Below are positions 1 through 64,000 of a stretch of 64,000 bases of DNA, in pieces. The translations under genes were made by a program, and so were the position numbers. Position 1 is the first letter of the stretch. The number at the start of each line of letters is the position of its first letter. The notes beneath the pieces were generated by a model. The model worked only from the letters and a program-made list of their open reading frames with translations. It did not search any database and was not told the DNA's origin. This stretch comes from Demequina flava (GTDB taxonomy: Bacteria; Actinomycetota; Actinomycetes; Actinomycetales; Demequinaceae), in NCBI RefSeq assembly GCF_000975035.1, contig NZ_BBRA01000001.1:1011184-1075183 (forward strand), written 5' to 3'.

Positions 1-84
1 CGCTGTGAAGAACTGCCCGTCAAACCGCGCGTCTCTGCCATGCACGGCGGCATAGCGTGCGGCGAAGTCAGCGGGGGCGGTCAC
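1..84 (-). CDS. Ada/AlkA-type DNA alkylation repair protein, N-terminal fragment
   Basis: Only the first 28 codons are in the window; the rest lies beyond the left edge. Reading from a GTG at 84-82 gives a peptide containing RYAAVHGRDARFDGQFFTA. This matches the start of the Ada zinc-binding domain in actinobacterial Ada/AlkA fusion proteins, which precedes the zinc-binding Cys motif. Such proteins take methyl groups from phosphotriesters and often carry an AlkA 3-methyladenine glycosylase domain. Neither later domain can be checked here. The gene lies on the same strand as the next feature, 78 bp downstream of it. The GTG has only a weak, very close GAGG before it, so the exact start is uncertain. 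The family is inferred from this short stretch only. Confidence 0.6.
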   Translation of the reverse strand, partial: MTAPADFAARYAAVHGRDARFDGQFFTA

Positions 85-162
85 ACCTCAAGGATGCCCC
101 CGTCCCCGCTGACACGCTCGCGGTTTTCGGACATTGCTGTCGTAGCGGTGTCAGGGCCCGCC

Positions 163-2025
163 TTACTCGGCCGCGACGGTGCCCGCTTCTGTTCCGCCCG
201 TCACCGAACCGTCGGTGACGAGCCCCGCCGTGGCGGTGCCCGTCACGTCACCGTCGTAAATCACGGTGTACGTGTCACCGGCCACAACATCCGCGCTGGA
301 GAACACGATCGACGCGGCGTCCTTGTCTGCGGTGTACGAGGCAACCAAGTCGCCCTCGGCGTCGACAATTGCGATCGAAGAGCCCGCCGTCACCGTCTGA
401 CCAAACATGATTCCGATGACCGCCTGATCCCCTGCGTCCGGAGCCTGGGCCATGCCAGAAGCGCCCGCGGCGACAATCGTTCCGCCGTCCATCGAGAAGC
501 TGCCGTTGTAGTCAAGGGCGCCCTCGCGGTCGGTCGTCGGGCCAGCGATCACCACTGTTCCGCCGGTCATGGAGATGTTGCCGTTGGAGTCCAGGCCATC
601 CGACGTGGAGTTGATGGTCCACGTGCCGCCCGTGATGTCGAGCAGCACGCCGTCAAGGACCTCGTCGCCGGGGCGTAGAGCCGCCTCGTCGATCGCGACC
701 TCGGAGTCAGTCGCCGTGGTCGTGTAACTGGCCTGAACAGTGGTGCCCTCCGAAGAAGCGTCGGGCGCGGTGTCGCCCGCGGTCGTCGCGTCGGGGGCCG
801 TGGTGTCGTCACCCGGGCGTCCGCCACGCTGGTCCGTGCCGCCGGGGAAACCCTCGTCCGTCCCCTCACCGGGCATCGTGCTTTCAGTGTCGTTGATCTC
901 CGAGACAGAGCCGTCCCCGACCTGCATGCCGTCATCCTCGGCCGTGATGTCGCCCGTACCTCCGTCGAGGTGCATGATCGCGGCCTCGAAGCCTTCAAAC
1001 GACTCGGTGACCACGATCTCGCCATCGGTGACGCGCATGATCCCGTTGGTCGTGATGCCGTCGTCTCCTGCAGCGATCGTGAGTGAGCCGCCTTCGATCG
1101 TCACCTGGTTCTCTGCATCGATCGCGTCGGTGCCGGCCGTGATGTCAATGACGCCATCGGTGATCCACACCACACCCACGGGGTAGGCGGAATCATCGGA
1201 GTCGAGGACGTTGTCGGACTTCAATCCGTCGCCGCCAGCGTTCACGGTGACGTCACCCTCCAGCACCACCAGGTGGTCCTTGCCGCGCAGGCCGTCATCC
1301 GTTGCGGTGACGTCCACGCTCCCGGAGTCAATGACGAGAGTGTCTTTCGAGGTGATGCCGTCTGCCGCGACGCCGTTGACCTCAAGCGAGCCCGAGCCCG
1401 TGATCCACAGGTCAGAGGTCGAGTAGATCGCCGCGTTCTCTTCGCGCGAGTCGTCATCGACTGCGTCCGCAGAATCGGACACCGTGTTGGTCGTGCCGTC
1501 CTCCAGCCCTAAGACGACCCAGTCGGCATCCACAACGTTGATTCCGGCCACGTCCTCAGCGGTGATGTCCACGCCATCAAGAACCAGGACCACGTCGGCT
1601 CCATCCCCATTGACGACGACCTGCCCGGCGCTCAGCTCACCGGACAACACGTACGTCCCCGACTCCGTGATGGTCACGGTGTCGCCGTCGACGGTGGCGC
1701 CCGAACCGTCCACCGTCGAGGCGCCGTCGGCCAGCGTGATCTCGGTTGCGCCGACCGTCGAGTAGTCGAGGTCCACCTCTTCGATGTCGAGGTCGGCGTA
1801 GTCGGCCTCGACGCGGTCTTCCGTTGCGATCTGCTCGACGTCTGCGGACTCCGTCGTGTCGTCCGCGGACTCACCCGTGCCCGTGGCGGCTGGGTCGACG
1901 GCTTCCTCGACCGCGACGGCTGCCGCCGCGGCCTCGTCGTCCGCGCTGATCGCCGCAGAGCAGCCTGTCATCAGCAGTGCGCCGAGGGTCAGCCCGGCGA
2001 ATATTTGTGTGGTGCGCTTCTTCAT
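163..2025 (-). CDS. Cthe_2159-like beta-helix surface lipoprotein
   Basis: A 620-residue exported protein. It starts MKKR, then a hydrophobic stretch and a lipobox LMTGC (Cys about 22), so it should be a lipid-anchored surface protein. Residues 25-75 are an acidic Ala/Glu/Asp linker. The rest is made of repeated short strands with DGI/DGL turns (for example VAADGITSKDTL and TDDGLRGKDHL), typical of the right-handed beta-helix carbohydrate-binding family PF14262 (Cthe_2159). A low-complexity Thr/Asp/Gly insert (about 385-430) interrupts the helix. The ATG is preceded by GGAAGG at a good distance. It is the last gene of a likely operon with the VTC-domain and DUF4956 genes, a combination common in Gram-positives. 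The ligand is not known; a role at the envelope is inferred. Confidence 0.8.
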   Translation of the reverse strand: MKKRTTQIFAGLTLGALLMTGCSAAISADDEAAAAAVAVEEAVDPAATGTGESADDTTESADVEQIATEDRVEADYADLDIEEVDLDYSTVGATEITLADGASTVDGSGATVDGDTVTITESGTYVLSGELSAGQVVVNGDGADVVLVLDGVDITAEDVAGINVVDADWVVLGLEDGTTNTVSDSADAVDDDSREENAAIYSTSDLWITGSGSLEVNGVAADGITSKDTLVIDSGSVDVTATDDGLRGKDHLVVLEGDVTVNAGGDGLKSDNVLDSDDSAYPVGVVWITDGVIDITAGTDAIDAENQVTIEGGSLTIAAGDDGITTNGIMRVTDGEIVVTESFEGFEAAIMHLDGGTGDITAEDDGMQVGDGSVSEINDTESTMPGEGTDEGFPGGTDQRGGRPGDDTTAPDATTAGDTAPDASSEGTTVQASYTTTATDSEVAIDEAALRPGDEVLDGVLLDITGGTWTINSTSDGLDSNGNISMTGGTVVIAGPTTDREGALDYNGSFSMDGGTIVAAGASGMAQAPDAGDQAVIGIMFGQTVTAGSSIAIVDAEGDLVASYTADKDAASIVFSSADVVAGDTYTVIYDGDVTGTATAGLVTDGSVTGGTEAGTVAAE

Positions 2026-2040
2026 GATGGGGAACCTTCC

Positions 2041-2823
2041 TTAGGCGCCGGCTCGAACCGGCTCGACGAGTGAGACGTGGCCACGCAGCGTGCGCGACCA
2101 TCGGTTGTGAGGCAGCTCGGGGTGGAGGGCCGCGAGCGCCGTGCAGTATTTGGAAACTTTGGATGGGCGCACGCCGTGGGCCCACAGCGCGCGGTCGACC
2201 TCTCCGGCCCGCGAGGCGGACTTCGTTTCGACGATCAACACGTCGCCAAAGGACGCCGCGCGGCCGTCCGTCGCAATCCCCTGGACCTGTGAGTCCACGG
2301 TGACCCGAGCATCGGCCGTCAGAAGAGTTGTCCGCATGTACCGGGTGGTGACCGCGGGCGTGAGCTCGGCTGCGGCTGCCGCGATCGCGGGGAAGCCGGA
2401 GACGAACTCGAAGGCCTCCCGGGGCAGGTCCGCATCCTCATCGACGTGCATGTCGAGGAACTCGCGGTGCTTCACGGTGTCGCCTGTGCGCGAGCGGAGC
2501 TTCACTTCGATTGCGTGGGTGTCCGTGTCGATGTAGGTGCGGGTGCGGACCTTGTAGCGGCGCGGACGCCGATGCGCCGCCGCGCGGTAGCAGTCCCAGC
2601 CCGGGGTGTCGTAGTAGGTGGACGCGTAGCGGAACGCGCGCGTGCCGTCGATCTCGAGCACGCGGGGTGCGGGCGCGAGAGACCCGACAACCAAGGCCCA
2701 GGTCCCGGGATCCACGAGGTACTTGCGGTCCACGCGCTGCTGGAGCGCGGCGGTCTCATTGATCTCCGACAGCGACACGGGCGCGAGGCCCTGTGCCCAT
2801 GGGAGGACCGATGCCGGGGTCAT
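2041..2823 (-). CDS. VTC domain (polyphosphate polymerase-like) protein
   Basis: A 260-residue cytosolic protein of the VTC/CYTH triphosphate-tunnel fold (PF09359). The family signature is clear: VDRKYLVDP near residue 31, the STYYDTP motif near 69, RRYKVRTRTY with clustered basic residues near 87, EVKLRSR near 106 and a late VETKSA strand. In yeast Vtc4 this fold makes polyphosphate from ATP. Bacterial stand-alone copies next to DUF4956 have no proven reaction, so polymerase activity is inference. The ATG overlaps the TGA of the upstream DUF4956 gene (ATGA, 2820-2823), indicating translational coupling. The 3' end is 15 bp from the lipoprotein start. A copy of the dispersed motif is at 2308-2317 inside the gene (TADAR). 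Confidence 0.85.
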   Translation of the reverse strand: MTPASVLPWAQGLAPVSLSEINETAALQQRVDRKYLVDPGTWALVVGSLAPAPRVLEIDGTRAFRYASTYYDTPGWDCYRAAAHRRPRRYKVRTRTYIDTDTHAIEVKLRSRTGDTVKHREFLDMHVDEDADLPREAFEFVSGFPAIAAAAAELTPAVTTRYMRTTLLTADARVTVDSQVQGIATDGRAASFGDVLIVETKSASRAGEVDRALWAHGVRPSKVSKYCTALAALHPELPHNRWSRTLRGHVSLVEPVRAGA

Positions 2824-3446
2824 CGTGCGCTCCCGGCTGCCACCGGTGCGGTGTGAGCCGTAGGGCGTAGGGCCGATGCTTGGGTCGCCTTGGCGCCGCT
2901 ACCTTCCCGCACCGCGTAGCGGACGTCGCACAGGGTGGTCTGCTGCACCAGGTCCGTCTTGCGAATCACGACGCGCTTGATGTCGGCGTCGAGGAGGTCC
3001 TCAAGCATGAGCGCGGCCTGGGTTTCCGTGCTCACTGCGCGGTCGAGCATCACCTGCTGAGTGCGGGCTGTCGAGAAGAGCTTAGGGCTGTCGCCCACGG
3101 CAATCGCGACCAGGAGGATGCCCATGAGGGACAGGCCCACCGCGCCGTTGATGCCGGGGAATCCGCCCAGGAGACCCAGCGCAATCGCGGTGAAGTAGTA
3201 GGCGATCTCCGAGTGGTCCATCTCGGTGGAGCGCAGGCGGATGATCGACAGCACCGCGAATATCCCGAGACCGAATCCGAGCGACACGTCCGCTGTGGCC
3301 ATCGCGTAGGTGACTCCCATGACGCCAACGTTGATCGACAGGAACGCGACGATCATGTCGCGGCGCCGGTGCCTGGGGAAGTAGAGGCCGAACACCAGCA
3401 CGGTGATGGCGATGAGGTCGGCGGCGATGAGTGCGTAGATGGACAT
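2820..3446 (-). CDS. DUF4956 membrane protein
   Basis: About 208 residues with four predicted membrane segments (roughly residues 4-25, 30-47, 50-67 and 90-120) followed by a soluble C-terminal domain of alternating charged strands. This layout and the core GIFAVLSIIRLRSTEMDHSEI fit DUF4956 (quoted core: GIFAVLSIIRLRS, then TEMDHSEI). DUF4956 proteins are nearly always encoded beside VTC-domain proteins, as here, and may pass a signal or product across the membrane, but no function is proven. The ATG at 3446 is chosen because GAGGTGA lies 7 bases before it; a GTG at 3455 would overlap that site. It is the first gene of a three-gene operon divergent from the two-component system. Confidence 0.82.
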   Translation of the reverse strand: MSIYALIAADLIAITVLVFGLYFPRHRRRDMIVAFLSINVGVMGVTYAMATADVSLGFGLGIFAVLSIIRLRSTEMDHSEIAYYFTAIALGLLGGFPGINGAVGLSLMGILLVAIAVGDSPKLFSTARTQQVMLDRAVSTETQAALMLEDLLDADIKRVVIRKTDLVQQTTLCDVRYAVREGSGAKATQASALRPTAHTAPVAAGSAR

Positions 3447-3516
3447 GTGAGTCACCTCGGAAGTTCAGGAGGCTCGACGGTCGAGCCGGGGTATGTCTCC
3501 ATAGAAGCGATCACGC

Positions 3517-3556
3517 CTGGGAACTGGCTGGGAGAGACGGCACAGGACCCTGGGAT
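3517..3556. promoter_or_regulatory. Candidate OmpR-type response-regulator box (three CTGGGA repeats)
   Basis: CTGGGAA at 3517-3523 and CTGGGAG at 3528-3534 are direct repeats 11 bp apart, the spacing used by PhoB/OmpR-type winged-helix regulators. A third CTGGGAT at 3550-3556 is in the same register, 22 bp further on. The block sits between the divergent DUF4956 operon and the response regulator gene, so it could control both. Binding is inferred from spacing and position only. Confidence 0.45.
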
Positions 3557-3567
3557 TGTCGTCTTGC

Positions 3568-3596
3568 CCTAGGAGTGGTCCCAGCGTTCTCCTAGG
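3568..3596. promoter_or_regulatory. Inverted repeat upstream of the two-component operon
   Basis: CCTAGGAG (3568-3575) and CTCCTAGG (3589-3596) form a perfect 8-bp inverted repeat with a 13-base spacer. It ends 21 bp before the response regulator ATG. It could be an operator or a 5' hairpin; there is no T tract, so a terminator is unlikely. Confidence 0.4.
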
Positions 3597-3617
3597 CTCA
3601 GGTGCTTGACTGGTCTC

Positions 3618-4301
3618 ATGACCGACCGACGCATCCTGGTAGTAGACGACGAGGACAACCTGCGCACCATGCTCGTGGCCGCCTTGAAGTACGAGGGCTA
3701 CGACGTGATCCAGGCTGTCGACGGCGCTGACGGCTTGCGTGCGGTCAAGGAACACCGCCCCGACCTGATCGTGCTCGACGTGATGATGCCCAACGTGGAT
3801 GGCTTCGCGATGTGCCGGCGGCTACGCGATGCCGGCGACCGCACCCCCGTCATCTTCCTCACCGCACGCGATAGCTCCGAAGACAAGGTCGAAGGGCTGC
3901 GCATTGGCGGAGACGACTATCTCGATAAGCCGTTCAACCTGGACGAGCTCGTGGCCCGCGTCGAAGCGGTGTCGCGGAGGTTCGAGCGTGAGCCTTCGTC
4001 GTCCGACACCTATGAAGTTGCGGACCTGGTGCTCGACGACGTGTCTCATCGCGTGACGCGCGCCGGCACCGAGATTTCTTTGTCTCCCACGGAGTACCGC
4101 CTGCTCATGTACTTGATGCGCAATGTGGGCCGAGTGCTCTCGCGCGGTCAGTTGCTCGAGAATGTCTGGGGCTACTCTGCGGATGACGACCCCGCGGTGG
4201 TCGAGACCTACATCGGATACGTGCGTCGCAAGGTGGACGCCGTGGAGCCCAAGCTCATCCACACAGTCCGCGGCGCGGGCTACACGCTGAGGGCTCCGTG
4301 A
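3618..4301 (+). CDS. OmpR/PhoB-family response regulator
   Basis: 227 residues: an N-terminal receiver domain (about 4-118) and a C-terminal winged-helix DNA-binding domain (about 130-225). The receiver has the acidic pair D10/D11, the phosphorylated Asp54 in LIVLDVMMP, and the Lys of the DKPF motif near 104. The C-terminal part shows LSPTEYRLL and the recognition helix before TYIGYVRRKVD. The ATG at 3618 is preferred over a TTG four codons upstream; no clear ribosome site is visible, so the mRNA may be leaderless. The stop overlaps the GTG of the kinase gene by 4 bp. It probably controls the divergent surface-protein operon and its own promoter, given the CTGGGA repeats between them; this is inferred. 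Confidence 0.9.
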   Translation: MTDRRILVVDDEDNLRTMLVAALKYEGYDVIQAVDGADGLRAVKEHRPDLIVLDVMMPNVDGFAMCRRLRDAGDRTPVIFLTARDSSEDKVEGLRIGGDDYLDKPFNLDELVARVEAVSRRFEREPSSSDTYEVADLVLDDVSHRVTRAGTEISLSPTEYRLLMYLMRNVGRVLSRGQLLENVWGYSADDDPAVVETYIGYVRRKVDAVEPKLIHTVRGAGYTLRAP

Positions 4302-5692
4302 GCGCCCGGCGAACTCTGTCACTGCGTGACCGGCTTGGCTTGGGGTTCCTCGCAGTCGGTGTGATCTCTGTCGTCGTGGCCATCATCGTGGCGTTCACGA
4401 CGCACCAGTTCTTGATGTCTCAGATGGACGACCGGCTCGACAGTTACGCGGGCCCGGGCTTCTACGACCAACCCATTCGCAGCCTCCCGGACAACCTCCA
4501 GCAGTTAGAAGATGAGGAGCGTCCGTCAGAGGCAACGCGGGGATACGTCGATGCGAACGGCACCTTGTACGTCTTTGTGACGAGCAATATCGAGGGAGCG
4601 ACGGACGCCGTCCCCGTCATTCCCCTGGAGCAGTTGACCGCTGACAGCACGCACTTCACGGCGCCCGCGTCTGAGGGCTCGAGTGAATTCCGCGTGCTAG
4701 CCCGCCCTGCTGGGAACGGGTGGGACATCACCGCGCTTCCCCTTGATGATGTGAAGGCCGCGACCAAGCAGCTGATCTTGATCGAGGCCATTGGGATTGT
4801 GCTCATGCTCGGCACGCTGGGCCTCGTGGCGTGGTGGGTCAACCGCTTGGGAATCGCGCCCATGCGGCGCATGGTCGGAGCATCGACCCAGATCGCCGAT
4901 GGCGACCTCGATGTCCGCCTCGACACTAATCAAGGCGGATCCGAGACCAACGAGTTAGCGCACTCACTTAATCAGATGATCGAGAAGCTCACGGACGCGC
5001 TTACGGAGCGCGAAAAGTCGGAAGCCCGGCTACGCGAGTTTGTCGCCGATGCTTCACATGAGCTGCGCACACCCCTCACGACGGTCTTGGGGTACGCGGA
5101 GCTGCACCGCCGCGGAGCGCTCGCTGATGCTGAGAATCAGAACGACGCCTGGGCACGCACCGAGGCCGAGGCAGCCCGTATGCGCAGGCTCGTCGAGGAC
5201 ATGCTCACGCTGGCCAAGTACGACGCCGAACCTCACCTCGACACCCGCGATATCCACCTGGGCTCACTCGCGACCGAGGTCGTGGCCGACGCGACGGTCG
5301 CCTACCCCGACACCACTTTCGTGTTTGCGGGCGGCGAGGCAACCGTCCTCGCCGACGGCGATCGCCTGCGCCAAGCACTCCTGAACGTCATCGCCAATGC
5401 CGCGGTGCACGGCGGCGACACGGTGACCGTCTCCGTCGCGGCGAGGGACGAGACTGCCACGATCCGCGTGCACGACAACGGTCCGGGCATGACGCCGGAG
5501 GTCGCTGCGCGAGCCACCGAGCGCTTCGTGCGCGGCGACACCTCCCGCCAGCGCGCGACCGGCGGAGCGGGCCTCGGCCTCGCGATCACTGCCGCAATCG
5601 TGGATGCCCACGGCGGCACGCTGTCGGTGGAGTCCTTACCCGGTCAGGGCACCTCGGTGACTATCTCGCTACCGGCCGCTGCCTCGGAGTGA
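4298..5692 (+). CDS. Sensor histidine kinase (HAMP, HisKA, HATPase_c)
   Basis: 464 residues. Two membrane segments (about 13-35 and 158-180) enclose an extracellular sensor of about 120 residues without a recognisable fold. A HAMP linker (181-240) leads to a HisKA dimerisation domain with His254 in DASHELRTP, then an ATPase domain with N (NVIANAA), G1 (DNGPGM) and G2 (GAGLGLAI) boxes. It is the cognate kinase of the overlapping response regulator: GTG start at 4298 within the regulator's stop. The stimulus is unknown; an envelope signal is plausible from the neighbouring surface-protein operon. The last 49 bp overlap the convergent membrane-protein gene on the other strand. Confidence 0.92.
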   Translation: MSARRTLSLRDRLGLGFLAVGVISVVVAIIVAFTTHQFLMSQMDDRLDSYAGPGFYDQPIRSLPDNLQQLEDEERPSEATRGYVDANGTLYVFVTSNIEGATDAVPVIPLEQLTADSTHFTAPASEGSSEFRVLARPAGNGWDITALPLDDVKAATKQLILIEAIGIVLMLGTLGLVAWWVNRLGIAPMRRMVGASTQIADGDLDVRLDTNQGGSETNELAHSLNQMIEKLTDALTEREKSEARLREFVADASHELRTPLTTVLGYAELHRRGALADAENQNDAWARTEAEAARMRRLVEDMLTLAKYDAEPHLDTRDIHLGSLATEVVADATVAYPDTTFVFAGGEATVLADGDRLRQALLNVIANAAVHGGDTVTVSVAARDETATIRVHDNGPGMTPEVAARATERFVRGDTSRQRATGGAGLGLAITAAIVDAHGGTLSVESLPGQGTSVTISLPAAASE

Positions 5693-6165
5693 CGCGAACG
5701 CTCGACTGCCAGCTTGATCAGCGGAAGAGCGACCGCCACCGCCGCGAGGAGTTGCACAGCCGCGTTGCGTCCGCCGTGCTCGACCCAGCCCTGCCAACCT
5801 CCGCCATAGGGAATCGCGCCATCTTGGACGAACGCTTCGACCCCTATGGGCCAGACCGTGTAGGACACGACCACCAGCGTGAGAGCCGATACCCCAAAGC
5901 CGATGGCGAGAGCGGTGCCCGCTGCGCGCGTACCTTTGAGGACTCCGAGGATCAACGTTGCCGCTACCAGCGCCCCCGCAACGGCCCCGCCGAGCAGCCA
6001 CCACACGGGCACTTGCGGGCCAATCACCCAGACAACTTCGTTGGAGACCGGATCGAGCCTCACTCCATCCATCGAGGCGCTGATGCGCATGTCGGCGTAA
6101 CCGAGCGCGAGCACCGCGACAAGACCAAGAGCGATTCCTACGAGGGCGTTGACAAAGACCTTCAT
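5644..6165 (-). CDS. Small membrane protein of unknown function
   Basis: 173 residues from the ATG at 6165 (MKVFVNALVGIALGLVAV). The reading frame stays open upstream, but that part is Arg/Cys-rich and looks non-coding, so the internal ATG is chosen. There are about four membrane segments (near 4-25, 52-75, 83-105 and 140-157), with a loop after the first (about 26-50) that contains the phrase VVWVIGPQVPVWW. I do not recognise a family. The 3' end runs 49 bp into the convergent histidine kinase gene, with no space for a terminator between them. The gene stands alone, 80 bp from the divergent NYN gene. Coding is supported by GC-rich third positions and the regular hydrophobic pattern. Confidence 0.65.
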   Translation of the reverse strand: MKVFVNALVGIALGLVAVLALGYADMRISASMDGVRLDPVSNEVVWVIGPQVPVWWLLGGAVAGALVAATLILGVLKGTRAAGTALAIGFGVSALTLVVVSYTVWPIGVEAFVQDGAIPYGGGWQGWVEHGGRNAAVQLLAAVAVALPLIKLAVERSRHSEAAAGSEIVTEVP

Positions 6166-6245
6166 GCCCAACCACCGTACAGACGCCCATGTGGGGCAAG
6201 TCCGGCTTCCGACTCCAGCCGATGTGGGTGTGGAACAGTGAGCAC

Positions 6246-7019
6246 ATGGCCACCACTCAGGACCAAGCCCGCCTCGCAGTGCTGATTGACGCGGACAACG
6301 CACGTGCCGAACACCTGGAGCGGCTGCTGATCGAAGTCGCGAAGTACGGCACCGCCAGCGTCCGTCGTGCTTACGGCGACTGGACCACACCGCAATTGGG
6401 TCCGTGGAAGGAGACTCTTCTCGCTCACTCTGTGCAGCCAATCCAGCAGTTCGGGTTTACGAAGGGCAAGAACGCCACGGACTCTGCACTCATCATCGAT
6501 GCAATGGACATCCTCCATGCGGGCACGGTTGATGGCTTTTGCCTCGTCTCGAGCGACTCGGATTTCACGCGCCTTGCCGCGCGTATCCGCGAGCAGGGAC
6601 TGAAGGCGTATGGGTTTGGTGAACGCAAGACGCCCGCACCCTTTGTGGCGGCCTGCGACACCTTCGTCTACGTCGAAAACCTTCGTCGCGACTCAGCACC
6701 ACAGGAAAGCGAACGCAAGCGAGACTTCACCACCGACCCCGAACTGGCCAAGTGGCTCGCCGAGGCTGTCGACACTGCTTCACGTGACGACGACTGGGCA
6801 CACTTGGGTGAAGTCGGAAGCAACCTGTCGCGCTTGCGGTCCGATTTCGATACACGCACTTGGGGCTTCAGCAAGCTGAAAGACCTGATGAAGGCCCACC
6901 CCGCCTACGAGGTCAAGAACGTTGCCACGGGAGAAGGTCGCCCCACGGTCGTACAGGTGCGCCGGAAGCCCAAGGCGAAGCGGACGCAGCCGAAAGCTAA
7001 GTCCAAGGCCGGTCAGTAA
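6246..7019 (+). CDS. NYN-domain ribonuclease-like protein with OST-HTH (LOTUS) domain
   Basis: 257 residues. Residues 9-150 are a NYN (PIN-like) domain: LIDADNA holds the first metal-binding Asp residues, KNATDSALIIDAMD the middle ones, and FCLVSSDSDFT the last acidic cluster. Residues 170-235 (LAKWLAEAV to YEVKN) form a winged OST-HTH/LOTUS domain, known to bind RNA. The tail is Lys/Arg-rich. Together this suggests an RNA-processing or RNA-decay nuclease; the RNA target is unknown. The frame is open for 19 codons upstream, but the ATG at 6246 begins the conserved part. Its 3' end overlaps the convergent ABC-F gene by 23 bp. Confidence 0.85.
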   Translation: MATTQDQARLAVLIDADNARAEHLERLLIEVAKYGTASVRRAYGDWTTPQLGPWKETLLAHSVQPIQQFGFTKGKNATDSALIIDAMDILHAGTVDGFCLVSSDSDFTRLAARIREQGLKAYGFGERKTPAPFVAACDTFVYVENLRRDSAPQESERKRDFTTDPELAKWLAEAVDTASRDDDWAHLGEVGSNLSRLRSDFDTRTWGFSKLKDLMKAHPAYEVKNVATGEGRPTVVQVRRKPKAKRTQPKAKSKAGQ

Positions 7020-8604
7020 AGCCGGCCGCATCGAGCACCCACTCACGGGTAGGTCCCATTCGGGCCACGGCGTCGGCGTCGTGACTCACCACTACGAGGG
7101 CTCCCCGGTAGTCCGCGAGCGCCTCGAGGAGGTGCTCGCGCGTCGCGAAGTCGAGGTTGTTCGTGGGCTCGTCCAGCAACAGCAACTGCGGTGCGGGGCG
7201 CGCCAATAGAACGGCCGCGAGCGCCGCGCGGAAGCGTTCGCCGCCCGACAACTGTCCTGCGAGCGCATCGCCGGAGGCACCTCGAAAGAGGAAGCGTGCC
7301 AACTGCTCGCGTACGTCATGCGGACTCGCTCCCAAAGCGTGCCTGTGCACGTTCTCCACCACGGACAACGCCGGGTCCAACACATCCAGCCGTTGCGGCA
7401 AGTACCCCACCGGCACCATCACCTCCGCGTCGCCGGCCAGCGGAACCACGGCATCGGCCGTATCCACGGGTAGCAATGCGCGCAACAGCGTGGTCTTGCC
7501 CGCGCCGTTTGCGCCAGACAGGACAATCCGCTCGGGACCCTGCACGAGTGCGTCGACCACCGTCCCGGTGCGAAGGCGCGCGTCAGCCAGCCGCGCCACA
7601 TCACGCCGAGGCGGCACGTCCGTTCCGGCCAGGTCAATGCGCACTTCGCGATCGGTGCGCGCCGCGCCCTTCGCCTCGTCAAGGCGTTTGGCAGCGGCAT
7701 CGGCACGGTCCTCGTGGACGGCTGTCGCCTTCGCCTGTGTGGCCTGCGCGCTGGCCTTGCGCGCGTTCGCCACAATCTTCGGCATCCCTTGTGCGGACTT
7801 CGCACCGGCCCGTTGACGCTTGCCCTCACCTTCGATGTGCTTGCGCAACTCGCGCTGTTGCCGGGCGGCCTCGGACGCTGCTGAACGCACCTCCGCCTGG
7901 GCGCGCTCACGTTCGGCCTCCTTGGCTTGCTCGTAGTCGTCAAGACTTCCCCCAAACCACCTGAGCGAGCCATGACTGAGTTCGCCGATCGAGCGCACCC
8001 TGGCAAGGACGCGGCGGTCGTGACTCACCACGAGGGTCGCCCCACGTCGCCGCTCAAGTGCCCCGAGGACCTGTGCCGTCGCGGCCTCGTCGAGGTTGTT
8101 TGTGGGTTCGTCCAGGAGCAGGACGTCGGGGTCGGCGTGGAGGGCCGATGCCAGGGCCAACCTGGTGATCTCACCTCCAGAGAGTTCGCCAACAGTGCGG
8201 TCGAGGGTGTCGGATGGCAAACCTAGAGAGACAAGGGTGGCGGTCGCACGCTCATCCACGTCCCAGTCGTCGCCGATCAGGTCGAAGTGGCTCTGGGCCA
8301 CGTCCCCCGACTCGACCGCACGCAAAGCCGCGCGGATCGGCGCCAGGCCCATCGCAGCATCGGTCCGCCCCTCGGGGTCTAAGGCCACGTCTTGTGGCAC
8401 GTACTGCACGCGAGGTGGACGGTTGACGGTTCCCGAGTCTGGCGCGAGTTCGCCTGCCAGGACTTTGAGGAGCGTGGATTTACCGGTGCCGTTGGTGCCG
8501 ACTAGGGCGGCCAGTCCGGAGTCAACCGCGCCAGTGACGTCCGTGAGGACGCGGGCGCCGTCGGGCCAGGAAAAGTGAAGGTGAGAAAAGGACAAGGAAG
8601 ACAT
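6997..8604 (-). CDS. ABC-F family ATPase
   Basis: 535 residues with two ABC domains in one chain and no membrane segments, the layout of ABC-F proteins, which act at the ribosome rather than in transport. Domain 1 has Walker A GTNGTGKST (about 37-45), the signature LSGGEI and Walker B LLLLDEPTNNLD. A charged linker (about 235-310, rich in Lys/Arg/Ala/Gln) follows. Domain 2 has Walker A GANGAGKTT, LSGGERF and a second LLLLDEPTNNLD. Some members protect ribosomes from antibiotics, others are translation factors. The sequence alone does not decide, but the hairpin in the 5' leader would fit attenuation as seen for resistance members. The gene stands alone between convergent and same-strand neighbours. 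Confidence 0.9.
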   Translation of the reverse strand: MSSLSFSHLHFSWPDGARVLTDVTGAVDSGLAALVGTNGTGKSTLLKVLAGELAPDSGTVNRPPRVQYVPQDVALDPEGRTDAAMGLAPIRAALRAVESGDVAQSHFDLIGDDWDVDERATATLVSLGLPSDTLDRTVGELSGGEITRLALASALHADPDVLLLDEPTNNLDEAATAQVLGALERRRGATLVVSHDRRVLARVRSIGELSHGSLRWFGGSLDDYEQAKEAERERAQAEVRSAASEAARQQRELRKHIEGEGKRQRAGAKSAQGMPKIVANARKASAQATQAKATAVHEDRADAAAKRLDEAKGAARTDREVRIDLAGTDVPPRRDVARLADARLRTGTVVDALVQGPERIVLSGANGAGKTTLLRALLPVDTADAVVPLAGDAEVMVPVGYLPQRLDVLDPALSVVENVHRHALGASPHDVREQLARFLFRGASGDALAGQLSGGERFRAALAAVLLARPAPQLLLLDEPTNNLDFATREHLLEALADYRGALVVVSHDADAVARMGPTREWVLDAAGFTDRPWT

Positions 8605-8658
8605 GAGGTTCTCGCAGATGCGTCTGGGGCAGAAATGCCGGTGGCAGATGTGCGCATG

Positions 8659-8678
8659 GCCAGACGAGCGTGTCTGGC
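8659..8678 (-). promoter_or_regulatory. Leader hairpin upstream of the ABC-F gene
   Basis: GCCAGAC (8659-8665) and GTCTGGC (8672-8678) form a perfect 7-bp stem with a 6-base loop, 55 bp before the ABC-F start codon. It is not followed by a T tract. Several antibiotic-resistance ABC-F genes are controlled by leader structures; that role here is only a possibility. Confidence 0.35.
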
Positions 8679-8772
8679 GAACCTAGATCTTCAACGGAGT
8701 GCTCCAAGCAGCTCGGGGTGATGTCCTGCTCTCAGGATAACCGACCGCGGGGGTGACCGACCGGGATCAAGG

Positions 8773-9201
8773 TCACCAGGGCATCGGCCGGTCAAAGATG
8801 GGCTTAGCGTCATTGGGTAGTTCCGGCAGGTCGCCGCCGTCACCGCGGATGCAAAACCACGTCAGCGGCTCGGTTCCCTCGGGGTCGCAGCGCCAGGTGC
8901 GCAACACGCCCTGACCCACGCGGATCACCGTGCCGGGTCCCACGTCGACGAGTTCGTCGTCCAGGCCCATCTGGCCGCGACCGGTCAGGAACACGAAGAG
9001 CTCTTCCACGGACGAGTGCGCGTGCCAGTACCCCGCCTCCTCGCCCGGAATCATCGAGTTCACGGACATCCCAATGAACTGCATGGGCAGTTCCTGATCG
9101 ACCACGCGGCGCCCGTCGCGCTCGCGCGCAGGCACGAACCCGCCGTAGTAATCACGCCAGGATTCGATGGGACCTAGATCGATGCGCTGAAAGTCGCTCA
9201 T
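8773..9201 (-). CDS. Cupin-domain protein
   Basis: About 142 residues with one cupin-2 barrel. The metal-binding motif is visible as GYWHAHSSVEELFVFLTGRGQM (His-x-His, then Glu; written in parts: YWHAHSS, EELFVFL, GRGQM), followed by GPGTVIRVGQGVLRTWR. Cupins of this size bind a metal and a small ligand or act as simple isomerases or dioxygenases; the substrate is not visible. The ATG at 9201 is taken as the start; a GTG at 9210 is equally possible, and the nearest GGGAGG is too close to the ATG to decide. The gene follows the DUF4287 gene by about 10 bp and is the last of four genes in the ArsR operon. Confidence 0.75.
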   Translation of the reverse strand: MSDFQRIDLGPIESWRDYYGGFVPARERDGRRVVDQELPMQFIGMSVNSMIPGEEAGYWHAHSSVEELFVFLTGRGQMGLDDELVDVGPGTVIRVGQGVLRTWRCDPEGTEPLTWFCIRGDGGDLPELPNDAKPIFDRPMPW

Positions 9202-9211
9202 GCCTCCCACG

Positions 9212-9466
9212 CTACTTGGCGAGCTGGCCCTTCACCCACGTGACGATGGCATTTGCGTGACCATGGCCGATGCCGTGGGTCTCCTTGAGGCCCGCCACCA
9301 CTTCCATATGGGGCTTGCCATCCTGGAGTTCAGTCGTGGCGATGTCGATCCAATGCTGCATGGGCTCGCCATACTTCTTCTCGATGTTCGGGAAGTAGGA
9401 GACGGGTCCAGCGAGTGTCGCTCCTGGTTCGAGAACGGGCGCGTCGATGTGGCGCAGATCGCTCAT
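9212..9466 (-). CDS. DUF4287 small protein
   Basis: 84 residues. The sequence SYFPNIEKKYGEPMQHW, the central Glu-rich helix and GIGHGHANAIVTWVK near the end are typical of DUF4287 (PF14117), a small helical family often fused or adjacent to SRPBCC (AHSA1-like) proteins. No activity is established. The ATG overlaps the stop codon of the SRPBCC gene (9463-9466), so the two are translationally coupled, and its own stop is followed within 10 bp by the cupin gene. The context suggests a shared role with the SRPBCC protein in binding or modifying a small hydrophobic molecule; this is inferred. Confidence 0.85.
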   Translation of the reverse strand: MSDLRHIDAPVLEPGATLAGPVSYFPNIEKKYGEPMQHWIDIATTELQDGKPHMEVVAGLKETHGIGHGHANAIVTWVKGQLAK

Positions 9467-10464
9467 GCCAGCACCTCCCGCTCAAGCCGTGCGTAGGACT
9501 CTTCCATCCCGTCGCCCATGCCGGTTTCGAGGATGATGTCGCGCAACTGTGAGTCGGGGTATGTGATGACGACGGTCAATAGCGTGCCGCCGTCGCGCGG
9601 CATCAGGGTCATCTCGTTCAGCGTGGACGGTGCATCCATGCCGATCATCGACTCCGTGTTGACGGCGCGGTGCGGCGCATCAAACTCGAGGACCTCCCCG
9701 GTGAAGCCAAACCGCTGGGGCGCGTCAGCATGGGCTCCCTGCTCCTTGAGAAGCTCAGCGGTGGGCTCCCACTCGTAGCGGAACGTCTCCCCCACGGCCG
9801 TCGCGACCTCGCACACCGGCATGGTCCAGCCATCGGGTCCGAGCAGCCACTTCTGGAGGAGGTCCTTGTCGTGGTGGGCGGCCCAGACCTGCTCCGCAGT
9901 GCCGCGGATGAGGCGAGTGACGCGGACCTGGGTGTCGCCGAGCAACTGAAGGTCGGCCTCGCCAGCGGCGAAGCTGGTGAGGTCCGCGAGGACGTCGTCG
10001 ATCTGACTCATCGCGGAGGTCAGGCCCTCTTCCATGCCCATACCCAGGAGTTGCTCGAGCTGGTCGAGCGAGCCGAAGTGCGTCGTCGTGATGAGGCGCG
10101 ACCCGGCGTCAGTGTCCTCGAAGGTGAAGACGATCCGCATTGTCGGCATCTCGGAATTCTCGTTGCCCTCGGCATCCGCGAAGCCGTCACGGACCTCGAA
10201 CGAGTGGCCGGGATCCACCGCGAGGAACTCCCAGAACCCGGGAGATGTCTGACCGTCGGGTCCGTTCATGACGTACGCGCTGCGGCCGCCCGGGTAGACG
10301 TCGTGACGCGTGAACGTGGCGGGCCAGCCCTCAGGCCCCCAGAACTTTTCGATCTGGCGCGGGTCGGTGTACGCCTCCCACAGACGAGTGCGGGGTGCGG
10401 CGAAGTCCGCGGTCACCGTCATGGTGAGCGCGTCCAGGTCCTTGTCAACAGAGGTAACAGGCAT
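9463..10464 (-). CDS. Tandem SRPBCC (AHSA1-like) protein
   Basis: 333 residues holding two SRPBCC domains in tandem. The first (about 12-155) has the motif LWEAYTDPRQIEKFWGPEGW, the second (about 180-330) VWAAHHDKDLLQKWLLGPDGW; both share the WGP/LGPDGW turn and end in a long C-terminal helix (LEQLLGMGMEEG; ETGMGDGMEESY). This fold has a deep hydrophobic pocket for small ligands, and AHSA1-like members linked to ArsR regulators are widespread in actinobacteria with unknown ligands. The two halves probably arose by duplication. It is the second gene of the ArsR-led operon, 12 bp after the regulator. Ligand and activity cannot be read from sequence. Confidence 0.88.
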   Translation of the reverse strand: MPVTSVDKDLDALTMTVTADFAAPRTRLWEAYTDPRQIEKFWGPEGWPATFTRHDVYPGGRSAYVMNGPDGQTSPGFWEFLAVDPGHSFEVRDGFADAEGNENSEMPTMRIVFTFEDTDAGSRLITTTHFGSLDQLEQLLGMGMEEGLTSAMSQIDDVLADLTSFAAGEADLQLLGDTQVRVTRLIRGTAEQVWAAHHDKDLLQKWLLGPDGWTMPVCEVATAVGETFRYEWEPTAELLKEQGAHADAPQRFGFTGEVLEFDAPHRAVNTESMIGMDAPSTLNEMTLMPRDGGTLLTVVITYPDSQLRDIILETGMGDGMEESYARLEREVLA

Positions 10465-10476
10465 GGTGGTGACCTT

Positions 10477-10824
10477 TCAGTCCGTGGTGCTGTCTGATTC
10501 GAGGAGAGCGTCCAAGCGGGAAATGCGCTCTCGCCAGATCTGCTCGTAGGCGTCCAGCAGGCGCTGGGCGCGACGGATTGACTCGGGGTTGCCTCTCACA
10601 AGGCGCTCCCTTCCGGAAGCGTGCTTGGTCACGAGACCCGCACGTTCCAGGACTGCGACGTGTTTGCTGACCGCCGCGAAGGACATGTCGTACGCGCCAG
10701 CGAGCGTGGAGACCGAGGTCTCTTGCACCAGGGTCCGGCGGACGATGTCGCGGCGCGTGGAATCGGCGAGGGCCCGGAAGATTCGGTCGACCTCGTCATC
10801 GGTGAGTTCAGTATCTACAACCAT
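10477..10824 (-). CDS. ArsR-family winged-helix repressor
   Basis: 115 residues: a single winged-helix domain (about 8-95) with the helix-turn-helix STLAGAYDMSFAAVSKHVAVLERAGLV (recognition part SFAAVSKHVAVLE) and the wing KHASGRERLVRG. There are no Cys pairs, so it is not a typical metal sensor; it belongs to the ArsR group paired with SRPBCC proteins. It is the first gene of a four-gene operon with the SRPBCC, DUF4287 and cupin genes. A palindrome AACCATTTGGTT lies over its own start codon, which would fit autorepression. The inducer is unknown. Confidence 0.88.
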   Translation of the reverse strand: MVVDTELTDDEVDRIFRALADSTRRDIVRRTLVQETSVSTLAGAYDMSFAAVSKHVAVLERAGLVTKHASGRERLVRGNPESIRRAQRLLDAYEQIWRERISRLDALLESDSTTD

Positions 10825-10833
10825 TTGGTTATA
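10817..10833. promoter_or_regulatory. Candidate ArsR operator over the start codon
   Basis: On the + strand AACCATTTGGTT (10819-10830) is a near-perfect palindrome, with arms AACCA and TGGTT, flanked by TAC and ATA. It includes the ArsR ATG. Position and symmetry suggest autorepression by the ArsR protein. Confidence 0.45.
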
Positions 10834-10989
10834 CGTTACGACGACCGCGGGTGCGCGTCAATAGGAACGGGACAATGCTGACACCTCGAGGACTGAGGCG
10901 GTAAGGCGAGGCGGCGACGACGGGCCACGAGATTGATGCATCCTCGAACTTAATCGACTTTGCTACCAGGGCAGACGTACGCTCGTTCA

Positions 10990-12762
10990 GTGACCGATGG
11001 CATGCTCGCATTAACCCCCGCCCCCGTCCGCTGGACCCCGGGCGACGACTCTTGGACCCCGACCGGCGCGCTGACCGTGCGCGCGCCCGAGGCCCTCCTC
11101 CCCGCCGCCCGCCGCTGGGCCCGCGACACCACCGCAGCGTTCGGCCCCGATGTGGCGCTGACGGTCACCGACGAACCCCAACCAGATGTGGCGTTTGCCT
11201 TTGGCGAGGGGATCCGCCCCGGCGGATACGTCCTCGACATTGAACCCGCAGGCGTCACCGTCACGGTCGCTGACCTCTCGGGCGCCCACAGTGCGGTGCA
11301 GTCACTGCGACAGCTCGCCGGGCCCCAGGCCTTCCGGACTGCCGCGATCGCGGAGCGCCCGCTGAGCATCGGCACCGGCCGCATCGAGGATCACCCGCGC
11401 TTTGGATGGCGCGGCGTGCACCTGGACGTATCGCGACACTTCATGCCCGCGCGCGAAGTCATCCGCTTCATCGACAACGCCGCTGCGCACCACTTCAACG
11501 TGTTCCACTTCCACCTCACGGACGATCAGGGCTGGCGCATGCCGATTGACCGCTACCCCGAGCTCACTGAGGTGGGCGCCTGGCGTCCCCGCACGCAGGT
11601 CGGCAACGCCTACGTGGACCCCGAGTTCGAGGAGCGCCCGCACGGCGGCCGCTACTCCAAGGACGAGCTGCGCGAGATTGTCGCGCACGCCCGCAGCCGC
11701 GGCGTGACCGTCATGCCGGAAATCGACGTTCCCGGCCACGTCGAGGCGGCCATCGCGGCCTACCCGCAGCTCAGCTCGACGGGCGAGCCCGGCTCAGTGC
11801 TCACCACGTGGGGCATCAGCCGCGACGTCCTCAATCCGTCTTACGAGAGCCTCGAGTTCTTCAAGCACGTGCTCGACGAGGTCGTGGAAATCTTCGACTC
11901 CCCCTTCATCGGGATCGGCGGCGACGAGGTCCCCACCGGTGCGTGGCGCAAGAATCCCGACATCATCGCTCACGCGGAGTCGCTTGGCTTGGCGTCGGTC
12001 ACGGACCTGCACGGCTGGTTTCTGGGACAGCTCGCCACCTACCTCGAAAGCCACGACCGCCGCGCGGTGGTGTGGGACGAGGGACTGAGCGAGCACCTGC
12101 CCCGTAGCGCCGCCGTGACGTCGTGGCGCGGAATCGAGGCCGGCGCGATCGCGATCAAGGGAGGGCACGACGCTGTCATGGCTCCCGAGCAGGTCCTGTA
12201 CCTGGATCACCGGGCTTCCGACCACCCCGAGGAGCCCATTCCCGTGGGGTTTGTGCGCACGGTCGAGGACGTCCTCGCCTTTGACCCGCTCCCGCCCGAG
12301 GTCATCGCCGCGCACCCGGAGCTCGATGCAGTGGAGCACGCCGATGTGATGGTGCCGTTCCCCGGCGATCGACCCGTGGCTGCCGACGGAGAGCAGGGCG
12401 CCCTCCTGGGAGCTCAGGCCCAGGTGTGGACCGAGCACCTCGACAATCCCCGCCGCGTCGACTACGCGACCTGGCCGCGCCTGGCCGCATTCGCCGAGGC
12501 CGCCTGGTCGCCGCACATGGACCGCACCCCCGGATCAGATGCCTCGCTGGCCTTCATGGAGCGCCTGAAGAAGCACCTCACCGTGCTCGATGGGCTGGGT
12601 ATCGAGTACCGCCCACTCGACGGACCCCACCCCTGGCAGACCCGCCCTGGCATCGAAACCACCACCCGTGACTTTGACGCGGAGATGGCTGCCGCGGGCT
12701 GGACCGGCGCAGGTGGCTGGCACGAGGACGACGACGGCGAGGGCTACACCGCGTCGATCTAG
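10990..12762 (+). CDS. Beta-N-acetylhexosaminidase (GH20)
   Basis: About 590 residues without a signal peptide, so probably cytosolic. An N-terminal GH20b-like domain (about 15-125) precedes the GH20 TIM barrel, recognised from RIEDHPRFGWRGVHLDVSRHF, HLTDDQGWRMP, and the catalytic Asp-Glu pair in IGIGGDEVPTGAW near residue 315. A later Trp-rich part (AQVWTEHLDNPRRVDY, then FAEAAWSP) forms the substrate pocket. The enzyme removes terminal GlcNAc or GalNAc from chitin, peptidoglycan or glycan fragments. The GTG at 10990 is chosen; an upstream TTG (10960) and an ATG at 11002 are alternatives, and no strong ribosome site separates them. The gene is divergent from the ArsR operon. Confidence 0.9.
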   Translation: MTDGMLALTPAPVRWTPGDDSWTPTGALTVRAPEALLPAARRWARDTTAAFGPDVALTVTDEPQPDVAFAFGEGIRPGGYVLDIEPAGVTVTVADLSGAHSAVQSLRQLAGPQAFRTAAIAERPLSIGTGRIEDHPRFGWRGVHLDVSRHFMPAREVIRFIDNAAAHHFNVFHFHLTDDQGWRMPIDRYPELTEVGAWRPRTQVGNAYVDPEFEERPHGGRYSKDELREIVAHARSRGVTVMPEIDVPGHVEAAIAAYPQLSSTGEPGSVLTTWGISRDVLNPSYESLEFFKHVLDEVVEIFDSPFIGIGGDEVPTGAWRKNPDIIAHAESLGLASVTDLHGWFLGQLATYLESHDRRAVVWDEGLSEHLPRSAAVTSWRGIEAGAIAIKGGHDAVMAPEQVLYLDHRASDHPEEPIPVGFVRTVEDVLAFDPLPPEVIAAHPELDAVEHADVMVPFPGDRPVAADGEQGALLGAQAQVWTEHLDNPRRVDYATWPRLAAFAEAAWSPHMDRTPGSDASLAFMERLKKHLTVLDGLGIEYRPLDGPHPWQTRPGIETTTRDFDAEMAAAGWTGAGGWHEDDDGEGYTASI

Positions 12763-12844
12763 CGCCCAGGCGTTGCCCAAGTTCGCGAACGGCATCAAGA
12801 GACATCCCCAACCTGGTTGTACGCCCCGCGACTAGGCTCCCGGT

Positions 12845-14773
12845 ATGACCTACGCCGCGACCCTTGTGCTGATCCTGGCTGCCGGCATGGTGGCCCAGCT
12901 CATCGCGGCGCGGCTGCGCATCCCGGCGATCATCGTGCTGATCGCGGCCGGGCTCATCCTGGGCCCCATTTCCGGGATCATCATCATTCCGGGCGGGAAC
13001 GAAGAGGTCTCTGCCCTCATCTCGTTGGGTGTGGCTGTGGTCCTGTTCGAGGGGGCGATGGACCTACGCTTCAGCGAAATCACGCGCGTGAAGAAGGGCG
13101 TGAGGCGCCTCACCCTGTTCGGTCCACCCATCGCCATGTGCCTGGGGGCCCTCGCGGCGCATTACGTCGGCGACATTGAGTGGCCGGTGGCCTGGGTCTT
13201 GGGCGCACTTCTGGTCGTCACCGGGCCCACCGTGATCATTCCCCTGCTCCGCCAGGCTCGGCTCAACCAGGAATCCGCCTCCCTGCTGAAGTGGGAAGGC
13301 ATCATCAATGACCCCATCGGCGTCCTGCTCGCTTTCCTGACGCTGCAGTACTTTCTGATCGCCGATGCGGACATCGACCCGGACCTGCAAAATGTCGCCC
13401 AAGCGCTCGGAGTCGCCTCCGTCGTGGTGACCCTCGTAGGCGCCGTAATTACCGCCGTCGTGCTCGGAACGCTTGCGGGTTACGGCATCGGCCTGGTATT
13501 CCGGCGAGGCTGGGTCTCGGGCCACCTCAAGTCGCCGCTCCTCCTCGTGATGGTCCTGCTCGTGCACACGCTGTCGGACATTGTGGTCCACGAGTCGGGT
13601 CTTCTCGCGGTGACCATCATGGGCGTGATTCTCGGCAACATGAACCTGGCCGAGCGCGACCAACTCCTGGACTTCAAGGAGGGGTTGTCGGTCATCATCC
13701 TGTCCGCGCTGTTCATCATCATTCCGGCGCAGCTGGAAATTGAGCAGTTGATGCTAATCGACTGGCGAATCATCGCATTTGTCGTCGTTCTGATGGTCGT
13801 GGTGCGGCCGCTGACGGTTGCGCTTGTCACGATCAAGTCGCCGATTCGCTGGCAGGACCGCGTGCTCTTGGGATGGATCTCTCCGCGCGGAATCGTGGCG
13901 GCGGCCACGGCCGGTATTTTCGGCCCGGAACTCATCGAGGCGGGCTACGACGACGGCGACGTCTTTCTGCCCACTGTCTTCCTCGTCATCATCGTGACCG
14001 TCATCGTGCACGGATTCACGATTGGGCCGCTGTCGCGCAAGCTTGGGCTGTCCGCGGGTCCCGCCAACGGCCTGCTCATTGTGGGCGCGTCGCCCTTCTC
14101 GACGTCGTTGGCGGCCGCGCTCCAAAAGGCCAACGTTCCCGTGCTCGTCACCGACGTTTCCTATCAACGCCTACAGCCACTGCGAATGTCCTCGGTGCCC
14201 GTGTACGTGGGTGAGGTGCTGTCCGAGAACGGCGAGCGCCACATCGCGGACATCAGCCTCAGTTACTTGCTGTGCGCCTCGGACAACGACTACTACAACG
14301 CGCTGGTGAGCCGGTCGTACGGGCCAGACTTTGGCTATCACCGCACGTTCCAGCTGCCCACTCACGAGTCCTCTTCCGACGAGGAAAAGCGCGTCACGTT
14401 CCAGCGCCGCGGCTCGTACGCATTCGACGGCGAGTCCGACTACTTCACCCTCAACGACCGCGCGACGAACGGCTGGTCTGTTCACACGACAAAGATCACC
14501 GCGGACTTTGGGTGGGAGGACTGGCAGGCTCGCCAGCGCGAGCGTGATGTGGAGTGGATGCTCGTGGGCGATGTCTCGGCGGAGTTCGGGTTCCGCTTGG
14601 CCTCATACGACCAGTTCTTCTCCCCCGCGGAGGGCCACACGCTGCTGTACTTCGCTCCCGATCACTCCAAGCGCGACAGAGCTGCGGAGCGAGAGGCGGC
14701 CTCGGGCGCGGTACCCGCGGTCAAGAGGGCCGATGCTGGCTCGGCAAAGAGCGCTAGGTCACCTCAGGAGTAG
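12845..14773 (+). CDS. CPA-type Na+(K+)/H+ antiporter with C-terminal nucleotide-binding domain
   Basis: 642 residues. About 12-13 membrane segments fill residues 1-410; the ion-binding Asn-Asp pair is seen in GIINDPIGVLLAF near residue 157, and WISPRGIVAAATAGIFG near 345 is typical of NhaP-like carriers. Residues 415-500 (NGLLIVGASPFSTSL onward) resemble a TrkA-N/RCK nucleotide-binding fold, followed by a divergent soluble domain to about 610 and an Ala/Arg-rich tail. It exchanges a monovalent cation for protons across the cytoplasmic membrane. The tail contains a copy of the dispersed motif (14727-14737, RADAG). The gene is convergent with the DHA2 exporter; 80 bp separate them. Confidence 0.87.
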   Translation: MTYAATLVLILAAGMVAQLIAARLRIPAIIVLIAAGLILGPISGIIIIPGGNEEVSALISLGVAVVLFEGAMDLRFSEITRVKKGVRRLTLFGPPIAMCLGALAAHYVGDIEWPVAWVLGALLVVTGPTVIIPLLRQARLNQESASLLKWEGIINDPIGVLLAFLTLQYFLIADADIDPDLQNVAQALGVASVVVTLVGAVITAVVLGTLAGYGIGLVFRRGWVSGHLKSPLLLVMVLLVHTLSDIVVHESGLLAVTIMGVILGNMNLAERDQLLDFKEGLSVIILSALFIIIPAQLEIEQLMLIDWRIIAFVVVLMVVVRPLTVALVTIKSPIRWQDRVLLGWISPRGIVAAATAGIFGPELIEAGYDDGDVFLPTVFLVIIVTVIVHGFTIGPLSRKLGLSAGPANGLLIVGASPFSTSLAAALQKANVPVLVTDVSYQRLQPLRMSSVPVYVGEVLSENGERHIADISLSYLLCASDNDYYNALVSRSYGPDFGYHRTFQLPTHESSSDEEKRVTFQRRGSYAFDGESDYFTLNDRATNGWSVHTTKITADFGWEDWQARQRERDVEWMLVGDVSAEFGFRLASYDQFFSPAEGHTLLYFAPDHSKRDRAAEREAASGAVPAVKRADAGSAKSARSPQE

Positions 14774-14799
14774 GGAGCCGGCCACAGCATCGGTCCGCC

Positions 14800-14862
14800 G
14801 GAAACCTACGGCCCTGAATGCCTCGAGCCCCTAACCCCGCCGAGTATGTACGGCTAGGGGGT
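14800..14862 (-). repeat. Stop-codon-proximal hairpin repeat, copy 1
   Basis: One of three copies (also 16618-16690 and 56677-56746). The core AACCCCGCCGAGTATGTACG (14833-14852) continues into GCTAGGGGG, and a second element ACCTACGGCC is 45 bp to the left. Read on the gene strand, CCCC and GCCG pair with CGGC and GGGG around an 8-base loop. Here one base differs from the other copies, so that the DHA2 stop codon (14854-14856) lies inside the repeat. Likely a transcription stop or 3' RNA-stabilising element. Confidence 0.6.
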
Positions 14863-16536
14863 GGGGGACTGGCGGGCTGCGCGACGGACCAGCAGCGAAC
14901 CACCGAGTCCGATGGCGAGGAAGCCGGCCGCGACGAGCAGGGATCCGCGGGTAGCATCAGCGAAGCCGTCGGAGAGCGCATCGACGACGTCAGGCGTCGT
15001 CGCACCCAGTGGACTGTCCTCACCGAGTTCGCGTCCTTGGCTGATGATCGAGCCCGCCGAATCCGCGGTAGCGTCCGTGAGTTGCTGTACCTCGGCATCG
15101 GGGAGGTCGAGCGGGTCCAGCGAGGTCGGAACCGTGGTCGCGAGCGCGGCCGCGAGCGCTGCGCCCACCACGGCCGTGCCGAGCGCCGAGCCCACCTGAC
15201 GGGCGGTGGACTGGGCGGCGGAGCCCTCGCCGGACTGTTCGGGCGGCACCTGGCTCAGGGTCGTGCTCGTGAGCTGGGCGGACGCAAATCCGAGTCCCGC
15301 ACCGTAGACGATGAGGACTGCGCCCAACGCCCATGCGCTGACGCCTGCAGTCGCGATCCACGCCACAAGGAGCACGCCGATCACTTCGAGGCTCAGGCCC
15401 AGCACAACCACGTTGGGAGCGCCAAAGCGCGCGGCGACGTGGCGGGCGGACGCACCGGAAACGAATGCTCCCAGCGCCATCGCGGCCAGGACATAGCCAG
15501 CACCCATCGTGGATAGCGCGAGCACGTTCACGAGGAACAGCGGCAGCACGAAGATGATGCCGAACTCGCCTACCGCGACGGTCATGGCGGTGAGGTTTCC
15601 CCACCGGAAGGTGGGCAGGCGGAAGAGGGTGAGGTCGAGGAGCGCGAGCCGTCCGCGGCGGGCTTGGCGCTTCTCGTTGACCACAAAGAGCGCGAGCAGG
15701 AGGGCGCCAATCACGATTGCGACGGGCACGATCGAGACCGGAGCCGTCGCGGGCCATGTCCACGGGCCCAGACCAAGGTCAGCCGTGGGAGCCCACCAGC
15801 CGAAGGTCTGACCCTCGATGAGCGCGAACACGATCGCGCCGAATCCCAGCGCCGAGGTCAGCAGGCCGCCCAGGTCCATACCCGGGCGGAGCTTCGCGAC
15901 CTTGGTCTCGGGGACAAACATGAAGACGCCGATAAGCACGATCACACCGACCGGAAGATTGACCAGGAAGATCCATGGCCACGTAAAGGACGTGGTGAGC
16001 CAGCCACCTGCGAGCGGTCCAAGTGCTGCGGCACCGGAGATGACCGCGCCCCAGATGCCAAAGGCGGCGGCGCGGTCCTTGCCACGGAAAGTGGCATTCA
16101 CGGTGGACAACGTGCCGGGGAGGATCGCAGTCGCGCCCAGGCCCTGGACAAGACGGCCGCCGATCAGCGCACTGGCGGAGTCCGCACTCGCCGCAACAAG
16201 GGAGCCGATGAGAAAGAGAATGACGCCGCCCACAAGGACGTTGCGCCGTCCCAAGCGGTCGCCAAGCGAGCCCGCCGTGAGCAGGAACGCGGCCAAGACC
16301 ACCGCGTAGGACGCCGACACCCACTGGGCGTCGGACAGGTCCAGCCCCAGATCCTGAACGATGTCCGGGATCGCGACCGCGACGATGGTTCCGTCGATCA
16401 CGACCAGCGACAGCGCAAGCGCCAGGACAATCAGAGACTTCCAGCGGTTTGCGTGCGCCTTGTCGTCGATCGGGGGCTCGGCGGCTCCGTGCTCAGCGGG
16501 CTCGGGCGCGGGCTGTTGCGGCGTGTTGGAAGTCAC
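14854..16536 (-). CDS. MFS multidrug exporter, DHA2 (EmrB/QacA) family
   Basis: 560 residues with about 14 membrane segments, the DHA2 layout. Family marks: WVSASYAVVLAAFLLTAGSLGDRLGRRNVL (motif A part GSLGDRLGRRNVL near residue 85), RLVQGLGATAILPGTL (motif B/C region), and GPLAGGWLTTSFTWPWIFLVNLPVG (core WIFLVNLPVG). It should expel drugs or other toxic compounds in exchange for protons. The N-terminal 30 residues are Pro/Glu-rich. The GTG start is directly preceded by a palindrome GTGTCGACAC and a TAGTGT that could be a -10 box, so the mRNA may be leaderless and repressed by an unlinked regulator; no TetR or MarR gene is adjacent. Confidence 0.9.
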   Translation of the reverse strand: MTSNTPQQPAPEPAEHGAAEPPIDDKAHANRWKSLIVLALALSLVVIDGTIVAVAIPDIVQDLGLDLSDAQWVSASYAVVLAAFLLTAGSLGDRLGRRNVLVGGVILFLIGSLVAASADSASALIGGRLVQGLGATAILPGTLSTVNATFRGKDRAAAFGIWGAVISGAAALGPLAGGWLTTSFTWPWIFLVNLPVGVIVLIGVFMFVPETKVAKLRPGMDLGGLLTSALGFGAIVFALIEGQTFGWWAPTADLGLGPWTWPATAPVSIVPVAIVIGALLLALFVVNEKRQARRGRLALLDLTLFRLPTFRWGNLTAMTVAVGEFGIIFVLPLFLVNVLALSTMGAGYVLAAMALGAFVSGASARHVAARFGAPNVVVLGLSLEVIGVLLVAWIATAGVSAWALGAVLIVYGAGLGFASAQLTSTTLSQVPPEQSGEGSAAQSTARQVGSALGTAVVGAALAAALATTVPTSLDPLDLPDAEVQQLTDATADSAGSIISQGRELGEDSPLGATTPDVVDALSDGFADATRGSLLVAAGFLAIGLGGSLLVRRAARQSPTP

Positions 16537-16546
16537 GTGTCGACAC
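16537..16546 (-). promoter_or_regulatory. Palindrome and possible -10 box at the DHA2 exporter start
   Basis: GTGTCGACAC is a perfect 10-bp palindrome touching the start codon. On the gene strand TAGTGT (16543-16548) lies 6 bases before the GTG, the place of a -10 box for a leaderless transcript. A repressor could block it. Weak evidence: no matching -35 box is visible. Confidence 0.3.
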
Positions 16547-16617
16547 TAGCCGAGGGCGCAACGATCACCACGACCATGTAAGTCGACAGAGCCTGGCGAC
16601 CCCAGCTTCGGCCGTCA

Positions 16618-16690
16618 AAAACCTACGGCCAGGGCCGCCCAAACTCCGAAACCCCGCCGTGTATGTACGGCCAGGGGAAAAGAAGGTTAG
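16618..16690 (-). repeat. Stop-codon-proximal hairpin repeat, copy 2
   Basis: Nearly the same layout as the copy at 56677-56746: ACGGCCAGGGC (16624-16634), a 20-base spacer, AACCCCGCCG, then GTATGTACGGCCAGGGG and AAAAG, ending at the stop codon of the DsbA-like gene (16687-16689). The gene-strand RNA reads CCCC-TG-GCCG, an 8-base loop, CGGC-GGGG, a GC-rich hairpin just after the stop, preceded by four T bases. Confidence 0.65.
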
Positions 16691-17355
16691 CCGGCTGCTG
16701 CTTGGGTCAAGATGTCCCGGTACTGCTCGGTTGCGGCCGCGCCGGGGATCCCGAAGCGCTCGCCGATGACGGTGAACGGCACGCCCGTGGCGCCCAGTTC
16801 CGTGGCCTGGCGCTGCTCCGCGAGCACCATGTCGGCGTGCTCATCGCTGGCCAGGACGGCCAGGGCAGCGTCGCGGTCCATGCCTGCGGCTGCGGCAGCA
16901 TCGGCCAGGTCGGAGGGGCTCGACAGGTCGAGCGCGCCCGAGAAGTGGCCAAGCTGGATCGCGTGGCGCACCACAAGACCGAGGTCTTCTGCGGCGGCGA
17001 CCAAGCGGTGCGCGTCCAGAGTGTTGGACACGGTGCGGTCCTCGACGAACGGCAGTCCGAGCTCCTCGGCCATGCCTGCGAGCTGCTCGTGCTGAGCGTG
17101 GAGGGTGTCGGCGTCGGATCCGAACTTGCGGCCCAGGTACGCCTGCACGGGCTCCGTGGTGGTGCGTTCGGGGTCCAGCTGGAAGGCGCGCGGGATGATC
17201 ACCACGGGCGCTTCGATCGAGTCGGCGGCGGCTACGAGGCGGGCTTCGCCGATGTAGCAATACGGGCACACGATGTCTGCCCATGCGTCGACGCGGACGG
17301 CGGAAATGGTCTGCTGAGTTTCAGTCACAGTGGGGCCAACGAGTGCGCCGGCCAT
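16687..17355 (-). CDS. DsbA-family protein (FrnE-like)
   Basis: About 222 residues. After a short leader, VRVDAWADIVCPYCYIGEARL gives the thioredoxin-fold strand and a CPYC-type CxxC motif; the helical insert and the late ELGATGVPFTVIGERFGIPGA (cis-Pro region GVPFTVIGERF) are typical of the FrnE branch of the DsbA family. There is no signal peptide, so it is a cytosolic oxidoreductase or isomerase-like protein. ATG at 17355 is used; a GTG at 17328 begins just before the conserved part and is a good alternative. The gene follows the GMC oxidoreductase by about 30 bp on the same strand and ends in a hairpin repeat. Substrate unknown. Confidence 0.82.
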   Translation of the reverse strand: MAGALVGPTVTETQQTISAVRVDAWADIVCPYCYIGEARLVAAADSIEAPVVIIPRAFQLDPERTTTEPVQAYLGRKFGSDADTLHAQHEQLAGMAEELGLPFVEDRTVSNTLDAHRLVAAAEDLGLVVRHAIQLGHFSGALDLSSPSDLADAAAAAGMDRDAALAVLASDEHADMVLAEQRQATELGATGVPFTVIGERFGIPGAAATEQYRDILTQAAAG

Positions 17356-17384
17356 GAGATTCCCGCAAGGCCCAGAAACCGCGG

Positions 17385-19373
17385 CTAGAAAATGTCGCCC
17401 GGGTACCCGTCGTCGTCCTTCGATGCGCCCACCATGTCCGCCATCACCCGGTACGCGTTGGCGATCGTGGTGAGTACCGGTGAGGCACCACCGTTGGACA
17501 CGTGGGTCGCGGCATCGATCACGCGCACATTGCCGTGACCCCACACGCGCCCGACCGGATCGACCACCGACGCCGCAGGCGTGACACCCATGCGGGCCGT
17601 TCCCGCCTGATAGCGACTGACGACCGGCCCACCCGAGCCCGTGTGCGTATCAACGGGAACCACTTGGTTCGCCCCAGACTCCCGCAGCCAGTCCACGGCG
17701 CGCTCGCCCAGGAAGCTGCGGGTCCGCTCGTCCTCGGGGTGAAGATCACCGTGCAGAACGGGCTCCGGGATGCCCCACTCATCGGTGACGGTCGCTGACA
17801 AGGTGACCCTGGCATCGGCCGAGGGGACCTCATGCGCCGTACCCACGATGCGCTGCATACGCGGCAACAGCCGCGCCAACCGCGGCATCAGGTCTGTCCC
17901 GGACCACGGCAAGAGCCCCACGTGCTGGAGTTGGCGGAGGGCCGATGCTGGGGTCGGGACATAGTCATTGCTCAAGACTCCGCCGCCCACCACGGCGGGG
18001 TTGCCATGGCGGAAGTCGGAGGTGGCGATGCCGGCTCCGGGGCCTTCGAGGTCGCTGATGGCTTCTTCGAAAATGCCGATCGCGCCCACCTGAGCCTGTC
18101 CCTGGAGGTAGCGGCCAACTTGGTCGTAGCGATTGCCGATTCCGGTGGGCTCACGGTCGCTGCGGCTGGACAACAGGATGCGAGCGCTCTCGACGGCGCC
18201 GGCTGCGATCACGACCTCGTCCGCGTCGATGCGCCGCTCCCACAGCCCGGTCTCGTCGAGGCCGCGCACGAGCACCCCGGACACGGACCCATCACTGCGG
18301 GTCGTGAGGTGCGCGGCGCGGGCGGAAAGGATGAAGCTCGCGCGTCCGGTGCGGGCGGCCCGCCACAGCGCGGTGTTCTGCGAGCCGGCTTTGGCGCCCA
18401 CGGGACAGGCGAAGCCAAGGCATTGGGAACAGCGCACGCACGCTGCGCGGCCGCGATAGGGCTCGGAGTTGATGAGCATTGGCACGGGGAGGGTGCGCCA
18501 GCCGAGTGAGTCGGCACCGGCGATCAACCGCGCTGCGGGGCGTGTGCGCGGAAGTGGGGGCAGTGGGTAGGGAACGGAGCGGTGGCCCTCGGTGTCGCGC
18601 GGGCCGGGGGCGCCGCTGACGCCCCACTCGAACTCGGCGTGGGCGTAGTACGGCTCCATCTCGTCGTATGTGACGGGCCAGTCCGCCTGCGCAGACCCCT
18701 CTGGCACGCCGTACGTCGAGGCCATCGTGAAGTCTTGGGGCGCGAACCGCCAGGCTTGGGCACCGTAGACGCGGCTTCCACCGCCAAGTCCAAAGGCACT
18801 GGCACCCCAGCGCGGGTCCGAGGGGCCGATGCTCTCTTCGGTGTTCCCGACGCGCTTGTGGGTCGAGGGCGATTGCAAATGGTCGCGCGCGAGGTCTCCC
18901 GTTGTGGGAGCACCGCCGCGTTCAATCACGAGCACGGACCGGCCAGCCTCGGCCAACTCCTGCGCGGCCACTCCGCCCCCAGCGCCGGACCCGATGACGA
19001 TCGCGTCGTAGCGAGCCATGAGTTCCCTGCGCGTCACGACAGCTGCAGGCACTTCGTCAGGCATGTCCGAGCCCGAGGGCTTGCCGTCAAAGCCGGTGCG
19101 CCATCCCAGCGCCTTCCAAGTCGCGGGCTGGGTCACGGTGATCTGGCCCACCAGCCCGGCGAACCACTGGGCGTCGCGGTTGTCGCGCATCTCCACCAGG
19201 TCGGCTGGTGTGCCTTGGCGCGCAAGTCTCGCGAGGCGTTCCCGCCAGGCGGGGTGATCGTGGTCGAGGACCATCTGGAGCCGGCGCAGGACCTCGGGCG
19301 AGTCCGACGAGGGCCATGGGCCTCCCGGCAGGACCGCAGCCACCCAGGCGGCGAGGTCGGCATCGACTGTCAT
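17385..19373 (-). CDS. GMC-family FAD oxidoreductase
   Basis: 662 residues. Residues 1-110 form a helical extension like the small subunit of gluconate 2-dehydrogenase. The FAD-binding motif is IVIGSGAGGGVAAQELAEAG (about 126-145). The GMC C-terminal end has HTGSGGPVVSRY, GTARMG and THVSNGGASPVLTTIANA, which hold the active-site His/Asn pair region. Around residue 315 a Cys-rich stretch CVRCSQCLGFACPVGAK is seen, as in the GMC branch with an extra Cys cluster. It should oxidise an alcohol, sugar or sterol-like substrate, passing electrons to an unknown acceptor. No signal peptide. It is probably cotranscribed with the DsbA-like gene. Two copies of the dispersed motif lie inside it (17939, 18823). 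Confidence 0.87.
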   Translation of the reverse strand: MTVDADLAAWVAAVLPGGPWPSSDSPEVLRRLQMVLDHDHPAWRERLARLARQGTPADLVEMRDNRDAQWFAGLVGQITVTQPATWKALGWRTGFDGKPSGSDMPDEVPAAVVTRRELMARYDAIVIGSGAGGGVAAQELAEAGRSVLVIERGGAPTTGDLARDHLQSPSTHKRVGNTEESIGPSDPRWGASAFGLGGGSRVYGAQAWRFAPQDFTMASTYGVPEGSAQADWPVTYDEMEPYYAHAEFEWGVSGAPGPRDTEGHRSVPYPLPPLPRTRPAARLIAGADSLGWRTLPVPMLINSEPYRGRAACVRCSQCLGFACPVGAKAGSQNTALWRAARTGRASFILSARAAHLTTRSDGSVSGVLVRGLDETGLWERRIDADEVVIAAGAVESARILLSSRSDREPTGIGNRYDQVGRYLQGQAQVGAIGIFEEAISDLEGPGAGIATSDFRHGNPAVVGGGVLSNDYVPTPASALRQLQHVGLLPWSGTDLMPRLARLLPRMQRIVGTAHEVPSADARVTLSATVTDEWGIPEPVLHGDLHPEDERTRSFLGERAVDWLRESGANQVVPVDTHTGSGGPVVSRYQAGTARMGVTPAASVVDPVGRVWGHGNVRVIDAATHVSNGGASPVLTTIANAYRVMADMVGASKDDDGYPGDIF

Positions 19374-19426
19374 ACCTTCAGCCTAAAGCGCTCAGGTGAC
19401 GCCTCTGTTTCATGCGAAACGCGAGC

Positions 19427-19493
19427 GATGTAAAGAACTCTTGACATCTGGTTTCCGGCGGCCTATCGTCATCATGTCAAACATTCTTAACAT
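19427..19493 (+). promoter_or_regulatory. Promoter flanked by two operators, XRE operon
   Basis: TTGACA (19441-19446), a 17-base spacer and TATCGT (19464-19469) make a convincing sigma-70-type promoter. One imperfect palindrome (19427-19448) has outer arms GATGT and ACATC and covers the -35 box; a second, ATGTCAAACATTCTTAACAT (19474-19493), lies just downstream of the -10 box. They share the pattern ATGT-AA...TT-ACAT. The gene for the likely binder is the XRE regulator at the end of the operon. Confidence 0.6.
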
Positions 19494-19514
19494 CGACACG
19501 ATCCAGGAGACACC

Positions 19515-19952
19515 ATGAGCGAGGAACGATCGTTCGAGGAGCGGCAGACCGCGGCTGGCCTCGCCATTGGTCTTGTAGCCGTGCTCGCCTACGTCGCGGT
19601 TCTGACGGTGCGCGCGCTGACCGACGACCTGCCCCTCACGGAGGTCGCGTGGCAGGGGCCGATGCTGGTGTGCGTCGGCGTTGGCGGCGTAGCTTACGCA
19701 CTGCTCTTCCTGGCGTTGTGGTTGCGCCAGCGCGGCGAGACGCTCACCGATGAGCGCGACGAGCACATCCGCGCTGCGGGCGAAGTTTCGGGAGCGTCAC
19801 TGTCCGGACTCGGCGTGCTCGCCGCACTGGTGATGCTCGCGCTCGACGTCGACACCTTCTGGATCGCCAACGTCCTGTTGCTGGTCACCTTCGCCGGCGC
19901 TGTGGCCCAATCAGCAACCGTGCTCGGCGCATACCGTGGAGGAATCGCATGA
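19515..19952 (+). CDS. Four-segment membrane protein, first of an XRE operon
   Basis: 145 residues with four membrane segments (about 13-33, 47-69, 93-111 and 115-136) and a charged cytosolic loop QRGETLTDERDEHIRAAG between the second and third. The next gene encodes a similar protein (shared DTFWI-N and YRGG/YRRG ends), so the two are likely paralogues that pair in the membrane. This pattern, small membrane proteins followed by a 70-residue XRE regulator, is common in Gram-positives; the function is not known. I do not assign a family number. The ATG follows CCAGGAGACACC, and its stop overlaps the next start (ATGA). Confidence 0.75.
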   Translation: MSEERSFEERQTAAGLAIGLVAVLAYVAVLTVRALTDDLPLTEVAWQGPMLVCVGVGGVAYALLFLALWLRQRGETLTDERDEHIRAAGEVSGASLSGLGVLAALVMLALDVDTFWIANVLLLVTFAGAVAQSATVLGAYRGGIA

Positions 19953-20458
19953 ACGCCGCCCAAGACTCAGCGTCGACAGCACCGTTGCCGGATGACGCAC
20001 CCGAGCCCATGACCACTGCCCAACGGGGCGTGTGGGTCTTCCTCGTCACCAACATCTCTGCTGCCATCGCTTACGCAATCGTCGTGGTGCCGCGCGCCCT
20101 GTCGCAGCCCATCGAGGACGTTTCATGGGTGACGCCCATGCTGTGGGCGATCGGGTTTCAGATCGTCGGCACCATTGTCGGGTCGATTCTTGCCGCGATC
20201 GGGTCTGCAGTGAGCCTCGCTGCGCGTGGACGTGAGCCTGAGGTGGAGATGGTCACGGACGCCCGCGACAAGGACATCGAGCGCTACGGGTCACGCATGA
20301 CTCAAGGCGTGCTCGGCGCCGGCACATTTGTCGCTCTTGTGCTCGCGATGCTGGATGCTGACACGTTCTGGATCGGCAACACCATCTTCTTCTTTGGAGT
20401 GGTCAGCGGAATCGTCGAGGCCGTCGTCAAGATCCGCGCATACCGCAGGGGCCTGTAA
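19949..20458 (+). CDS. Four-segment membrane protein, second of an XRE operon
   Basis: 169 residues. The first 25 are a Ser/Pro/Asp-rich cytosolic leader; four membrane segments follow (about 30-50, 58-86, 115-132 and 137-155). It has the same DARDKDIERYGSRMTQG type loop and LDADTFWIGNT ending as its upstream partner (compare LDVDTFWIANV), indicating an old duplication. The ATGA overlap with the upstream gene and the TAATG junction with the XRE gene downstream show a tightly coupled operon. Function unknown; perhaps the membrane part of a stress-sensing or transport unit controlled by the XRE protein. Confidence 0.75.
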   Translation: MNAAQDSASTAPLPDDAPEPMTTAQRGVWVFLVTNISAAIAYAIVVVPRALSQPIEDVSWVTPMLWAIGFQIVGTIVGSILAAIGSAVSLAARGREPEVEMVTDARDKDIERYGSRMTQGVLGAGTFVALVLAMLDADTFWIGNTIFFFGVVSGIVEAVVKIRAYRRGL

Positions 20459-20685
20459 TGGGCCGTTCCACGCAGGTCACGAACTCCATCAGGCAGTTGC
20501 GCTCTGAGCGCGGCGGCCTCACACAGGCCGAGCTGGCTTCACGCATTGGCGTGACTCGGCAGACGGTCATCGCCATCGAGCAAGGGCGATATTCGCCGTC
20601 GCTCGAGATGGCATTTCAAATCGCTCGCGCGCTCGGAGTCTCACTCGACGACGTGTTCCAGTACCCCGACAACGAATCCGCGTAG
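20458..20685 (+). CDS. XRE-family transcriptional regulator
   Basis: 75 residues, essentially one helix-turn-helix domain: SIRQLRSERGGLTQAELASRIGVTRQTVIAIEQGRYSPSLEMA (core LTQAELASRIGVTRQTVIAIE), followed by ALGVSLDDVFQY. This is the small regulator type found at the end of membrane-protein operons. Its start overlaps the previous stop (TAATG). Two similar palindromes around the operon promoter (19427-19448, 19474-19493) are good candidates for its binding sites, giving autorepression. A short GC hairpin follows 25 bp after the stop. Confidence 0.9.
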   Translation: MGRSTQVTNSIRQLRSERGGLTQAELASRIGVTRQTVIAIEQGRYSPSLEMAFQIARALGVSLDDVFQYPDNESA

Positions 20686-20709
20686 GACTCCACGCCCGCA
20701 CCACCGCTT

Positions 20710-20726
20710 GGCCACGTGACGTGGCC
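20710..20726 (+). terminator. Short GC hairpin after the XRE gene
   Basis: GGCCACG (20710-20716) and CGTGGCC (20720-20726) pair with a 3-base loop, 25 bp after the XRE stop and before the DUF4386 gene. There is no T tract, so it may be a weak terminator or only an RNA end protector. Confidence 0.4.
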
Positions 20727-20767
20727 GCTACTACCCGTACCCAAAAACGCATCCTCCAGGAGACACC

Positions 20768-21463
20768 ATGACCACCACCGACACCGTGCGGACTGCCCGC
20801 GGGACCGGGCTCGCCTATCTGGGCCTCGCCCTCACCGGCATGGCCGGCTTCCTCATCATTCGCCCTCAACTCTTCACGGATTCGCCGGCGGAGACTCTGG
20901 CCAACCTCAGCGAGAAGCCCGAACTCGCAGCTGCCGCAGTCGGGATTGAGATGGCCATCGTGCTCACGCAGGCGCTCGCGGCCGTGTGGTTCTACAAGCT
21001 CTTGCACGACATCCGGCCCGTGGCAGCGTTCGCGACCGCAACATTTGGACTGATGAACGCAGCCGCGATCATGGCGTCGGGCGTGTTCATGGCGACGGCA
21101 GTGGCCATTGCGGGCGACCCTTCGATCGTGAGCGGGGCCGATGCTGCGGGCACCATCGGCGTTCTCGCGCACCTGAGCGATGCGGCCTGGGGCCTGGGGG
21201 GCTTGTTCTTTGGGCTGTGGCTGATCCCGATGGGGTGGGCCGCGGTCACGACGCGCCGCTTCCCGGTTGTGCTGGGATGGACCCTGATAGTCGGAGGGGT
21301 TGGCTACGTGCTGTCGGCCTTCGCGGGATGGGGATTGGACGGAGCGCCCGGGTGGTTCGTCGAGGGCTTGGCTTTCCCTGCAACACTCGCCGAGTTTTGG
21401 ATGATCGCCTACCTACTGTCCGTTGGCATTCGGCCATCTACCGACCAGGAGAACCGCTCATGA
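20768..21463 (+). CDS. DUF4386 membrane protein
   Basis: 231 residues with six predicted membrane segments, starting with GTGLAYLGLALTGMAGFLI and containing the family-like stretch AATFGLMNAAAIMASGVFMA, GLFFGLWLIPMGW and the final LAEFWMIAYLL. This matches DUF4386, a membrane family of unknown role. The ribosome site CCAGGAGACACC is the same as that of the XRE operon's first gene, although the sequence further upstream differs. The last codons overlap the start of the MDR reductase gene (ATGA at 21460-21463), so both are made from one mRNA. The pairing suggests a membrane protein and a cytosolic reductase in one response; no substrate is evident. Confidence 0.85.
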   Translation: MTTTDTVRTARGTGLAYLGLALTGMAGFLIIRPQLFTDSPAETLANLSEKPELAAAAVGIEMAIVLTQALAAVWFYKLLHDIRPVAAFATATFGLMNAAAIMASGVFMATAVAIAGDPSIVSGADAAGTIGVLAHLSDAAWGLGGLFFGLWLIPMGWAAVTTRRFPVVLGWTLIVGGVGYVLSAFAGWGLDGAPGWFVEGLAFPATLAEFWMIAYLLSVGIRPSTDQENRS

Positions 21464-22482
21464 GCACCATTCCAGAAACGATGACCGCCGCTGTCCAACC
21501 CGGCTACGGACCGGTCAGCGGCGTCGCCGCGGCCACACGAACCGTCCCCTCACCCGCCCCGGGTCAGGTGCTCATCCGCGTCGAAGCGGCAGCTCTCAAC
21601 CCAGCCGACGTCTTCACCATCACGGGAACTCCGGCCGTGGTCCGGGCGTCGAAGGGAGTTCGTAGCCCCAAGCAGCCGGTCCCGGGCTCCGACGCCGCGG
21701 GCGTGGTCGTCGCGGTTGGGGAAGGCGACTCCGAATGGAACGTAGGCGACCGGGTCTTCGGCATGGCATCGGGCGCGCTCGCCGAGTACGCCTTGTCAAA
21801 GGTCGCCTGGCTCGTGCCAACTCCCGATGGGGTCTCATCGGAATCGGCGGCAGCCTCCGTGATGGTGGGCCTCACCGCGCTCCACGGCCTGCGCCGCGCG
21901 GGCCTCGACCCGTGGCCCACCACCGGCGAAGACCAGCCGCTCGCAGGTAAGCGAGTACTCGTCATCGGTGCCGGCGGCGGGGTGGGCTCGGCAACGGTGC
22001 AGATCGCCGCGGGCGCCGGAGCGCATGTCACGGGTGTCTGTTCCGCTGGTGTAGCCGATGCCGTGGCCGCCCTGGGCGCCCACCGCACCGTGGACTATGC
22101 GACGGAGGATGTCCTCGCGTTGGAGGGCGGGTTTGACCTCATTCTCGACAACGTTGGGGCGGTCCCAATGCTTGACCTCGAACAGCTCGTCGCCCCAAGC
22201 GGCATCCTGTTCCCGAACTCGGGCATCCCGGGACCAGACGGCGGTGCCATCACTCGCGTCGCCAAGGCCAACTGGCACGGAAAGGTGCGTCGCCGCCGGA
22301 TCGGCACGTTCCTGTCGACGGTCATCCAAAGCGACATGCAGCTGGTTGCGGACCACCTGGCCGACGGAAGTTTCACCCCGCTGGTGGACTCACGCTGGAA
22401 CCTGACCCAAGCATCGGCCGCATTGCAACACATTGCCGACGGGCACGTCCACGGGAAGGTTGTCGTTACTCCGGGACGGTGA
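21460..22482 (+). CDS. Zinc-free MDR oxidoreductase (quinone reductase-like)
   Basis: 340 residues of the medium-chain reductase family. The N-terminal GroES-like barrel carries GQVLIRVEAAALNPADVF and PGSDAAGVVVAVG; the NADPH-binding Rossmann fold has RVLVIGAGGGVGSATVQIA (GGGVGS near residue 170). Catalytic zinc Cys/His residues are absent, so it is of the quinone reductase/enoyl reductase type. NADPH is the likely cofactor. The ATG overlaps the DUF4386 stop. The frame is open upstream, but that part lies antiparallel to nothing useful and overlaps DUF4386 in another frame. Near the end (22410-22419) there is a dispersed motif copy. The last 17 bp overlap the convergent membrane-protein gene. 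Confidence 0.87.
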   Translation: MSTIPETMTAAVQPGYGPVSGVAAATRTVPSPAPGQVLIRVEAAALNPADVFTITGTPAVVRASKGVRSPKQPVPGSDAAGVVVAVGEGDSEWNVGDRVFGMASGALAEYALSKVAWLVPTPDGVSSESAAASVMVGLTALHGLRRAGLDPWPTTGEDQPLAGKRVLVIGAGGGVGSATVQIAAGAGAHVTGVCSAGVADAVAALGAHRTVDYATEDVLALEGGFDLILDNVGAVPMLDLEQLVAPSGILFPNSGIPGPDGGAITRVAKANWHGKVRRRRIGTFLSTVIQSDMQLVADHLADGSFTPLVDSRWNLTQASAALQHIADGHVHGKVVVTPGR

Positions 22483-22936
22483 CGAGGCGCCGGTAGCCCA
22501 GGCCCGCAAGCAGGGCCGCGCCGGCAGCACAGGCGAAGATGATCACGGCAGCGGCACCCTGGTCACCCACGCCCAAGAACGTCACGACGACCACCGCGGC
22601 GACTGCGCCAATGCCCGCGGCGTTGAAGCTCTCGGTTGCCGCGGCCATTGCGAGCAGGGGTAGCGCGAGCCACTCGGTTGCCGGTGCCTGCGTCATCAGC
22701 ACGACCCACAGCAGGAGGAGCGCACCCCACCACGCGCCGCGCGACCGCCTGCGCACAGCGAGTCCGCCGGCGGAGAAGACGCCGAAGAACAGAACAGTTC
22801 CAAGCACCACACCCAGGGGCGCGCCACCTTGGTCCTGCCACGCCCCCACGATGCCAATCACACCCGCAGCCATCACAGCGATCACGAGAACGGCGCGCAA
22901 CAGGACAGCAAGGCGAGGGGAAGGCATAGCGGCCAT
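22466..22936 (-). CDS. Small membrane protein of unknown function
   Basis: 156 residues, with five hydrophobic segments (about 10-30, 38-58, 68-83, 88-112 and 118-147) and the basic stretch VRRRSRG after the second. It resembles the membrane half of actinobacterial sensor kinases but has no soluble domain, and I do not recognise a family. A start at 22927 (second ATG) is as likely as 22936. The gene is convergent with the MDR reductase (17-bp overlap) and divergent from the MFS gene at 23043. Coding is supported by the hydrophobic pattern and the third-position GC. Confidence 0.65.
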   Translation of the reverse strand: MAAMPSPRLAVLLRAVLVIAVMAAGVIGIVGAWQDQGGAPLGVVLGTVLFFGVFSAGGLAVRRRSRGAWWGALLLLWVVLMTQAPATEWLALPLLAMAAATESFNAAGIGAVAAVVVVTFLGVGDQGAAAVIIFACAAGAALLAGLGYRRLVTVPE

Positions 22937-23042
22937 TGTCCCAAATGCGTGGAAGCGCTCGGGACGCTGCCCACCCGTCCACGCGGGCGGCGATCCCGAC
23001 GTAAGTTAGAGGCATGCCCATCGTGAATCGCCCCGGACTCGC

Positions 23043-24371
23043 ATGAGCCGCACCTTCGCATCGCTGGGCTACTACAACTACCGCCTGTGGTTTGCCGGCG
23101 CGCTCGTGTCCAACGTGGGCACGTGGATGCAGCGCGTCGCCCAGGACTGGCTGGTCCTGACGCATCTCACCGATGATTCCGGCGTCGCTGTCGGCATCAC
23201 GACCGCGTTGCAGTTCCTGCCGTTCCTGCTGCTGGGCCCGTGGGCCGGCGTGCTCGCTGACCGCGTCGACCAGCGCAAGCTCCTCATCATCACGCAGAGC
23301 GTCGCGGGCGCACTCGGAGTGGGTCTCGGCGCCTTGGTCCTGACCGGGCACGCCGAGTTGTGGCAGGTGTATGGATTCGCGTTCGCCCTGGGAGTGGTCG
23401 GCGCAATCGACACTCCCGCGCGTCAAACCTATGTGGCCGCCCTGGTGCCCCCGGACGGCCTGTCCAATGCGGTGGGCCTCAACGCAACCGCCTTTAACGG
23501 AGCGCGACTCGTGGGGCCCGCTGTGGCCGGACTGACGGTGGCCTGGGTGGGCATCGGCTGGGTCTTCATCATCAACGGCCTGACCTTCGTGGCCACCGTG
23601 ATTTCGCTCATGCTGATGCGCAAGAGCGAACTGTGGGTGATGGACCGCGCTCCCCGCGAGCCCGGACAGGTCAAGGAAGGCCTGCGTTACGTGCGCGGGC
23701 GGCCGGAGATCATCGTCGTCATGATCGTCATCTCCACGGTGGCGGCCTTTGGCCTAAACTTCCAAATGACGTCTGCGCTGATGGCGCGCATCGCGTTCGA
23801 GCGCGGCCCCGAAGATTACGGACTCATGGGGTCCGTGCTCGCGATCGGCTCGCTGGCCGGGGCGTTGCTGGCCGCGCGTCGCAAGCGGATCCGACTGCGA
23901 CTCCCGCTGGGCGCGGCGCTGCTGTTCGGAGTTTCTAGTGCTGTCATGGCCGCGATGCCGACCTTCGAGCTGTACATGGTGGCCTCGGTTGCCGTGGGCT
24001 TTTCCGCACTCACGATGCTCACGAGCGCGAACGCGTTGGTGCAGACCACGACTGAGCCGCGCATGCGTGGGCGCGTGATGGCGCTGTACTCGATGATCTT
24101 GCTGGGCTCCACGCCGATCGGATCGCCCATTGTGGGGTGGATCGGTGAAGAGATTGGGCCACGCTGGGCCGTCGGGATTGGCGCGATCGCCGCGATCGTG
24201 GTCTCGCTCGCGGCCGCGGCCTGGGCCGTGCGGTACTGGAATATGGAGGTCACGTACCACCGGCATCGGCCCCACCTCGAGTTCACCTACCCCAGCCAAA
24301 GCCGAGCGCGCGACGATGCCCTACTGCGGCTACGCGCCCAGTCGGTGGAGGATGCGTCGAGCCAGCCCTAG
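23043..24371 (+). CDS. MFS exporter (MFS_3/enterobactin exporter-like)
   Basis: 442 residues, about 12 membrane segments. It starts with FASLGYYNYRLWFAGALVSNVGTWMQRVAQDWLV, in parts NYRLWFAGALVSNVG and WMQRVAQDWLVL, which is the hallmark of the MFS_3 group (PF05977, EntS-like). Motif A-like GVLADRVDQRKLL is near residue 70; ALVQTTTEPRMRGRVMALYSM is the second-half counterpart. Such carriers export siderophores, drugs or metabolites; the substrate is unknown. The C-terminal 45 residues are charged and cytosolic. It is followed by a strong bidirectional terminator and is convergent with the DUF6458 gene. Confidence 0.88.
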   Translation: MSRTFASLGYYNYRLWFAGALVSNVGTWMQRVAQDWLVLTHLTDDSGVAVGITTALQFLPFLLLGPWAGVLADRVDQRKLLIITQSVAGALGVGLGALVLTGHAELWQVYGFAFALGVVGAIDTPARQTYVAALVPPDGLSNAVGLNATAFNGARLVGPAVAGLTVAWVGIGWVFIINGLTFVATVISLMLMRKSELWVMDRAPREPGQVKEGLRYVRGRPEIIVVMIVISTVAAFGLNFQMTSALMARIAFERGPEDYGLMGSVLAIGSLAGALLAARRKRIRLRLPLGAALLFGVSSAVMAAMPTFELYMVASVAVGFSALTMLTSANALVQTTTEPRMRGRVMALYSMILLGSTPIGSPIVGWIGEEIGPRWAVGIGAIAAIVVSLAAAAWAVRYWNMEVTYHRHRPHLEFTYPSQSRARDDALLRLRAQSVEDASSQP

Positions 24372-24391
24372 CGTCTTTACTGCCTGAAAGA

Positions 24392-24430
24392 AAGAAGTGC
24401 CGGGACCCTAGAGGGATCCCGGCACTTCTT
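24392..24430. terminator. Bidirectional intrinsic terminator
   Basis: AAGAAGTGCCGGGA and TCCCGGCACTTCTT are perfect 14-base arms around an 11-base loop. The stem starts with A-rich and ends with T-rich bases, so it can stop transcription from both the MFS gene (+) and the DUF6458 gene (-). This is the clearest terminator in the window. Confidence 0.85.
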
Positions 24431-24450
24431 CGCGGTATCGGCGCGAGGGG

Positions 24451-24702
24451 TTAGCGCTCCACGCCGTCGCGGGGTTCGCGGGAGTCCACGTTGTGGTGGT
24501 CAACGTGCTCCTCAGTCACATGCGTGTGCTGTGACTTGCGGCGCTGGCCGTTCATGATGAGCGACACGATGATGCCGACGGCACCCGCACCCATCAGGAT
24601 CCAGCCCACGAGGGCCAAGTTGACGGCATCAACGGACTCGTTCAGGGCGAAAGCCAAGATGGCGCCTACTGCGATAAGAAAAATGCCGGAACCAATAGCC
24701 AT
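24451..24702 (-). CDS. DUF6458 small membrane protein
   Basis: 83 residues, two membrane segments (about 2-22 and 28-49) and a hydrophilic His-rich tail (HTHVTEEHVDHHN). The start MAIGSGIFLIAVGAILAFAL and the middle GWILMGAGAVGIIVSLI fit DUF6458, a short family widespread in actinobacteria, sometimes abundant in stationary phase; no function is known. The ribosome site GGAGGAGCAAGAACC precedes the ATG. It ends 20 bp from the shared terminator. The region upstream (24703-24993, about 290 bp) has no gene but carries a palindrome for the next gene. Confidence 0.85.
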   Translation of the reverse strand: MAIGSGIFLIAVGAILAFALNESVDAVNLALVGWILMGAGAVGIIVSLIMNGQRRKSQHTHVTEEHVDHHNVDSREPRDGVER

Positions 24703-24934
24703 GGTTCTTGCTCCTCCCTCTCAGGGCAGCGACGCCACCGTCCGGTTGCGGACCAGGGGAATCTCCCCGCGGCATCGCGTGCGTAGAGGGCAACGGGAGC
24801 TCCCTTCTCAGATATTCCGAGGCAGCCTGTGCGCCGCGTGCGCGCCCAGTGAACTCCCCGGTGTACACGGCGCGGACCCGGCGTTGGAGCCGGTCCACGC
24901 CTAGGTTTCCTGCCCTCCCGCTCACCCAACGGAG

Positions 24935-24948
24935 CGTGAACGTTCACG
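24935..24948. promoter_or_regulatory. Candidate LacI-type operator
   Basis: CGTGAACGTTCACG is a perfect 14-bp palindrome with the central CG common to LacI/GalR operators, 45 bp before the aldose epimerase start. Just beside it, GTGTCGC (24951-24957) and GCGACAC (24978-24984) form a second, wider inverted repeat. A sugar-responsive repressor is inferred; none is encoded nearby. Confidence 0.45.
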
Positions 24949-24993
24949 AAGTGTCGCCTGACTCGAATCGAATCGATGCGACACAATGAGGAC

Positions 24994-25905
24994 ATGACGG
25001 ACACCGTGACGATTGAGAACGAGCGCTGGCGCATCGGCTTCCTCCCGCAGATGGGTGGGTCGCTCGCATTTGGCCAGGTACGCATTGACGGCGAGTGGGT
25101 CGATGTCCTGCGCCCTACGCCCGACGACGTGGAAATCACCAATCACACCGCGTCCTATCCACTGGTTCCGTGGTCCAACCGCATCCGCAACGGGCTCCTG
25201 CGATTCTCTGGGCGCGAGTATCAGCTGCGCCCCAACTGGCCCGACGGCACCGCCATCCACGGCGCGGCATGGGAGTTTCCCTGGGCCGTGGCAGATCGCT
25301 CCGAGACTCACATCACTTTGGAGTTCTCATCAACCGGCCTGTACGGCGTCAACTGGCCGTGGGAGTTCACCGCCCGTTTCACGTATGCGCTGGACGGAGA
25401 CGACTTCACCTGGACGTACTCGGTCACGAACGACGCTCACGAGACGTTCCCGGCGGGCTTTGGACACCACCCGTACCTCTTGCGGTCGGTCGCCGGCTCC
25501 GCAGACCCTCACCTGCAGGTCAACGTCGAGAAGGCGTACGACCTTGAAGAGTGCATGGCGACGGGGCCCGCGGGCGAGATCCGTCCCGCGGCAGACTTCC
25601 GCGAGTCGCGGGAGATCGGTCAGACGTTCGTGGACGACTGCTTCACGGGTCGCACCGGCGAGGATCTTGCGACGATCACCTGGCCCGACACGTTGACGCT
25701 GAACTTCACCGCGGATGCGGCTCTCGAGCACGCGGTGCTGTACATCCCGCCGGGCCGCGATTATTTCGCCTTCGAGCCCGTGTCCAACGCGAACGACGCC
25801 TTCAATCTCGACGAGGACGGCGTTGCCGGCGCGGGACTGTTCCTCCTCCAGCCAGGGGAGACCAGGACCGCATCGTTCACCATCGCGGCCACCCCGCAGC
25901 GCTAA
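24994..25905 (+). CDS. Aldose 1-epimerase family protein
   Basis: 303 residues, a beta-sandwich sugar mutarotase. Family marks: ASYPLVPWSNRIRNGLLRF near residue 50, AIHGAAWEFPW with the first catalytic His near 82, and PAGFGHHPYLLR with the second His near 158. The conserved Glu should lie in the late YFAFEPVSNANDAFNL. It converts alpha and beta anomers of aldoses (galactose or glucose); members of this group can act on sugar phosphates as well. The ATG at 24994 is chosen; an ATG six codons upstream (24976) is within the inverted repeat and less likely. A LacI-like palindrome lies upstream, so induction by a sugar is plausible. No operon partner. Confidence 0.87.
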   Translation: MTDTVTIENERWRIGFLPQMGGSLAFGQVRIDGEWVDVLRPTPDDVEITNHTASYPLVPWSNRIRNGLLRFSGREYQLRPNWPDGTAIHGAAWEFPWAVADRSETHITLEFSSTGLYGVNWPWEFTARFTYALDGDDFTWTYSVTNDAHETFPAGFGHHPYLLRSVAGSADPHLQVNVEKAYDLEECMATGPAGEIRPAADFRESREIGQTFVDDCFTGRTGEDLATITWPDTLTLNFTADAALEHAVLYIPPGRDYFAFEPVSNANDAFNLDEDGVAGAGLFLLQPGETRTASFTIAATPQR

Positions 25906-26042
25906 CCCGTCCGGGCTGGCGGGCAGGAACTGACTCGCGACGAGGCCCCGACCCTGGGCCAGAACTGGTGAGTTGGTCGCCTTGCTTGACCCCAGCATCG
26001 GCCCGCTAGGATAGGGGTCTGCGGTGCCGCTGGCGCCGCAAC

Positions 26043-26116
26043 GCGGGTGTAGTTCAATGGTAGAACTTCAGCTTCCCAAGCTGATAGCGCGGGTTCGATT
26101 CCCGTCACCCGCTCCA
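26043..26116 (+). tRNA. tRNA-Gly (anticodon CCC)
   Basis: A full cloverleaf: acceptor GCGGGTG pairs with CACCCGC, D stem GTTC/GAAC, anticodon stem TCAGC/GCTGA around the loop TTCCCAA (anticodon CCC, reads GGG), T stem around TTCGATT. CCA is encoded (26114-26116). It stands alone between the epimerase and UDP-glucose pyrophosphorylase genes. Confidence 0.95.
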
Positions 26117-26199
26117 CTGGCCCCAGGCGCGTGGGGCGCCGGGCCGCCGCACCGTTCACGCCTTGTTCACGTTCACATCGTGGCACTAGGCTGGGCCGC

Positions 26200-27570
26200 A
26201 TGAGCGCTGAAGGACTTCTCAAAGCCCAAGACAAGATGCGTGCAGAAGGCGTCGACACCGCCGCGATCGACGTCTTCACGCACTACTACGGGGAACTCGA
26301 GGCGGGCGCGACCGGCCTGATCCCCGAAGAGACCATCACCCCGCTGCTGGACCCCACCAAACTCGCTGACGTCGACGTGTCAGCGGACGAGGCCAGCGAG
26401 GCTCTCCGCCGCACTGCCATCATCAAGCTCAACGGCGGTCTCGGCACCTCGATGGGCATGGACCGCGCCAAGTCCCTGCTCCCGGTGCGCGACGGCAAGT
26501 CCTTCCTCGACATCATCGCCGAGCAGGTCTCCCACGCGCGTACCCAGCACGACGCGCCCTTGCCGCTCGTGCTCATGAACTCCTTCCGCACGCGCGTCGA
26601 CTCCCTCGAGGCGCTCGCGGCACACCCGGGTATCGAGGTCGACGGACTCCCTTTGGACTTCCTCCAGAACAAGGAACCCAAGGTGCGCGTCGACAACCTT
26701 GAGCCCGTGGAGTGGCCCGCAGACCCATCGCTCGAGTGGTGCCCCCCGGGCCACGGCGACATCTACACGGCCCTGCTGGCCTCCGGTGTCTTGAAGGCCT
26801 TGCTTGACGCGGGCTACAAGTACGCGAGCGCGTCCAACTCTGACAACCTCGGCGCCGTCCCCAGTCCGGAGATCGCGGGCTGGTTCGCCGCCTCGGGCGC
26901 TCCGTACGCGGCAGAACTGTGCCGCCGCACCCCCGCCGACCGCAAGGGCGGCCACCTCGCGATCCGCACCGCCGACGAGCAGCTCATCCTGCGCGACACA
27001 GCCCAGACCCCGCCGGATCAGATGCACTACTTCACCGACGAGCACCGTCACCCCTACTTCCACACCAACAACCTGTGGTTCAACCTCGAGGCGCTGTACG
27101 CGGCGCTGACCGAGAGCGGCGCAGTGCTGGGCCTACCGCTGATCCGCAACAAGAAGACGGTGGACCCGACGGACTCGTCCTCGCCGGAGGTCTTTCAGAT
27201 CGAGTCGGCCATGGGTGCCGCGATCGAGGTGTTCGAGGGCGCGACCGCCATCGCGATTGAGCGCGAGCGCTTCCTGCCGGTCAAGACGACCAACGACCTG
27301 CTGCTTCTGCGTTCTGACGCTTACCGTCTGGACCCCGACAGCGGCCTGCGCCTGGACGTTCAGAACGCTCCGCTGGTCGACCTCGACTCGGCGTACTTCA
27401 AGACCATGACCAAGTTCGATGCCCGCTTCCCCCACGGAGCGCCGTCACTACGGGAGGCCTCGTCCTTCACCGTGCGCGGCGACTGGACGTTTGGCGCCGA
27501 CGTTGTGGTGCGCGGCGACGTGACCCTCGAAGGTTCCGGACACGTGGCTGACGGGACCGTGCTGAGCTAG
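26200..27570 (+). CDS. UTP-glucose-1-phosphate uridylyltransferase (UDPGP family)
   Basis: 456 residues, the eukaryote-like UDPGP family (PF01704), not the GalU type. Marks: AIIKLNGGLGTSMGMDRAKSL (nucleotide-binding loop LNGGLGTSMG near residue 73, Lys of AKSLLPV), LPLDFLQNKEPKV, PPGHGDIYTALLASG, and YASASNSDNLGA with the metal-binding Asp region. The C-terminal part is a left-handed beta-helix-like end (VVVRGDVTLEGSG). It makes UDP-glucose for cell-wall and storage glycans. The ATG at 26200 is right upstream of conserved sequence; the open frame before it overlaps the tRNA side and is not coding. Five bp after its stop lies a dispersed motif copy (27575-27585). Confidence 0.93.
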   Translation: MSAEGLLKAQDKMRAEGVDTAAIDVFTHYYGELEAGATGLIPEETITPLLDPTKLADVDVSADEASEALRRTAIIKLNGGLGTSMGMDRAKSLLPVRDGKSFLDIIAEQVSHARTQHDAPLPLVLMNSFRTRVDSLEALAAHPGIEVDGLPLDFLQNKEPKVRVDNLEPVEWPADPSLEWCPPGHGDIYTALLASGVLKALLDAGYKYASASNSDNLGAVPSPEIAGWFAASGAPYAAELCRRTPADRKGGHLAIRTADEQLILRDTAQTPPDQMHYFTDEHRHPYFHTNNLWFNLEALYAALTESGAVLGLPLIRNKKTVDPTDSSSPEVFQIESAMGAAIEVFEGATAIAIERERFLPVKTTNDLLLLRSDAYRLDPDSGLRLDVQNAPLVDLDSAYFKTMTKFDARFPHGAPSLREASSFTVRGDWTFGADVVVRGDVTLEGSGHVADGTVLS

Positions 27571-27597
27571 CGCCAGCATCGGCCCGCGGCCCGCTCA

Positions 27598-28494
27598 CTA
27601 CGAGCAGGCTCCCTCGACCACGCCCTCGGTAGGCAAGTACGAGTATGCGTCGTTCTCGCCGCCCTCATACGTGAGATCGAGGCACCACGAGGCCGGCGCA
27701 TCGCCGGTCAGTGTCATCTCGTGCGCGCCCTCGAGTTCGGAGGCAATAGTCACGTCTCCGACCATGTACTCGGTGCCAGAGTCGCTCAGGACGGGCATCG
27801 CGTTGCTGGCCACGACCTGCGTCGCCACCTCCGCTCCCACGGCGTGAATGTCCTGCTGGGCGTACACGTCGATCTGCGCGGCCGGAGGCCCCTGGAGGTA
27901 GAAGTACACCCCTACGCCGGTGGCGACGAGCGCTACCCAACCCAGGATTGTTCCCGCCAGAGCGAACGAGCGGTTCGTGGCCTTGCCGTTCTTCGCGGCG
28001 CGCAGTCCCAGGTGGCCCAGGATGATGGCCACCGGTGACAGCGCCAGCAGCGCCGTCACGAACGCCGTGACGCCCATCCAGTTGCGCTCGCTACTGACTG
28101 GCTCATCAGCGGGCGCCGTGCCGTCAGCCGCCACGCCATCTGTGCCCTGGCCGCCGTCCGCAGTCTCGGGAGCGTCGTCCCCAGGCGCATCGACGGGATC
28201 CATGACGGCAGTCGGGGCGTCGTCCTCAACGGGATCCATCACTTCGGTGGGCGCGCCGCCCTGCTCAACCCCAGCATCGGCCATATCAGGATCCGCGTCC
28301 TCGTCCACGATGGGCTCGGCACTCGGGTCGTGGTCGCCGTCAACGGCGGGCGTGCCGTCCTCTGGGTCCGTCGCATCGGGACCCGAGACGCCCATGTCAT
28401 TGCGCGCCTCAGCCTCCTCCGCCTCGCGCAGTTCGCGGCGAGTCGGGAGGGACTGGCCGTCGCTGTCCGGTACGGGGTCGCGGGTGTCATCCAT
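27598..28494 (-). CDS. DUF4190-type membrane protein with acidic N-terminal region
   Basis: 298 residues. The first 145 are disordered and very acidic (many Asp/Glu, PDMADAG, VMDPVEDDAPTAVMDP repeats) and cytosolic. Two membrane segments follow (about 158-180 and 196-220) with the linker HLGLRAAKNGKATNRSFALAG, typical of DUF4190 membrane anchors (AILGHLGL, GLRAAKNG). The last 75 residues lie outside the membrane, with Cys near SWCLDLTY and GACS at the end that could bond. The ATG at 28494 has a perfect GGAGG 7 bases upstream; the longer frame is rejected. No enzyme function; an envelope role is inferred. A motif copy (28273-28282) sits in the disordered part. Confidence 0.75.
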   Translation of the reverse strand: MDDTRDPVPDSDGQSLPTRRELREAEEAEARNDMGVSGPDATDPEDGTPAVDGDHDPSAEPIVDEDADPDMADAGVEQGGAPTEVMDPVEDDAPTAVMDPVDAPGDDAPETADGGQGTDGVAADGTAPADEPVSSERNWMGVTAFVTALLALSPVAIILGHLGLRAAKNGKATNRSFALAGTILGWVALVATGVGVYFYLQGPPAAQIDVYAQQDIHAVGAEVATQVVASNAMPVLSDSGTEYMVGDVTIASELEGAHEMTLTGDAPASWCLDLTYEGGENDAYSYLPTEGVVEGACS

Positions 28495-28638
28495 GGTGGT
28501 CCTCCGACGAGCTGGTTCGTTGCGATCAAGGTACCCCGCTGACACGGGGCGGGCGCGGAGAAGTGCCCGCGCGCCTTGGGTCGTACTTGGCGTGTCGGTC
28601 ACTTATCCAGGGCCGATGCGCTTCTAGCCTGGCGGTGC

Positions 28639-28659
28639 GGCCACACCCTGCGTGTGGCC
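28639..28659. terminator. GC hairpin upstream of DUF4190
   Basis: GGCCACA (28639-28645) pairs perfectly with TGTGGCC (28653-28659) around a 7-base loop. No T tract. It may help stop read-through from the CopD-CtaG gene, about 530 bp away, or be part of the DnaA-box region. Confidence 0.4.
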
Positions 28660-28670
28660 TGAGCAAGGCG

Positions 28671-28703
28671 AAGGCCCCCCGAGATTCGGGCCCGGGGGGC
28701 CTT
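28671..28703. terminator. Strong 11-bp hairpin upstream of DUF4190
   Basis: AAGGCCCCCCG (28671-28681) and CGGGGGGCCTT (28693-28703) are perfect complementary arms with an 11-base loop. This is a very stable structure, the likely end of transcripts coming from the right on the minus strand. It borders the DnaA-box stretch. Confidence 0.6.
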
Positions 28704-29186
28704 GCCATGGCTCGAGAGTTCTCACAGCCTGGGGATAACCCCGGCGCGATGGCCGCCGTTGACGACGCGGCTTCGATGCCCATGTGGACAACGACCTCTC
28801 TGCCAGCGACCGGTGCCGCGAGACTCCTGCGCCGTCATCCGCAGTGACCCAAGGACCGCATAGATGCGCCCCCTGAGGTCCCGGTCTCCCGTTGTCCTGA
28901 TCGCCCAAACGTCTCACACCACACATGCAGTAACAGCGCAAATAGCAGGCCATTCGCCTCGCAAAGCTCAACCGCGCCGCGATGCACCGCCCCTTCGATG
29001 CGGACACCGTCGGGAACATGGTCGTGTTGTTCGTTCGTTAGACCTAGTCGTACTCGCCTCCGCCGCGACACGCAAGCCAGATCCGGACCCGATTTTCTGT
29101 CCAGAGTTTTGCTCAGGCTTATCCACAGGCGTGCCTCCTTGTTTAGGGACTGTTCACACGGCTGTGGACAAAATCTGTGGATAAAG

Positions 29187-31037
29187 TCAGTCGCTCTCGC
29201 GCTTGTCGCGATCCGAGACCTGGGCCAACATCGCGTTGTATGCCTTGAGCTCGGCATCCTCGTCGCGATCGGCCTGGCGGTCCTTACGCCGCGCTTCCTT
29301 TTCGTCCGACAGCCGCCACGCGATGATCACGCCAATTGCGAGCGCCAGCACTGGTAGCTCGCCGATTCCCCAGGCGATGTTGCCGCCGTACTGTTGGTCC
29401 GTAATTGCGTCCGGTCCCCACGTGCGGCCCATGAGGCCAAACCAGGTGGGCGCGAGCAACACCTCCGAGGACGTCAACGACACTCCGAAGAAGGCGTGGA
29501 ACGCCATCGTCGCGAACAGGAGGACTACCCGCATGGGGTACCCGGGGCGCTTGGGTCCGGGGTCGATACCGATTAACGCGTTCGCGAAGAGGTAGCCGAC
29601 GAGGGTGAAGTGCAGCACCATCAGCAAGTGGCCCACGTGGTTGCGCAGCGCGAACTCGAACAGCGGCGAGTAGTAGAACACCACGAGGGAGCCGGCGAAG
29701 TTCACGGCAGCCACGATGGGGTTGGCGAAGAACTTGACCCACGAGGACTCCACGACAACGCGCGTCCATTCACGCGGGCCGCGGGTACCGTCTTTCCGGG
29801 GGGCCAGCGCGCGCAGGGCAAGCGTGACGGGGGCGCCCAGCGTCAACGGGATGGGCGCGACCATCACCAGCAGCATGTGTTCGACCATGTGTCCGGAGAA
29901 CGTGACCATGCCGTAGACCGTGGGTGCGCCCTGGGTGATCCAGACGAGCACCGCCACGCCCACCAAGAAGGACACCGTGCGGTACCACGGCCACTCATCG
30001 CCACGCCGGCGCAGCCGCACCACCCAGCGCACGTACGTCACGGCCATCGCGACTAGCACGAAGGCACTGAGGATCTCGAGGCGCCACTGCACAATCCAGT
30101 TGAGTGCACTGGGTGCGGGCGGGAGATCGTAGCCCGTGAGGAAGTACGCGGGAGTGGGCTCCTCGACCGCGACGATCGGGACCGGCGGGGCGGTGCCGGA
30201 CATCACGACAGCGATCACGATGACGGCGGCGATGGCCCCCACGTCGACCATCATCACGCGCCAGAAACGCTCGCGAACGCGCTCAACGCTCAGGCGCGGA
30301 AGTGCCACGCGCCGGTGCCAGGCCGCGAGCGCGACGGCGAGGCTCATCAGCGCGATCTTGGCGGTGAGGAGCCAGCCGTAGGTTGTCGTGACGAAGTCCG
30401 CGACCGAGTCCATGCGGATGTACGCGTTCGCCACACCGGAGACGATCAGGGCGATCGCGGCCCACAGCATGACCTTGGAGCTACGGATCACGGTCGTCTT
30501 CGCGTCCACACCCAAGGGCCCGCGCATGGCGAACAGGACGCCGACCATACCCATCCACAGCGCGGATCCCGCCAGGTGAAGGAACATCGCAGACGTCGCC
30601 AAGTGGTGATCCGTGGCACCCGCGGCGTGACCCGTCTGGGCCTGCCATCCAAGCGCCCACAAGAACGGCACCAGTGACCAGGCGGCCGCGGCCGGAGTGC
30701 GCACCAAGCCGACCAGCACCGACACCACTAGCGCCGCGATCGCCATCTGCAGGTACGCCTGCCCCAGCGGGATCGTGGTGGCGAACGACCACACCTCTTC
30801 CACGAAGCGCTCGGGCTCCACGGCATCGTTCCTAATGAACGCGTAGGAGACAAAGATGTACGCCACCGCAGACAGCGCCCACACGGCACCGGCGATGCGC
30901 GCGACTTGCGAGGCGCGCGTGACCGCAGCATGGCGGGCAGGCAGAATCGCGGCGATCATGATGAGGGCGCCAGCGGTCAGGCCTAAGGCGATGTCGCGCA
31001 CGGCTCCCGTCATCGTGACGAGGGTCTCGACGGGCAC
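29187..31037 (-). CDS. CopD-CtaG fusion (copper resistance D / cytochrome c oxidase assembly)
   Basis: About 616 residues with many membrane segments. The N-terminal half (about 10-300) is CopD-like: VRDIALGLTAGALIMIAAI, then QTGHAAGATDHHLATSAMFLHLAGSALWMG, with the conserved His residues (DHHL, FLHLAGSALWMG). The C-terminal half (about 310-590) is caa3_CtaG: QGAPTVYGMVTFSGHMVEHMLLVM, VLHFTLVGYLFAN, and WGPDAITDQQYGGNIAW. Such fusions are common in actinobacteria and are thought to move or insert copper for cytochrome oxidase. Start: a GTG at 31037 or an ATG at 31013 (MTGAVRDIALG). The frame is open further upstream, across the motif copy at 31104, but that part is not conserved. The tail is cytosolic and Lys/Asp-rich. 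Confidence 0.87.
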   Translation of the reverse strand: MPVETLVTMTGAVRDIALGLTAGALIMIAAILPARHAAVTRASQVARIAGAVWALSAVAYIFVSYAFIRNDAVEPERFVEEVWSFATTIPLGQAYLQMAIAALVVSVLVGLVRTPAAAAWSLVPFLWALGWQAQTGHAAGATDHHLATSAMFLHLAGSALWMGMVGVLFAMRGPLGVDAKTTVIRSSKVMLWAAIALIVSGVANAYIRMDSVADFVTTTYGWLLTAKIALMSLAVALAAWHRRVALPRLSVERVRERFWRVMMVDVGAIAAVIVIAVVMSGTAPPVPIVAVEEPTPAYFLTGYDLPPAPSALNWIVQWRLEILSAFVLVAMAVTYVRWVVRLRRRGDEWPWYRTVSFLVGVAVLVWITQGAPTVYGMVTFSGHMVEHMLLVMVAPIPLTLGAPVTLALRALAPRKDGTRGPREWTRVVVESSWVKFFANPIVAAVNFAGSLVVFYYSPLFEFALRNHVGHLLMVLHFTLVGYLFANALIGIDPGPKRPGYPMRVVLLFATMAFHAFFGVSLTSSEVLLAPTWFGLMGRTWGPDAITDQQYGGNIAWGIGELPVLALAIGVIIAWRLSDEKEARRKDRQADRDEDAELKAYNAMLAQVSDRDKRESD

Positions 31038-31143
31038 GGCACAAGCGTACGCGTCGCCCACGACACCACTGCACGGCTGTGGACGGATAGCCAGCCTTGC
31101 CCCAGCATCGGCCCGTGTCACTGGCCACCGCTAGCGTGAAGTC

Positions 31144-32271
31144 ATGCTGACTCGCCTCGACATTCGCGCGCTACGTCAACGGTCGCTGCTCTTGGACGGT
31201 GCGCGGCTGGACAGCGTCGACGAGATTGTGACGTGGTTTGGCGCCATGCAAGCCCAGGACCTGGCGAGTGGCCTGTGGTCACTGGGGATGCGGTTGGCGG
31301 GGAATCCGGCCGATGCTCGGGCTGGGCAGGCCGCAACGCTCGCCCAGGTGGAGGCTGCCTTGGAGGCAGGCGAGGCGCTGCGCACGTGGCCGATGCGCGG
31401 CACCATTCACCTGGTTCCTTCGCGGGATGCGCGCTGGATGCTTGACCTCATGGGCGCGAAGCCGCTCGCGGGAGCAGCAAAGCGGCGCGAGTACCTCGGG
31501 CTGACCGACGACGACGCTCAGCGGACGCTCGAGGTGCTCGGGACCGAATTGCGTGGGGCGCGGCTGACGCGAGACGAGTGCATCGGCGCACTCACCGACG
31601 CCGGGGTCAACGCCGCGGGCCAGACGGCTTATCACCTGCTGTGGTTCGCGGCGCAGTCGGGGCTGACGTGCATCGCTCCCCATCGAGACGGCAAGCAGAC
31701 GTTCGCGCTCCTGTCCGAGTGGGCTCCCGACCAGGTAGAGCTGTCCCGAGAACAAGCGCTGGCGACAATTGCAATGCGGTTTGTGCGCAGCCATGGGCCC
31801 GTTTCGGTGAAGGATATGGCGCGCTGGACCGGCCTGGGCGTACGGGACTGCAGGGCTGGTCTTGTGGGTGCAGGCGACGCCGTGGAGGAGGTCGCCACCG
31901 AGGACGGGCCGATGTTCATGGCTGCCGGTCTTGTTGCTCGCGGTGGCGGCGATGGGGCGGAGGCGGCGGCAGTGTGGGTCACCGCGCCGGGCTTTGACGA
32001 GGTGTTGCTGGGGTATGCGGACCGCTCGGCGCAGGTGTCCGCTGACGACTTCACGCGGGTGGTGCCCGGAAAGAATGGGGTGTTCCGCGCGACGCTGCTG
32101 CGACACGGCGAGGTGGTCGGGACCTGGAAGCGCGCTGGTGGCGCTGGGGCCGTGGTCGTGGACGTCGAGTCCTTCAGGCGGCTCGGCGCGCAGGATCGCC
32201 GCGACGCCGAGCACGCCTTCACCGCCTACGGCACCTTTGTGGGGCAGCCGGTAGAGGTGCGGTGGGGCTGA
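31144..32271 (+). CDS. AlkZ-like winged-helix DNA glycosylase (HTH_42)
   Basis: 375 residues of the winged-helix family PF06224, which includes AlkZ and YcaQ, enzymes that remove alkylated or cross-linked bases. Marks: the catalytic QxQ motif as MQAQD (Gln36 and Gln38), TWPMRGTIHLVPSRDA near residue 82, and three winged-helix units through to YGTFVGQPVEVRW. It should unhook N-alkylated or cross-linked DNA, although non-catalytic members exist. The ATG is 42 bp from the GTG/ATG region of the divergent CopD gene. Its 3' end is only 4 bp from the stop of the convergent E2 gene. A motif copy (31308-31317) lies within. Confidence 0.85.
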   Translation: MLTRLDIRALRQRSLLLDGARLDSVDEIVTWFGAMQAQDLASGLWSLGMRLAGNPADARAGQAATLAQVEAALEAGEALRTWPMRGTIHLVPSRDARWMLDLMGAKPLAGAAKRREYLGLTDDDAQRTLEVLGTELRGARLTRDECIGALTDAGVNAAGQTAYHLLWFAAQSGLTCIAPHRDGKQTFALLSEWAPDQVELSREQALATIAMRFVRSHGPVSVKDMARWTGLGVRDCRAGLVGAGDAVEEVATEDGPMFMAAGLVARGGGDGAEAAAVWVTAPGFDEVLLGYADRSAQVSADDFTRVVPGKNGVFRATLLRHGEVVGTWKRAGGAGAVVVDVESFRRLGAQDRRDAEHAFTAYGTFVGQPVEVRWG

Positions 32272-32275
32272 GCGG

Positions 32276-33727
32276 TTACGCCCAGACCAACCCCTGAGAG
32301 GGGTCGTTCATGACACGTCCGACGTCGGCGAGGACGCGTGCGCCCAGTTCGCCGTCGACGAGCCTGTGGTCAAAGCTGAGTGCCAACTGGGTGACCCAGC
32401 GAATCTGAATCTCGCCTTCGTGGACCCACGGCTGCTGGCGGATCGAGCCGAAGGCCAAGATCGCGGCCTCACCCGGGTTGAGGATCGGGGTTCCGGTGTC
32501 GATTCCCAGAGCGCCAACGTTGGTGATCGTGATGGTGCCATCGCTCATCGCGGATGGCTTCGTGGAACCCGAACGCGCCTCTGCGGTGAGGTGCTGAAGC
32601 TCGATCGCGAGCGCGTGGAGCGGCAAGCGGTGGGCGTCCTTGATGTTGGGAACGACGAGGCCGCGAGGGGTCGATGCCGCGATGCCGAGGTTCACATAGT
32701 GCTTGAAGACGATCTCCTGCGTCTCCTCGTCCCACGAGGCGTTGACCTCGGGGTGACGGCGCACGGCGAGCAAGAGCGCCTTGGCGACGAGTAGGAGTGG
32801 GGTGACCCGGACGTCCTTGAAGTCGCGGTCTTCCTTGAGTCGCTTGACGAGATTCATAGTCTCCGTGACGTCGACCGTGAGGAACTCCGTAACGTGTGGA
32901 GCCGTGAATGCGGAGTGCACCATCGCCTCGGCGGTGCGCTTGCGGACGGACTTGACCGGAACGCGCGTGGTGCGCCCGTCGTTCATCGTGGTGCCCTGCG
33001 CGAGCCACGGCTGGTCGTCGCTCGGGTACGTGGACAGCGTCTGCGCAGAGGTGGCCTTGAGGTGAAGCTCGACGTCCTCGCGAGTCACCAGGCCGCCGGG
33101 GCCCGACGGCGTGACCGTGGTCAGGTCGAGGCCCAACTCCTTGGCGAGCTTACGTACGGGAGGCTTCGCCAGCACGGGATAGTCGCTTGCGTCTTGTTCC
33201 CCGCCGATCGGATCCAGAGCATCGGCCCTGCGCGGGCGGCGCTTCGCGGAACCGGCCTTCACGCCGTAACCCACGAGAACGGCGCCGGATCCTTCGTCGT
33301 CATCGTTGGACTGGTCGCTGCGTGAAGAACCTGCGGTCGCGGGAACGGGGTCTGCGGCCGCCTGCGCGTTGTCCGAAACCTGAACCGTCTCGCCGTGAGT
33401 TGTTGACGTGGCATCTGTGGTGGACGCGTCAGCGGACTGAGTTGCATCCTCAGGGGCCGGCGCTGCGGGAGCCTCGCCATCAGGGTCCACGTCGACCTCG
33501 AGAATGGGCGCGCCCACCTCGACGGTGTCCCCCACCTGAGCGATGAGGCGCGTGACAACACCCGTGAACGGGCTGGGCAACTCGACGAGTGACTTGGCGG
33601 TCTCGATCTCGACGATGGCCTGGTTGACCTCAATGGCATCGCCCTCGGCAATGTGCCAGTTGACGATGTCGGCTTCGGTCAGGCCTTCACCTGCATCGGG
33701 GAGATTGAACTGCTCGTAGGTAGGCAT
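32276..33727 (-). CDS. Dihydrolipoamide acyltransferase, E2 of a 2-oxoacid dehydrogenase
   Basis: 483 residues. One lipoyl domain (about 3-78) with Lys45 in EIETAKSLVEL as the lipoylation site. A long flexible Asp/Thr/Ala linker (80-165), in which the dispersed motif lies (33218-33228). A peripheral-subunit binding domain (about 185-220, PVLAKPPVRKLAKELG). The catalytic domain ends with SFDHRLVDGELGARVLADV (His and Asp of HxxxDG). It takes the acyl group from E1 and gives it to CoA. It is the third gene of an E1alpha-E1beta-E2 operon, 10 bp after E1beta. Pyruvate or branched-chain keto acids are both possible; the single lipoyl domain and separate E1 chains fit the branched-chain type slightly better. 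Confidence 0.92.
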   Translation of the reverse strand: MPTYEQFNLPDAGEGLTEADIVNWHIAEGDAIEVNQAIVEIETAKSLVELPSPFTGVVTRLIAQVGDTVEVGAPILEVDVDPDGEAPAAPAPEDATQSADASTTDATSTTHGETVQVSDNAQAAADPVPATAGSSRSDQSNDDDEGSGAVLVGYGVKAGSAKRRPRRADALDPIGGEQDASDYPVLAKPPVRKLAKELGLDLTTVTPSGPGGLVTREDVELHLKATSAQTLSTYPSDDQPWLAQGTTMNDGRTTRVPVKSVRKRTAEAMVHSAFTAPHVTEFLTVDVTETMNLVKRLKEDRDFKDVRVTPLLLVAKALLLAVRRHPEVNASWDEETQEIVFKHYVNLGIAASTPRGLVVPNIKDAHRLPLHALAIELQHLTAEARSGSTKPSAMSDGTITITNVGALGIDTGTPILNPGEAAILAFGSIRQQPWVHEGEIQIRWVTQLALSFDHRLVDGELGARVLADVGRVMNDPSQGLVWA

Positions 33728-33737
33728 CTCAGGCTCC

Positions 33738-34751
33738 TCAGTGCTTCATGACACGGTCAACGGCATCGAGCACACGGTCAATGTTGGGCAAGAACTCGTG
33801 CTCGAACGTGGCACCAGGGTAGGGGGTGGAGAAGCCGCCCACACGGAGGACCGGGGCGTGGAGGTGGAAGAAGGCCTGCTCAGTGACGCGGGCGCTGAGC
33901 TCTGCTCCCACTCCGAATGCTGTCGAGGCCTCGTGGGTGATGACCACGCGGCCGGTGCGCTTGGCGGACTTCACGACTGCGTCTGAGTCCATCGGGGAGA
34001 TCGAACGCAGGTCGATGACCTCAACGTTGGTGCCATCTTCTGCCGCAACCTCTGCCGCCTGAAGCGCGAGGCGCACGGTCGGGCCATACGCCACCAGGGT
34101 GACGTCGCTGCCTTGGCGCGCGACCCGGGCCTTGCCCATTTCTGCGGTGGCGTTGGCCGGCCCGGTGGCGCCGTCGAGCTGAGCGGCGACGCGCGCCGTG
34201 TCGACCTCGCCCTTGTCCCAGTAGCGGGCCTTGGGCTCAAAGAACATGACCGGGTCGGGGCACGCAATGGACTGCTGCATGAGGTCGAAGGCGTCCTGAG
34301 GATTGGCCGGAGAGACGATGCGCAGGCCGGGCGTGTGAGCGAAGAGCGCCTCGGGGCTTTCGGAGTGGTGCTCGATGGCGCCAATGCCGCCGGCGTACGG
34401 GACGCGGATCACGACCGGTAGCTGGATGTCGCCGCGCGAGCGATAGTGCATCTTCGCCAGCTGCGTCGTGATCTGGTTGTACGCAGGGAAGATGAAGCCG
34501 TCGAACTGGATCTCGATGACCGGGCGGAACCCAGCCATCGCCATGCCGATCGCGGTGCCCACGATTCCGGACTCTGCCAGGGGCGAGTCCATGACGCGGT
34601 CGTCACCGAAGTCCGCGTGGAGGCCGTCCGTCACGCGGAAGACGCCGCCGAGCTTGCCGATGTCCTCTCCCATGAGAGTGACCTTGTCGTCACGCTCCAT
34701 CGCAGCGCGCAGGCCGGCGTTGATGGCTCCCGCCATGGTGAGTGTCGTCAT
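33738..34751 (-). CDS. 2-oxoacid dehydrogenase E1 beta subunit
   Basis: 337 residues, the beta chain of a heterotetrameric E1. Marks: AINAGLRAAMERDDKVTLMGEDIGKLGGVFRVTDGL (short core LMGEDIGKLGGVF near residue 27), SGIVGTAIGMAMAG, EIQFDGFIFPAYNQI, GGIGAIEHHSESPEALFAHTPGL and the C-terminal VITHEASTAFGVGAEL. It supplies part of the thiamine diphosphate site. The ATG at 34751 has GAGGAGG eight bases before it; the frame stays open upstream inside the E1alpha gene but is not coding. Start and E1alpha stop overlap (34748-34751, ATGA). Confidence 0.93.
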   Translation of the reverse strand: MTTLTMAGAINAGLRAAMERDDKVTLMGEDIGKLGGVFRVTDGLHADFGDDRVMDSPLAESGIVGTAIGMAMAGFRPVIEIQFDGFIFPAYNQITTQLAKMHYRSRGDIQLPVVIRVPYAGGIGAIEHHSESPEALFAHTPGLRIVSPANPQDAFDLMQQSIACPDPVMFFEPKARYWDKGEVDTARVAAQLDGATGPANATAEMGKARVARQGSDVTLVAYGPTVRLALQAAEVAAEDGTNVEVIDLRSISPMDSDAVVKSAKRTGRVVITHEASTAFGVGAELSARVTEQAFFHLHAPVLRVGGFSTPYPGATFEHEFLPNIDRVLDAVDRVMKH

Positions 34752-35872
34752 CGTCCAGCCTCCTCGGTGTCGAAGGACTCCTGGAAGCGCTCGAACCACA
34801 CTCGCTCTGCATCGACGGCGGCGTGCGGAAGTGCATAGACATCTTTGAACATGTCGAGCAGCGGCGGGCGCTTCCAGGACTTCACGGTGGAGCGGGCGCG
34901 CTCGCCCAGAGCCTTGGCTTCCTGGGCGACATCCTCGCGGAACTCATCGCTCAGTTCGCCGCGAGCGCTCAGGTAGGTGTCGAGGCGGGCGATCGGGTCG
35001 CGGTCCGCCCAGTACTGCTCCTCTTCCTTGTCGCGGTAGCGCGTGGGGTCATCAGAGGTGGTGTGGGCACCCATGCGGTAGGTGAGGGCTTCAATGAAGA
35101 CGGGACCCTTGCCGCTACGCGCGTGGTCGAGGGCCCACTCGGTGACCGCACGGCAAGCGATAACGTCGTTGCCGTCGACCCGGATGGTGGGCATTCCAAC
35201 GCCGCGGCCGCGGTCTGCCAGTGGCACCTTTGTCTGGCGCGTGACGGACTCCGAGATCGCGTACTGGTTGTTCTGGCAGAAGAAGACGATGGGGGCGTTG
35301 TAAACGGAAGCGAAGATGAGGGACTCGTTGACGTCGCCCTGAGATGTTGCTCCGTCGCCGAAGTAGGCCACAACCGCGCCCGGCTCCTGCTCGGGATTGG
35401 CCTTTTGCTCGCGGGCCTTGGCCATGGCGTAGCCGGTGGCGTGAAGCGAGTGTGCTCCGATCACCAGCGTGTAGAGGTGGAAATTGTGCTCTGCCGGGGT
35501 CCACGCGCCGTGCTGGAGCCCACGGAAGATGCGCAAGACCTCGACAAGGTCCACGCCCTGGAGGTGTGCGACGCCGTGCTCGCGATAGCTCGGGAAGACA
35601 AAATCGTTGTCGCGCAACGCACGACCGGAACCGATCTGCGCGCCCTCCTGGCCGAGCGACTGCACCCACAGGCCCAGCTCACCCTGGCGTTGAAGGCTGG
35701 TGGCTTCGAGGTCCCACGCGCGCACCACGGTCATGGCGCGCCACATCTGGCGCAACTCCTCGGCATCGAGGTTCTGCACGTACCGGGAAAAGGTCTCGTG
35801 CTCGACGGGTACACCCTCGTGGGTGAGCATCGAGACGAGTCCGTCGGTCGACAGTGGGCCAGTCGAGTCCAT
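34748..35872 (-). CDS. 2-oxoacid dehydrogenase E1 alpha subunit
   Basis: 374 residues. The thiamine diphosphate motif starts at YFGDGATSQGDVNES (near residue 170) and ends at FCQNNQYAIS (NN near 200). The phosphorylation-loop region TYRMGAHTTSDDPTRYR follows near 275. It decarboxylates the keto acid with the beta chain. The ATG at 35872 has AAGGAG six bases before it; a GTG two codons upstream is too close to that site. It is the first gene of the operon, and the two tandem palindromes at 35921-35949 lie 49-77 bp upstream. The sequence resembles both PdhA- and BkdA-type proteins; without comparison the substrate remains open. Confidence 0.92.
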   Translation of the reverse strand: MDSTGPLSTDGLVSMLTHEGVPVEHETFSRYVQNLDAEELRQMWRAMTVVRAWDLEATSLQRQGELGLWVQSLGQEGAQIGSGRALRDNDFVFPSYREHGVAHLQGVDLVEVLRIFRGLQHGAWTPAEHNFHLYTLVIGAHSLHATGYAMAKAREQKANPEQEPGAVVAYFGDGATSQGDVNESLIFASVYNAPIVFFCQNNQYAISESVTRQTKVPLADRGRGVGMPTIRVDGNDVIACRAVTEWALDHARSGKGPVFIEALTYRMGAHTTSDDPTRYRDKEEEQYWADRDPIARLDTYLSARGELSDEFREDVAQEAKALGERARSTVKSWKRPPLLDMFKDVYALPHAAVDAERVWFERFQESFDTEEAGR

Positions 35873-35920
35873 CCGCACTCCTTCGCAAACGACGGCGGGT
35901 GTGGGCCCGCTTGTCCTAAC

Positions 35921-35949
35921 CTACGCAAGCGTAGGCTACGGAACCGTAG
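35921..35949 (-). promoter_or_regulatory. Two tandem palindromes upstream of the E1-E2 operon
   Basis: CTACGCAAGCGTAG (35921-35934) and CTACGGAACCGTAG (35936-35949) each have perfect 5-bp arms CTACG/CGTAG around four bases, with centres 15 bp apart. The whole block is bounded by AAC and GTT. Such double sites fit a dimeric repressor of TetR type binding twice. It lies 49 bp before the E1alpha start. Confidence 0.65.
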
Positions 35950-35999
35950 GTTTGCAACAGAGGCGAGAGTCCGCGCGGGTTCACATGGCCAATTGCCGA

Positions 36000-37064
36000 C
36001 TAACGCCGGGCCTCTAGGAGCCCCAGCACCACGTGTACCGCAAGGTCCGTCGGCACGACATTCTTCTCGACAGCAGCGCCGGCTCGCGCTTCCCGCACAA
36101 ACTCAGCGCGGTCGCCAACCATGTCCAAGCCCCAACTCTCAAACAGATCCCACTGCCTCTCGGCAAAATCCGTCAGTCGACTTGTCAGAGCGCCCGGCAC
36201 ACCAGGTAGGGCTTCGTCCCTTGGTGGGGTGCGCGACGCCTGCAAGCTTTCGAACGCACCCCGATGGAGGTGGCTTCTGATCACCCCATCTGGTACTCCC
36301 GCCTCCCGCGCCGCTTGCCCCACGGAGAGCACAAAGGACACCTCTGCTGCCGTCAACCCGCGGTTGCGGTGTGCGACTAGCTGGGGAGATTCTGCTGAGA
36401 GGAGCGCTGGCCGCACCCCTAGCAGCGCACCGAACGCAGTTGCAACGCGGTGAGGCTCAGCCCGATCCGTCATGATCACGTGCACATTCGATGCGCCGAA
36501 AGCATCAACCCACGGTCCGAGCCGGTCCGCTTGGCGTTCGATTGGGATTCGGCCGCGCACCCGCGTGCCTGACTCCGAAAAGTCACGGCCGGCAAGCCAC
36601 TCCCCCAGATCTACCGTGATCTTGCCCGCCCGCACATCTTCTTGCCACAAGGACACCAGGAACTCCCCGTAGTTCCTCACCGTGTACACGATGTGTGCAT
36701 CCGCACCCAATGTCCGGCGGGCGTGCTGTATTGCTGCGGAGGGAAGGGTCGAGGCCCATTCATCCGAGATCAACATTCGCGCTCCGGACTCGGGTCGCGC
36801 CTGAAGCACTAGTTCCGCCCATTCCTCGCCATCGCCAGCTCCTTCTCCGTACGCCCGGAGGCTCCGAACCGGGTCCCGGTGCCGATGCGCGCTCTTGGCT
36901 CCAGGGCGACATGTCGGATAGATAACTCCAGCCTCTCTCAACTCCGCGCGCCCGACATCCGCGGCCCGCTGGATGGCTGATGTCGCGGTCTTCGGAGATC
37001 CGATGTGAAACAGGGCGGCCCCAGCGGGAATAGGAGCGGAGGAGTGGGCAGTGGCGAAACTCAT
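36000..37064 (-). CDS. Sulfotransferase-like protein
   Basis: 354 residues. ALFHIGSPKTATSAIQRAA (residues 17-35) is the 5'-phosphosulfate-binding loop, with Lys25 as the PAPS-binding residue; where many members have G-T/S, this protein has A-T-S. HIVYTVRNYGEFLVSLWQ (about 124-141) is the 3'-phosphate-binding strand with Arg and Ser. The remaining helical parts fit sulfotransferase family 3-like proteins found in polysaccharide loci. It could add sulfate to a surface glycan. The gene borders the glycan island and lies on the opposite strand to the GT2 gene; base composition is lower in GC than in the neighbouring dehydrogenase operon. Acceptor unknown. Confidence 0.7.
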   Translation of the reverse strand: MSFATAHSSAPIPAGAALFHIGSPKTATSAIQRAADVGRAELREAGVIYPTCRPGAKSAHRHRDPVRSLRAYGEGAGDGEEWAELVLQARPESGARMLISDEWASTLPSAAIQHARRTLGADAHIVYTVRNYGEFLVSLWQEDVRAGKITVDLGEWLAGRDFSESGTRVRGRIPIERQADRLGPWVDAFGASNVHVIMTDRAEPHRVATAFGALLGVRPALLSAESPQLVAHRNRGLTAAEVSFVLSVGQAAREAGVPDGVIRSHLHRGAFESLQASRTPPRDEALPGVPGALTSRLTDFAERQWDLFESWGLDMVGDRAEFVREARAGAAVEKNVVPTDLAVHVVLGLLEARR

Positions 37065-37309
37065 GATTGTGTGGCCTTCCTGGCGACCAACGTGACCGCC
37101 GCAACAAGCTTGCTTTGGGAATCTACGGAACTCGGGTTACGAACCCCTGAACAGCGACCTAGGCAACCCCTACATGTGCAAGCACGGCCGCGCGGCCTCA
37201 GCATCCGCGGCAAGGTGACATTCGAGTGAAGGTCTGTTCACATACCGGTGAAGTGCGCGCCATGGGTTCTAGGCTTCCATTAACAAACCCTGGAGAAACC
37301 CCCTCATTC

Positions 37310-38278
37310 ATGACTGAGTTGAGCATCGTTGTACCACTTCACAACGCAGAACGTTTTGTCCCGACGTGCCTGGAAACCATCCGTCGCACTATCGAGCCAG
37401 GTTTTCAGTTCATTCTGATTGACGACTGTTCAACGGACTCCACACCAGAACTCATCGCCGACGCACAGCGGGAGATCCCGTCACTCACCGTGCTCCACAA
37501 CGATGTCAACATCGGAGTTGCCGCATCACGGAACCGAGCGCACGAAGCGGTCGAGGGACGCTATCTCACCTACTTCGACGCCGACGACTGGTGCTCACCG
37601 CAACACTTTCGCGGCATGCTAGATGCCATCAAAGCGCTCAACGTCGACTTCGTCCGCACCGCGCACGTCAAGGTCACCGGGCTAGAACGGCGCGTAGTAC
37701 GGGTGCCTAACCAGACAGTAGACGTGCCTCTTCCTGCGACATCGGGAATCGGTGCCGCAGGTGCTTCAAGTGCAGTCGATTACCCGTTCTTGTGGGCAGG
37801 CACGTACGACTTGACTCGGATTGACTCCTCTTGGCTCCCGTTCAATGAAAACCTCCGCACCGCAGCCGACCGTCCGTGGTTTTGGCGTCTCTACATGAAT
37901 GCCACTTCAACGGCCGCACTGTCGCAACCGAGTTACTTTTACCGAAAGACTATTAACTCGACCGCGCTCACCCAAGCGGGCAATCCCTCAACCTTGCACT
38001 TCACAGACGCATACGACGACGTTCGAGAGCTCGTGCTTCCAACCGGCAATGTGGAGTGGATCCGCAAGGCCGTCTATGCGACCGTGCGTATTGTGTGCTT
38101 TCACATCGACAAGCGCGAGCGTCTTACCCCTGAACTCCAGCGCGACCTAATCGGGCGCTCTACGCGATTGCTGCAGCAACTGCCCCCCGAGCATCTCGAG
38201 TACGCTGTCCGACGCCTGCCCTTCGCGCGCAGGATGATGGTGCAGCGACTACTCCGGGCGGAGGTGGCGGCCGCATGA
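37310..38278 (+). CDS. Family 2 glycosyltransferase
   Basis: 322 residues with a GT-A fold: ELSIVVPLHNAERF at the start, FILIDDCSTDSTPEL (nucleotide-binding Asp) near residue 37 and YLTYFDADDWCSP (the metal-binding DxD, here DADD) near 86. The second half resembles bacterial GT2 enzymes from capsule and teichoic acid loci. It transfers a sugar from a nucleotide-sugar to a growing glycan. The ATG at 37310 begins the conserved part; GGAGAAA lies 12 bp upstream. The frame is open for 28 codons before it but is not conserved-looking. Its stop overlaps the next start by 4 bp (ATGA, 38275-38278), so it is in one operon with the polysialyltransferase-like gene. Confidence 0.85.
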   Translation: MTELSIVVPLHNAERFVPTCLETIRRTIEPGFQFILIDDCSTDSTPELIADAQREIPSLTVLHNDVNIGVAASRNRAHEAVEGRYLTYFDADDWCSPQHFRGMLDAIKALNVDFVRTAHVKVTGLERRVVRVPNQTVDVPLPATSGIGAAGASSAVDYPFLWAGTYDLTRIDSSWLPFNENLRTAADRPWFWRLYMNATSTAALSQPSYFYRKTINSTALTQAGNPSTLHFTDAYDDVRELVLPTGNVEWIRKAVYATVRIVCFHIDKRERLTPELQRDLIGRSTRLLQQLPPEHLEYAVRRLPFARRMMVQRLLRAEVAAA

Positions 38279-39639
38279 CCGATCAGGTGTTCATCGCTCC
38301 GACGTTCATGTGTGCGGCGACGATGGCCGCAGCAGTGGATGCGGGCGAGTTTGAGCAAGGGCGCCGAGCCCTCGTTATTGCCAACAATGCGGCCATCCCC
38401 GAAGTTACCCCCGCACTGCACGAACACGACTGGTTTAAGCCGATTGCTGACCGTTTTGACGCAATTGCTTATCTCAACGACTACATCGCGCCACATCACC
38501 CTCGTACCTGGCGCCCGCGCAAGAGCACCATGGACGACCTCGCTGGGCGAATTCGAATCGAGTTAGGTATCGGTCCCGACCCGCGAGTCGTCAGCCAGTC
38601 TCTACTTGTCAGGCCAGCCTTGGCTCTCGCACAGTCGTTCGGCTCGGGCCCTATTACAGCGGTGTCCGATGGCCTCATGGCCTATGGCCGCGGCCGTCTT
38701 CCGTTGGCGACATCATTGGCCGACCGTCTCGACTCGCTCTTGTATCTCGACCTCTTGCCAGATGTCGCGCCACGATTGTTCGCCGAACTTGAACCGTCGC
38801 TGATACGCGTCGGGCCTGGCGAGTTTCGGGCGATCAGTGGCGACGTTGCGGCGCATGTCGACGCGGCATCCAGCTTTGGGACCGCACCCGATGCGCTCAT
38901 TCTTGGTCAATACCTTGCCGACCTAGAGCTATTGACGGACGACGAAGAGGAATACCTACACGCGGAGATGGTTCGCGCCGCGCACGCCCTCGGAGCATCG
39001 ACTGTCGCGTTCAAGCCGCATCCGTCCTCCGTGGCGACGGTGAGCGCTCGGATGGCACAAACCGCGAGGTCCCTAGGCCTGGAGTTCCAAACTATTCACA
39101 CGCGGCTTCCGCTCGAAGTGCTACTTGAGACGTGGCAGCCGCAACACGTGATCAGCAATTTCTCGACGGGTCTGGCAACGGCGTCCGGCATCTACGGGCT
39201 CGAAGCCCACACCGTCGGTGCACTGGACGTGGCACGAGCTCTTCCCACGGAGACCAACTCCAACCTAGTCCCACTCGCACTCTGCTACGCCGCCTACCCG
39301 CGCTACGAACGCACGGATGAAGGCGCGGGCACGCTGATTGCAGCGCCGGAGGCCAACCTGCAAGGTGTTATCGACGCTCTGGCCGCGAGGCTCGAAGGGC
39401 ATCCGCACCCCGCCATAGCAAGCGGGCACACCATTACCGATCCTGGCCTTGTCGAACTAATGAAGCCCCTCACGCGGCCCCAACGTCCCCCGCTCCGAAA
39501 GCGCCTGCGTCGCAGAATCGTCACGACCTTGCCGATGAGCATCCGCCACTACGTGCGCAAGGTACGACGACGTACACGGCGCTCGGTCAAGACTGCGCGC
39601 GACATCGCGGCGGTCATGAGCCTGCCGATACCAAAGTAG
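38275..39639 (+). CDS. Polysialyltransferase-like protein (PF07388 type)
   Basis: 454 residues. Two short motifs fit the bacterial polysialyltransferase family: TVAFKPHPSSVA (the KxHP motif, near residue 245) and HVISNFSTGLATASGIYG (the Ser-x-x-Thr motif, near 292), each part of the CMP-sialic-acid site in known enzymes. The C-terminus (about 400-450) is strongly basic (RKRLRRRIV, KVRRRTRRSVK), fit to lie on the membrane. It would add or extend nonulosonic acid residues in a surface polymer. It is coupled to the GT2 gene and its 3' end overlaps the convergent acyltransferase gene by 26 bp. Confidence 0.72.
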   Translation: MTDQVFIAPTFMCAATMAAAVDAGEFEQGRRALVIANNAAIPEVTPALHEHDWFKPIADRFDAIAYLNDYIAPHHPRTWRPRKSTMDDLAGRIRIELGIGPDPRVVSQSLLVRPALALAQSFGSGPITAVSDGLMAYGRGRLPLATSLADRLDSLLYLDLLPDVAPRLFAELEPSLIRVGPGEFRAISGDVAAHVDAASSFGTAPDALILGQYLADLELLTDDEEEYLHAEMVRAAHALGASTVAFKPHPSSVATVSARMAQTARSLGLEFQTIHTRLPLEVLLETWQPQHVISNFSTGLATASGIYGLEAHTVGALDVARALPTETNSNLVPLALCYAAYPRYERTDEGAGTLIAAPEANLQGVIDALAARLEGHPHPAIASGHTITDPGLVELMKPLTRPQRPPLRKRLRRRIVTTLPMSIRHYVRKVRRRTRRSVKTARDIAAVMSLPIPK

Positions 39640-41704
39640 ACGCGAGCCGGGTTCCTAGCCACGGGGCGAGGGTACGAGCGAACGTCTCGGTCATGTGGCT
39701 GCTCGTGTCCCGGTAGACCACCGCGCCGGATATGACAGTCGCGCACTTGGAGTCGCACAGCGACGGATTCACGTCCAAGTACCGCACCTCTGAAACCGTG
39801 TCGGCGGCGGCGCCGAGAACTGCAGGCCGCGCAAGCGCCTCGGTTGCGTCACGCTGGCAGTCTGGTTCGGGCCCTGTCGAGGCAGCCAGACAACGTAGTT
39901 GCTCCTGGTCCATTTGTGGCGTGTCCTCGAGAACTACGACGGAGCCAACTACCTCCAGCAAGTTTTCCCAGCGCTCGGCATAGCCATCGACAGCCAACGC
40001 CTCTGATCGCGATGAGTCCTCCGCGAACTCATGCGCCCGAGTCGCGGACGTCACCACCAGGTCGGGCTTCGACCGAGCGATGCGCTGTAAAACTTCGTCG
40101 TTCCACTCCACGCAACTGTCGCGGTGGTCATCGTTCGCGAGTTGGCTAGCGGCGTCTGTGAACGGACAGGCCGCCTTAAAGTAAACAGTCAGGTTCCAGT
40201 TCTGTTGAAGGGCGACCTGTTCGATGGCCGGAAACCATTGGGCTGCATGAGAGTCACCAACCAAGACCACCGAAGCATCGGCCGTGTTCTCGCTCGCACC
40301 ATACTCACAAGTCTTGACCTCGCTCTGGACCGGCGATGTGCGGCACTCGTCGTCGTATACCGGCGACACGTCGTCCTCAACGCCGGTGCGAGCTGGCTCG
40401 ACATCGGCCCACTCCACCGTGGAACAGTCCAGTTCCTCTGTCCATGATTGCGCACCCAGGCACGCCTCCTGGTTCGCAGCAAGCGGTCTCGCATCGCCGT
40501 CGTCAGCCCGTTGTGCAAGAACCCATGCGGCTGTCACAACGGTGGCCACGGCGGCCGCGGCAGCCACGAAAGTGCGCCACGTGACTGGCCCGCGTCCATG
40601 CCTCAGTCGCTCTTCGACGAGACGATGCGTGGCTGCTGCCATGACGAGTGTGAGCACCAAGATGGCTACGAGCGTGATCGCATCAGCATCCCGCTTCAGG
40701 GCGAAAGGAACCAGCACGATCAGTGGCCAATGCCATAGGTACGCCGTGTAGGACACTGCACCTAACCACTGAACGCCGGGCAACCGATAGAGACGTCCAA
40801 GAGGACCGACATGGCGGTCCCCCGCTGCTATCACCGCAACTGTTGCGAGCACAGGCACCAGCGTCACTGGCCCAGGAACTGCCGTAGCCGAATCGAATTC
40901 CCAGAACACAAACAGAAGAACTGAAATTCCAGCTATTCCGAGTGTGGGTCGCCACCACTGCGCCAGCAATCTCGACCTGTGGTCTCGGGCCTCATCGCGA
41001 GACCGCATTGCGAGTGCGGCAAGCAGGGCGCCAGCGGCGAACTCCCACGCACGTGCTGTTGTGACGAAGTAAGCTGCCGCGTCGTGCTGGTCGATGAGCA
41101 CCCATGCGTGCGCAAGTGAAGCTACCCCCACGAATGCGATGGCGGGCACCACGATGCGATGACCACTCCTGTCCATCGCTAACAGCGCGACCAAGAGCAC
41201 CGGCCATGCGAGGTAGAACTGCTCCTCTACAGAGAGTGACCAGAAATGCTGCACAGGCGACGCGGCGCCGTCAGCTGCGAGGTAGTCGACTGCGCTCGCC
41301 GCGAGCGCCCAGTTTTCGACTATCAGTGCCGAGGCAGCAACCTCGCGCAGGAAACTTTCCCAGTACGCGGCGGGCACCACGAGGAAGACTGCGATCACGG
41401 TCGCCGTGAGAACCGTAATCGCCGACGGCAAGAGCCGCCGAATGCGCCTGCCCCAAAATGACGGAAGGTTGATGTTGCCGTGTTTGCCGTGTTCTCGTAT
41501 GAGATGGCCGGTGATGAGGAATCCCGAGACAACGAAGAAGACATCGACCCCGATGTATCCGCCCGGCAGTGCATCGGGCCAAAGGTGATAGACGATGACA
41601 GCGCCCACGGCGATCGCCCGGAGGGCCTGAATCTCAGTACGTACCCGAGTGCTTCCCCGCGGGGCGGAGACCGTACGCACCTCGGCCGGTGTGGCTGTCA
41701 CCAT
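39614..41704 (-). CDS. OafA/YrhL-type O-acyltransferase with C-terminal SGNH domain
   Basis: 696 residues. Residues 20-370 are an acyltransferase-3 membrane domain with about ten segments: EIQALRAIAVGAVIVYHLWP (with the catalytic-type His of VYHLW), GGYIGVDVFFVVSGFLITGHL and HFWSLSVEEQFYLAWPVLL. Residues 430-690 are an extracytoplasmic SGNH-like domain with VVLVGDSHAAQW (Ser nucleophile in GDSHA). Such proteins O-acetylate sugars of surface polymers, taking acetyl from cytosolic donors. Here the target is likely the nonulosonic acid polymer. It is the last gene of the seven-gene operon; its ATG overlaps the DUF6716 stop by 7 bp. A motif copy (40274-40283) lies in the SGNH part. Confidence 0.9.
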   Translation of the reverse strand: MVTATPAEVRTVSAPRGSTRVRTEIQALRAIAVGAVIVYHLWPDALPGGYIGVDVFFVVSGFLITGHLIREHGKHGNINLPSFWGRRIRRLLPSAITVLTATVIAVFLVVPAAYWESFLREVAASALIVENWALAASAVDYLAADGAASPVQHFWSLSVEEQFYLAWPVLLVALLAMDRSGHRIVVPAIAFVGVASLAHAWVLIDQHDAAAYFVTTARAWEFAAGALLAALAMRSRDEARDHRSRLLAQWWRPTLGIAGISVLLFVFWEFDSATAVPGPVTLVPVLATVAVIAAGDRHVGPLGRLYRLPGVQWLGAVSYTAYLWHWPLIVLVPFALKRDADAITLVAILVLTLVMAAATHRLVEERLRHGRGPVTWRTFVAAAAAVATVVTAAWVLAQRADDGDARPLAANQEACLGAQSWTEELDCSTVEWADVEPARTGVEDDVSPVYDDECRTSPVQSEVKTCEYGASENTADASVVLVGDSHAAQWFPAIEQVALQQNWNLTVYFKAACPFTDAASQLANDDHRDSCVEWNDEVLQRIARSKPDLVVTSATRAHEFAEDSSRSEALAVDGYAERWENLLEVVGSVVVLEDTPQMDQEQLRCLAASTGPEPDCQRDATEALARPAVLGAAADTVSEVRYLDVNPSLCDSKCATVISGAVVYRDTSSHMTETFARTLAPWLGTRLASTLVSAGS

Positions 41705-42966
41705 GATGCCGCTTTCGGCGCGGCGACGCGCCTAAACCCTCTCCGGACCAGCCGCGCCGCGCGGGCCGCACGGGACAGCGCCCGCGCTTCGGGCGACGCA
41801 TCCGCACCCAGGGCTCGAAGTTCGAGGCGTGCGCGCTGCCAACGCACCGTGAAGCCTCGGCCCGCATCCAGTTGTTGCAAAAGCCCCGCGTCTCGTCGGA
41901 GAACCACGTCGTCTAGGCGGGTGAGCCAATCCTGATCGTCCTGCGAGTGAAAATAGTTGTTGTCACGCCACTCAGGTTCAACCTCGTAAAAGCGCGCGGC
42001 CCGTAGATCGTCCAAAGACCCCCAAAGGCCCGCCCCTACGAAGGCGGTGTTAATGAGCTCAGGTGCTACCCCAAAGTCATCGAGCACGAGGGTAGGCACG
42101 CCATAGGCGATGGCCTCGACGATCGCGGTCGAACTTACGCTCGCCAGCCCCACGGCACGCTCGAGATGCCCGGCCATCGGCCGATCTGAGATTTGCAGGT
42201 TCGCGGGCAACTCCTGGTCCTGGCTGAAGTGGTCTAGAACTTCCGAGTAAGGAATGTCCTCACGGTGCGTTTGAGACTCCCCTGCGAGCGCGCGCACTTT
42301 CATGACGACGGTGAGGTCTGGTCGCGACCGCGCGAGGTCGACGAGGGCCTTCACAACGCGCGCGCGATCAGCCATCGCTGCCGGCACCAATGCTTGGGCC
42401 GCGAAAATAACCTCGGATCGTTCCTCCAGTACCGGCCGCTCCGTTGCCCGCTGAATGAACGGCAAGGTTGCGAGACACAGGCGCCCGCGCATCGGTCCAC
42501 TCTCCGCGAGGCGCGCGTAGGCTTCCACCTCCGTGCGACTGTGTAGAACCATGAGGTCCGCACCGGCTCGGTAGTCCAGACCACGTTGCTGTGCCGGAAA
42601 CGATATGCCTGGTAGTCCCGTCACAACCACGGGACGACCGACACGCATCCGAGCTATCCCATCAAGCATCAACCGCGCCATGGGTCCCCTTGTCGCGAGG
42701 AACACCACATCCGGGCGCTCACGAGCAAGTCGCCTCAGTTCATCGTCGTAGCGCTTCACAGCAACGTCGGCCGGCGCAAACCCCGTTCCTTCAAGGGCCG
42801 AGGCGGTTTGCGCCGCCGACGGTGTCGCTGTGCCACGAAGAACTCTGAGGTTGACCTCTCCTCGCCCACGGAGACAGTGGGCGACGTGGGCCCCCCATTT
42901 GAGGTACGAGTCCGAGTCCGCGTAGACCCAAAGGCGCCGTGCGGCGCGAGTTGTGTCAGGCGTCAA
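41698..42966 (-). CDS. DUF6716 putative glycosyltransferase
   Basis: 422 residues with a GT-B-like layout: RLWVYADSDSYLKWGAHV at the start, PVVVTGLPGISFPAQQRGLDYRAGADLMVLHS in the middle (parts VVVTGLPGISFP, GADLMVLHS), and a second half with VVMKVRALAGESQTHRE and VSSTAIVEAIAYGVPTLVLDD (the S-S-T and P-T-L-V motifs). This resembles DUF6716 proteins, found beside sialic acid genes in actinobacteria, and the polysialyltransferase group in its Ser-Ser motif. It probably transfers a nonulosonic acid or another sugar. It starts with TTG inside the NeuB stop region (11-bp overlap), so translation is coupled. Confidence 0.7.
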   Translation of the reverse strand: MTPDTTRAARRLWVYADSDSYLKWGAHVAHCLRGRGEVNLRVLRGTATPSAAQTASALEGTGFAPADVAVKRYDDELRRLARERPDVVFLATRGPMARLMLDGIARMRVGRPVVVTGLPGISFPAQQRGLDYRAGADLMVLHSRTEVEAYARLAESGPMRGRLCLATLPFIQRATERPVLEERSEVIFAAQALVPAAMADRARVVKALVDLARSRPDLTVVMKVRALAGESQTHREDIPYSEVLDHFSQDQELPANLQISDRPMAGHLERAVGLASVSSTAIVEAIAYGVPTLVLDDFGVAPELINTAFVGAGLWGSLDDLRAARFYEVEPEWRDNNYFHSQDDQDWLTRLDDVVLRRDAGLLQQLDAGRGFTVRWQRARLELRALGADASPEARALSRAARAARLVRRGFRRVAAPKAASW

Positions 42967-43831
42967 CGCGGCGAAGCTTGCTCAAAGGCGCAAGCTCACC
43001 CGGGAAGACCTTCTTCACGCCATCGCCCATGCCCTGCTCAATGATGCGCACGTCGCGCACCAAGTTCTTCAGGCCCGAGGGCTCGAGCGAGGCAGCGTGG
43101 TCCGAGCCCCACATGGTGCGGTCCAGGGTGATGTGGCGCTCGATGGCGCACGCGCCAAGTGCGGCGGCAGCGATCGACAACTGCAGACCGGGCTCGTGGC
43201 CCGAGTAACCCGTGGGTAGCTCGAACTTGTCGCGCAGGGTGGGAATCATCAGCATGTTCGCCTCGTCCGCGGGCAGCGGATACGTCGAGGTTGCGTGCAG
43301 GATAACCGTGTTGTCGCGGTCGAGAACCTCGACCGCGCGCTCGATCTGCTCCATAGTCGACATGCCGGTGGACAGGATGACGGGCTTGCCGGTCGCTCGG
43401 ATCTTCTCGAGCATCGAGATGTCGGTCACAGAGGCCGACGCAATCTTGTAGGCCACGGTGTCCATCGACTCAAGGAAGTCAACCGCGGGCTCGTCCCACG
43501 GCGAAGCGAACCAGTCGATGCCGCGCGCCTTGCAATACGAGTCGATCTGGGCGTACTCCTCGCGCTCGAACTCCACCTTGTAGCGGTACTCGAGGTAGGT
43601 CATCTGACCCCATGGCGTCTCACGCGGAGTCGACTTCATGTGCTCCGGCGTGGAGATCTCCGGCGTGCGCTTCTGGAACTTCACCGCCTGGCAGCCCGCG
43701 TCGATCGCCACGTCAATGAGACGCAAAGCGTTGTCAACGCTGCCATTGTGGTTGAGACCGATCTCCGCGATCATGTACACGGGCTGGCCCTCACCAATGA
43801 GGTGGTTGCCGATCTCGACTGATGTAGCCAT
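42956..43831 (-). CDS. Nonulosonic acid synthase (NeuB family), without SAF domain
   Basis: 291 residues. The TIM barrel of NeuB is clear: YMIAEIGLNHNGSVDNALRLID (short core IAEIGLNHNGS, residues 21-31), AVKFQKR near 50, WFASPWDEPAVDFLE, KIASASVTDISML, GYSGHEPG near 215, and ERHITLDRTMWGSDHAASL near 240. It condenses a mannose-type sugar or its 6-phosphate with PEP. Typical NeuB and human NANS have about 340-360 residues and end with an antifreeze-like SAF domain; here the protein ends after LSKLRRVDA, so SAF is missing. ATG at 43831 follows AAGGAGA seven bases away. It lies 11 bp after the synthetase-phosphatase gene and overlaps DUF6716 by 11 bp. Confidence 0.9.
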   Translation of the reverse strand: MATSVEIGNHLIGEGQPVYMIAEIGLNHNGSVDNALRLIDVAIDAGCQAVKFQKRTPEISTPEHMKSTPRETPWGQMTYLEYRYKVEFEREEYAQIDSYCKARGIDWFASPWDEPAVDFLESMDTVAYKIASASVTDISMLEKIRATGKPVILSTGMSTMEQIERAVEVLDRDNTVILHATSTYPLPADEANMLMIPTLRDKFELPTGYSGHEPGLQLSIAAAALGACAIERHITLDRTMWGSDHAASLEPSGLKNLVRDVRIIEQGMGDGVKKVFPGELAPLSKLRRVDA

Positions 43832-43842
43832 GGCACTTCTCC

Positions 43843-45000
43843 TTAATTCGAAAGAATCATCTGAGCGAGCTCGCGCAATGCGCCGCGCCCGCCTTCTTTT
43901 GTCAGGTGGATTCGCGCCGCCGCGAGAGCCGCAGGGTGCGCATCCGGTACTGCCACAGGCCAACCCACAATCTGCATGCTGGCCACGTCATTGACATCAT
44001 TTCCGACGTACGCAACGTCCGACAGCCGAATTCCCCGCTGTTCACACCATTGGTGCACGACGTTCACCTTGTCGTCGACGGCGTTCACTGTTTCGACACC
44101 GAGTTTGGTGCCGCGCGCCTGAACAACGGGGTTGCGTTCCTTGCTCAGAATCAGCATTGGTAGCCCTGCGTCACGCAGCATTCCGAGGCCCATGCCGTCG
44201 CTGCGGCTTACAGTTACCGACTCGGTTCCGTCCTGAGACACAGTCACCAAGTCATCCGTGTGGACCCCATCGAAGTCCATAATCAGCCCCCGGATGGGCC
44301 CGATCTCGCTGCCACCTAGGACCGGTGCCAAAGCCCGCGCAGCCTCCAGTTCCTCCGGAGTGTCGATCTCCATACCGCTGATCGCGGGAACCTCTTGGAG
44401 CCCTACCCGCCCAAAGAACCTGTGACGCGCGGCACGGAAGCCTTCCGCATCCATCACGTAGAAGGCACCGGACTCCTGAAACTGCGCCTCGCGGTCCTGC
44501 CGGCGTGGCCGGTACGCGGGGTCATGATTGACACCCGCCGCGCCGCCGTCACGCAAGGCCCACAAGAACCCGTGGGTTTCGTACGCAGAGAAAACCGAGT
44601 CCTCGGCCCCCGAGGTGACGCGACCTACGGAAGCCTCCAAAGCATCGGCTGGGATGAAGGGAGAGGTCGCTTGAAGGAAGACAAGCGTGCCCACCTCAGT
44701 GCCAGATGCCTCGATCACGTCCATCGCGTGGAGCAGTGCGTCTTCACTGGATGCCAGGTCACCAGCGATCGCTTTAGGGCGGTCGACGACGAGCGCGCCG
44801 GCTGAGCGCGCAGCGTCAGCGATCGCAGCGTCATCGGTCGACACGTAGACCGCGTCGATGCTCGGTGCCGCCTGCGCTGCCGCTATGGCCCGAGCGACCA
44901 ACGGCACTCCGCCAACCCGAGCAACATTCTTGCCTGGAACACCCTTGGAGCCGCCGCGGGCGGGAATTACTGCGACAACAGGACCCTTACACTGCGGCAA
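43843..45000 (-). CDS. CMP-nonulosonate synthetase fused to HAD phosphatase
   Basis: 385 residues. Residues 7-225 are a NeuA-type cytidylyltransferase: AVIPARGGSKGVPGKN (residues 10-25, the CTP-binding loop), FLQATSPFIPADAL near 109, and YRPRRQDREAQFQESGAFYV near 163. Residues 235-385 are a HAD phosphatase of the KdsC type with IMDFDGVHTDD (Asp242 nucleophile, Asp244), LILSKERNPVVQARG and AYVGNDVNDVASM. The same fusion order is known from animal CMAS. The phosphatase half suggests that the pathway passes through a 9-phosphate. It starts with TTG, overlapping the stop of the GT52-like gene by 14 bp. Confidence 0.87.
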   Translation of the reverse strand: MPQCKGPVVAVIPARGGSKGVPGKNVARVGGVPLVARAIAAAQAAPSIDAVYVSTDDAAIADAARSAGALVVDRPKAIAGDLASSEDALLHAMDVIEASGTEVGTLVFLQATSPFIPADALEASVGRVTSGAEDSVFSAYETHGFLWALRDGGAAGVNHDPAYRPRRQDREAQFQESGAFYVMDAEGFRAARHRFFGRVGLQEVPAISGMEIDTPEELEAARALAPVLGGSEIGPIRGLIMDFDGVHTDDLVTVSQDGTESVTVSRSDGMGLGMLRDAGLPMLILSKERNPVVQARGTKLGVETVNAVDDKVNVVHQWCEQRGIRLSDVAYVGNDVNDVASMQIVGWPVAVPDAHPAALAAARIHLTKEGGRGALRELAQMILSN

Positions 45001-45958
45001 TGCTCGCCCGCCTGGTCACGACAGTGTCGAGTACGTCCCGCAAAGGCTGATCGGCGAGGGGCGTAAGCCACGCCTCGGGGACAGGAGTCACCGCAAACTC
45101 GACGTCGTCCGCCAACACGCTCGGGAGTGTCGCAACCACGGAGGAAGGCAGGGTCGACACGCGCTTCACATGGGTTGCCGCCGCAATCACGACTTCAATG
45201 GGCAGTCCCGTGCGGCGCAGCTCAACGCCGGGGATCGCAGCCCACATCGTGAGGGATGCTGGCGTCTCACGCCGGTGCGGGAAATAGGCCACCGGGCCTT
45301 CTGCGGTGAGCGCGCGGAGCCAATCCATATATGCCTCGGGGCGCACATATCCGTCGTCGGCAAGCGCGCTACCCACGACCACGTGCTCGTCGTGAGAGGT
45401 TCCAAATTCGAAGTCTGCCGAGCGCAGCCAGACGTAGTCGTTCGCTTGGACGCGAAGGCCCTTTGCAGCAAGCGCGGCGACCTCGGGAGCGCTGGCGTAG
45501 GCGGTGAACAGGGCGAGCCTCTGGCGCCGCATGGCGTTTACGAGCCGTGATGTTGTCGAGGCCCCCAAGGCCCGCATCGGCAAGCTCTCCGGCTTACCGT
45601 GTCGCGCCAACGCCACGCCCCGGTCGAGCCGGCGCGCGGTCGACAACATGGCCGAACCGTCGTCCACCATTACCAGGTCCCGCACGCCGGTGTAGGTCAG
45701 CACTGCACGCACTTGCCCGGAGCACACGTCACCGACAAGTCGACGCTTCGCGGTCGCAAACGGGGAACGCATCGCAGAGTCCCACGGGCCCGACATGGTG
45801 ACGCGCTTGGGAAGGTGCGGCACGAGCCCCCGACCGGTGTCTCCCAGTTTGGGGACGCCCGCCCGCAGGCAGATGTGGAGCGCCTCGCCCGTCGCTTGCG
45901 CGTACTCGAGCGCATTGATCATCTGGAGAGGGGACTCAACCCATGCGACGCGTGCCAT
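44987..45958 (-). CDS. Putative sialyltransferase (GT52-like)
   Basis: 323 residues. The start VAWVESPLQMINALEYA and the second-half phrases VAYFPHRRETPASL and GLPIEVVIAAATHVKRVSTLPSSVVATLPSVL (core VSTLPSSVVATL) fit the general plan of the GT52/polysialyltransferase clan: an N-terminal VESPLQ element, a basic His motif for the donor and a Ser-Ser motif. A definite family cannot be stated without a search. It would transfer the nonulosonic acid from CMP to an acceptor. It lies between the transporter ATPase gene (65 bp away) and the synthetase gene (overlap), so it belongs to the same operon. Confidence 0.6.
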   Translation of the reverse strand: MARVAWVESPLQMINALEYAQATGEALHICLRAGVPKLGDTGRGLVPHLPKRVTMSGPWDSAMRSPFATAKRRLVGDVCSGQVRAVLTYTGVRDLVMVDDGSAMLSTARRLDRGVALARHGKPESLPMRALGASTTSRLVNAMRRQRLALFTAYASAPEVAALAAKGLRVQANDYVWLRSADFEFGTSHDEHVVVGSALADDGYVRPEAYMDWLRALTAEGPVAYFPHRRETPASLTMWAAIPGVELRRTGLPIEVVIAAATHVKRVSTLPSSVVATLPSVLADDVEFAVTPVPEAWLTPLADQPLRDVLDTVVTRRASIAAV

Positions 45959-46023
45959 CTACTTAGGACAACAGACGCACCTGAACTCTAGGTGGCGGCA
46001 ATGTGAAGAATCGGTGCCGAAGG

Positions 46024-46788
46024 CTACTTTGAGGCTTGGTACGCCTTCACGACTTCCTTGGGATCGCCGTCCATCTTCAGGTTGCCGTGGTCGATCCAGA
46101 TAACGCGGTCACACGTGTCCAGGATTGAACTCATCGAGTGGCTCACCAGGAACACCGTTCCGGCCTGCTCGCGCATCTCTCGGATACGTTGCTCGCTCTT
46201 CTTTCTAAAGCCCTTGTCGCCCACCGCTAGCGCCTCGTCGACTAGGAGGATCTGGTGGTCTTTGGACACGGCGATCGAGAACCGCAGGCGCGCAGACATT
46301 CCCGAGGAGTAGGTCTTCATCGGAAGGTCGATGAATTCCTCCATGCCAGCGAACTCCACGATCTCGTCGTACTTGGCTTCAATCTCCTTCTGAGTCAGCC
46401 CGAGCGCGAGACCTCCCAGAATGACATTCTTCTCGCCGGATAGGCTTTGGATCAGCGCGGCGTTGACACCGAGGAGCGCGGGTCGGCTGGCCGCAAAAAC
46501 CTGGCCCTTAGCAGGCGCGATCAGGCCAGCGATCGATCGCATCAGCGTCGACTTGCCCGATCCGTTGTGACCGATGACACCGATGCTCTCGCCCTCGTGC
46601 GCCACGAAAGAGACTCCCTTGAGCGCGTGCACGATGCGCACGTCACGCTGCTTGGTGAGTAGGGCGCGACTCTCAGCGGCCTTCTTGCCGGAGGAGAACG
46701 TCTTGTACTTCACGTGAAGCCCGTCGACGACCACCGTAGGTGCGCCAGGTGTCACGTCGGCGGGCCGGTCAGATTCAGTCGTGGCCAT
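46024..46788 (-). CDS. Polysaccharide ABC exporter, ATPase subunit (TagH/KpsT type)
   Basis: 254 residues. Walker A GHNGSGKST near residue 86, the signature as YSSGMSARLRFSIAV (SSGM in place of LSGG, usual for this group), Walker B ILLVDEALAVGD, and the H-loop VSHSM. There is no C-terminal carbohydrate-binding extension of the Wzt type, so it is the short TagH/KpsT kind that drives export of teichoic acid or capsule polymers. ATG at 46788 follows GGAGG six bases away; it overlaps the permease stop by 14 bp. Confidence 0.93.
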   Translation of the reverse strand: MATTESDRPADVTPGAPTVVVDGLHVKYKTFSSGKKAAESRALLTKQRDVRIVHALKGVSFVAHEGESIGVIGHNGSGKSTLMRSIAGLIAPAKGQVFAASRPALLGVNAALIQSLSGEKNVILGGLALGLTQKEIEAKYDEIVEFAGMEEFIDLPMKTYSSGMSARLRFSIAVSKDHQILLVDEALAVGDKGFRKKSEQRIREMREQAGTVFLVSHSMSSILDTCDRVIWIDHGNLKMDGDPKEVVKAYQASK

Positions 46789-47635
46789 ATCGCTCCTCCG
46801 CGCGCCAGAAGAACAAGATGCCGACCACGAGGGTGATGAAGCCACCCAGACCAGCAATCCACCACATCCACGCTGGAGCAGACCCACTGTTGAACACAGC
46901 GTCACGAACTAGCGCGACGTAGTCGTGTACTGGGTTGAGTTGCGCGATAGTCAGCAGAGCGGGCTGGTCGGCCAAGACGGCTTCAAGCGAGTAAAAGATT
47001 CCTGTGGTGTAGAACATCACGCGGGTGATCAACGGGATGATCTGCGTCATGTCGCGGATATGCACCGTCAGCCGCGCGGAGATCAATGCGACACCCAAGT
47101 TGAACATCGTCATGCAGACCATGATCGGGATGATCATGAACCAGCTCCAGGCTGGCGGCACCCCGAGCACCATCACGATGATCATCATCACGATGATCAT
47201 CGGTATCAATTCGATGACCTGGCGAATGATCTCCGCGATCGGCAGGAGCATTCGGGGGAAGTTCAGCGACCTCACCAATGAGGCGTTGCCGGTGATGGAT
47301 TTCGCACCCGCTGAGAACGACTTCGAGAAGAACTGGAAGATGAAGACACCGATGATGAGGAACGGAATAAACGGCTCATCACCGCGGGTGTCTCGAGGCA
47401 TGATGACGCCGAAAATCGTGCCGTAAAGCGCAGCATTCAACAGCGGAGAGAGAACAATCCACGCCAATCCAAGGCGGTTGTCGCTCATCGAGGCCTGGAC
47501 GCGGTACTTCGCTAGCGAGATCGCGAAGCCGCGGCGTTCCCACATCTGCTTGAAGTACGCACCAAACGACGCACGTGCGCCGACGCGTTCGAGGCCTGCT
47601 TCGCGAGCAATCGCCTCGTAATCGATGGTGGTCAC
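46775..47635 (-). CDS. Polysaccharide ABC exporter, ABC-2 permease (TagG/KpsM type)
   Basis: 286 residues with about six membrane segments. Marks of ABC-2 polysaccharide permeases are seen: an N-terminal amphipathic part (FKQMWERRGFAISLAKYRVQASMSDNRLGLAW, core SDNRLGLAWIVLSPL), FLIIGVFIFQFF, the SLNFPRMLLPIAEIIRQ helix and FYTTGIFYSLEAVL. It forms the channel for an undecaprenyl- or lipid-linked polymer together with the ATPase. The GTG start follows TAGGAG. It is the first gene of the seven-gene nonulosonic acid operon; the operon promoter should lie in 47636-47741, where a motif variant (47723) is found and TATACG is a possible -10 box. Confidence 0.93.
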   Translation of the reverse strand: MTTIDYEAIAREAGLERVGARASFGAYFKQMWERRGFAISLAKYRVQASMSDNRLGLAWIVLSPLLNAALYGTIFGVIMPRDTRGDEPFIPFLIIGVFIFQFFSKSFSAGAKSITGNASLVRSLNFPRMLLPIAEIIRQVIELIPMIIVMMIIVMVLGVPPAWSWFMIIPIMVCMTMFNLGVALISARLTVHIRDMTQIIPLITRVMFYTTGIFYSLEAVLADQPALLTIAQLNPVHDYVALVRDAVFNSGSAPAWMWWIAGLGGFITLVVGILFFWRAEERYGHD

Positions 47636-47741
47636 GTAGCTCCTACATCCTGGGACACCAACAGTCCACCAACGCTAACGGGCGCCTGTGGGCACGTATA
47701 CGTTAACAGGCACCACGGGGAGGGCCGATGTTTGGGCACCT

Positions 47742-48815
47742 TTAGGCGCCCAGGCGCGCCATGGCCTGAAGGAGAGCGCCGTTCTCGTCCGGGGTGCCAA
47801 TCGTCACGCGGATACCTTCGCCCGCGAAGGGACGTACCAGGAGTGATGGCTCGTCTTGGGCCAGAGTGGCCGCAATCTCGATCGACCGATCTCCGGCTGG
47901 GATCCACACAAAATTTCCCTCTGCAACGGGGACATCCCACCCCAACTCGCGCAAGCCATCCCGCAGGCGGGGGCGTTCCACGACGGTGCCCTCGACTCGC
48001 TCGAGCAGCTCGTCGACCGCGTCCAGCGAGGCCGCGGCCGCTACCTGGGCGACCGTTGACACCGAGAAGGGCGTCACACAGGCCCGCACAGGTGAAATCA
48101 GCTCGGCAGAGCCCACTGCATATCCCACGCGCGCGCCCGCGAGGCCGTAGGCCTTGGAGAAGGTGCGGGTGACGACAAGGTTAGGGTGGCGCTCGAGCGC
48201 AGCGAGGCCGTCGACGGTGTCGCCGTCGCGACCGAATTCCACGTACGCCTCATCAAGCACCACGAGGACACGCTGCGGCACCGCCGCCATGAACGCCTCG
48301 AACTCATCGTGGCGAATCGCTGGTCCGGTGGGGTTGTTGGGCGAACACACAATCGCAACGCGGGTCTGCTCAGTCACCGCCGCAGCCATCGCAGGCAAGT
48401 CGTGCCGAGCTTCGTCCGTGAGCGGCACGGGCTTCGCCGTCGCACCGGCGATGGGGGCAAGAATCGGGTACGCCTCGAAACTCCGCCACGCATAGATAAC
48501 TTCGTCGCCCGCCCCGGTATAGGCCTGAAGGAGGTGCTGCAGGACGGCCACGGAGCCGCCGCCCACCGCGACTCGCTCGACGGCGACGCCCAGGAAGTCC
48601 GCGATCTTGGCGTGAAGTTCCACCGCGAACATGTCTGGATAGCGGTTGAGCGTGGTGCCCGCGTGCGCCACGGCCTCTGCGACCGATGGCAGCGGTCCCC
48701 AGGGGGACTCGTTCGATGACAGTTTGATGGGGGGCAGGCGGTCAGCCTGTCCGCGAGCGCCGGGGATGTACGCGGGTAGCGCTGCAACGGCGGGCCGAGG
48801 AGTAGGAAGAGTCAT
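47742..48815 (-). CDS. hisC: Histidinol-phosphate aminotransferase
   Basis: 357 residues, a class I PLP aminotransferase of the HisC kind. Marks: KLSSNESPWGP near residue 30, the PLP-binding Asn/Asp region CSPNNPTGPA, LDEAYVEFG, and the PLP Lys in RTFSKAYGLAGARVGYAVG near residue 222, with FVWIPAG near the end. It converts histidinol phosphate and 2-oxoglutarate in histidine biosynthesis; some members also act on phenylpyruvate. ATG at 48815 is used. CATATT lies seven bases before it, so the mRNA may be leaderless. The gene is single, not in a his operon, and divergent from the holin-like gene 36 bp away. Confidence 0.9.
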   Translation of the reverse strand: MTLPTPRPAVAALPAYIPGARGQADRLPPIKLSSNESPWGPLPSVAEAVAHAGTTLNRYPDMFAVELHAKIADFLGVAVERVAVGGGSVAVLQHLLQAYTGAGDEVIYAWRSFEAYPILAPIAGATAKPVPLTDEARHDLPAMAAAVTEQTRVAIVCSPNNPTGPAIRHDEFEAFMAAVPQRVLVVLDEAYVEFGRDGDTVDGLAALERHPNLVVTRTFSKAYGLAGARVGYAVGSAELISPVRACVTPFSVSTVAQVAAAASLDAVDELLERVEGTVVERPRLRDGLRELGWDVPVAEGNFVWIPAGDRSIEIAATLAQDEPSLLVRPFAGEGIRVTIGTPDENGALLQAMARLGA

Positions 48816-48851
48816 GGGGTCCAATATGTCAGGTGTGGCAGACTCGCGGTC

Positions 48852-49235
48852 ATGAAGTTCGTCCTGAGATCAGCTGCCATGGCTCTTGCCGTGTGGATCA
48901 CGACCCTTCTTCCGCTCGAGATTGTCGTCACCGGAGGTGAGGATGAGTGGTGGACACGCCTCCTCGTATTCCTGGGCGTCGGCGTGTTGCTCCAGCTCAT
49001 GAATCAGATCGTCAAGCCGGTGGTGTCGATCCTCTCGCTCCCGATCACGATCCTCACGCTCGGCCTATTTGCCCTGGTGATCAACTGGTTCATCCTCTGG
49101 CTCGCGGCCTGGATCACGGGCTACATTCCCGAAGTGACGCTCGAGATTGGCGGCTTCTGGCTCACCCTTATTGGCGCGCTGGTCATCTCGATCGTGTCGG
49201 GCATTGTCAACGGCTTGACGGGGTCGAAGGACTAA
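48852..49235 (+). CDS. Phage holin family 4-like membrane protein
   Basis: 127 residues with four membrane segments (about 3-22, 36-55, 60-83 and 98-118). The pattern RLLVFLGVGVLLQLMNQIVKPVVSILSLPITILTLGLFALVINWF (parts NQIVKPVVSILSLPITILTLG) fits the Phage_holin_4_2 family (PF04020), which is common on bacterial chromosomes without phage genes; a simple membrane role is likely, not lysis. The ATG is 36 bp from the divergent hisC start. Its last 29 bp overlap the convergent hydrolase gene. Confidence 0.85.
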   Translation: MKFVLRSAAMALAVWITTLLPLEIVVTGGEDEWWTRLLVFLGVGVLLQLMNQIVKPVVSILSLPITILTLGLFALVINWFILWLAAWITGYIPEVTLEIGGFWLTLIGALVISIVSGIVNGLTGSKD

Positions 49236-50772
49236 CAGTCGGGCCGATGCTCGGGCCCGGTCGCGGTTCCACGTTTGGCTGGGGTCGCGGTTCCTGTGGC
49301 GCTTCGAACGTGGGACGCGCATATGTCCGGGTGGCCTGGCGGCCCGCAGTCGATTTTGTGAGGGCCTCGCGGGCGGCGACGACCGACGATGCGGCTTCGA
49401 GATCCATGCTCGCGCCCACGTGACGGTAGGTCTCAATCCCGTGCGCACTAATGGGCCCATCGCCAAGCGCTGCGATGTCTGGGTCGGAGCTCGCCCTCAG
49501 GTCGGCATTGACGTACGTGACGTTGGGCGCAGCGTTGTCCGGAAGCCCATCCGACCCTGGCACCGGGTCTTGGACGTTCGCGATCACGACTGTGTCAACG
49601 TCGGGATTGTTGGGGACGTCTCCATGTGGTGACCCGACGAGCACCATGTTGGTGATGTTGAGCTGCGAGGTGACTTCCTCACACGCCGCAACAGAGGCCG
49701 CGGCGGCAGCACCCTGGCTGTGACCAACGAGGGTGATGGGAGCATCCGGCGGCAGACCCGCTTCGAGCAGGGCGTTGGCAACGAGTTGCGACAGGTCGTT
49801 GAGGTTGTCTACCTTGCTGAAGTCGTCGGTCGTCATCTGCGTGAAGTTGCCGTGCCAGTCGCCTGTTGCCCCGTCGCTCAACCCGTGGTCTTCGGTGCCG
49901 GGGATGTACACGAAGACGCTCGCATCCGCCCCTTCTCCATAGACGTCATAGGCAATCTCGCCATGTGGTGAGCTCGACACCTCACCGAGGTTGCCCATCA
50001 TGCTCTCGAACCCCGCGAGTTCGCTCGGCCCGGCCACAGGCTCTGCAAACTCCACGCCCTCCATCCGGGGCTCACCGGCCCAGTACTCTCCCGCCTCAAA
50101 CACACCTCTAAGTCCCGTCGCGGCGGCGTCGTACATACTCGGCCCTCCGAGCGCGGCCGAGAGCCCCCAGATTGGGGGTGTCCCGACGGGAGTCCGAGTG
50201 AGCCCCAGCACCCCCGTGACGGTGGCACGGTTCACGACCCCCGTCACGGCAGGCGCACGGTCCGGCATGAGGGCACTCCCTACGCGGTCCTTGCCTGTGA
50301 TCGTCCCCAACGCACCCAAGGGCGTCGTCTTCCACGCACCCGCCGCGAGAACTCGCCCAACCCACAGCTGGGCTCCCAGAATGTCCCCGAAGTACCTACC
50401 GGCCGCGCCCCACAAGGACAGTCCTGCCGAGGCTGCCCGCTCGGCCTCCTCATACCCCGCTGCAACAACTCGGAGGCCCTCCGCGCAGTCCGTCAGCGCA
50501 GCATCCAGCGCCTCACACGAATCCACGCCATAGCGAGCATCCTCCACCGCGGTCTTGGCACGATTGACGTCGTCCCAGACGGTCGGCACCGCCTGAGTCT
50601 GCGCGAAGAGCAGCGACGCGTGCGCGATCCGCAGACGCAGAGAACACTCCGAGAGAAGACCGGCGCAGGTGTCCACAATGACCGCGGCCGCAGTGAGATC
50701 TGTCGTGACCGCCTGTGTCCCGCCGGCCCCACCCGAGACCGCAAGCGGAACGGCCTGTTCCTCGCTGCTCAT
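49207..50772 (-). CDS. Alpha/beta hydrolase with N-terminal helical domain
   Basis: 521 residues. Residues 1-190 are helical and Ala-rich, of the WXG-like type (AAVIVDTCAGLLSECSLRLRIAHASL, core DTCAGLLSECSLR). Residues 270-470 are an alpha/beta hydrolase with the nucleophile elbow ITLVGHSQGAAAAASVA (Ser in GHSQG) and a late ISAHGIETYRHVG with the likely His. The tail (about 490-521) is disordered, Pro/Arg-rich. No signal peptide. The ATG overlaps the stop of the small helical gene upstream (ATGA), so they are a coupled pair. Such pairs of a WXG-like protein and a hydrolase are known around type VII secretion in actinobacteria; export is inferred. The tail holds motif copy 49241-49251. Confidence 0.72.
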   Translation of the reverse strand: MSSEEQAVPLAVSGGAGGTQAVTTDLTAAAVIVDTCAGLLSECSLRLRIAHASLLFAQTQAVPTVWDDVNRAKTAVEDARYGVDSCEALDAALTDCAEGLRVVAAGYEEAERAASAGLSLWGAAGRYFGDILGAQLWVGRVLAAGAWKTTPLGALGTITGKDRVGSALMPDRAPAVTGVVNRATVTGVLGLTRTPVGTPPIWGLSAALGGPSMYDAAATGLRGVFEAGEYWAGEPRMEGVEFAEPVAGPSELAGFESMMGNLGEVSSSPHGEIAYDVYGEGADASVFVYIPGTEDHGLSDGATGDWHGNFTQMTTDDFSKVDNLNDLSQLVANALLEAGLPPDAPITLVGHSQGAAAAASVAACEEVTSQLNITNMVLVGSPHGDVPNNPDVDTVVIANVQDPVPGSDGLPDNAAPNVTYVNADLRASSDPDIAALGDGPISAHGIETYRHVGASMDLEAASSVVAAREALTKSTAGRQATRTYARPTFEAPQEPRPQPNVEPRPGPSIGPTVSPSTPSSR

Positions 50773-51038
50773 TGACCAGCCGCATCCGCGGCACTCTGGG
50801 CCCCCCAGCACGCCGCGCGCGCCGCATAGACCGCGTCTTCGAGGGAGGTGAGCTTGGCCGTGAGCTCAGTGAGCCGTTCCTGATACGCATCGGCCGCAAG
50901 AGACACCCACTGCACATCTCCCGCGGCGGCCAGGGCATCGCGCGCGTCCTGCAATGCGTTCACGGCCAAACTCAGGGAGCCATGGGGCAGATCGAGGGCG
51001 GGTGGCGGCGCCAAGGTCGTCATGTCGTGTCCGGTCAT
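50769..51038 (-). CDS. Small WXG100-like helical protein
   Basis: 89 residues from the ATG at 51038 (a start at 51023 is possible). It is almost all helix, in two halves separated by GDVQWVSLAADAYQERL, where W-V-S takes the place of the WxG turn of ESAT-6-like proteins. There are no Cys-rich or membrane parts. Together with the coupled hydrolase gene this suggests a partner or chaperone for a type VII secretion substrate. No secretion ATPase gene is in the window, so this remains inference. The upstream 100 bp are shared with purB and include a TTGTCCACA box (51091-51099, minus strand). Confidence 0.6.
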   Translation of the reverse strand: MTGHDMTTLAPPPALDLPHGSLSLAVNALQDARDALAAAGDVQWVSLAADAYQERLTELTAKLTSLEDAVYAARAACWGAQSAADAAGQ

Positions 51039-51140
51039 GCCAGCGACGGTAAACACCAACAATTGACATCAAAAGCCCACAAACCCGACCTGTGGACAAC
51101 TCCGCCGCCCACCCGCGCCTGTGCGTGGAACAATGGCGCC

Positions 51141-52568
51141 GTGACTTCTTGGAACCCCGCAGCCCTGACTGACTTCACGACCATTGAGCCCGCCGTGGCC
51201 CTGACGCCGCTGGATGGCCGTTACCGCGGCGCCGTGGCACCCCTGGTCAACCACCTCTCCGAGCCGGCGCTCAACCGCGCCCGCCTCCACGTTGAGGTTG
51301 AGTGGTTCATCCACCTGTGCGAGACCGGCGCAGTCCCCGGAGCCCGCGCCCTCACCGCAGACGAGACCGCACTCCTACGCGCCATTCCAGCCGACTTCGA
51401 CGGTGCCGGCATCGCCGAGCACGCCGAGATCGAGAAGGTCACCGTCCACGACGTCAAGGCCGTCGAGTACTTCATCAAGCGCCGCATCGAGGGCACCTCG
51501 CTCGAGCCGCTCAGCGAGCTCGTCCACTTCGCCTGCACGTCGGAAGACATCAACAACCTGTCCTACGCACTCATGGTGAAGGGCGCCGTCGAGCAGGTCT
51601 GGGCTCCCGCCGCTGCCTCCCTGGTGAGCGATATCGCGGACCTGGCCCGAGCATCGGCCGGTCAGCCCATGCTGTCGCGCACCCACGGCCAGACCGCGAC
51701 CCCCACCACGCTCGGCAAGGAGCTGGGAGTGCTCGCGCACCGCCTGAACCGCCAGCTCACCCGCGTGGCCAAGCAGGAGTACCTGGGCAAGATCAACGGC
51801 GCGACCGGCACGTACGGCGCCCACACCGCCGCAGTCCCCGGGACCGACTGGGTCGAAGTGTCGCGCACGTTCGTCGAGGGCCTGGGCCTCACCTGGAACC
51901 CGCTGACCACCCAAATCGAGAGCCACGACTGGCAGGCCGAGCTGTACGCGGACGTCGCGCGCTACGGCCGGATCCTGCACAACCTCGCGACGGACGTATG
52001 GACCTACATTTCGCTGGGCTACTTCGCGCAGGCAGCGGCGAAGGGTTCGATCGGCTCGTCTGCGATGCCGCACAAGATCAATCCCATCCGCTTCGAGAAT
52101 GCCGAGGCCAACCTCGAGATCTCCGCGGCGCTCTTCGACACGCTGGGCTCCACGCTCGTCACCAGCCGCCTGCAGCGCGACCTCACGGACTCCACGTCGC
52201 AGCGCAACATCGGCGTCGCATTCGGCCACTCGCTGCTCGCGATCGACAACGTCCGGCGCGGCCTGGGCACGCTCAGTGTTAATGGCGCGGCGCTGGACGC
52301 CGACCTCGACGCCTCGTGGGAGGTGCTCGCGGAACCCATCCAGTCCGCGATGCGCGCCGCCGCCGTCGCGGGTGTGCCCGGTATGGAGAACCCCTATGAG
52401 CGCCTCAAGGAGCTCACGCGCGGCCACGTGATCGATGCGGGCGCGATCCGCACCTTTGTCGACGGCCTCGAGCTGCCTGCGGAGACCAAGGAACGCCTGG
52501 CCGCACTCACGCCGGGCACCTATGTGGGCCTCGCGGAGCAACTTGTGGCGCGCTACCTCAGCGTCTAG
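51141..52568 (+). CDS. purB: Adenylosuccinate lyase
   Basis: 475 residues of the fumarase/aspartase superfamily. Marks: ALTPLDGRYRGAVAPL at the start, FACTSEDINNLSYAL near residue 133, SRTHGQTATPTTLGKEL near 175 (catalytic His), and the signature GSIGSSAMPHKINPIRFENAEAN (short core SSAMPHKINPIRFEN near 305, with the catalytic Ser loop). It carries out two steps of purine synthesis, in IMP and AMP formation. The GTG at 51141 starts the conserved part; the frame before it overlaps other genes. A dispersed motif copy lies within (51650-51659, ARASAG). A large hairpin follows the gene. Confidence 0.95.
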   Translation: MTSWNPAALTDFTTIEPAVALTPLDGRYRGAVAPLVNHLSEPALNRARLHVEVEWFIHLCETGAVPGARALTADETALLRAIPADFDGAGIAEHAEIEKVTVHDVKAVEYFIKRRIEGTSLEPLSELVHFACTSEDINNLSYALMVKGAVEQVWAPAAASLVSDIADLARASAGQPMLSRTHGQTATPTTLGKELGVLAHRLNRQLTRVAKQEYLGKINGATGTYGAHTAAVPGTDWVEVSRTFVEGLGLTWNPLTTQIESHDWQAELYADVARYGRILHNLATDVWTYISLGYFAQAAAKGSIGSSAMPHKINPIRFENAEANLEISAALFDTLGSTLVTSRLQRDLTDSTSQRNIGVAFGHSLLAIDNVRRGLGTLSVNGAALDADLDASWEVLAEPIQSAMRAAAVAGVPGMENPYERLKELTRGHVIDAGAIRTFVDGLELPAETKERLAALTPGTYVGLAEQLVARYLSV

Positions 52569-52577
52569 CGACTCCTG

Positions 52578-52626
52578 GCAGGTGCTGAGTGCTCATTTTC
52601 AGCGATTTTGGGCACTGAGCACCTGC
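52578..52626. terminator. Long hairpin between convergent purB and MOSC genes
   Basis: Arms GCAGGTGCTGAGTGC (52578-52592) and GCACTGAGCACCTGC (52612-52626) pair in 14 of 15 positions around a 19-base, T-rich loop. It lies 10 bp after the purB stop and 14 bp before the MOSC stop, so it can serve both directions. Confidence 0.75.
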
Positions 52627-52639
52627 TGAGACGCGCTAC

Positions 52640-53323
52640 TCACGCGGTGACGACGCCGTCGCCAACACTCACCACGCCGGGCCGGTCGATCCCTAAGTAG
52701 ACCGCCGCCTTCAGGTCGCGCGTTCCGCCCAGCGCCTTAAGCCACGCGGTGCGCCCGTCCACCCCGTCCTGCTCCTGGTCAATAGTCCGACACCGGGTGA
52801 CCCGCTTGATGGTGTGAAAGACGACGTCGCCGATGCGCACTTCGCCGTCCCAGGCCTCTTCCTCGAAGGGGCGCTCGGTCTCGACTACGAGGTTCACCCG
52901 GAGACGTCGGGGGTCGGCATCGACGCCTAACTCGCGAGCGCACCAGTCCAATGTGGCCGTGCCGATCACTGACACTGGGCTGTCGTCAAAGTGCGGCACG
53001 TCGCTCTCCTGCGCCACCCTCACGTCCGCGTCAAAGTCTGCGGTGAGTGCAGCATCGGCCCTGGTGTCCCCCGCAAACCACGTACCTGCCGGACCCGCGA
53101 TTTCGACTCCCCCGGCCGTGGTGTGGGCCGCGTACTCGAAGATGCGGTCGCGGCGCACAAACCTGCTCCCGTTCTTGCCGCACGCCAGGCGGTCATCCCC
53201 GTCGCGCACCGCCCACGCCCGGTCACCCACCAACCCGCGCGCGTCGATCTCGACGGACTCGAGCGACTCGCCGCCCATCGCTTTGACGGGGTAGCGGCGG
53301 ATGCTCACAACAGTGGTGGTCAT
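52640..53323 (-). CDS. MOSC-domain protein
   Basis: 227 residues: an N-terminal MOSC_N barrel part (VVSIRRYPVKAMGGESL and DARGLVGDRAWAVRD) and the MOSC domain (about 110-225) with RLRVNLVVE, GDVVFHTIKRVTRCRTIDQ (the Cys of the family near residue 183). MOSC domains handle molybdenum cofactor sulfur or reduce N-hydroxylated compounds. No partner reductase is adjacent. The ATG at 53323 (MTTTVVSI) is chosen over an upstream in-frame ATG. A dispersed motif copy is inside the gene (53051-53061) and another lies just upstream (53336-53346). Confidence 0.88.
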   Translation of the reverse strand: MTTTVVSIRRYPVKAMGGESLESVEIDARGLVGDRAWAVRDGDDRLACGKNGSRFVRRDRIFEYAAHTTAGGVEIAGPAGTWFAGDTRADAALTADFDADVRVAQESDVPHFDDSPVSVIGTATLDWCARELGVDADPRRLRVNLVVETERPFEEEAWDGEVRIGDVVFHTIKRVTRCRTIDQEQDGVDGRTAWLKALGGTRDLKAAVYLGIDRPGVVSVGDGVVTA

Positions 53324-53381
53324 GATTCGAGCGTAGGGCCGATGCTCGGGGCCAGTCACGTACTGCGCTTACAGTGTCGGG

Positions 53382-54161
53382 GTGAGCCAGACAGTCCTGC
53401 CTAGCCGGCGCCGCATGCGGGCCGAGGTCCTCATCGTGCTCGGGCTGTCGCTGGGGTACTACGCGATCAGCGCGCTGCTCACGCTCATTGAGCGCTATCT
53501 GGCCGAGCCCGTGATTGGCGATCAGGTCGCTCAGCTCAACCGTTCGCGCTCCGACATCGACGTGGTCGACATGGTGCAACAGCTCGTCTACCAGGCGTAT
53601 CTGTTGATGCCAGTTGCGCTCGCGCTCTACCTGTTGTCCGCGGGTGGGCGGCGTATCCGACCGCTGCTGGGCCTGACCGGCCCCGCGCGGGCGTGGTGGC
53701 GGGATGTGGCGATGGGCTTAGGGCTCGCGGCGTGCATCGGCCTGCCGGGCCTGGCCCTCTACGCCGTCTCGCGAGCGCTGGGCCAGACCGTCCGGATCGA
53801 CACCTCGGGCCTGCCGGATGCGTGGTGGTCCGCGACCATCTTGCTGTTGTCCGCGGCCGTCGCTGGCGTCCTCGAGGAGACCATCGTGGTCGGCTACCTC
53901 ATGACCCGGCTCAAGGATCTGGGATGGTCTGTGACCGCGGCGATCGTGGCATCGGCCCTGCTCCGCGGCGCCTATCACCTCTACCAAGGCTGGCCGATGG
54001 CGCTCGGCAATGTCGTGATGGGCCTGGTATTTGCGTGGTGGTTCCATCGCACCGGCCGCCTTGCGCCGCTCATCTTCGCTCACTGGACGCTCGATGCGGT
54101 CTCCTTCATCGGGCCAGAGGTCGTGCCTCAGGAGTGGCTCACCGAGCTGGGTATCGCATAA
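53382..54161 (+). CDS. CPBP-family intramembrane metalloprotease
   Basis: 259 residues with about seven membrane segments. The CPBP (Abi/CAAX protease) motif is seen as VAGVLEETIVVGYLMTRL (EE pair near residue 165), then RGAYHLYQGWPMALGN (conserved His near 195) and APLIFAHWTLDAVSF (second His near 230). It could cleave or process membrane peptides. The GTG start is used; no nearby ATG fits. It lies 30 bp before the large flippase-like gene on the same strand and probably shares its mRNA. Substrate unknown. Confidence 0.85.
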   Translation: MSQTVLPSRRRMRAEVLIVLGLSLGYYAISALLTLIERYLAEPVIGDQVAQLNRSRSDIDVVDMVQQLVYQAYLLMPVALALYLLSAGGRRIRPLLGLTGPARAWWRDVAMGLGLAACIGLPGLALYAVSRALGQTVRIDTSGLPDAWWSATILLLSAAVAGVLEETIVVGYLMTRLKDLGWSVTAAIVASALLRGAYHLYQGWPMALGNVVMGLVFAWWFHRTGRLAPLIFAHWTLDAVSFIGPEVVPQEWLTELGIA

Positions 54162-54190
54162 AGAAGGCCGCTTGCTCCTAGACTCTGGGC

Positions 54191-56680
54191 ATGGCCGGAT
54201 CTGAGCAGACGCAAGAGTCGCCTGCGCAGACGGAAGAGAGAGATCCGCTGCAGGGAGTCGCGGTCTTCGACGCGCCCGAGCAGCGCGTGCACCGCTTCAC
54301 GGACATGATCGCCTTCATCGTGACGGTGCTCGGAATCGTGCTGACGCTGCTCCTCGGCGCGTACGGCACCTCCACGACGGCAGGGTTCGCTGAAGACGTC
54401 GAGGGCATCGCCTCCGTCCTCCAGCGACTGCTCGTGGCGCCGGTCAACATTTTCTCCGGCATCGTCACCGTCGTGGTGCCCACCGCCATCATCATCGACC
54501 TTGGCGTGCGCCGCGAGCCACGCCGCATACTGGAAGTGCTGGGCGCGGGAATCCTCGCGTTCATCGTCACCGTGATCGCCGCCATCACGACCCTGCTGTG
54601 GGGCAGCGACGAGCTCATCGCGAGCCTGTCGATCCCGGGCGCCGAGGGCGAGATGGTCGTCCAGCTTCCCGCGTACCTCGCCGCGGTCGCCGCGATGCTC
54701 ACCGCCGCGGGACTGCGGACAACGCGTCGCGTGCTCGCGTGGTCGTGGCCGATGATCTGGATCTCCGCCGCGGTCGGCATCATCTCCGGCATCGTCACGG
54801 TGCCAGGGGCGATTACGGTCGTGCTGATTGGCCGTGCGACCGGGCTGGTGCTCCGGTACCTCTTGGGGTCTTCGGCAGACCGCGCGTACGGCGGGCCGCT
54901 TGTTGACGGTATTCGCCGCGCTGGGTTCGAGCCTAAGCGGATCGTGCGTTCGGACAAGGCCGAGGACTACGTGCTGGAAGAGGACGACGCCGTCGCCTCT
55001 GCGCTCGGCCGCACGCGCACGGGGCGCGTCTACGCCGTCACGACCGTCGAGGGCCACCAGCTCGTTGTGCTGGCACTCGACGGTGATCAGCACGCCGCCG
55101 GCTTCGCATCGAAGTTGTGGCAGACGATTCGCTTCCGCGGGCTCGACGCGCGCGCAGAGGTCAGCCTTCGCCAGACGGCCGAGTCAACAGCCCTGGTTTC
55201 GCACGCGGCCCGAACCGCCGGCGTCCGTACCGCCCGCGTGCTCGGCATGAGCCAAGCCCGCGACACCATGCTGATCGTCTACCAACGCCCTGCGGCTGTA
55301 CGGCCGCTGTCGGAGTTCACGGAGGACGAGGTCTCCGACGAGATGCTCGACGCGACGTGGGCCCAGCTCGCTCATGCTCACGCCTCGGGAATCTCGCACC
55401 GCAAGCTCAGCTCCGACACCATCCTCGTGGGCGACAACGACGGCATCGGCGCGCCCGTGATGTGGATCACGTCGTGGGACATGGGAGAGGTCGCCACGTC
55501 GACGTTGGCTCGCCGCATCGACAACGTGCAGCTCCTCGCGGCGCTGGCGACCATCGTGGGTGCCGAGCGCGCCGCCGCCTCCGCGTACCGCGCGTTGGGC
55601 GAAGAGGTCGTTGAGCAGGTCGCGCCGCTCATGCAGGCGATCGTGTTGCCGCGGGACACCCGGGCGGCGATGAAGAAGGACAAGGGCATGTTGTCCCGCC
55701 TTCGCGAGAGTTTGGTGACGCTCGTTCCCGATGCCGAGGTCGAACAGCAGGACATCGCGCGCTTTGGCTGGCGCACGATCTTCACGTTCGTTGCCGCCAT
55801 CATCGCGGTCACATTCATCATCACGCGGTTCAACACGCAGGACCTCATCGACGCCCTCCAGGGCGCCAACTGGTGGTGGGTCGGTGGCGCCGTGTTCTGG
55901 GGCATGCTCACCTTCATTGGCGCTGCCCTCGCGCTGATCGCGTTCTCGCCGGTAAAGCTGCCGCCGTGGCGCACCGTTGTCGCTCAGGTCGCTGCGGCGT
56001 ACATCGCCCTCGCTGTGCCCGCCGGCATTGGGCCAGCGGCGTTGAACCTGCGCCTGCTGACCAAGCGGAGGGTTCCCACGCCGCTCGCGGTGGCCACAGT
56101 GGCCCTGGTCCAGGTGTCCGCGGTGATTGTCACCGTGGTCGGCCTGTTCGTGCTGACACTCTTCACGGGTTCGCAGGGCACGCTGGCATCGCTGCCGTCG
56201 ACGTCCGTGCTGATTGCTGTCGGCGTGACGATGGCCGTGATCGTGGCATTCATGTTCGTCCCGAAGGTGCGACGCTGGGTCATCGCGAAGATCATGCCGC
56301 CGATTCGCCAGACCTGGCCGCGCCTTGTGCAGGTGCTTGGCCAGCCCACCCGCTTGCTCACAGGCCTGGCCGGCAACTTGATCCAGACCTTCGCCTACGT
56401 AGGCGCGTTCTACTGCACGCTCGAGGCGTTCGGCCAGAACCTCGCGATCATGGACGTCGCCGTCATCTACTTCCTGTCCAACGCTGTGGGCGCCGTGGTG
56501 CCGACGCCTGGCGGTATTGGTGCCATCGAGGCCGCACTCATCGGTGGTCTGACGTCCGCCGGTGTCCCGATCGCGGTGGCCACGCCCGTCGTGCTGATCT
56601 ACCGATTCATCACGTACTGGGCGCGCATCCCGCTGGGCTACGTCGCCATGAACTGGCTGCAGAAGAAGGGCGAGCTCTAG
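54191..56680 (+). CDS. Flippase-like (LPG synthase TM) protein with degenerate kinase domain
   Basis: 829 residues. Residues 30-225 hold about six membrane segments. Residues 240-500 resemble a protein-kinase-like/RIO fold: HASGISHRKLSSDTIL near residue 400 is in the place of HRDLKxxNIL but the catalytic Asp is Lys, and ITSWDMGEV near 428 takes the place of DFG and keeps the Asp. It is likely a pseudokinase. Residues 525-825 are the LPG_synthase_TM domain (PF03706) with about eight segments, AVPAGIGPAALNLRLL, VPTPGGIGAIEAALIGG and FITYWARIPLGY. Such domains flip or shift lipids or lipid-linked sugars. It follows the CPBP gene and ends at a hairpin repeat; its stop overlaps the end of the methyltransferase frame. 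Confidence 0.8.
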   Translation: MAGSEQTQESPAQTEERDPLQGVAVFDAPEQRVHRFTDMIAFIVTVLGIVLTLLLGAYGTSTTAGFAEDVEGIASVLQRLLVAPVNIFSGIVTVVVPTAIIIDLGVRREPRRILEVLGAGILAFIVTVIAAITTLLWGSDELIASLSIPGAEGEMVVQLPAYLAAVAAMLTAAGLRTTRRVLAWSWPMIWISAAVGIISGIVTVPGAITVVLIGRATGLVLRYLLGSSADRAYGGPLVDGIRRAGFEPKRIVRSDKAEDYVLEEDDAVASALGRTRTGRVYAVTTVEGHQLVVLALDGDQHAAGFASKLWQTIRFRGLDARAEVSLRQTAESTALVSHAARTAGVRTARVLGMSQARDTMLIVYQRPAAVRPLSEFTEDEVSDEMLDATWAQLAHAHASGISHRKLSSDTILVGDNDGIGAPVMWITSWDMGEVATSTLARRIDNVQLLAALATIVGAERAAASAYRALGEEVVEQVAPLMQAIVLPRDTRAAMKKDKGMLSRLRESLVTLVPDAEVEQQDIARFGWRTIFTFVAAIIAVTFIITRFNTQDLIDALQGANWWWVGGAVFWGMLTFIGAALALIAFSPVKLPPWRTVVAQVAAAYIALAVPAGIGPAALNLRLLTKRRVPTPLAVATVALVQVSAVIVTVVGLFVLTLFTGSQGTLASLPSTSVLIAVGVTMAVIVAFMFVPKVRRWVIAKIMPPIRQTWPRLVQVLGQPTRLLTGLAGNLIQTFAYVGAFYCTLEAFGQNLAIMDVAVIYFLSNAVGAVVPTPGGIGAIEAALIGGLTSAGVPIAVATPVVLIYRFITYWARIPLGYVAMNWLQKKGEL

Positions 56681-56746
56681 CCCCCTTTTCCCCTGGCCGT
56701 ACATACTCGGCGGGGTTGGGGCGGTTCAGTTGCCCTGGCCGTCAGT
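56677..56746 (+). repeat. Stop-codon-proximal hairpin repeat, copy 3
   Basis: Starts at the stop codon of the flippase-like gene and runs CTTTTCCCCTGGCCG, TACATACT, CGGCGGGGTTGGGG and later GCCCTGGCCGTC. In inverted orientation it matches 16618-16690 over about 55 bases. The hairpin CCCC-TG-GCCG...CGGC-GGGG is the same. It is read by the flippase-like gene as a 3' structure. Confidence 0.65.
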
Positions 56747-57267
56747 TTGCGTCGGGCCGATGCTGGCTCGCGACGACGTGGAACACATGCCAATGCTTGG
56801 GCCCGCTTGCGGACAAACCGTCCACGTCCTCTTCCTCCCCAGTCGAGAATGTCCAGCCCTGAGCACATGTCACGCACCTGCGCTTCGCTGTGGACGGTGA
56901 CGTCGTGACGTCCCGCCCACGAGTCACGCTCCCCAAACAAGTCGACGGCAAGGATGCCCCCTGGTAGGAGCGCGCCTGTCATCCGCGTCCACAGCGCCGC
57001 GAGCGCGTTGGCGGGCAACCACGGGAGCGTGTACGCGGAGTGGATCAGGTCTGCACGGGAAGCTCGAGCCGCTCCCGGAGATCCGCTACCTGCGTCGCGA
57101 CGCTGGCGGCTAGTTCCGGTGGGGTGCGCTCCCGCACCAATATCGAGAGCGGTGCGCCCCTCGCCGGGTCCGGCGTGTTCCACGACGGTGGCACACAAGT
57201 CGCGCGGCGACACGCGGCTCGCTTGCGACGCGTTGTAGTCCAACCAATGCCGGGTCGCCGCGTCCAT
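56742..57267 (-). pseudogene. Broken SAM-dependent methyltransferase
   Basis: Parts of a class I methyltransferase are visible but in different frames. MDAATRHWLDYN and TALDIGAGA (SAM loop, near 57135) are in one frame; about 57050-57135 reads better in another frame (TPPELAASVATQVADLRERL). DLIHSAYTLPWLPANALAALW and GGILAVDLFGERDSWAG return to the first frame. After a run of four C at 56837-56840 the family-like end (EEEDVDGLSASGPKHWHVFHVVAS) is found only one frame off. The SAM-binding part is also shorter than usual. Real decay is likely, although a sequencing error in the C run cannot be excluded. The end carries a motif copy (56754-56764). Confidence 0.65.
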
Positions 57268-57367
57268 GCGTTCAGCCTAGGCGCGCGCAGGGCCGATGCT
57301 CGGGGCGCCAACGCGGTCGATGACCACTAGGAGGGTGGTGGCGTCTGCCCTGTACCGCCCCGCAAGT

Positions 57368-57387
57368 GTGAGCGGGTTGTGAGCGGG
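57368..57387 (+). promoter_or_regulatory. Direct repeat, candidate SARP-binding site
   Basis: GTGAGCGGG occurs at 57368-57376 and 57379-57387, start to start 11 bp. SARP regulators bind direct repeats with 11-bp spacing near -35 regions. The site is 60 bp before the lipoprotein start at 57447, and a SARP gene (58627-61806) lies nearby. Binding is inferred. Confidence 0.4.
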
Positions 57388-57446
57388 CGATGGTCGACTG
57401 GAACCCGAGTGATCACGCAGCATCGAGAGCACGAACAGGAGCATCC

Positions 57447-57947
57447 ATGACACCTAAGAGATTCCTCACACCGGCAATGGCAGTGGCAGGAAGCGTCGTG
57501 GCGACCGCATCTTTAACCGCCTGCGGCTCCAACCCAATCAATAGTGCGATTGACGGAGCCGCCGATCAGTTGGCAGAGCAGGGGGCGGAGGAGATCGTCG
57601 AGGGCATGTCCGGAGGCGGGGTCGACATCGAGTTCGAGTCGCTCCCCGACGGTTTCCCGGATGAAGTTCCGCTCGTGTCCACATCCATTGTCTCGGGCGT
57701 CGCGATCCCCGGAGAGGACGGCGAGGAGGGCGGCTTCAGCGTCAACGTGTCCGATGACCGAGACCCAGAGACCGTCGCAGAAGCGGTGAGGAACGACTTC
57801 GCGGACTGGGAACAACTCAACTGGAACGACGCACTTCTGGGCGGCCAATACACCACGAGTGACTGGTCCGTCGTGGTCGCCATCCTCGAGGGCGACTCCG
57901 AAAGCGACAGCGTCGTGGGCTACACCGTAATCCCTGTCGCCGACTAG
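57447..57947 (+). CDS. Small lipoprotein, paralogue A
   Basis: 166 residues. A signal peptide with lipobox SLTACGS (Cys about 28) gives a lipid-anchored surface protein. The mature part has an Ala/Glu helix (INSAIDGAADQLAEQGAEEIVEG), then LPDGFPDEVPLVSTSIVSGVAI, and ends with alternating strands (YTTSDWSVVVAILE, VVGYTVIPV). The motif GFPxEVPLVS and the general plan recur in the next gene, so they are paralogues. I do not recognise a named family. The ATG at 57447 has CAGGAG seven bases before it. A 9-bp direct repeat lies upstream. Function unknown. Confidence 0.75.
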   Translation: MTPKRFLTPAMAVAGSVVATASLTACGSNPINSAIDGAADQLAEQGAEEIVEGMSGGGVDIEFESLPDGFPDEVPLVSTSIVSGVAIPGEDGEEGGFSVNVSDDRDPETVAEAVRNDFADWEQLNWNDALLGGQYTTSDWSVVVAILEGDSESDSVVGYTVIPVAD

Positions 57948-58023
57948 GCGAAGCGCGCCTGCCACGACCCAGCACGGTGCCCACCTCTCCTGGTCGGCAC
58001 GATCCCTAACAAGAAGGAGACCC

Positions 58024-58527
58024 ATGTTCAACAAACAAAAGCCTGCTCGCGTCGCAGTGCTCGCTGGTGCCATCACAGTCACGGTCGTGCTAGCTGGATG
58101 TTCGTCTGACGCCGAGGGCGACAGTGCCCCGGCGGGTACCACGACCCAAGCTACCGAGGCCGCGTCAGACACCGTGAACTCGACGTCGGCGGAACCCGTT
58201 GAAGAGGATTCCGATGCCACAGCCTCTGCCGATGTCCCAGAGGGCTTCCCCTCGGAAGTCCCGCTGGTGTCTGGCGACGTCATTGACAGCACCAAACTCG
58301 ACCGCGGCACCTACGTCCTTTACACGGTCACCGTTGCCGACGAGCGGGCCCCAGCGGACGTCCTCGCATCTCTACCCGCACAGTTCACAGGCTGGGGCCT
58401 GACCTTCGAGGACGACACCTCGTCGCAGTTCACGAGCAACGAGCTCGGATACAGCGTGACCGTCACGGCCACCGCACGGGATAGCGGGTCATCGGTGGAA
58501 TACGACGTGCCGGTTCCGAGTGAATAG
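58024..58527 (+). CDS. Small lipoprotein, paralogue B
   Basis: 167 residues. Lipobox VVLAGCSSD (Cys about 26), then a Thr/Ser/Glu-rich linker (27-70) and a folded part: VPEGFPSEVPLVSGDVIDS (compare LPDGFPDEVPLVSTSIVSG in the previous gene), TYVLYTVTVADERAPADV, and strands to the end. Both proteins probably have the same beta-rich fold outside the membrane. The ATG follows AGAAGGAGACCC, an excellent ribosome site. The gap to the first lipoprotein (76 bp) is not long, so they may be one operon. It is convergent with the SARP gene, 99 bp away; that gap has no clear terminator. Confidence 0.75.
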   Translation: MFNKQKPARVAVLAGAITVTVVLAGCSSDAEGDSAPAGTTTQATEAASDTVNSTSAEPVEEDSDATASADVPEGFPSEVPLVSGDVIDSTKLDRGTYVLYTVTVADERAPADVLASLPAQFTGWGLTFEDDTSSQFTSNELGYSVTVTATARDSGSSVEYDVPVPSE

Positions 58528-58626
58528 CCGACGAGTACCGAGGGTTCGCTATCCGGGCAACTCGGGCCCATGCCTTCGGGCAGCGTGAGAACCGCTGCTC
58601 GCTTCGCACCCACGTCGTTGGGGAGG

Positions 58627-61600
58627 TTAGTCCTCCCGCACCCAGAGCGCCATGCCTGGCGCAGCGAAGAACAACTCATCGACCGCGGACCGCTGATCGC
58701 GCACCGACGGTTTGTCACCACGCCCACTCGCGGGCACGCGCGAAAGCGCAAGCCACGTGTCGGCCGCGCTCGAGGCGAGGCCGAGCTCGTGCGCGTCCTT
58801 CGCTATCGAGTCCAACGTAGAGACGTCGCCGGACACCGATGCGGCAGCGTGTTCTGCCAACAAGTCGAGGAGGCCGCCCCCGCCCACATGTTTCGCCGCT
58901 TCGAGGATCGTGGCGGCCTCCGCCACGTTCTCGCCCACACGCACGGCGCAGTGCGCGAGCGTCCCTGCGAAGAAGCTGTGCTGAGCAGCGAGCAACCATT
59001 GTGCGGCGTCGACGAGCGTCCGCGACGCCAAACCCGCCTCACCAGCGGCGTTTGCTTGCCACGCCTGTGCCCACGCACGCAGCATGACGACCTTTGGATC
59101 GCCCTGCGCAGCTTCAGGAACTGCGGCGAAGTGCTCGTGCGCCGCGTCGCTCCCCGATGTCGCCGACGCTGCCGCGCCCGCGAGCGCGCTGGCAGCGGGG
59201 AGGAGCCCTGCCACATCACGCCACTGGAGGTGTGCGCACGCTGCGGTCGCCAAACTGTATGCCTGGGTCACATCCCCAGCGACGAGCTCCGTAAACCCCA
59301 GCGCATACTCCCAGGCACCCAACGCATCGGCCCCACGCGCCTGTGCGTCAACAATATTTGCGTTCAGCCGGCGCCGAGTAGCCTCCATGTCGCCGGTGTT
59401 GGACAGGGCCATCACTTCGGTCAGTTCGATGAGGGACGCCCCGCCCGGCACCTGCTCGACGGTCGCCTCAGGGACTCGCCGTAGCCGTGCCAGCACGGAC
59501 TCGGCTTCCACAAGAGGGCCCGTGATCACTCCAGACATGCCCACCGTGATCAGACCCAGGACCGCTGAAGCCTCTGAGACCTCGTGCGGCGCTCCAACGG
59601 GGTCTCCGGACAGCCCCGCGACGGCCGTCCACCGCATCTGTTCGCGCCGCAACTGATCCGCGACCTCTGGGTCGTCGACGCGGGCCACCGCGTCGGCGAG
59701 GGCAGCCAGCGCTCCGTGTGCGTCGTGGCGACCCATTCCACGGTGGCGCGCACAGGCGACAGCCACGGAGGCGCGTTCCGCGTCACTTCTCACCCGTTCC
59801 GCAGCGTGGACGAGGTGCGCATCGGCGTCCCCCGCCATCCCCAAAGAGGAGGCGGCAAGCCCCGCGACCCGATAAGCGTCGGCGAGATCCGGAGCCTGTG
59901 CAATGACCGACTCCGCTGCGCGCAGCGCAAGTCGTTCGTCCGACGTCCCGAGCGCGTGCTCGGCAACCTCGAGCGTTGCGTGCGCATCGATCACGGTGTC
60001 GAGGTCAAGCGCCAAAATGTGGGCGCGTCGTCGCGCCACGGGCCGCTGCGCAGTCGCTTCGCCAAGCAGCACCTCGAGCACCTCGCCCATCAACTCGCGC
60101 CACAATGCCTCCGAAAGCTGAGAGCGGAGAACCTCTGCGTCGAGGGGATGCGACAGACGCAGCCAGCCGAGAGTCGAGGACTCAGCGATGCCGGCGCGGA
60201 CCAATTCGCGCCTCACGTCTTGCCCGAGCGCGGCATCTGGGAATTCCCCTGCGATCGCCAACTTCGCCGCGCCTTCGCGGGCAGTCGCAGTCAGGCTGCG
60301 GCACCGCTCACCGACAAGTTGCGTCAATCGAGCACTGGACGCAGGTTCCCCCTGCAACTCCCAGACCGTGCCGTTGTCCACGAGCCTTCCCTCGTCGAGC
60401 GATGCCTTAACGACTTCACGCAAGTGCAACGGATTACCCTGAGCGGCACGGAGCATCGCGGCTCTGGCCGCGGGGCTGACAGGACCGTTCACGATCCGGG
60501 CAGTCAGTTCATCGGCTTCCTCGTTCGTGAGAGGCTCGACACCGATGCTTGTCACATCGCCGCTGTCATAGAGCGCCGTAATCTCCTGAGGAGCCTCAGT
60601 CAGGGTTCTCGAGGTAAGGATCGCGGGAATCCTCGTCGTGCGAATCAGCTGTGTGACCACGAAAAGTGAGGCGTCATCAAGGAACTCGACGTTGTCCACG
60701 AGCAACACCATCCTCGACCGTTGACGCGAAAAATGAGTGATGAGTGCCGCGGCGGATGTCCACTCATGGGGCATTCCATCGCCCGCGCCCGCGAATATCC
60801 CCAGTGGAACTTCCTGACTCAAGGCACTCGCCCTGAGCACGGGGGCCGAGAACCGGCGGCCTTGGAGCTGTGCGCTGATGGTGCGCAACAGGTGGGTTTT
60901 GCCTATGCCCGCTGGGCCAGTAAGCAATACTGTTCGGTCTTCGCGGAGCGCACCACCAAGCAGGTCGGGCCGATTGGACGTGAGCGAGCCCGAGGGCCCG
61001 GCAACGTCCTGGGGCGCATGTCGTGCGCCCGTGCCGCTCGTGGTCTGCCCCACAGCGCGTCGGAGCAGCGCCCGGGGCGGCTCCTCGCGCAAGATCCCGA
61101 CGTGGAGCGAACCGAGATCACTGCCGGGCTCCGCACCGAACGCCTCCGCTAGCACCTCGCGCGCACGTGCATAGACATCGAGCGCCTCGTTCGCACGGCC
61201 GTCGCTGTACAGGGCCGACATGAGCTGACCCCAGTGCCGCTCGTTAAACGGTGACTCGTCGACGAGCGCATGAAGCTCGGGCAAAACCTCAGGGCCCCTG
61301 CCAAGAGCTAGGTCCGCGTCGATCCGCTCCGCGCGCGTTGCGATCCGGAGCCGCTCCAAGCGCACTCCGGCCGAGCGCACCTCTCCGACCTCGGGCACTC
61401 CCAAAAACGCAGGCCCTCTCCAAAGGTCGAGTGCCGCATGGAGGCGTTCGGCCCCCTCCGCCACATACCCGGAGTCAAGAAGCCGAATCCCATCCTCACG
61501 CAACACCTCGAATTGATCGGCGTCCGTGTGAACCTCCGCAGGGTCCAGCCTGTACCCACCGTCCGCAAACTCGATGTCCGCGGAGATGGCCGTTCGCAGG

Positions 61601-61806
61601 CGCGAAACCCTTGCTTGGAGAGCATGTACGGGATCTCGCGGGAAGTCCTCACCCCATAGGTCTTCGGCCAAGGACGCTGGCGAGACGGGATGCCCTCGCG
61701 CCACAACGAGCCGCGCCAGGAGTCCTTTTTGGAGGGCTCCGCCGAGAGCGCAGGAGCGACCGCCTTTGCTGGCGCTCACTGTGCCTAGCACGAGAACGTC
61801 CAGCAT
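58627..61806 (-). CDS. SARP-type regulator with ATPase domain
   Basis: 1059 residues. Residues 1-93 are an OmpR-like winged helix (FLGTVSASKGG-like start LDVLVLGTVSASKGG, and HALQARVSRLRTAI). Residues 97-240 are the BTAD domain (DADQFEVL, AALDLWRGPAF, NERHWGQLMSALYSDGRANEALDVYARARE in parts). Residues 280-560 are an AAA-type ATPase with Walker A TGPAGIGKTH (about 296-305) and Walker B MVLLVDNVEFLDD. The rest (about 570-1059) is helical TPR-like repeats. There is no C-terminal LuxR helix. Such large SARP proteins activate secondary metabolism or stress genes; the sites are 11-bp direct repeats. The ATG follows AAGGGGATCAGGA. Its targets are not known; the lipoprotein pair nearby is a candidate. 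Confidence 0.88.
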   Translation of the reverse strand: MLDVLVLGTVSASKGGRSCALGGALQKGLLARLVVARGHPVSPASLAEDLWGEDFPRDPVHALQARVSRLRTAISADIEFADGGYRLDPAEVHTDADQFEVLREDGIRLLDSGYVAEGAERLHAALDLWRGPAFLGVPEVGEVRSAGVRLERLRIATRAERIDADLALGRGPEVLPELHALVDESPFNERHWGQLMSALYSDGRANEALDVYARAREVLAEAFGAEPGSDLGSLHVGILREEPPRALLRRAVGQTTSGTGARHAPQDVAGPSGSLTSNRPDLLGGALREDRTVLLTGPAGIGKTHLLRTISAQLQGRRFSAPVLRASALSQEVPLGIFAGAGDGMPHEWTSAAALITHFSRQRSRMVLLVDNVEFLDDASLFVVTQLIRTTRIPAILTSRTLTEAPQEITALYDSGDVTSIGVEPLTNEEADELTARIVNGPVSPAARAAMLRAAQGNPLHLREVVKASLDEGRLVDNGTVWELQGEPASSARLTQLVGERCRSLTATAREGAAKLAIAGEFPDAALGQDVRRELVRAGIAESSTLGWLRLSHPLDAEVLRSQLSEALWRELMGEVLEVLLGEATAQRPVARRRAHILALDLDTVIDAHATLEVAEHALGTSDERLALRAAESVIAQAPDLADAYRVAGLAASSLGMAGDADAHLVHAAERVRSDAERASVAVACARHRGMGRHDAHGALAALADAVARVDDPEVADQLRREQMRWTAVAGLSGDPVGAPHEVSEASAVLGLITVGMSGVITGPLVEAESVLARLRRVPEATVEQVPGGASLIELTEVMALSNTGDMEATRRRLNANIVDAQARGADALGAWEYALGFTELVAGDVTQAYSLATAACAHLQWRDVAGLLPAASALAGAAASATSGSDAAHEHFAAVPEAAQGDPKVVMLRAWAQAWQANAAGEAGLASRTLVDAAQWLLAAQHSFFAGTLAHCAVRVGENVAEAATILEAAKHVGGGGLLDLLAEHAAASVSGDVSTLDSIAKDAHELGLASSAADTWLALSRVPASGRGDKPSVRDQRSAVDELFFAAPGMALWVRED

Positions 61807-62116
61807 TCCTGATCCCCTTCAACTCAGTAAAAATCGACCCTATCAGGGACGAAGAAAGTGGCGCGATCGGACCCCAGACAGGCGAGTTTGAGCCTTCCCC
61901 CGGGTAGATTCGCCTTGACGGATCGGCCGCGAACCCATGAGCGCGCTCCAGGCTCCCGCTGAGGCACGACGCGCGCAACGGCACGGGCTGGCCGCCCGTC
62001 ACGTCGGGCGTGATGCAGCCGTCGGGACTAGAGCGGCGCGTCCGTGGGCGACGTCGCCGCATGAAAGATCGCGCCGTGTCCAGCGCCAGCTCGCTAGGCC
62101 AGCGAGCACCGGTCTC
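61807..62116. other. 310-bp gene-free stretch
   Basis: Between the SARP start and the stop of the lipoprotein at 62117. It should hold the SARP promoter at its left end (the T/A-rich part near 61825-61850). Open frames here have no ribosome site and odd composition. I see no repeat, hairpin with T tract or RNA gene. Confidence 0.5.
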
Positions 62117-62797
62117 TCACTGCCTGTCGAACTCGGACACGCTCCCCTCGGCAGTAATTTCCAAGACATCGCTCTCGCATACAAACGTTCCAGAGGCCCC
62201 GGACGGCTCGCCAGGAACCTCAATGGTTCCTGCGGGGCTCTCCATCGTGGCGACTGACCCCACCGTGTCCTCGGTCCACTCGACGGTTCCTTCATCTGCA
62301 GCCTGGTAGCGACCGGTATCAGTGCCCTCGCGCACAAGCTCGATGGTCATGCCGTCCTGTTCCAATGTCATGGTCCACGTTTCATAGGTGACGCCGTAGT
62401 GCCCCTCGGGGCCAAACGTGACCAAAACACTGCCGGTCGGATCCGAGACCGAGCCGTCCGCGCCCGTTCCGGCAGCAGCATCCTCGAACAGCGCGCCGAG
62501 TTTCTCGTTGTCGGCTAGCCAGGTTCCCACGAGGCAATTCGTTGGCGACGCCGCCTGGACGGGTTCACCGTCACCATCGTCGGGGCCAGCCAACTCCTCA
62601 TCATCGTCGGGCGGGGCTTCGTCGGCGGAGGCAGTCGCGGCTGACGTGGGAGATTCCGGCGAGGACGATCCCCCGCCGCCAGATCCGTAGCCCTGAGCCT
62701 CAAGGTCGTCGTCACAGGCCGTCACAGCCACGGCACTTATAGAGGCGAGCACGCCCGCTGTAAGTCCTGAGATGAGGCGTCTACGCGTCGTCGGCAT
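62117..62797 (-). CDS. Lipoprotein of unknown function
   Basis: 226 residues. An Arg-rich start (MPTTRRRLISG), a hydrophobic stretch and lipobox AVTACDD (Cys about 28). A Gly/Ser/Pro and acidic linker (33-85) precedes a folded domain (88-226) with CLVGTWLADNEKL, YGVTYETWTMTLEQDGMTI and a final FVCESDVLEITAEG; two Cys may bond. The plan, a WLAD-type start followed by beta strands, resembles lipocalin-like barrels, but this is not certain. The ATG has GAGGA eight bases before it. It is the second gene of a pair, 31 bp after the membrane-anchored protein. Confidence 0.7.
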   Translation of the reverse strand: MPTTRRRLISGLTAGVLASISAVAVTACDDDLEAQGYGSGGGGSSSPESPTSAATASADEAPPDDDEELAGPDDGDGEPVQAASPTNCLVGTWLADNEKLGALFEDAAAGTGADGSVSDPTGSVLVTFGPEGHYGVTYETWTMTLEQDGMTIELVREGTDTGRYQAADEGTVEWTEDTVGSVATMESPAGTIEVPGEPSGASGTFVCESDVLEITAEGSVSEFDRQ

Positions 62798-62828
62798 CCA
62801 GTTCCTCGCTTCCTACGATTCGGGATTG

Positions 62829-63557
62829 TTAAGGTGTCGCGGCAGCCGACGGCAAATCGGCAGGTAACTCAAACAAGCTGTCGTCCACCGGAGCGTCACG
62901 CTGGCATGTCCCCTCAGCAAACAAGGCTTCGTCATCAAAATCGGCTGGCTCGAAACCGGGGTAGCGAGCAGGCGCGGCCTCTTCATAGGCGTCGGTGTCG
63001 AACTCCATTGCCTCTGTCATGCCGGCGACCCACACCAGCGTGCGATCGGGGCCACGGATAACATGGGCCAGGCCTCCCTGGGCCTGTTGCTCAATTCGAA
63101 ACACATCTTTCGATCTCAACGTCGTGGTCGCGTCGTACGCCTTATGGGTGTACGTGCATACAACGGCATCCCCGTCCGCGAAGGCCGCCTCCATGGGCGA
63201 CAGTGCGGGCTCGTCATCATCCATCGCCAGCGCCGGTGTCCCGGAGTCTTGATCCGGCACCGGGGCCTGCGTCGTCTTGATGGGGGTCTTACTAGGCTCC
63301 GTTGGTGCCACGATCGCTTCCGATGAAGGCTCCGCAGTTTCCATAGGCGTCGCAGCTTCTGCCGTAGGACTCGCGGCCGCTGCGCCGTCACCGCCGAATC
63401 CGTCTGTCGCGACATAGACAACGGTAGCCGCCGCACCCACGAGCAAGACGATGCCAACGGTCAGTGACGTGGCGGCGAGGCCTCGGTCTGAGCCCACCAG
63501 CTCGCGACGCGCGCGGGCGCACGCCACAAGATGACTGAAGAAAGGCAAGTGCAACAT
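62829..63557 (-). CDS. Membrane-anchored extracellular protein of unknown function
   Basis: 242 residues: a cytosolic start, one membrane segment (about 28-47), a Thr/Pro/Ala-rich stalk (50-105) and an extracellular domain (about 108-242) with VVCTYTHKAYDATTTLRSKDVFRIE, VIRGPDRTLVWVAG and a final GTCQRD; two Cys may bond. I do not recognise a family. The ATG at 63557 is chosen because GGAGGGG lies four bases before it, although frames starting at 63584 or 63596 are open too. The start codon is part of GGGCCGATGTT, a variant of the dispersed motif. It probably forms an operon with the lipoprotein gene. Confidence 0.65.
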   Translation of the reverse strand: MLHLPFFSHLVACARARRELVGSDRGLAATSLTVGIVLLVGAAATVVYVATDGFGGDGAAAASPTAEAATPMETAEPSSEAIVAPTEPSKTPIKTTQAPVPDQDSGTPALAMDDDEPALSPMEAAFADGDAVVCTYTHKAYDATTTLRSKDVFRIEQQAQGGLAHVIRGPDRTLVWVAGMTEAMEFDTDAYEEAAPARYPGFEPADFDDEALFAEGTCQRDAPVDDSLFELPADLPSAAATP

Positions 63558-63782
63558 CGGCCCCTCCGTCCATTGATGACTCATACGATTTCTCATTGTT
63601 CCCAGCGCCCCTCACATTCGGCTCACACGCGCGCTCGCCAGGTGGCGATGGTCGAGAAGAGCTACCGGCGCCGGCGTGCTGACGGTGCGCAGTCGCATTT
63701 GAGCGGGCAGGAGGCGCGATACCCGATGCCGGCGGGCACCAAGAAGGCCGCCACCACTGTTCGTGGTGACGGCCCTTGGAGT

Positions 63783-63810
63783 GCGGACCGGGCTGATGGG
63801 AGCGGTCCGC
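63783..63810 (-). terminator. Hairpin after the beta-propeller gene
   Basis: GCGGACCG (63783-63790) pairs perfectly with CGGTCCGC (63803-63810) around a 12-base loop, 25 bp after the stop at 63835 on the minus strand. No long T tract. A likely terminator or RNA end. Confidence 0.55.
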
Positions 63811-63834
63811 TTCCCGCGGTGACGGGAGAAGGAA

Positions 63835-64000
63835 CTAGCCCGTGACGCCGGTGACCTCATTGAGTGCGAAGCCAACCTCGGCGGACTTCCAGATCTCTCC
63901 GGTCACGTAGTCCACGGCGTGCACGGTCTGCGTGGCGGGGTCGCTCACGTAGGCCATGCCGTCGAGGACCGTGACGGAGGGGTGGGCGGTCTGCCACTCT
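63835..64000 (-). CDS. Beta-propeller protein, C-terminal fragment (possibly AztD-like)
   Basis: The last 55 codons of a gene that starts beyond the right edge. The peptide EWQTAHPSVTVLDGMAYVSD, followed by TVHAVDYVTGEIWKSAEV and a terminal ALNEVTGVTG, has the repeat rhythm of a YncE-like propeller blade and resembles the end of AztD zinc chaperones of actinobacterial zinc-uptake clusters. The rest, including any signal peptide or His motifs, cannot be seen, so AztD is only a suggestion. The stop TAG is at 63835-63837 and a hairpin follows. Confidence 0.6.
   Translation of the reverse strand, partial: EWQTAHPSVTVLDGMAYVSDPATQTVHAVDYVTGEIWKSAEVGFALNEVTGVTG

Follow-up and report, generated by a model that had tools for sequence, protein, structure and literature searches.

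The stretch of Demequina DNA considered here, a window of 64 kb, raises the question of why one short word recurs throughout it, within and between genes and equally on both strands, and what might read it.

Recurrence of the motif in the window

Exact GGCCGATGCT occurs 22 times in the window, 11 times per strand, and 15 of these copies carry an extra 5' G (GGG form), exactly as counted in an earlier note on this DNA. That note had also put the chance expectation well under one, and 100 dinucleotide shuffles indeed gave 0.26 copies, with 2 in the richest shuffle. The longer 17-mer GGGCCGATGCTNGGGKC, allowing up to three mismatches, is present 33 times versus 3.9 expected. By simple gene calls, 16 of the 22 exact copies lie inside genes and 6 are intergenic:

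2308..2317, minus strand, motif copy; gene 2041-2823 (minus), Ala-Asp-Ala
2871..2880, plus strand, motif copy, full GGGCCGATGCTNGGGKC; gene 2820-3446 (minus), Ala-Ser-Ala
14728..14737, plus strand, motif copy, GGG form; gene 12845-14773 (plus), Ala-Asp-Ala
16897..16906, minus strand, motif copy; gene 16687-17355 (minus), Ala-Asp-Ala
17940..17949, plus strand, motif copy, full 17-mer; gene 17385-19373 (minus), Ala-Ser-Ala
18824..18833, plus strand, motif copy, GGG form; gene 17385-19373 (minus), Ser-Ile-Gly
19657..19666, plus strand, motif copy, GGG form; gene 19515-19952 (plus), Gly-Pro-Met-Leu
21136..21145, plus strand, motif copy, GGG form; gene 20768-21463 (plus), Ala-Asp-Ala
22410..22419, minus strand, motif copy; gene 21460-22482 (plus), Ala-Ser-Ala
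25994..26003, minus strand, motif copy, full 17-mer; intergenic, ahead of tRNA-Gly at 26043
27575..27584, minus strand, motif copy, GGG form; intergenic, convergent gene pair
28273..28282, minus strand, motif copy; gene 27598-28494 (minus), Ala-Asp-Ala
31104..31113, minus strand, motif copy, GGG form; intergenic, divergent gene pair
31308..31317, plus strand, motif copy; gene 31144-32271 (plus), Ala-Asp-Ala
33218..33227, minus strand, motif copy, GGG form; gene 32276-33727 (minus), Ala-Asp-Ala
40274..40283, minus strand, motif copy; gene 39614-41608 (minus), Ala-Asp-Ala
49242..49251, plus strand, motif copy, GGG form; gene 49207-50772 (minus), Ser-Ile-Gly
51650..51659, minus strand, motif copy; gene 51141-52568 (plus), Ala-Ser-Ala
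53051..53060, minus strand, motif copy, GGG form; gene 52640-53323 (minus), Ala-Asp-Ala
53337..53346, plus strand, motif copy, full 17-mer; intergenic, divergent gene pair
56755..56764, plus strand, motif copy, GGG form; intergenic by gene calls, within ORF 56677-57267 (minus) if this is a gene
57291..57300, plus strand, motif copy, full 17-mer; intergenic

The genic copies are read as Ala-Asp-Ala (9), Ala-Ser-Ala (4), Ser-Ile-Gly (2) and Gly-Pro-Met-Leu (1). At least five coding readings had been claimed earlier; within the window four are secured by the gene calls, whereas the fifth, Gln-His-Arg at copy 56755, hinges on ORF 56677-57267, which is absent from these calls.

Genome-wide abundance and coding controls

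The motif is confirmed as real and genome-wide. The 2.55 Mb of its own genome contain 395 exact copies of the 11-mer GGGCCGATGCT (199 and 196 by strand) against 2 of the reversed control, and in a 464-kb sample no other 10-mer shows a greater excess (152 copies vs 10.6 expected under a fifth-order Markov model), so that the whole-genome count proposed in the earlier note comes out clearly in favour of a genuine element. The core is strict: with one base altered anywhere from position 2 to position 10 of GGGCCGATGCT, coding copies number 0-4 as opposed to 50, and positions 1 and 11 accept substitution.

Such a word could in principle result from a bias in codons or peptides, belong to a mobile repeat dispersed through the genome, or be the target of a restriction-modification system. 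Peptide bias gains some plausibility from the 116 coding copies in the 464-kb sample, where all five readings are present (Ala-Asp-Ala 74, Ala-Ser-Ala 32, Ser-Ile-Gly 4, Gly-Pro-Met-Leu 5, Gln-His-Arg 1) and the two alanine-rich ones, together 106 of the 116, therefore dominate. Synonymous-codon shuffling, however, reduces these 116 copies to 2.55 on average (7 at most in 20 shuffles), which means that codon bias does not explain the motif, and density is higher still between genes. Furthermore, the copies have little common sequence past about 15 bases and thus do not derive from a longer repeat, and the word is over-represented and non-palindromic, which speaks against a restriction-modification target. 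We regard this whole group of explanations as extremely improbable.

Orientation and spacing along the chromosome

Orientation shows no relation to replication. With polarity judged from GC skew, which is small (up to 0.036 per 20 kb in the own genome), and from the mixing of orientations within stretches rather than from a located origin, the own-genome sample yields a ratio of 77:75 and ten genomes pooled a ratio of 402:401; one-sided stretches are not in excess, and both orientations are mixed even inside single stretches. The leading-strand bias expected of Chi or KOPS is thus absent by GC skew in these ten genomes, and the argument from equal orientation against both, already made for the window, extends to the sampled genome and nine relatives.

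This bears directly on a Chi-like function, in which a nuclease-helicase of the RecBCD, AddAB or AdnAB type would read the word while unwinding DNA and switch from degradation to recombination. Chi words vary between lineages, are shorter than the Demequina motif and are read one way, with a leading-strand bias in E. coli. Like Chi, the motif is genome-wide, non-palindromic, lineage-specific and over-represented, and at 155 (11-mer) or 328 (10-mer) copies per Mb its density is comparable to the approximately 217 per Mb in E. coli, where the accessible part of PMC1939737 gives 1008 Chi sites versus 151 expected in the 4.64 Mb of strain K12. Unlike Chi, it is longer, has no strand polarity and is enriched between genes, and a Chi-like role therefore appears quite unlikely to us.

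Along the chromosome the copies are not clumped, as judged from counts per 20 kb in all seven genomes tested, and on a contig with 92 sites (C2) the distances between them fit an exponential distribution (KS p 0.73). This has to be set against a second alternative, in which the motif would be bound by a protein that organises the nucleoid or chromosome and has drifted in its recognition from clade to clade. Such a role would accord with hundreds of strict, non-polar copies within and between genes. Organisers such as MatP, SlmA and Noc have sites that occupy zones near the origin or the terminus, whereas uneven density of this type was not found in the seven genomes, the own genome being represented by 20 spaced stretches. 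Moreover, swapping about 900-1900 sites per genome between dialects (see below) would seem hard unless something like biased uptake drove it. We consider an organiser site unlikely.

Position relative to genes and turnover of sites

In the own genome 23% of the copies are intergenic, compared with 10% of the DNA being non-coding. Intergenic enrichment is 2- to 6-fold in nine of ten sampled motif-bearing genomes (the own genome and eight of nine others); it was not found in G035, with 3 of 41 copies intergenic. In eight of the ten genomes the motif is densest between convergent genes, with just 0-12 such sites per genome. This last pattern is what some other signal, for instance a transcription-end or RNA signal, might produce, but 116 of the 152 10-mer copies in the own-genome sample are genic, in both orientations, and inverted neighbours no more than 40 bp apart are few (5 among 235 cores), making such a signal very improbable.

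Among relatives, the core is kept at 24 of 108 aligned places versus 10.3% for composition-matched 9-mers. The expectation in the earlier note that positions would be conserved is thus borne out only in part, and conservation at about twice the control level indicates rapid turnover of sites.

Dialects across Demequina

Throughout the genus the motif follows one plan, i.e. a 9-bp core, one variable base, SN and GG, and the downstream GG is identical in samples of G000, G036, G013, G034, G008, G035, G025, G024 and G009. With classes set by the core and thresholds by eye, 18 of 44 genomes use GGCCGATGC, 16 use GGACGATGC and 2 use CCCGACGCTG; in the remaining 8 the motif is weak or these dialects are absent, and no strong class fits. 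For GGACGATGC the reversed-word control is weak (genomes without that dialect hold 49-275 copies vs 4-25 of the control), and this class was therefore judged by the contrast between genomes. In a tree built from the ComEC sequences of 30 genomes, dialects cluster by clade, with 5 changes versus 13.3 when shuffled and none of 200 shuffles as low. Outside the genus, in 274 genomes of the same order, the GGCCGATGC-type word, the only one sought there, is at background level.

In G001, a plain k-mer search of 220 kb revealed no strong dialect, and comparison with synonymous shuffles uncovered a weak GCCGACGCT-like excess (AGCCGACGC 20 vs 4.9; AGCGTCGGC 21 vs 6.0). In D. globuliformis the commonest form of the motif is GGGCCGATGCC.

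Genes for pili and DNA import

The own genome contains a type IVa pilus cluster, in which pilB, pilT, pilC, pilA, pilins, a prepilin peptidase and pilM lie together, as well as adjacent comEA and comEC genes, ComEA having been sought in this genome only. Across the genus, ComEC was found in 43 of 44 genomes, all 44 have a prepilin N-methylation motif, and PilT is above cut-off in 23 of 23 sampled. PilT is also above cut-off in 81 of the 274 same-order genomes outside Demequina, all of them without the GGCCGATGC-type word.

Comparison of the motif with the occurrence of ComEC, the pilin motif and PilT gave no contrast, all three being near-universal in the Demequina genomes searched. In G001 and G003 the motif is weak or absent, yet pilin motif, PilT and ComEC are present; in G009 the motif is strong and the ComEC match is split across two frames, possibly by a sequencing error. 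In the own genome, five pilin-like proteins were examined together with ComEA, and no basic ComP-like pilin was found among them, all being acidic past residue 60 (pI 4.1-4.6). An isolated pilin, L305, was considered as ComP and rejected, being small and acidic with just the N-methylation motif and no sign of ComP.

A putative DNA uptake sequence

Over-representation, equal orientation, occurrence within genes together with enrichment between them (the latter not in G035), genes for pilus, ComEA and ComEC, and dialects by clade are features of an uptake-sequence system that were found here. Judging from sequence, the motif is probably a DNA uptake sequence, similar in kind to those of Neisseriaceae and Pasteurellaceae but independent in origin, and would serve natural transformation in Demequina as a tag by which the cells recognise DNA of their own kind. 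The earlier note had left the choice between an uptake-like and a nucleoid-protein site, a reading supported by genome-wide count and lack of polarity; we favour uptake because of the dialects, the pilus and ComEA/ComEC genes and the unclumped density. DNA uptake by Demequina, its preference for the tag and the identity of the reader protein are what we infer from these patterns. Several observations speak against this reading: the lack of intergenic enrichment in G035, the fast turnover of sites, the eight genomes of no strong class, the strong motif of G009 next to its split ComEC match, the acidic pilins, and the occurrence of the pilin motif, PilT and ComEC in genomes where the motif is weak or missing.

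In such a system, the type IVa pilus would bind extracellular double-stranded DNA, preferring tag-carrying fragments, and would be retracted by PilT, after which ComEA and ComEC would carry one strand into the cytoplasm for recombination with its homologue. If fragments with a tag enter and recombine more often than those without, as we propose, this biased uptake, or molecular drive, would cause tags to pile up genome-wide, on both strands alike and unclumped, settling most freely between genes and, within genes, in the least costly readings. A shift in reader specificity could then slowly convert an entire genome and so give rise to clade-specific dialects.

Tagging of self-DNA for import is known from two families of Gram-negative bacteria. 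On balance we lean towards a more far-reaching proposal, in which Demequina would have evolved a third such system independently, the first in a Gram-positive phylum, with a bipartite tag, a receptor unlike ComP and dialects that bar gene exchange between species. The same proposal includes at least three cores with further variants at the neighbouring base and, going by the ComEC tree, two possible origins or re-acquisitions of the GGACGATGC dialect. In the literature searched, which left out most subscription papers and hence provides no proof, we found no report of an uptake sequence in Actinobacteria and no paper that links Demequina with 'uptake sequence'. If true, convergence of this kind in a Gram-positive genus, in which dozens of species have been sequenced and several dialects are available for comparison, would open the question of why uptake specificity evolves, make molecular drive testable in a fresh lineage and offer a route to surface proteins that read DNA sequence in a new way. 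It might also allow the Demequina group to be transformed by adding the correct tag to DNA.

Relation to known systems

Uptake of the Neisseriaceae DUS involves a type IV pilus with retraction and import of the ComEA/ComEC type. The Demequina motif resembles the DUS, which is read by the minor pilin ComP, in that it is short, recurs many times in each genome and has dialects that follow phylogeny, of which the accessible text of PMC3630211 describes eight in Neisseriaceae. It differs in its unrelated word (DUS being GCCGTCTGAA in the part of PMC6370729 available), its host among the Actinomycetota and the failure to find a basic ComP-like pilin. The available section of PMC12616744 gives CTG as the core of DUS and GCGG as that of the Pasteurellaceae USS, itself a short word with two dialects. 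CTG is not shared by the Demequina cores GGCCGATGC, GGACGATGC and CCGACGCTG, only CCGACGCTG ending in CTG, nor do the Demequina cores share GCGG. With USS the motif has in common a short word with dialects, the lack of palindromic symmetry and a preference for non-coding DNA, the latter two being described for Haemophilus and Neisseria uptake words in the accessible part of PMC1939737; the USS word AAGTGCGGT (PMC12616744, same section) is unrelated, however, and the Demequina GG block lies three bases past the core. Within the Actinomycetota, transformation of Micrococcus luteus likewise relies on ComEA/ComEC and a type IV filament, and the available part of PMC6370729 does not mention an uptake sequence; according to the same text, M. 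luteus uses Tad/Flp pili, whereas the pili of Demequina are of type IVa.

Abundance and strictness of the motif

The word GGCCGATGCT occurs 22 times in the window, 11 times on each strand, just as the earlier note had counted, with 0.26 copies expected and a maximum of 2 in dinucleotide shuffles; the further 5' G that it had reported for 15 of the 22 copies is also there, and the tailed form GGGCCGATGCTNGGGKC, allowing up to three mismatches, has 33 sites against 3.9 expected. This excess is found genome-wide: the Demequina flava genome (2.55 Mb, three contigs) contains 395 copies of GGGCCGATGCT, split 199 to 196 between the strands, whereas the word in reverse occurs twice. In a 464-kb sample of this genome, i.e. 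the window and 20 spaced stretches, GGCCGATGCT is the most over-represented 10-mer, and its 152 copies against 10.6 expected under a fifth-order Markov model rule out chance as the source. Codon usage is ruled out as well, because shuffling synonymous codons inside each gene, with all proteins and per-gene codon usage unchanged, yields a mean of 2.55 coding copies (maximum 7 in 20 shuffles), whereas 116 are observed. Nor do the copies stem from a long repeat, since their flanks share little sequence past approximately 15 positions.

Any one-base change in the core GGCCGATGC leaves only 0–4 coding copies of the 11-mer, compared with 50 for the unchanged form, while the neighbouring bases are loose, both 5' (G 50, C 43, T 16, A 7) and 3' (T 50, C 14, G 7, A 2). 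Something thus requires a strict nine-base core. Inside D. flava genes the 10-mer is read as Ala-Asp-Ala in 74 copies, as Ala-Ser-Ala in 32, as Gly-Pro-Met-Leu in 5, as Ser-Ile-Gly in 4 and once in a fifth frame.

Layout and turnover of sites

By our gene calls, 35 of the 152 copies (23%) lie wholly between genes, against a non-coding share of 10% of the sequence. A similar excess, i.e. 20–56% of copies versus 7–11% non-coding sequence, is seen in eight of nine other motif-bearing genomes sampled, the exception being the relative G035 (3 of 41 copies). In 8 of 10 genomes the motif is densest in the gaps between convergent genes, with at most 12 such sites per genome. The equal orientation described in the earlier note extends beyond the window: 77 copies follow GC skew and 75 oppose it in D. 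flava, as do 402 and 401, respectively, in ten genomes pooled, GC skew being small in the sampled stretches; within stretches orientation is mixed, if anything more evenly than by chance (chi-square 56.3, 91 degrees of freedom). This missing polarity disfavours a Chi-like word. A binding site for a chromosome organiser is disfavoured by the unclumped density: counts per 20 kb show no clumping in any of seven genomes tested (p ≥ 0.125), being more even than Poisson in G013 (variance/mean 0.24), and the spacing of 92 sites on contig C2 fits an exponential (KS p 0.73).

Where homologous DNA of motif-bearing genomes is aligned, 24 of 108 cores are retained, whereas the rate for 9-mers of matched composition is 10.3% (Fisher p 0.0003, with pairs counted in both directions and hence non-independent). 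Sites are therefore kept to some extent yet quickly replaced, and the conservation of positions among relatives, as raised in the earlier note, is found only in part, as retention above control with fast turnover. Between D. flava and G036, 5 of 9 cores are retained; against genomes without that dialect the figures are 0 of 19, 0 of 18 and 0 of 16, a difference from controls (11, 12 and 7%) that is not significant.

Dialects across the genus

Demequina belongs to the Demequinaceae (Micrococcales, Actinomycetota), and the 17-mer is also present in at least four other Demequina records among the matches listed (L036, L069, L087, L099). K-mer analysis of sampled stretches gives clade-specific dialects, i.e. 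GGGCCGATGCC in G036, CGGCCGATGCG in G013, G034 and G015, GGGACGATGCG, often with an extra G in front, in G025, G024 and G006, and GCCCGACGCTG in G009; in G008 and G035 the GGCCGATGC core is followed by a mixed base. A common plan, in which the core is followed by one dialect base, then S, N and GG, runs through the nine motif-bearing samples examined, weakly in G008.

Among 44 Demequina genomes (two 85–88% complete, G063 only 50%), GGCCGATGC numbers 584–2018 per genome in 18 and 68–664 in the remaining 26, GGACGATGC 929–1864 in 16 and 49–275 in the remaining 28, and CCCGACGCTG 663 in G009, 209 in G011 and at most 51 elsewhere; with class thresholds set by eye, eight genomes are weak or motif-less (G001, G003, G005, G007, G012, G017, G027, G032). 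G021 carries both main cores (664 GGCCGATGC, 1294 GGACGATGC) and is possibly in transition. On a ComEC tree of 30 of these genomes, the classes need 5 changes versus 13.3 when shuffled (no shuffle of 200 came that low). Genomes of the GGACGATGC class form two separate groups, the pair G004–G060 and a clade of eight, and weak genomes occur at three points of the tree. Outside the genus, none of 274 genomes of the order, the single sister-genus genome among them, exceeds background for the extended word of GGCCGATGC type (maximum 7, in a 7.2-Mb genome); the GGACGATGC and CCCGACGCTG dialects were counted inside the genus. In L164, a 20-kb stretch of G017, 11-mers of TTTCACGTGAAAC occur 6–7 times, perhaps as an operator or local repeat.

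A candidate DNA uptake sequence

A word that is strict, asymmetric, non-polar, unclumped, gene-tolerant and intergenic-enriched and that has clade dialects bears the hallmarks of uptake sequences, and we consider it probable, judging from sequence, that the motif is a DNA uptake sequence in Demequina. Biased uptake, as Maughan, Wilson and Redfield reportedly described in 2010, spreads sites; it would thereby allow a dialect to switch at about 1000 or more sites, a change that would be hardest to explain without a site-spreading process. As in Demequina, several dialects of one word track phylogeny in the Neisseriaceae, for which one report gives eight, distributed consistently with phylogeny (PMC3630211). 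Another places 65% of Haemophilus influenzae and 35% of Neisseria gonorrhoeae uptake words inside reading frames, more than expected in non-coding DNA, and about 10% in inverted repeats (PMC1939737). In the open-licence literature, longer listings being partly covered, we found no earlier report of an uptake sequence in Demequina or Actinobacteria; if confirmed, such a system would be the third to have arisen independently and the first from a Gram-positive phylum.

Pilus and import genes

The D. flava genome has a type IVa pilus cluster, flanked by shikimate dehydrogenase and chorismate synthase genes.

Pilus cluster in the stretch L141 (contig C2, 220001–240000; positions within L141)
4046–5107, PilM; next to it, on the side away from the prepilin peptidase, two proteins at the PilN and PilO positions (no match over cut-off)
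5194–5979, prepilin peptidase
10129–10599, PilA
10654–11949, PilC
11883–13325, PilT (above NCBIfam cut-off)
13454–15115, PilB (below NCBIfam cut-off)
In the cluster, two more proteins with an N-methylation motif (631 and 226 aa); the cluster's PilV-like protein is below NCBIfam cut-off
In the cluster, PilX-like protein (523 aa, read from its N-terminus, no family match)

ComEA and ComEC genes are adjacent in another stretch, L238. Across the genus, the pilin motif is found in 44 of 44 genomes, ComEC in 43 (the sole miss being 85% complete) and a PilT above cut-off in all 23 sampled for it, versus 81 of the 274 genomes from the rest of the order. The machinery is present, yet on its own it does not predict the motif: G001 and G003 possess pilin motif, PilT and ComEC with the motif scarce or missing, which speaks against uptake, as do the strong motif of G009 despite a ComEC match split over two frames (C1:2039413–2040200) and the lack of a receptor among the pilins and ComEA examined, all acidic. 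In G026, too, the ComEC match is split, with an internal TGA (C1:423579–424363); both splits reflect either a broken gene or an assembly error. By eye, the second pilin frame (L141 8206–10104) is apparently 600–760 aa long in some Demequina and far shorter in others, with no clear tie to dialect. An isolated small pilin (L305 1186–1590, contig C3 near 1215777) adjoins an ORF (1763–3073) resembling, by appearance alone, a large surface protein.

A second dispersed element

Another element, CCCCGCCGNGTATGTACGGCCAGGGGAAAAGGGGG, has 13 copies in the 464 kb. Its two window copies have no Rfam match at gathering score, and GGCCGTACATAC is absent from samples of ten other Demequina genomes.

Copies of the CCCCGCCGNGTATGTACGGCCAGGGGAAAAGGGGG element
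Window 16635–16704, + strand
Window 56663–56732, − strand
Further copies in stretches L139, L144–L149, L154 and L155

By our gene calls, 12 of the 13 copies lie between genes, 11 of these 12 no more than 100 bp from the 3' end of a gene, and on the gene's strand a fold is predicted around GGCCG-UACAUAC-N-CGGC.
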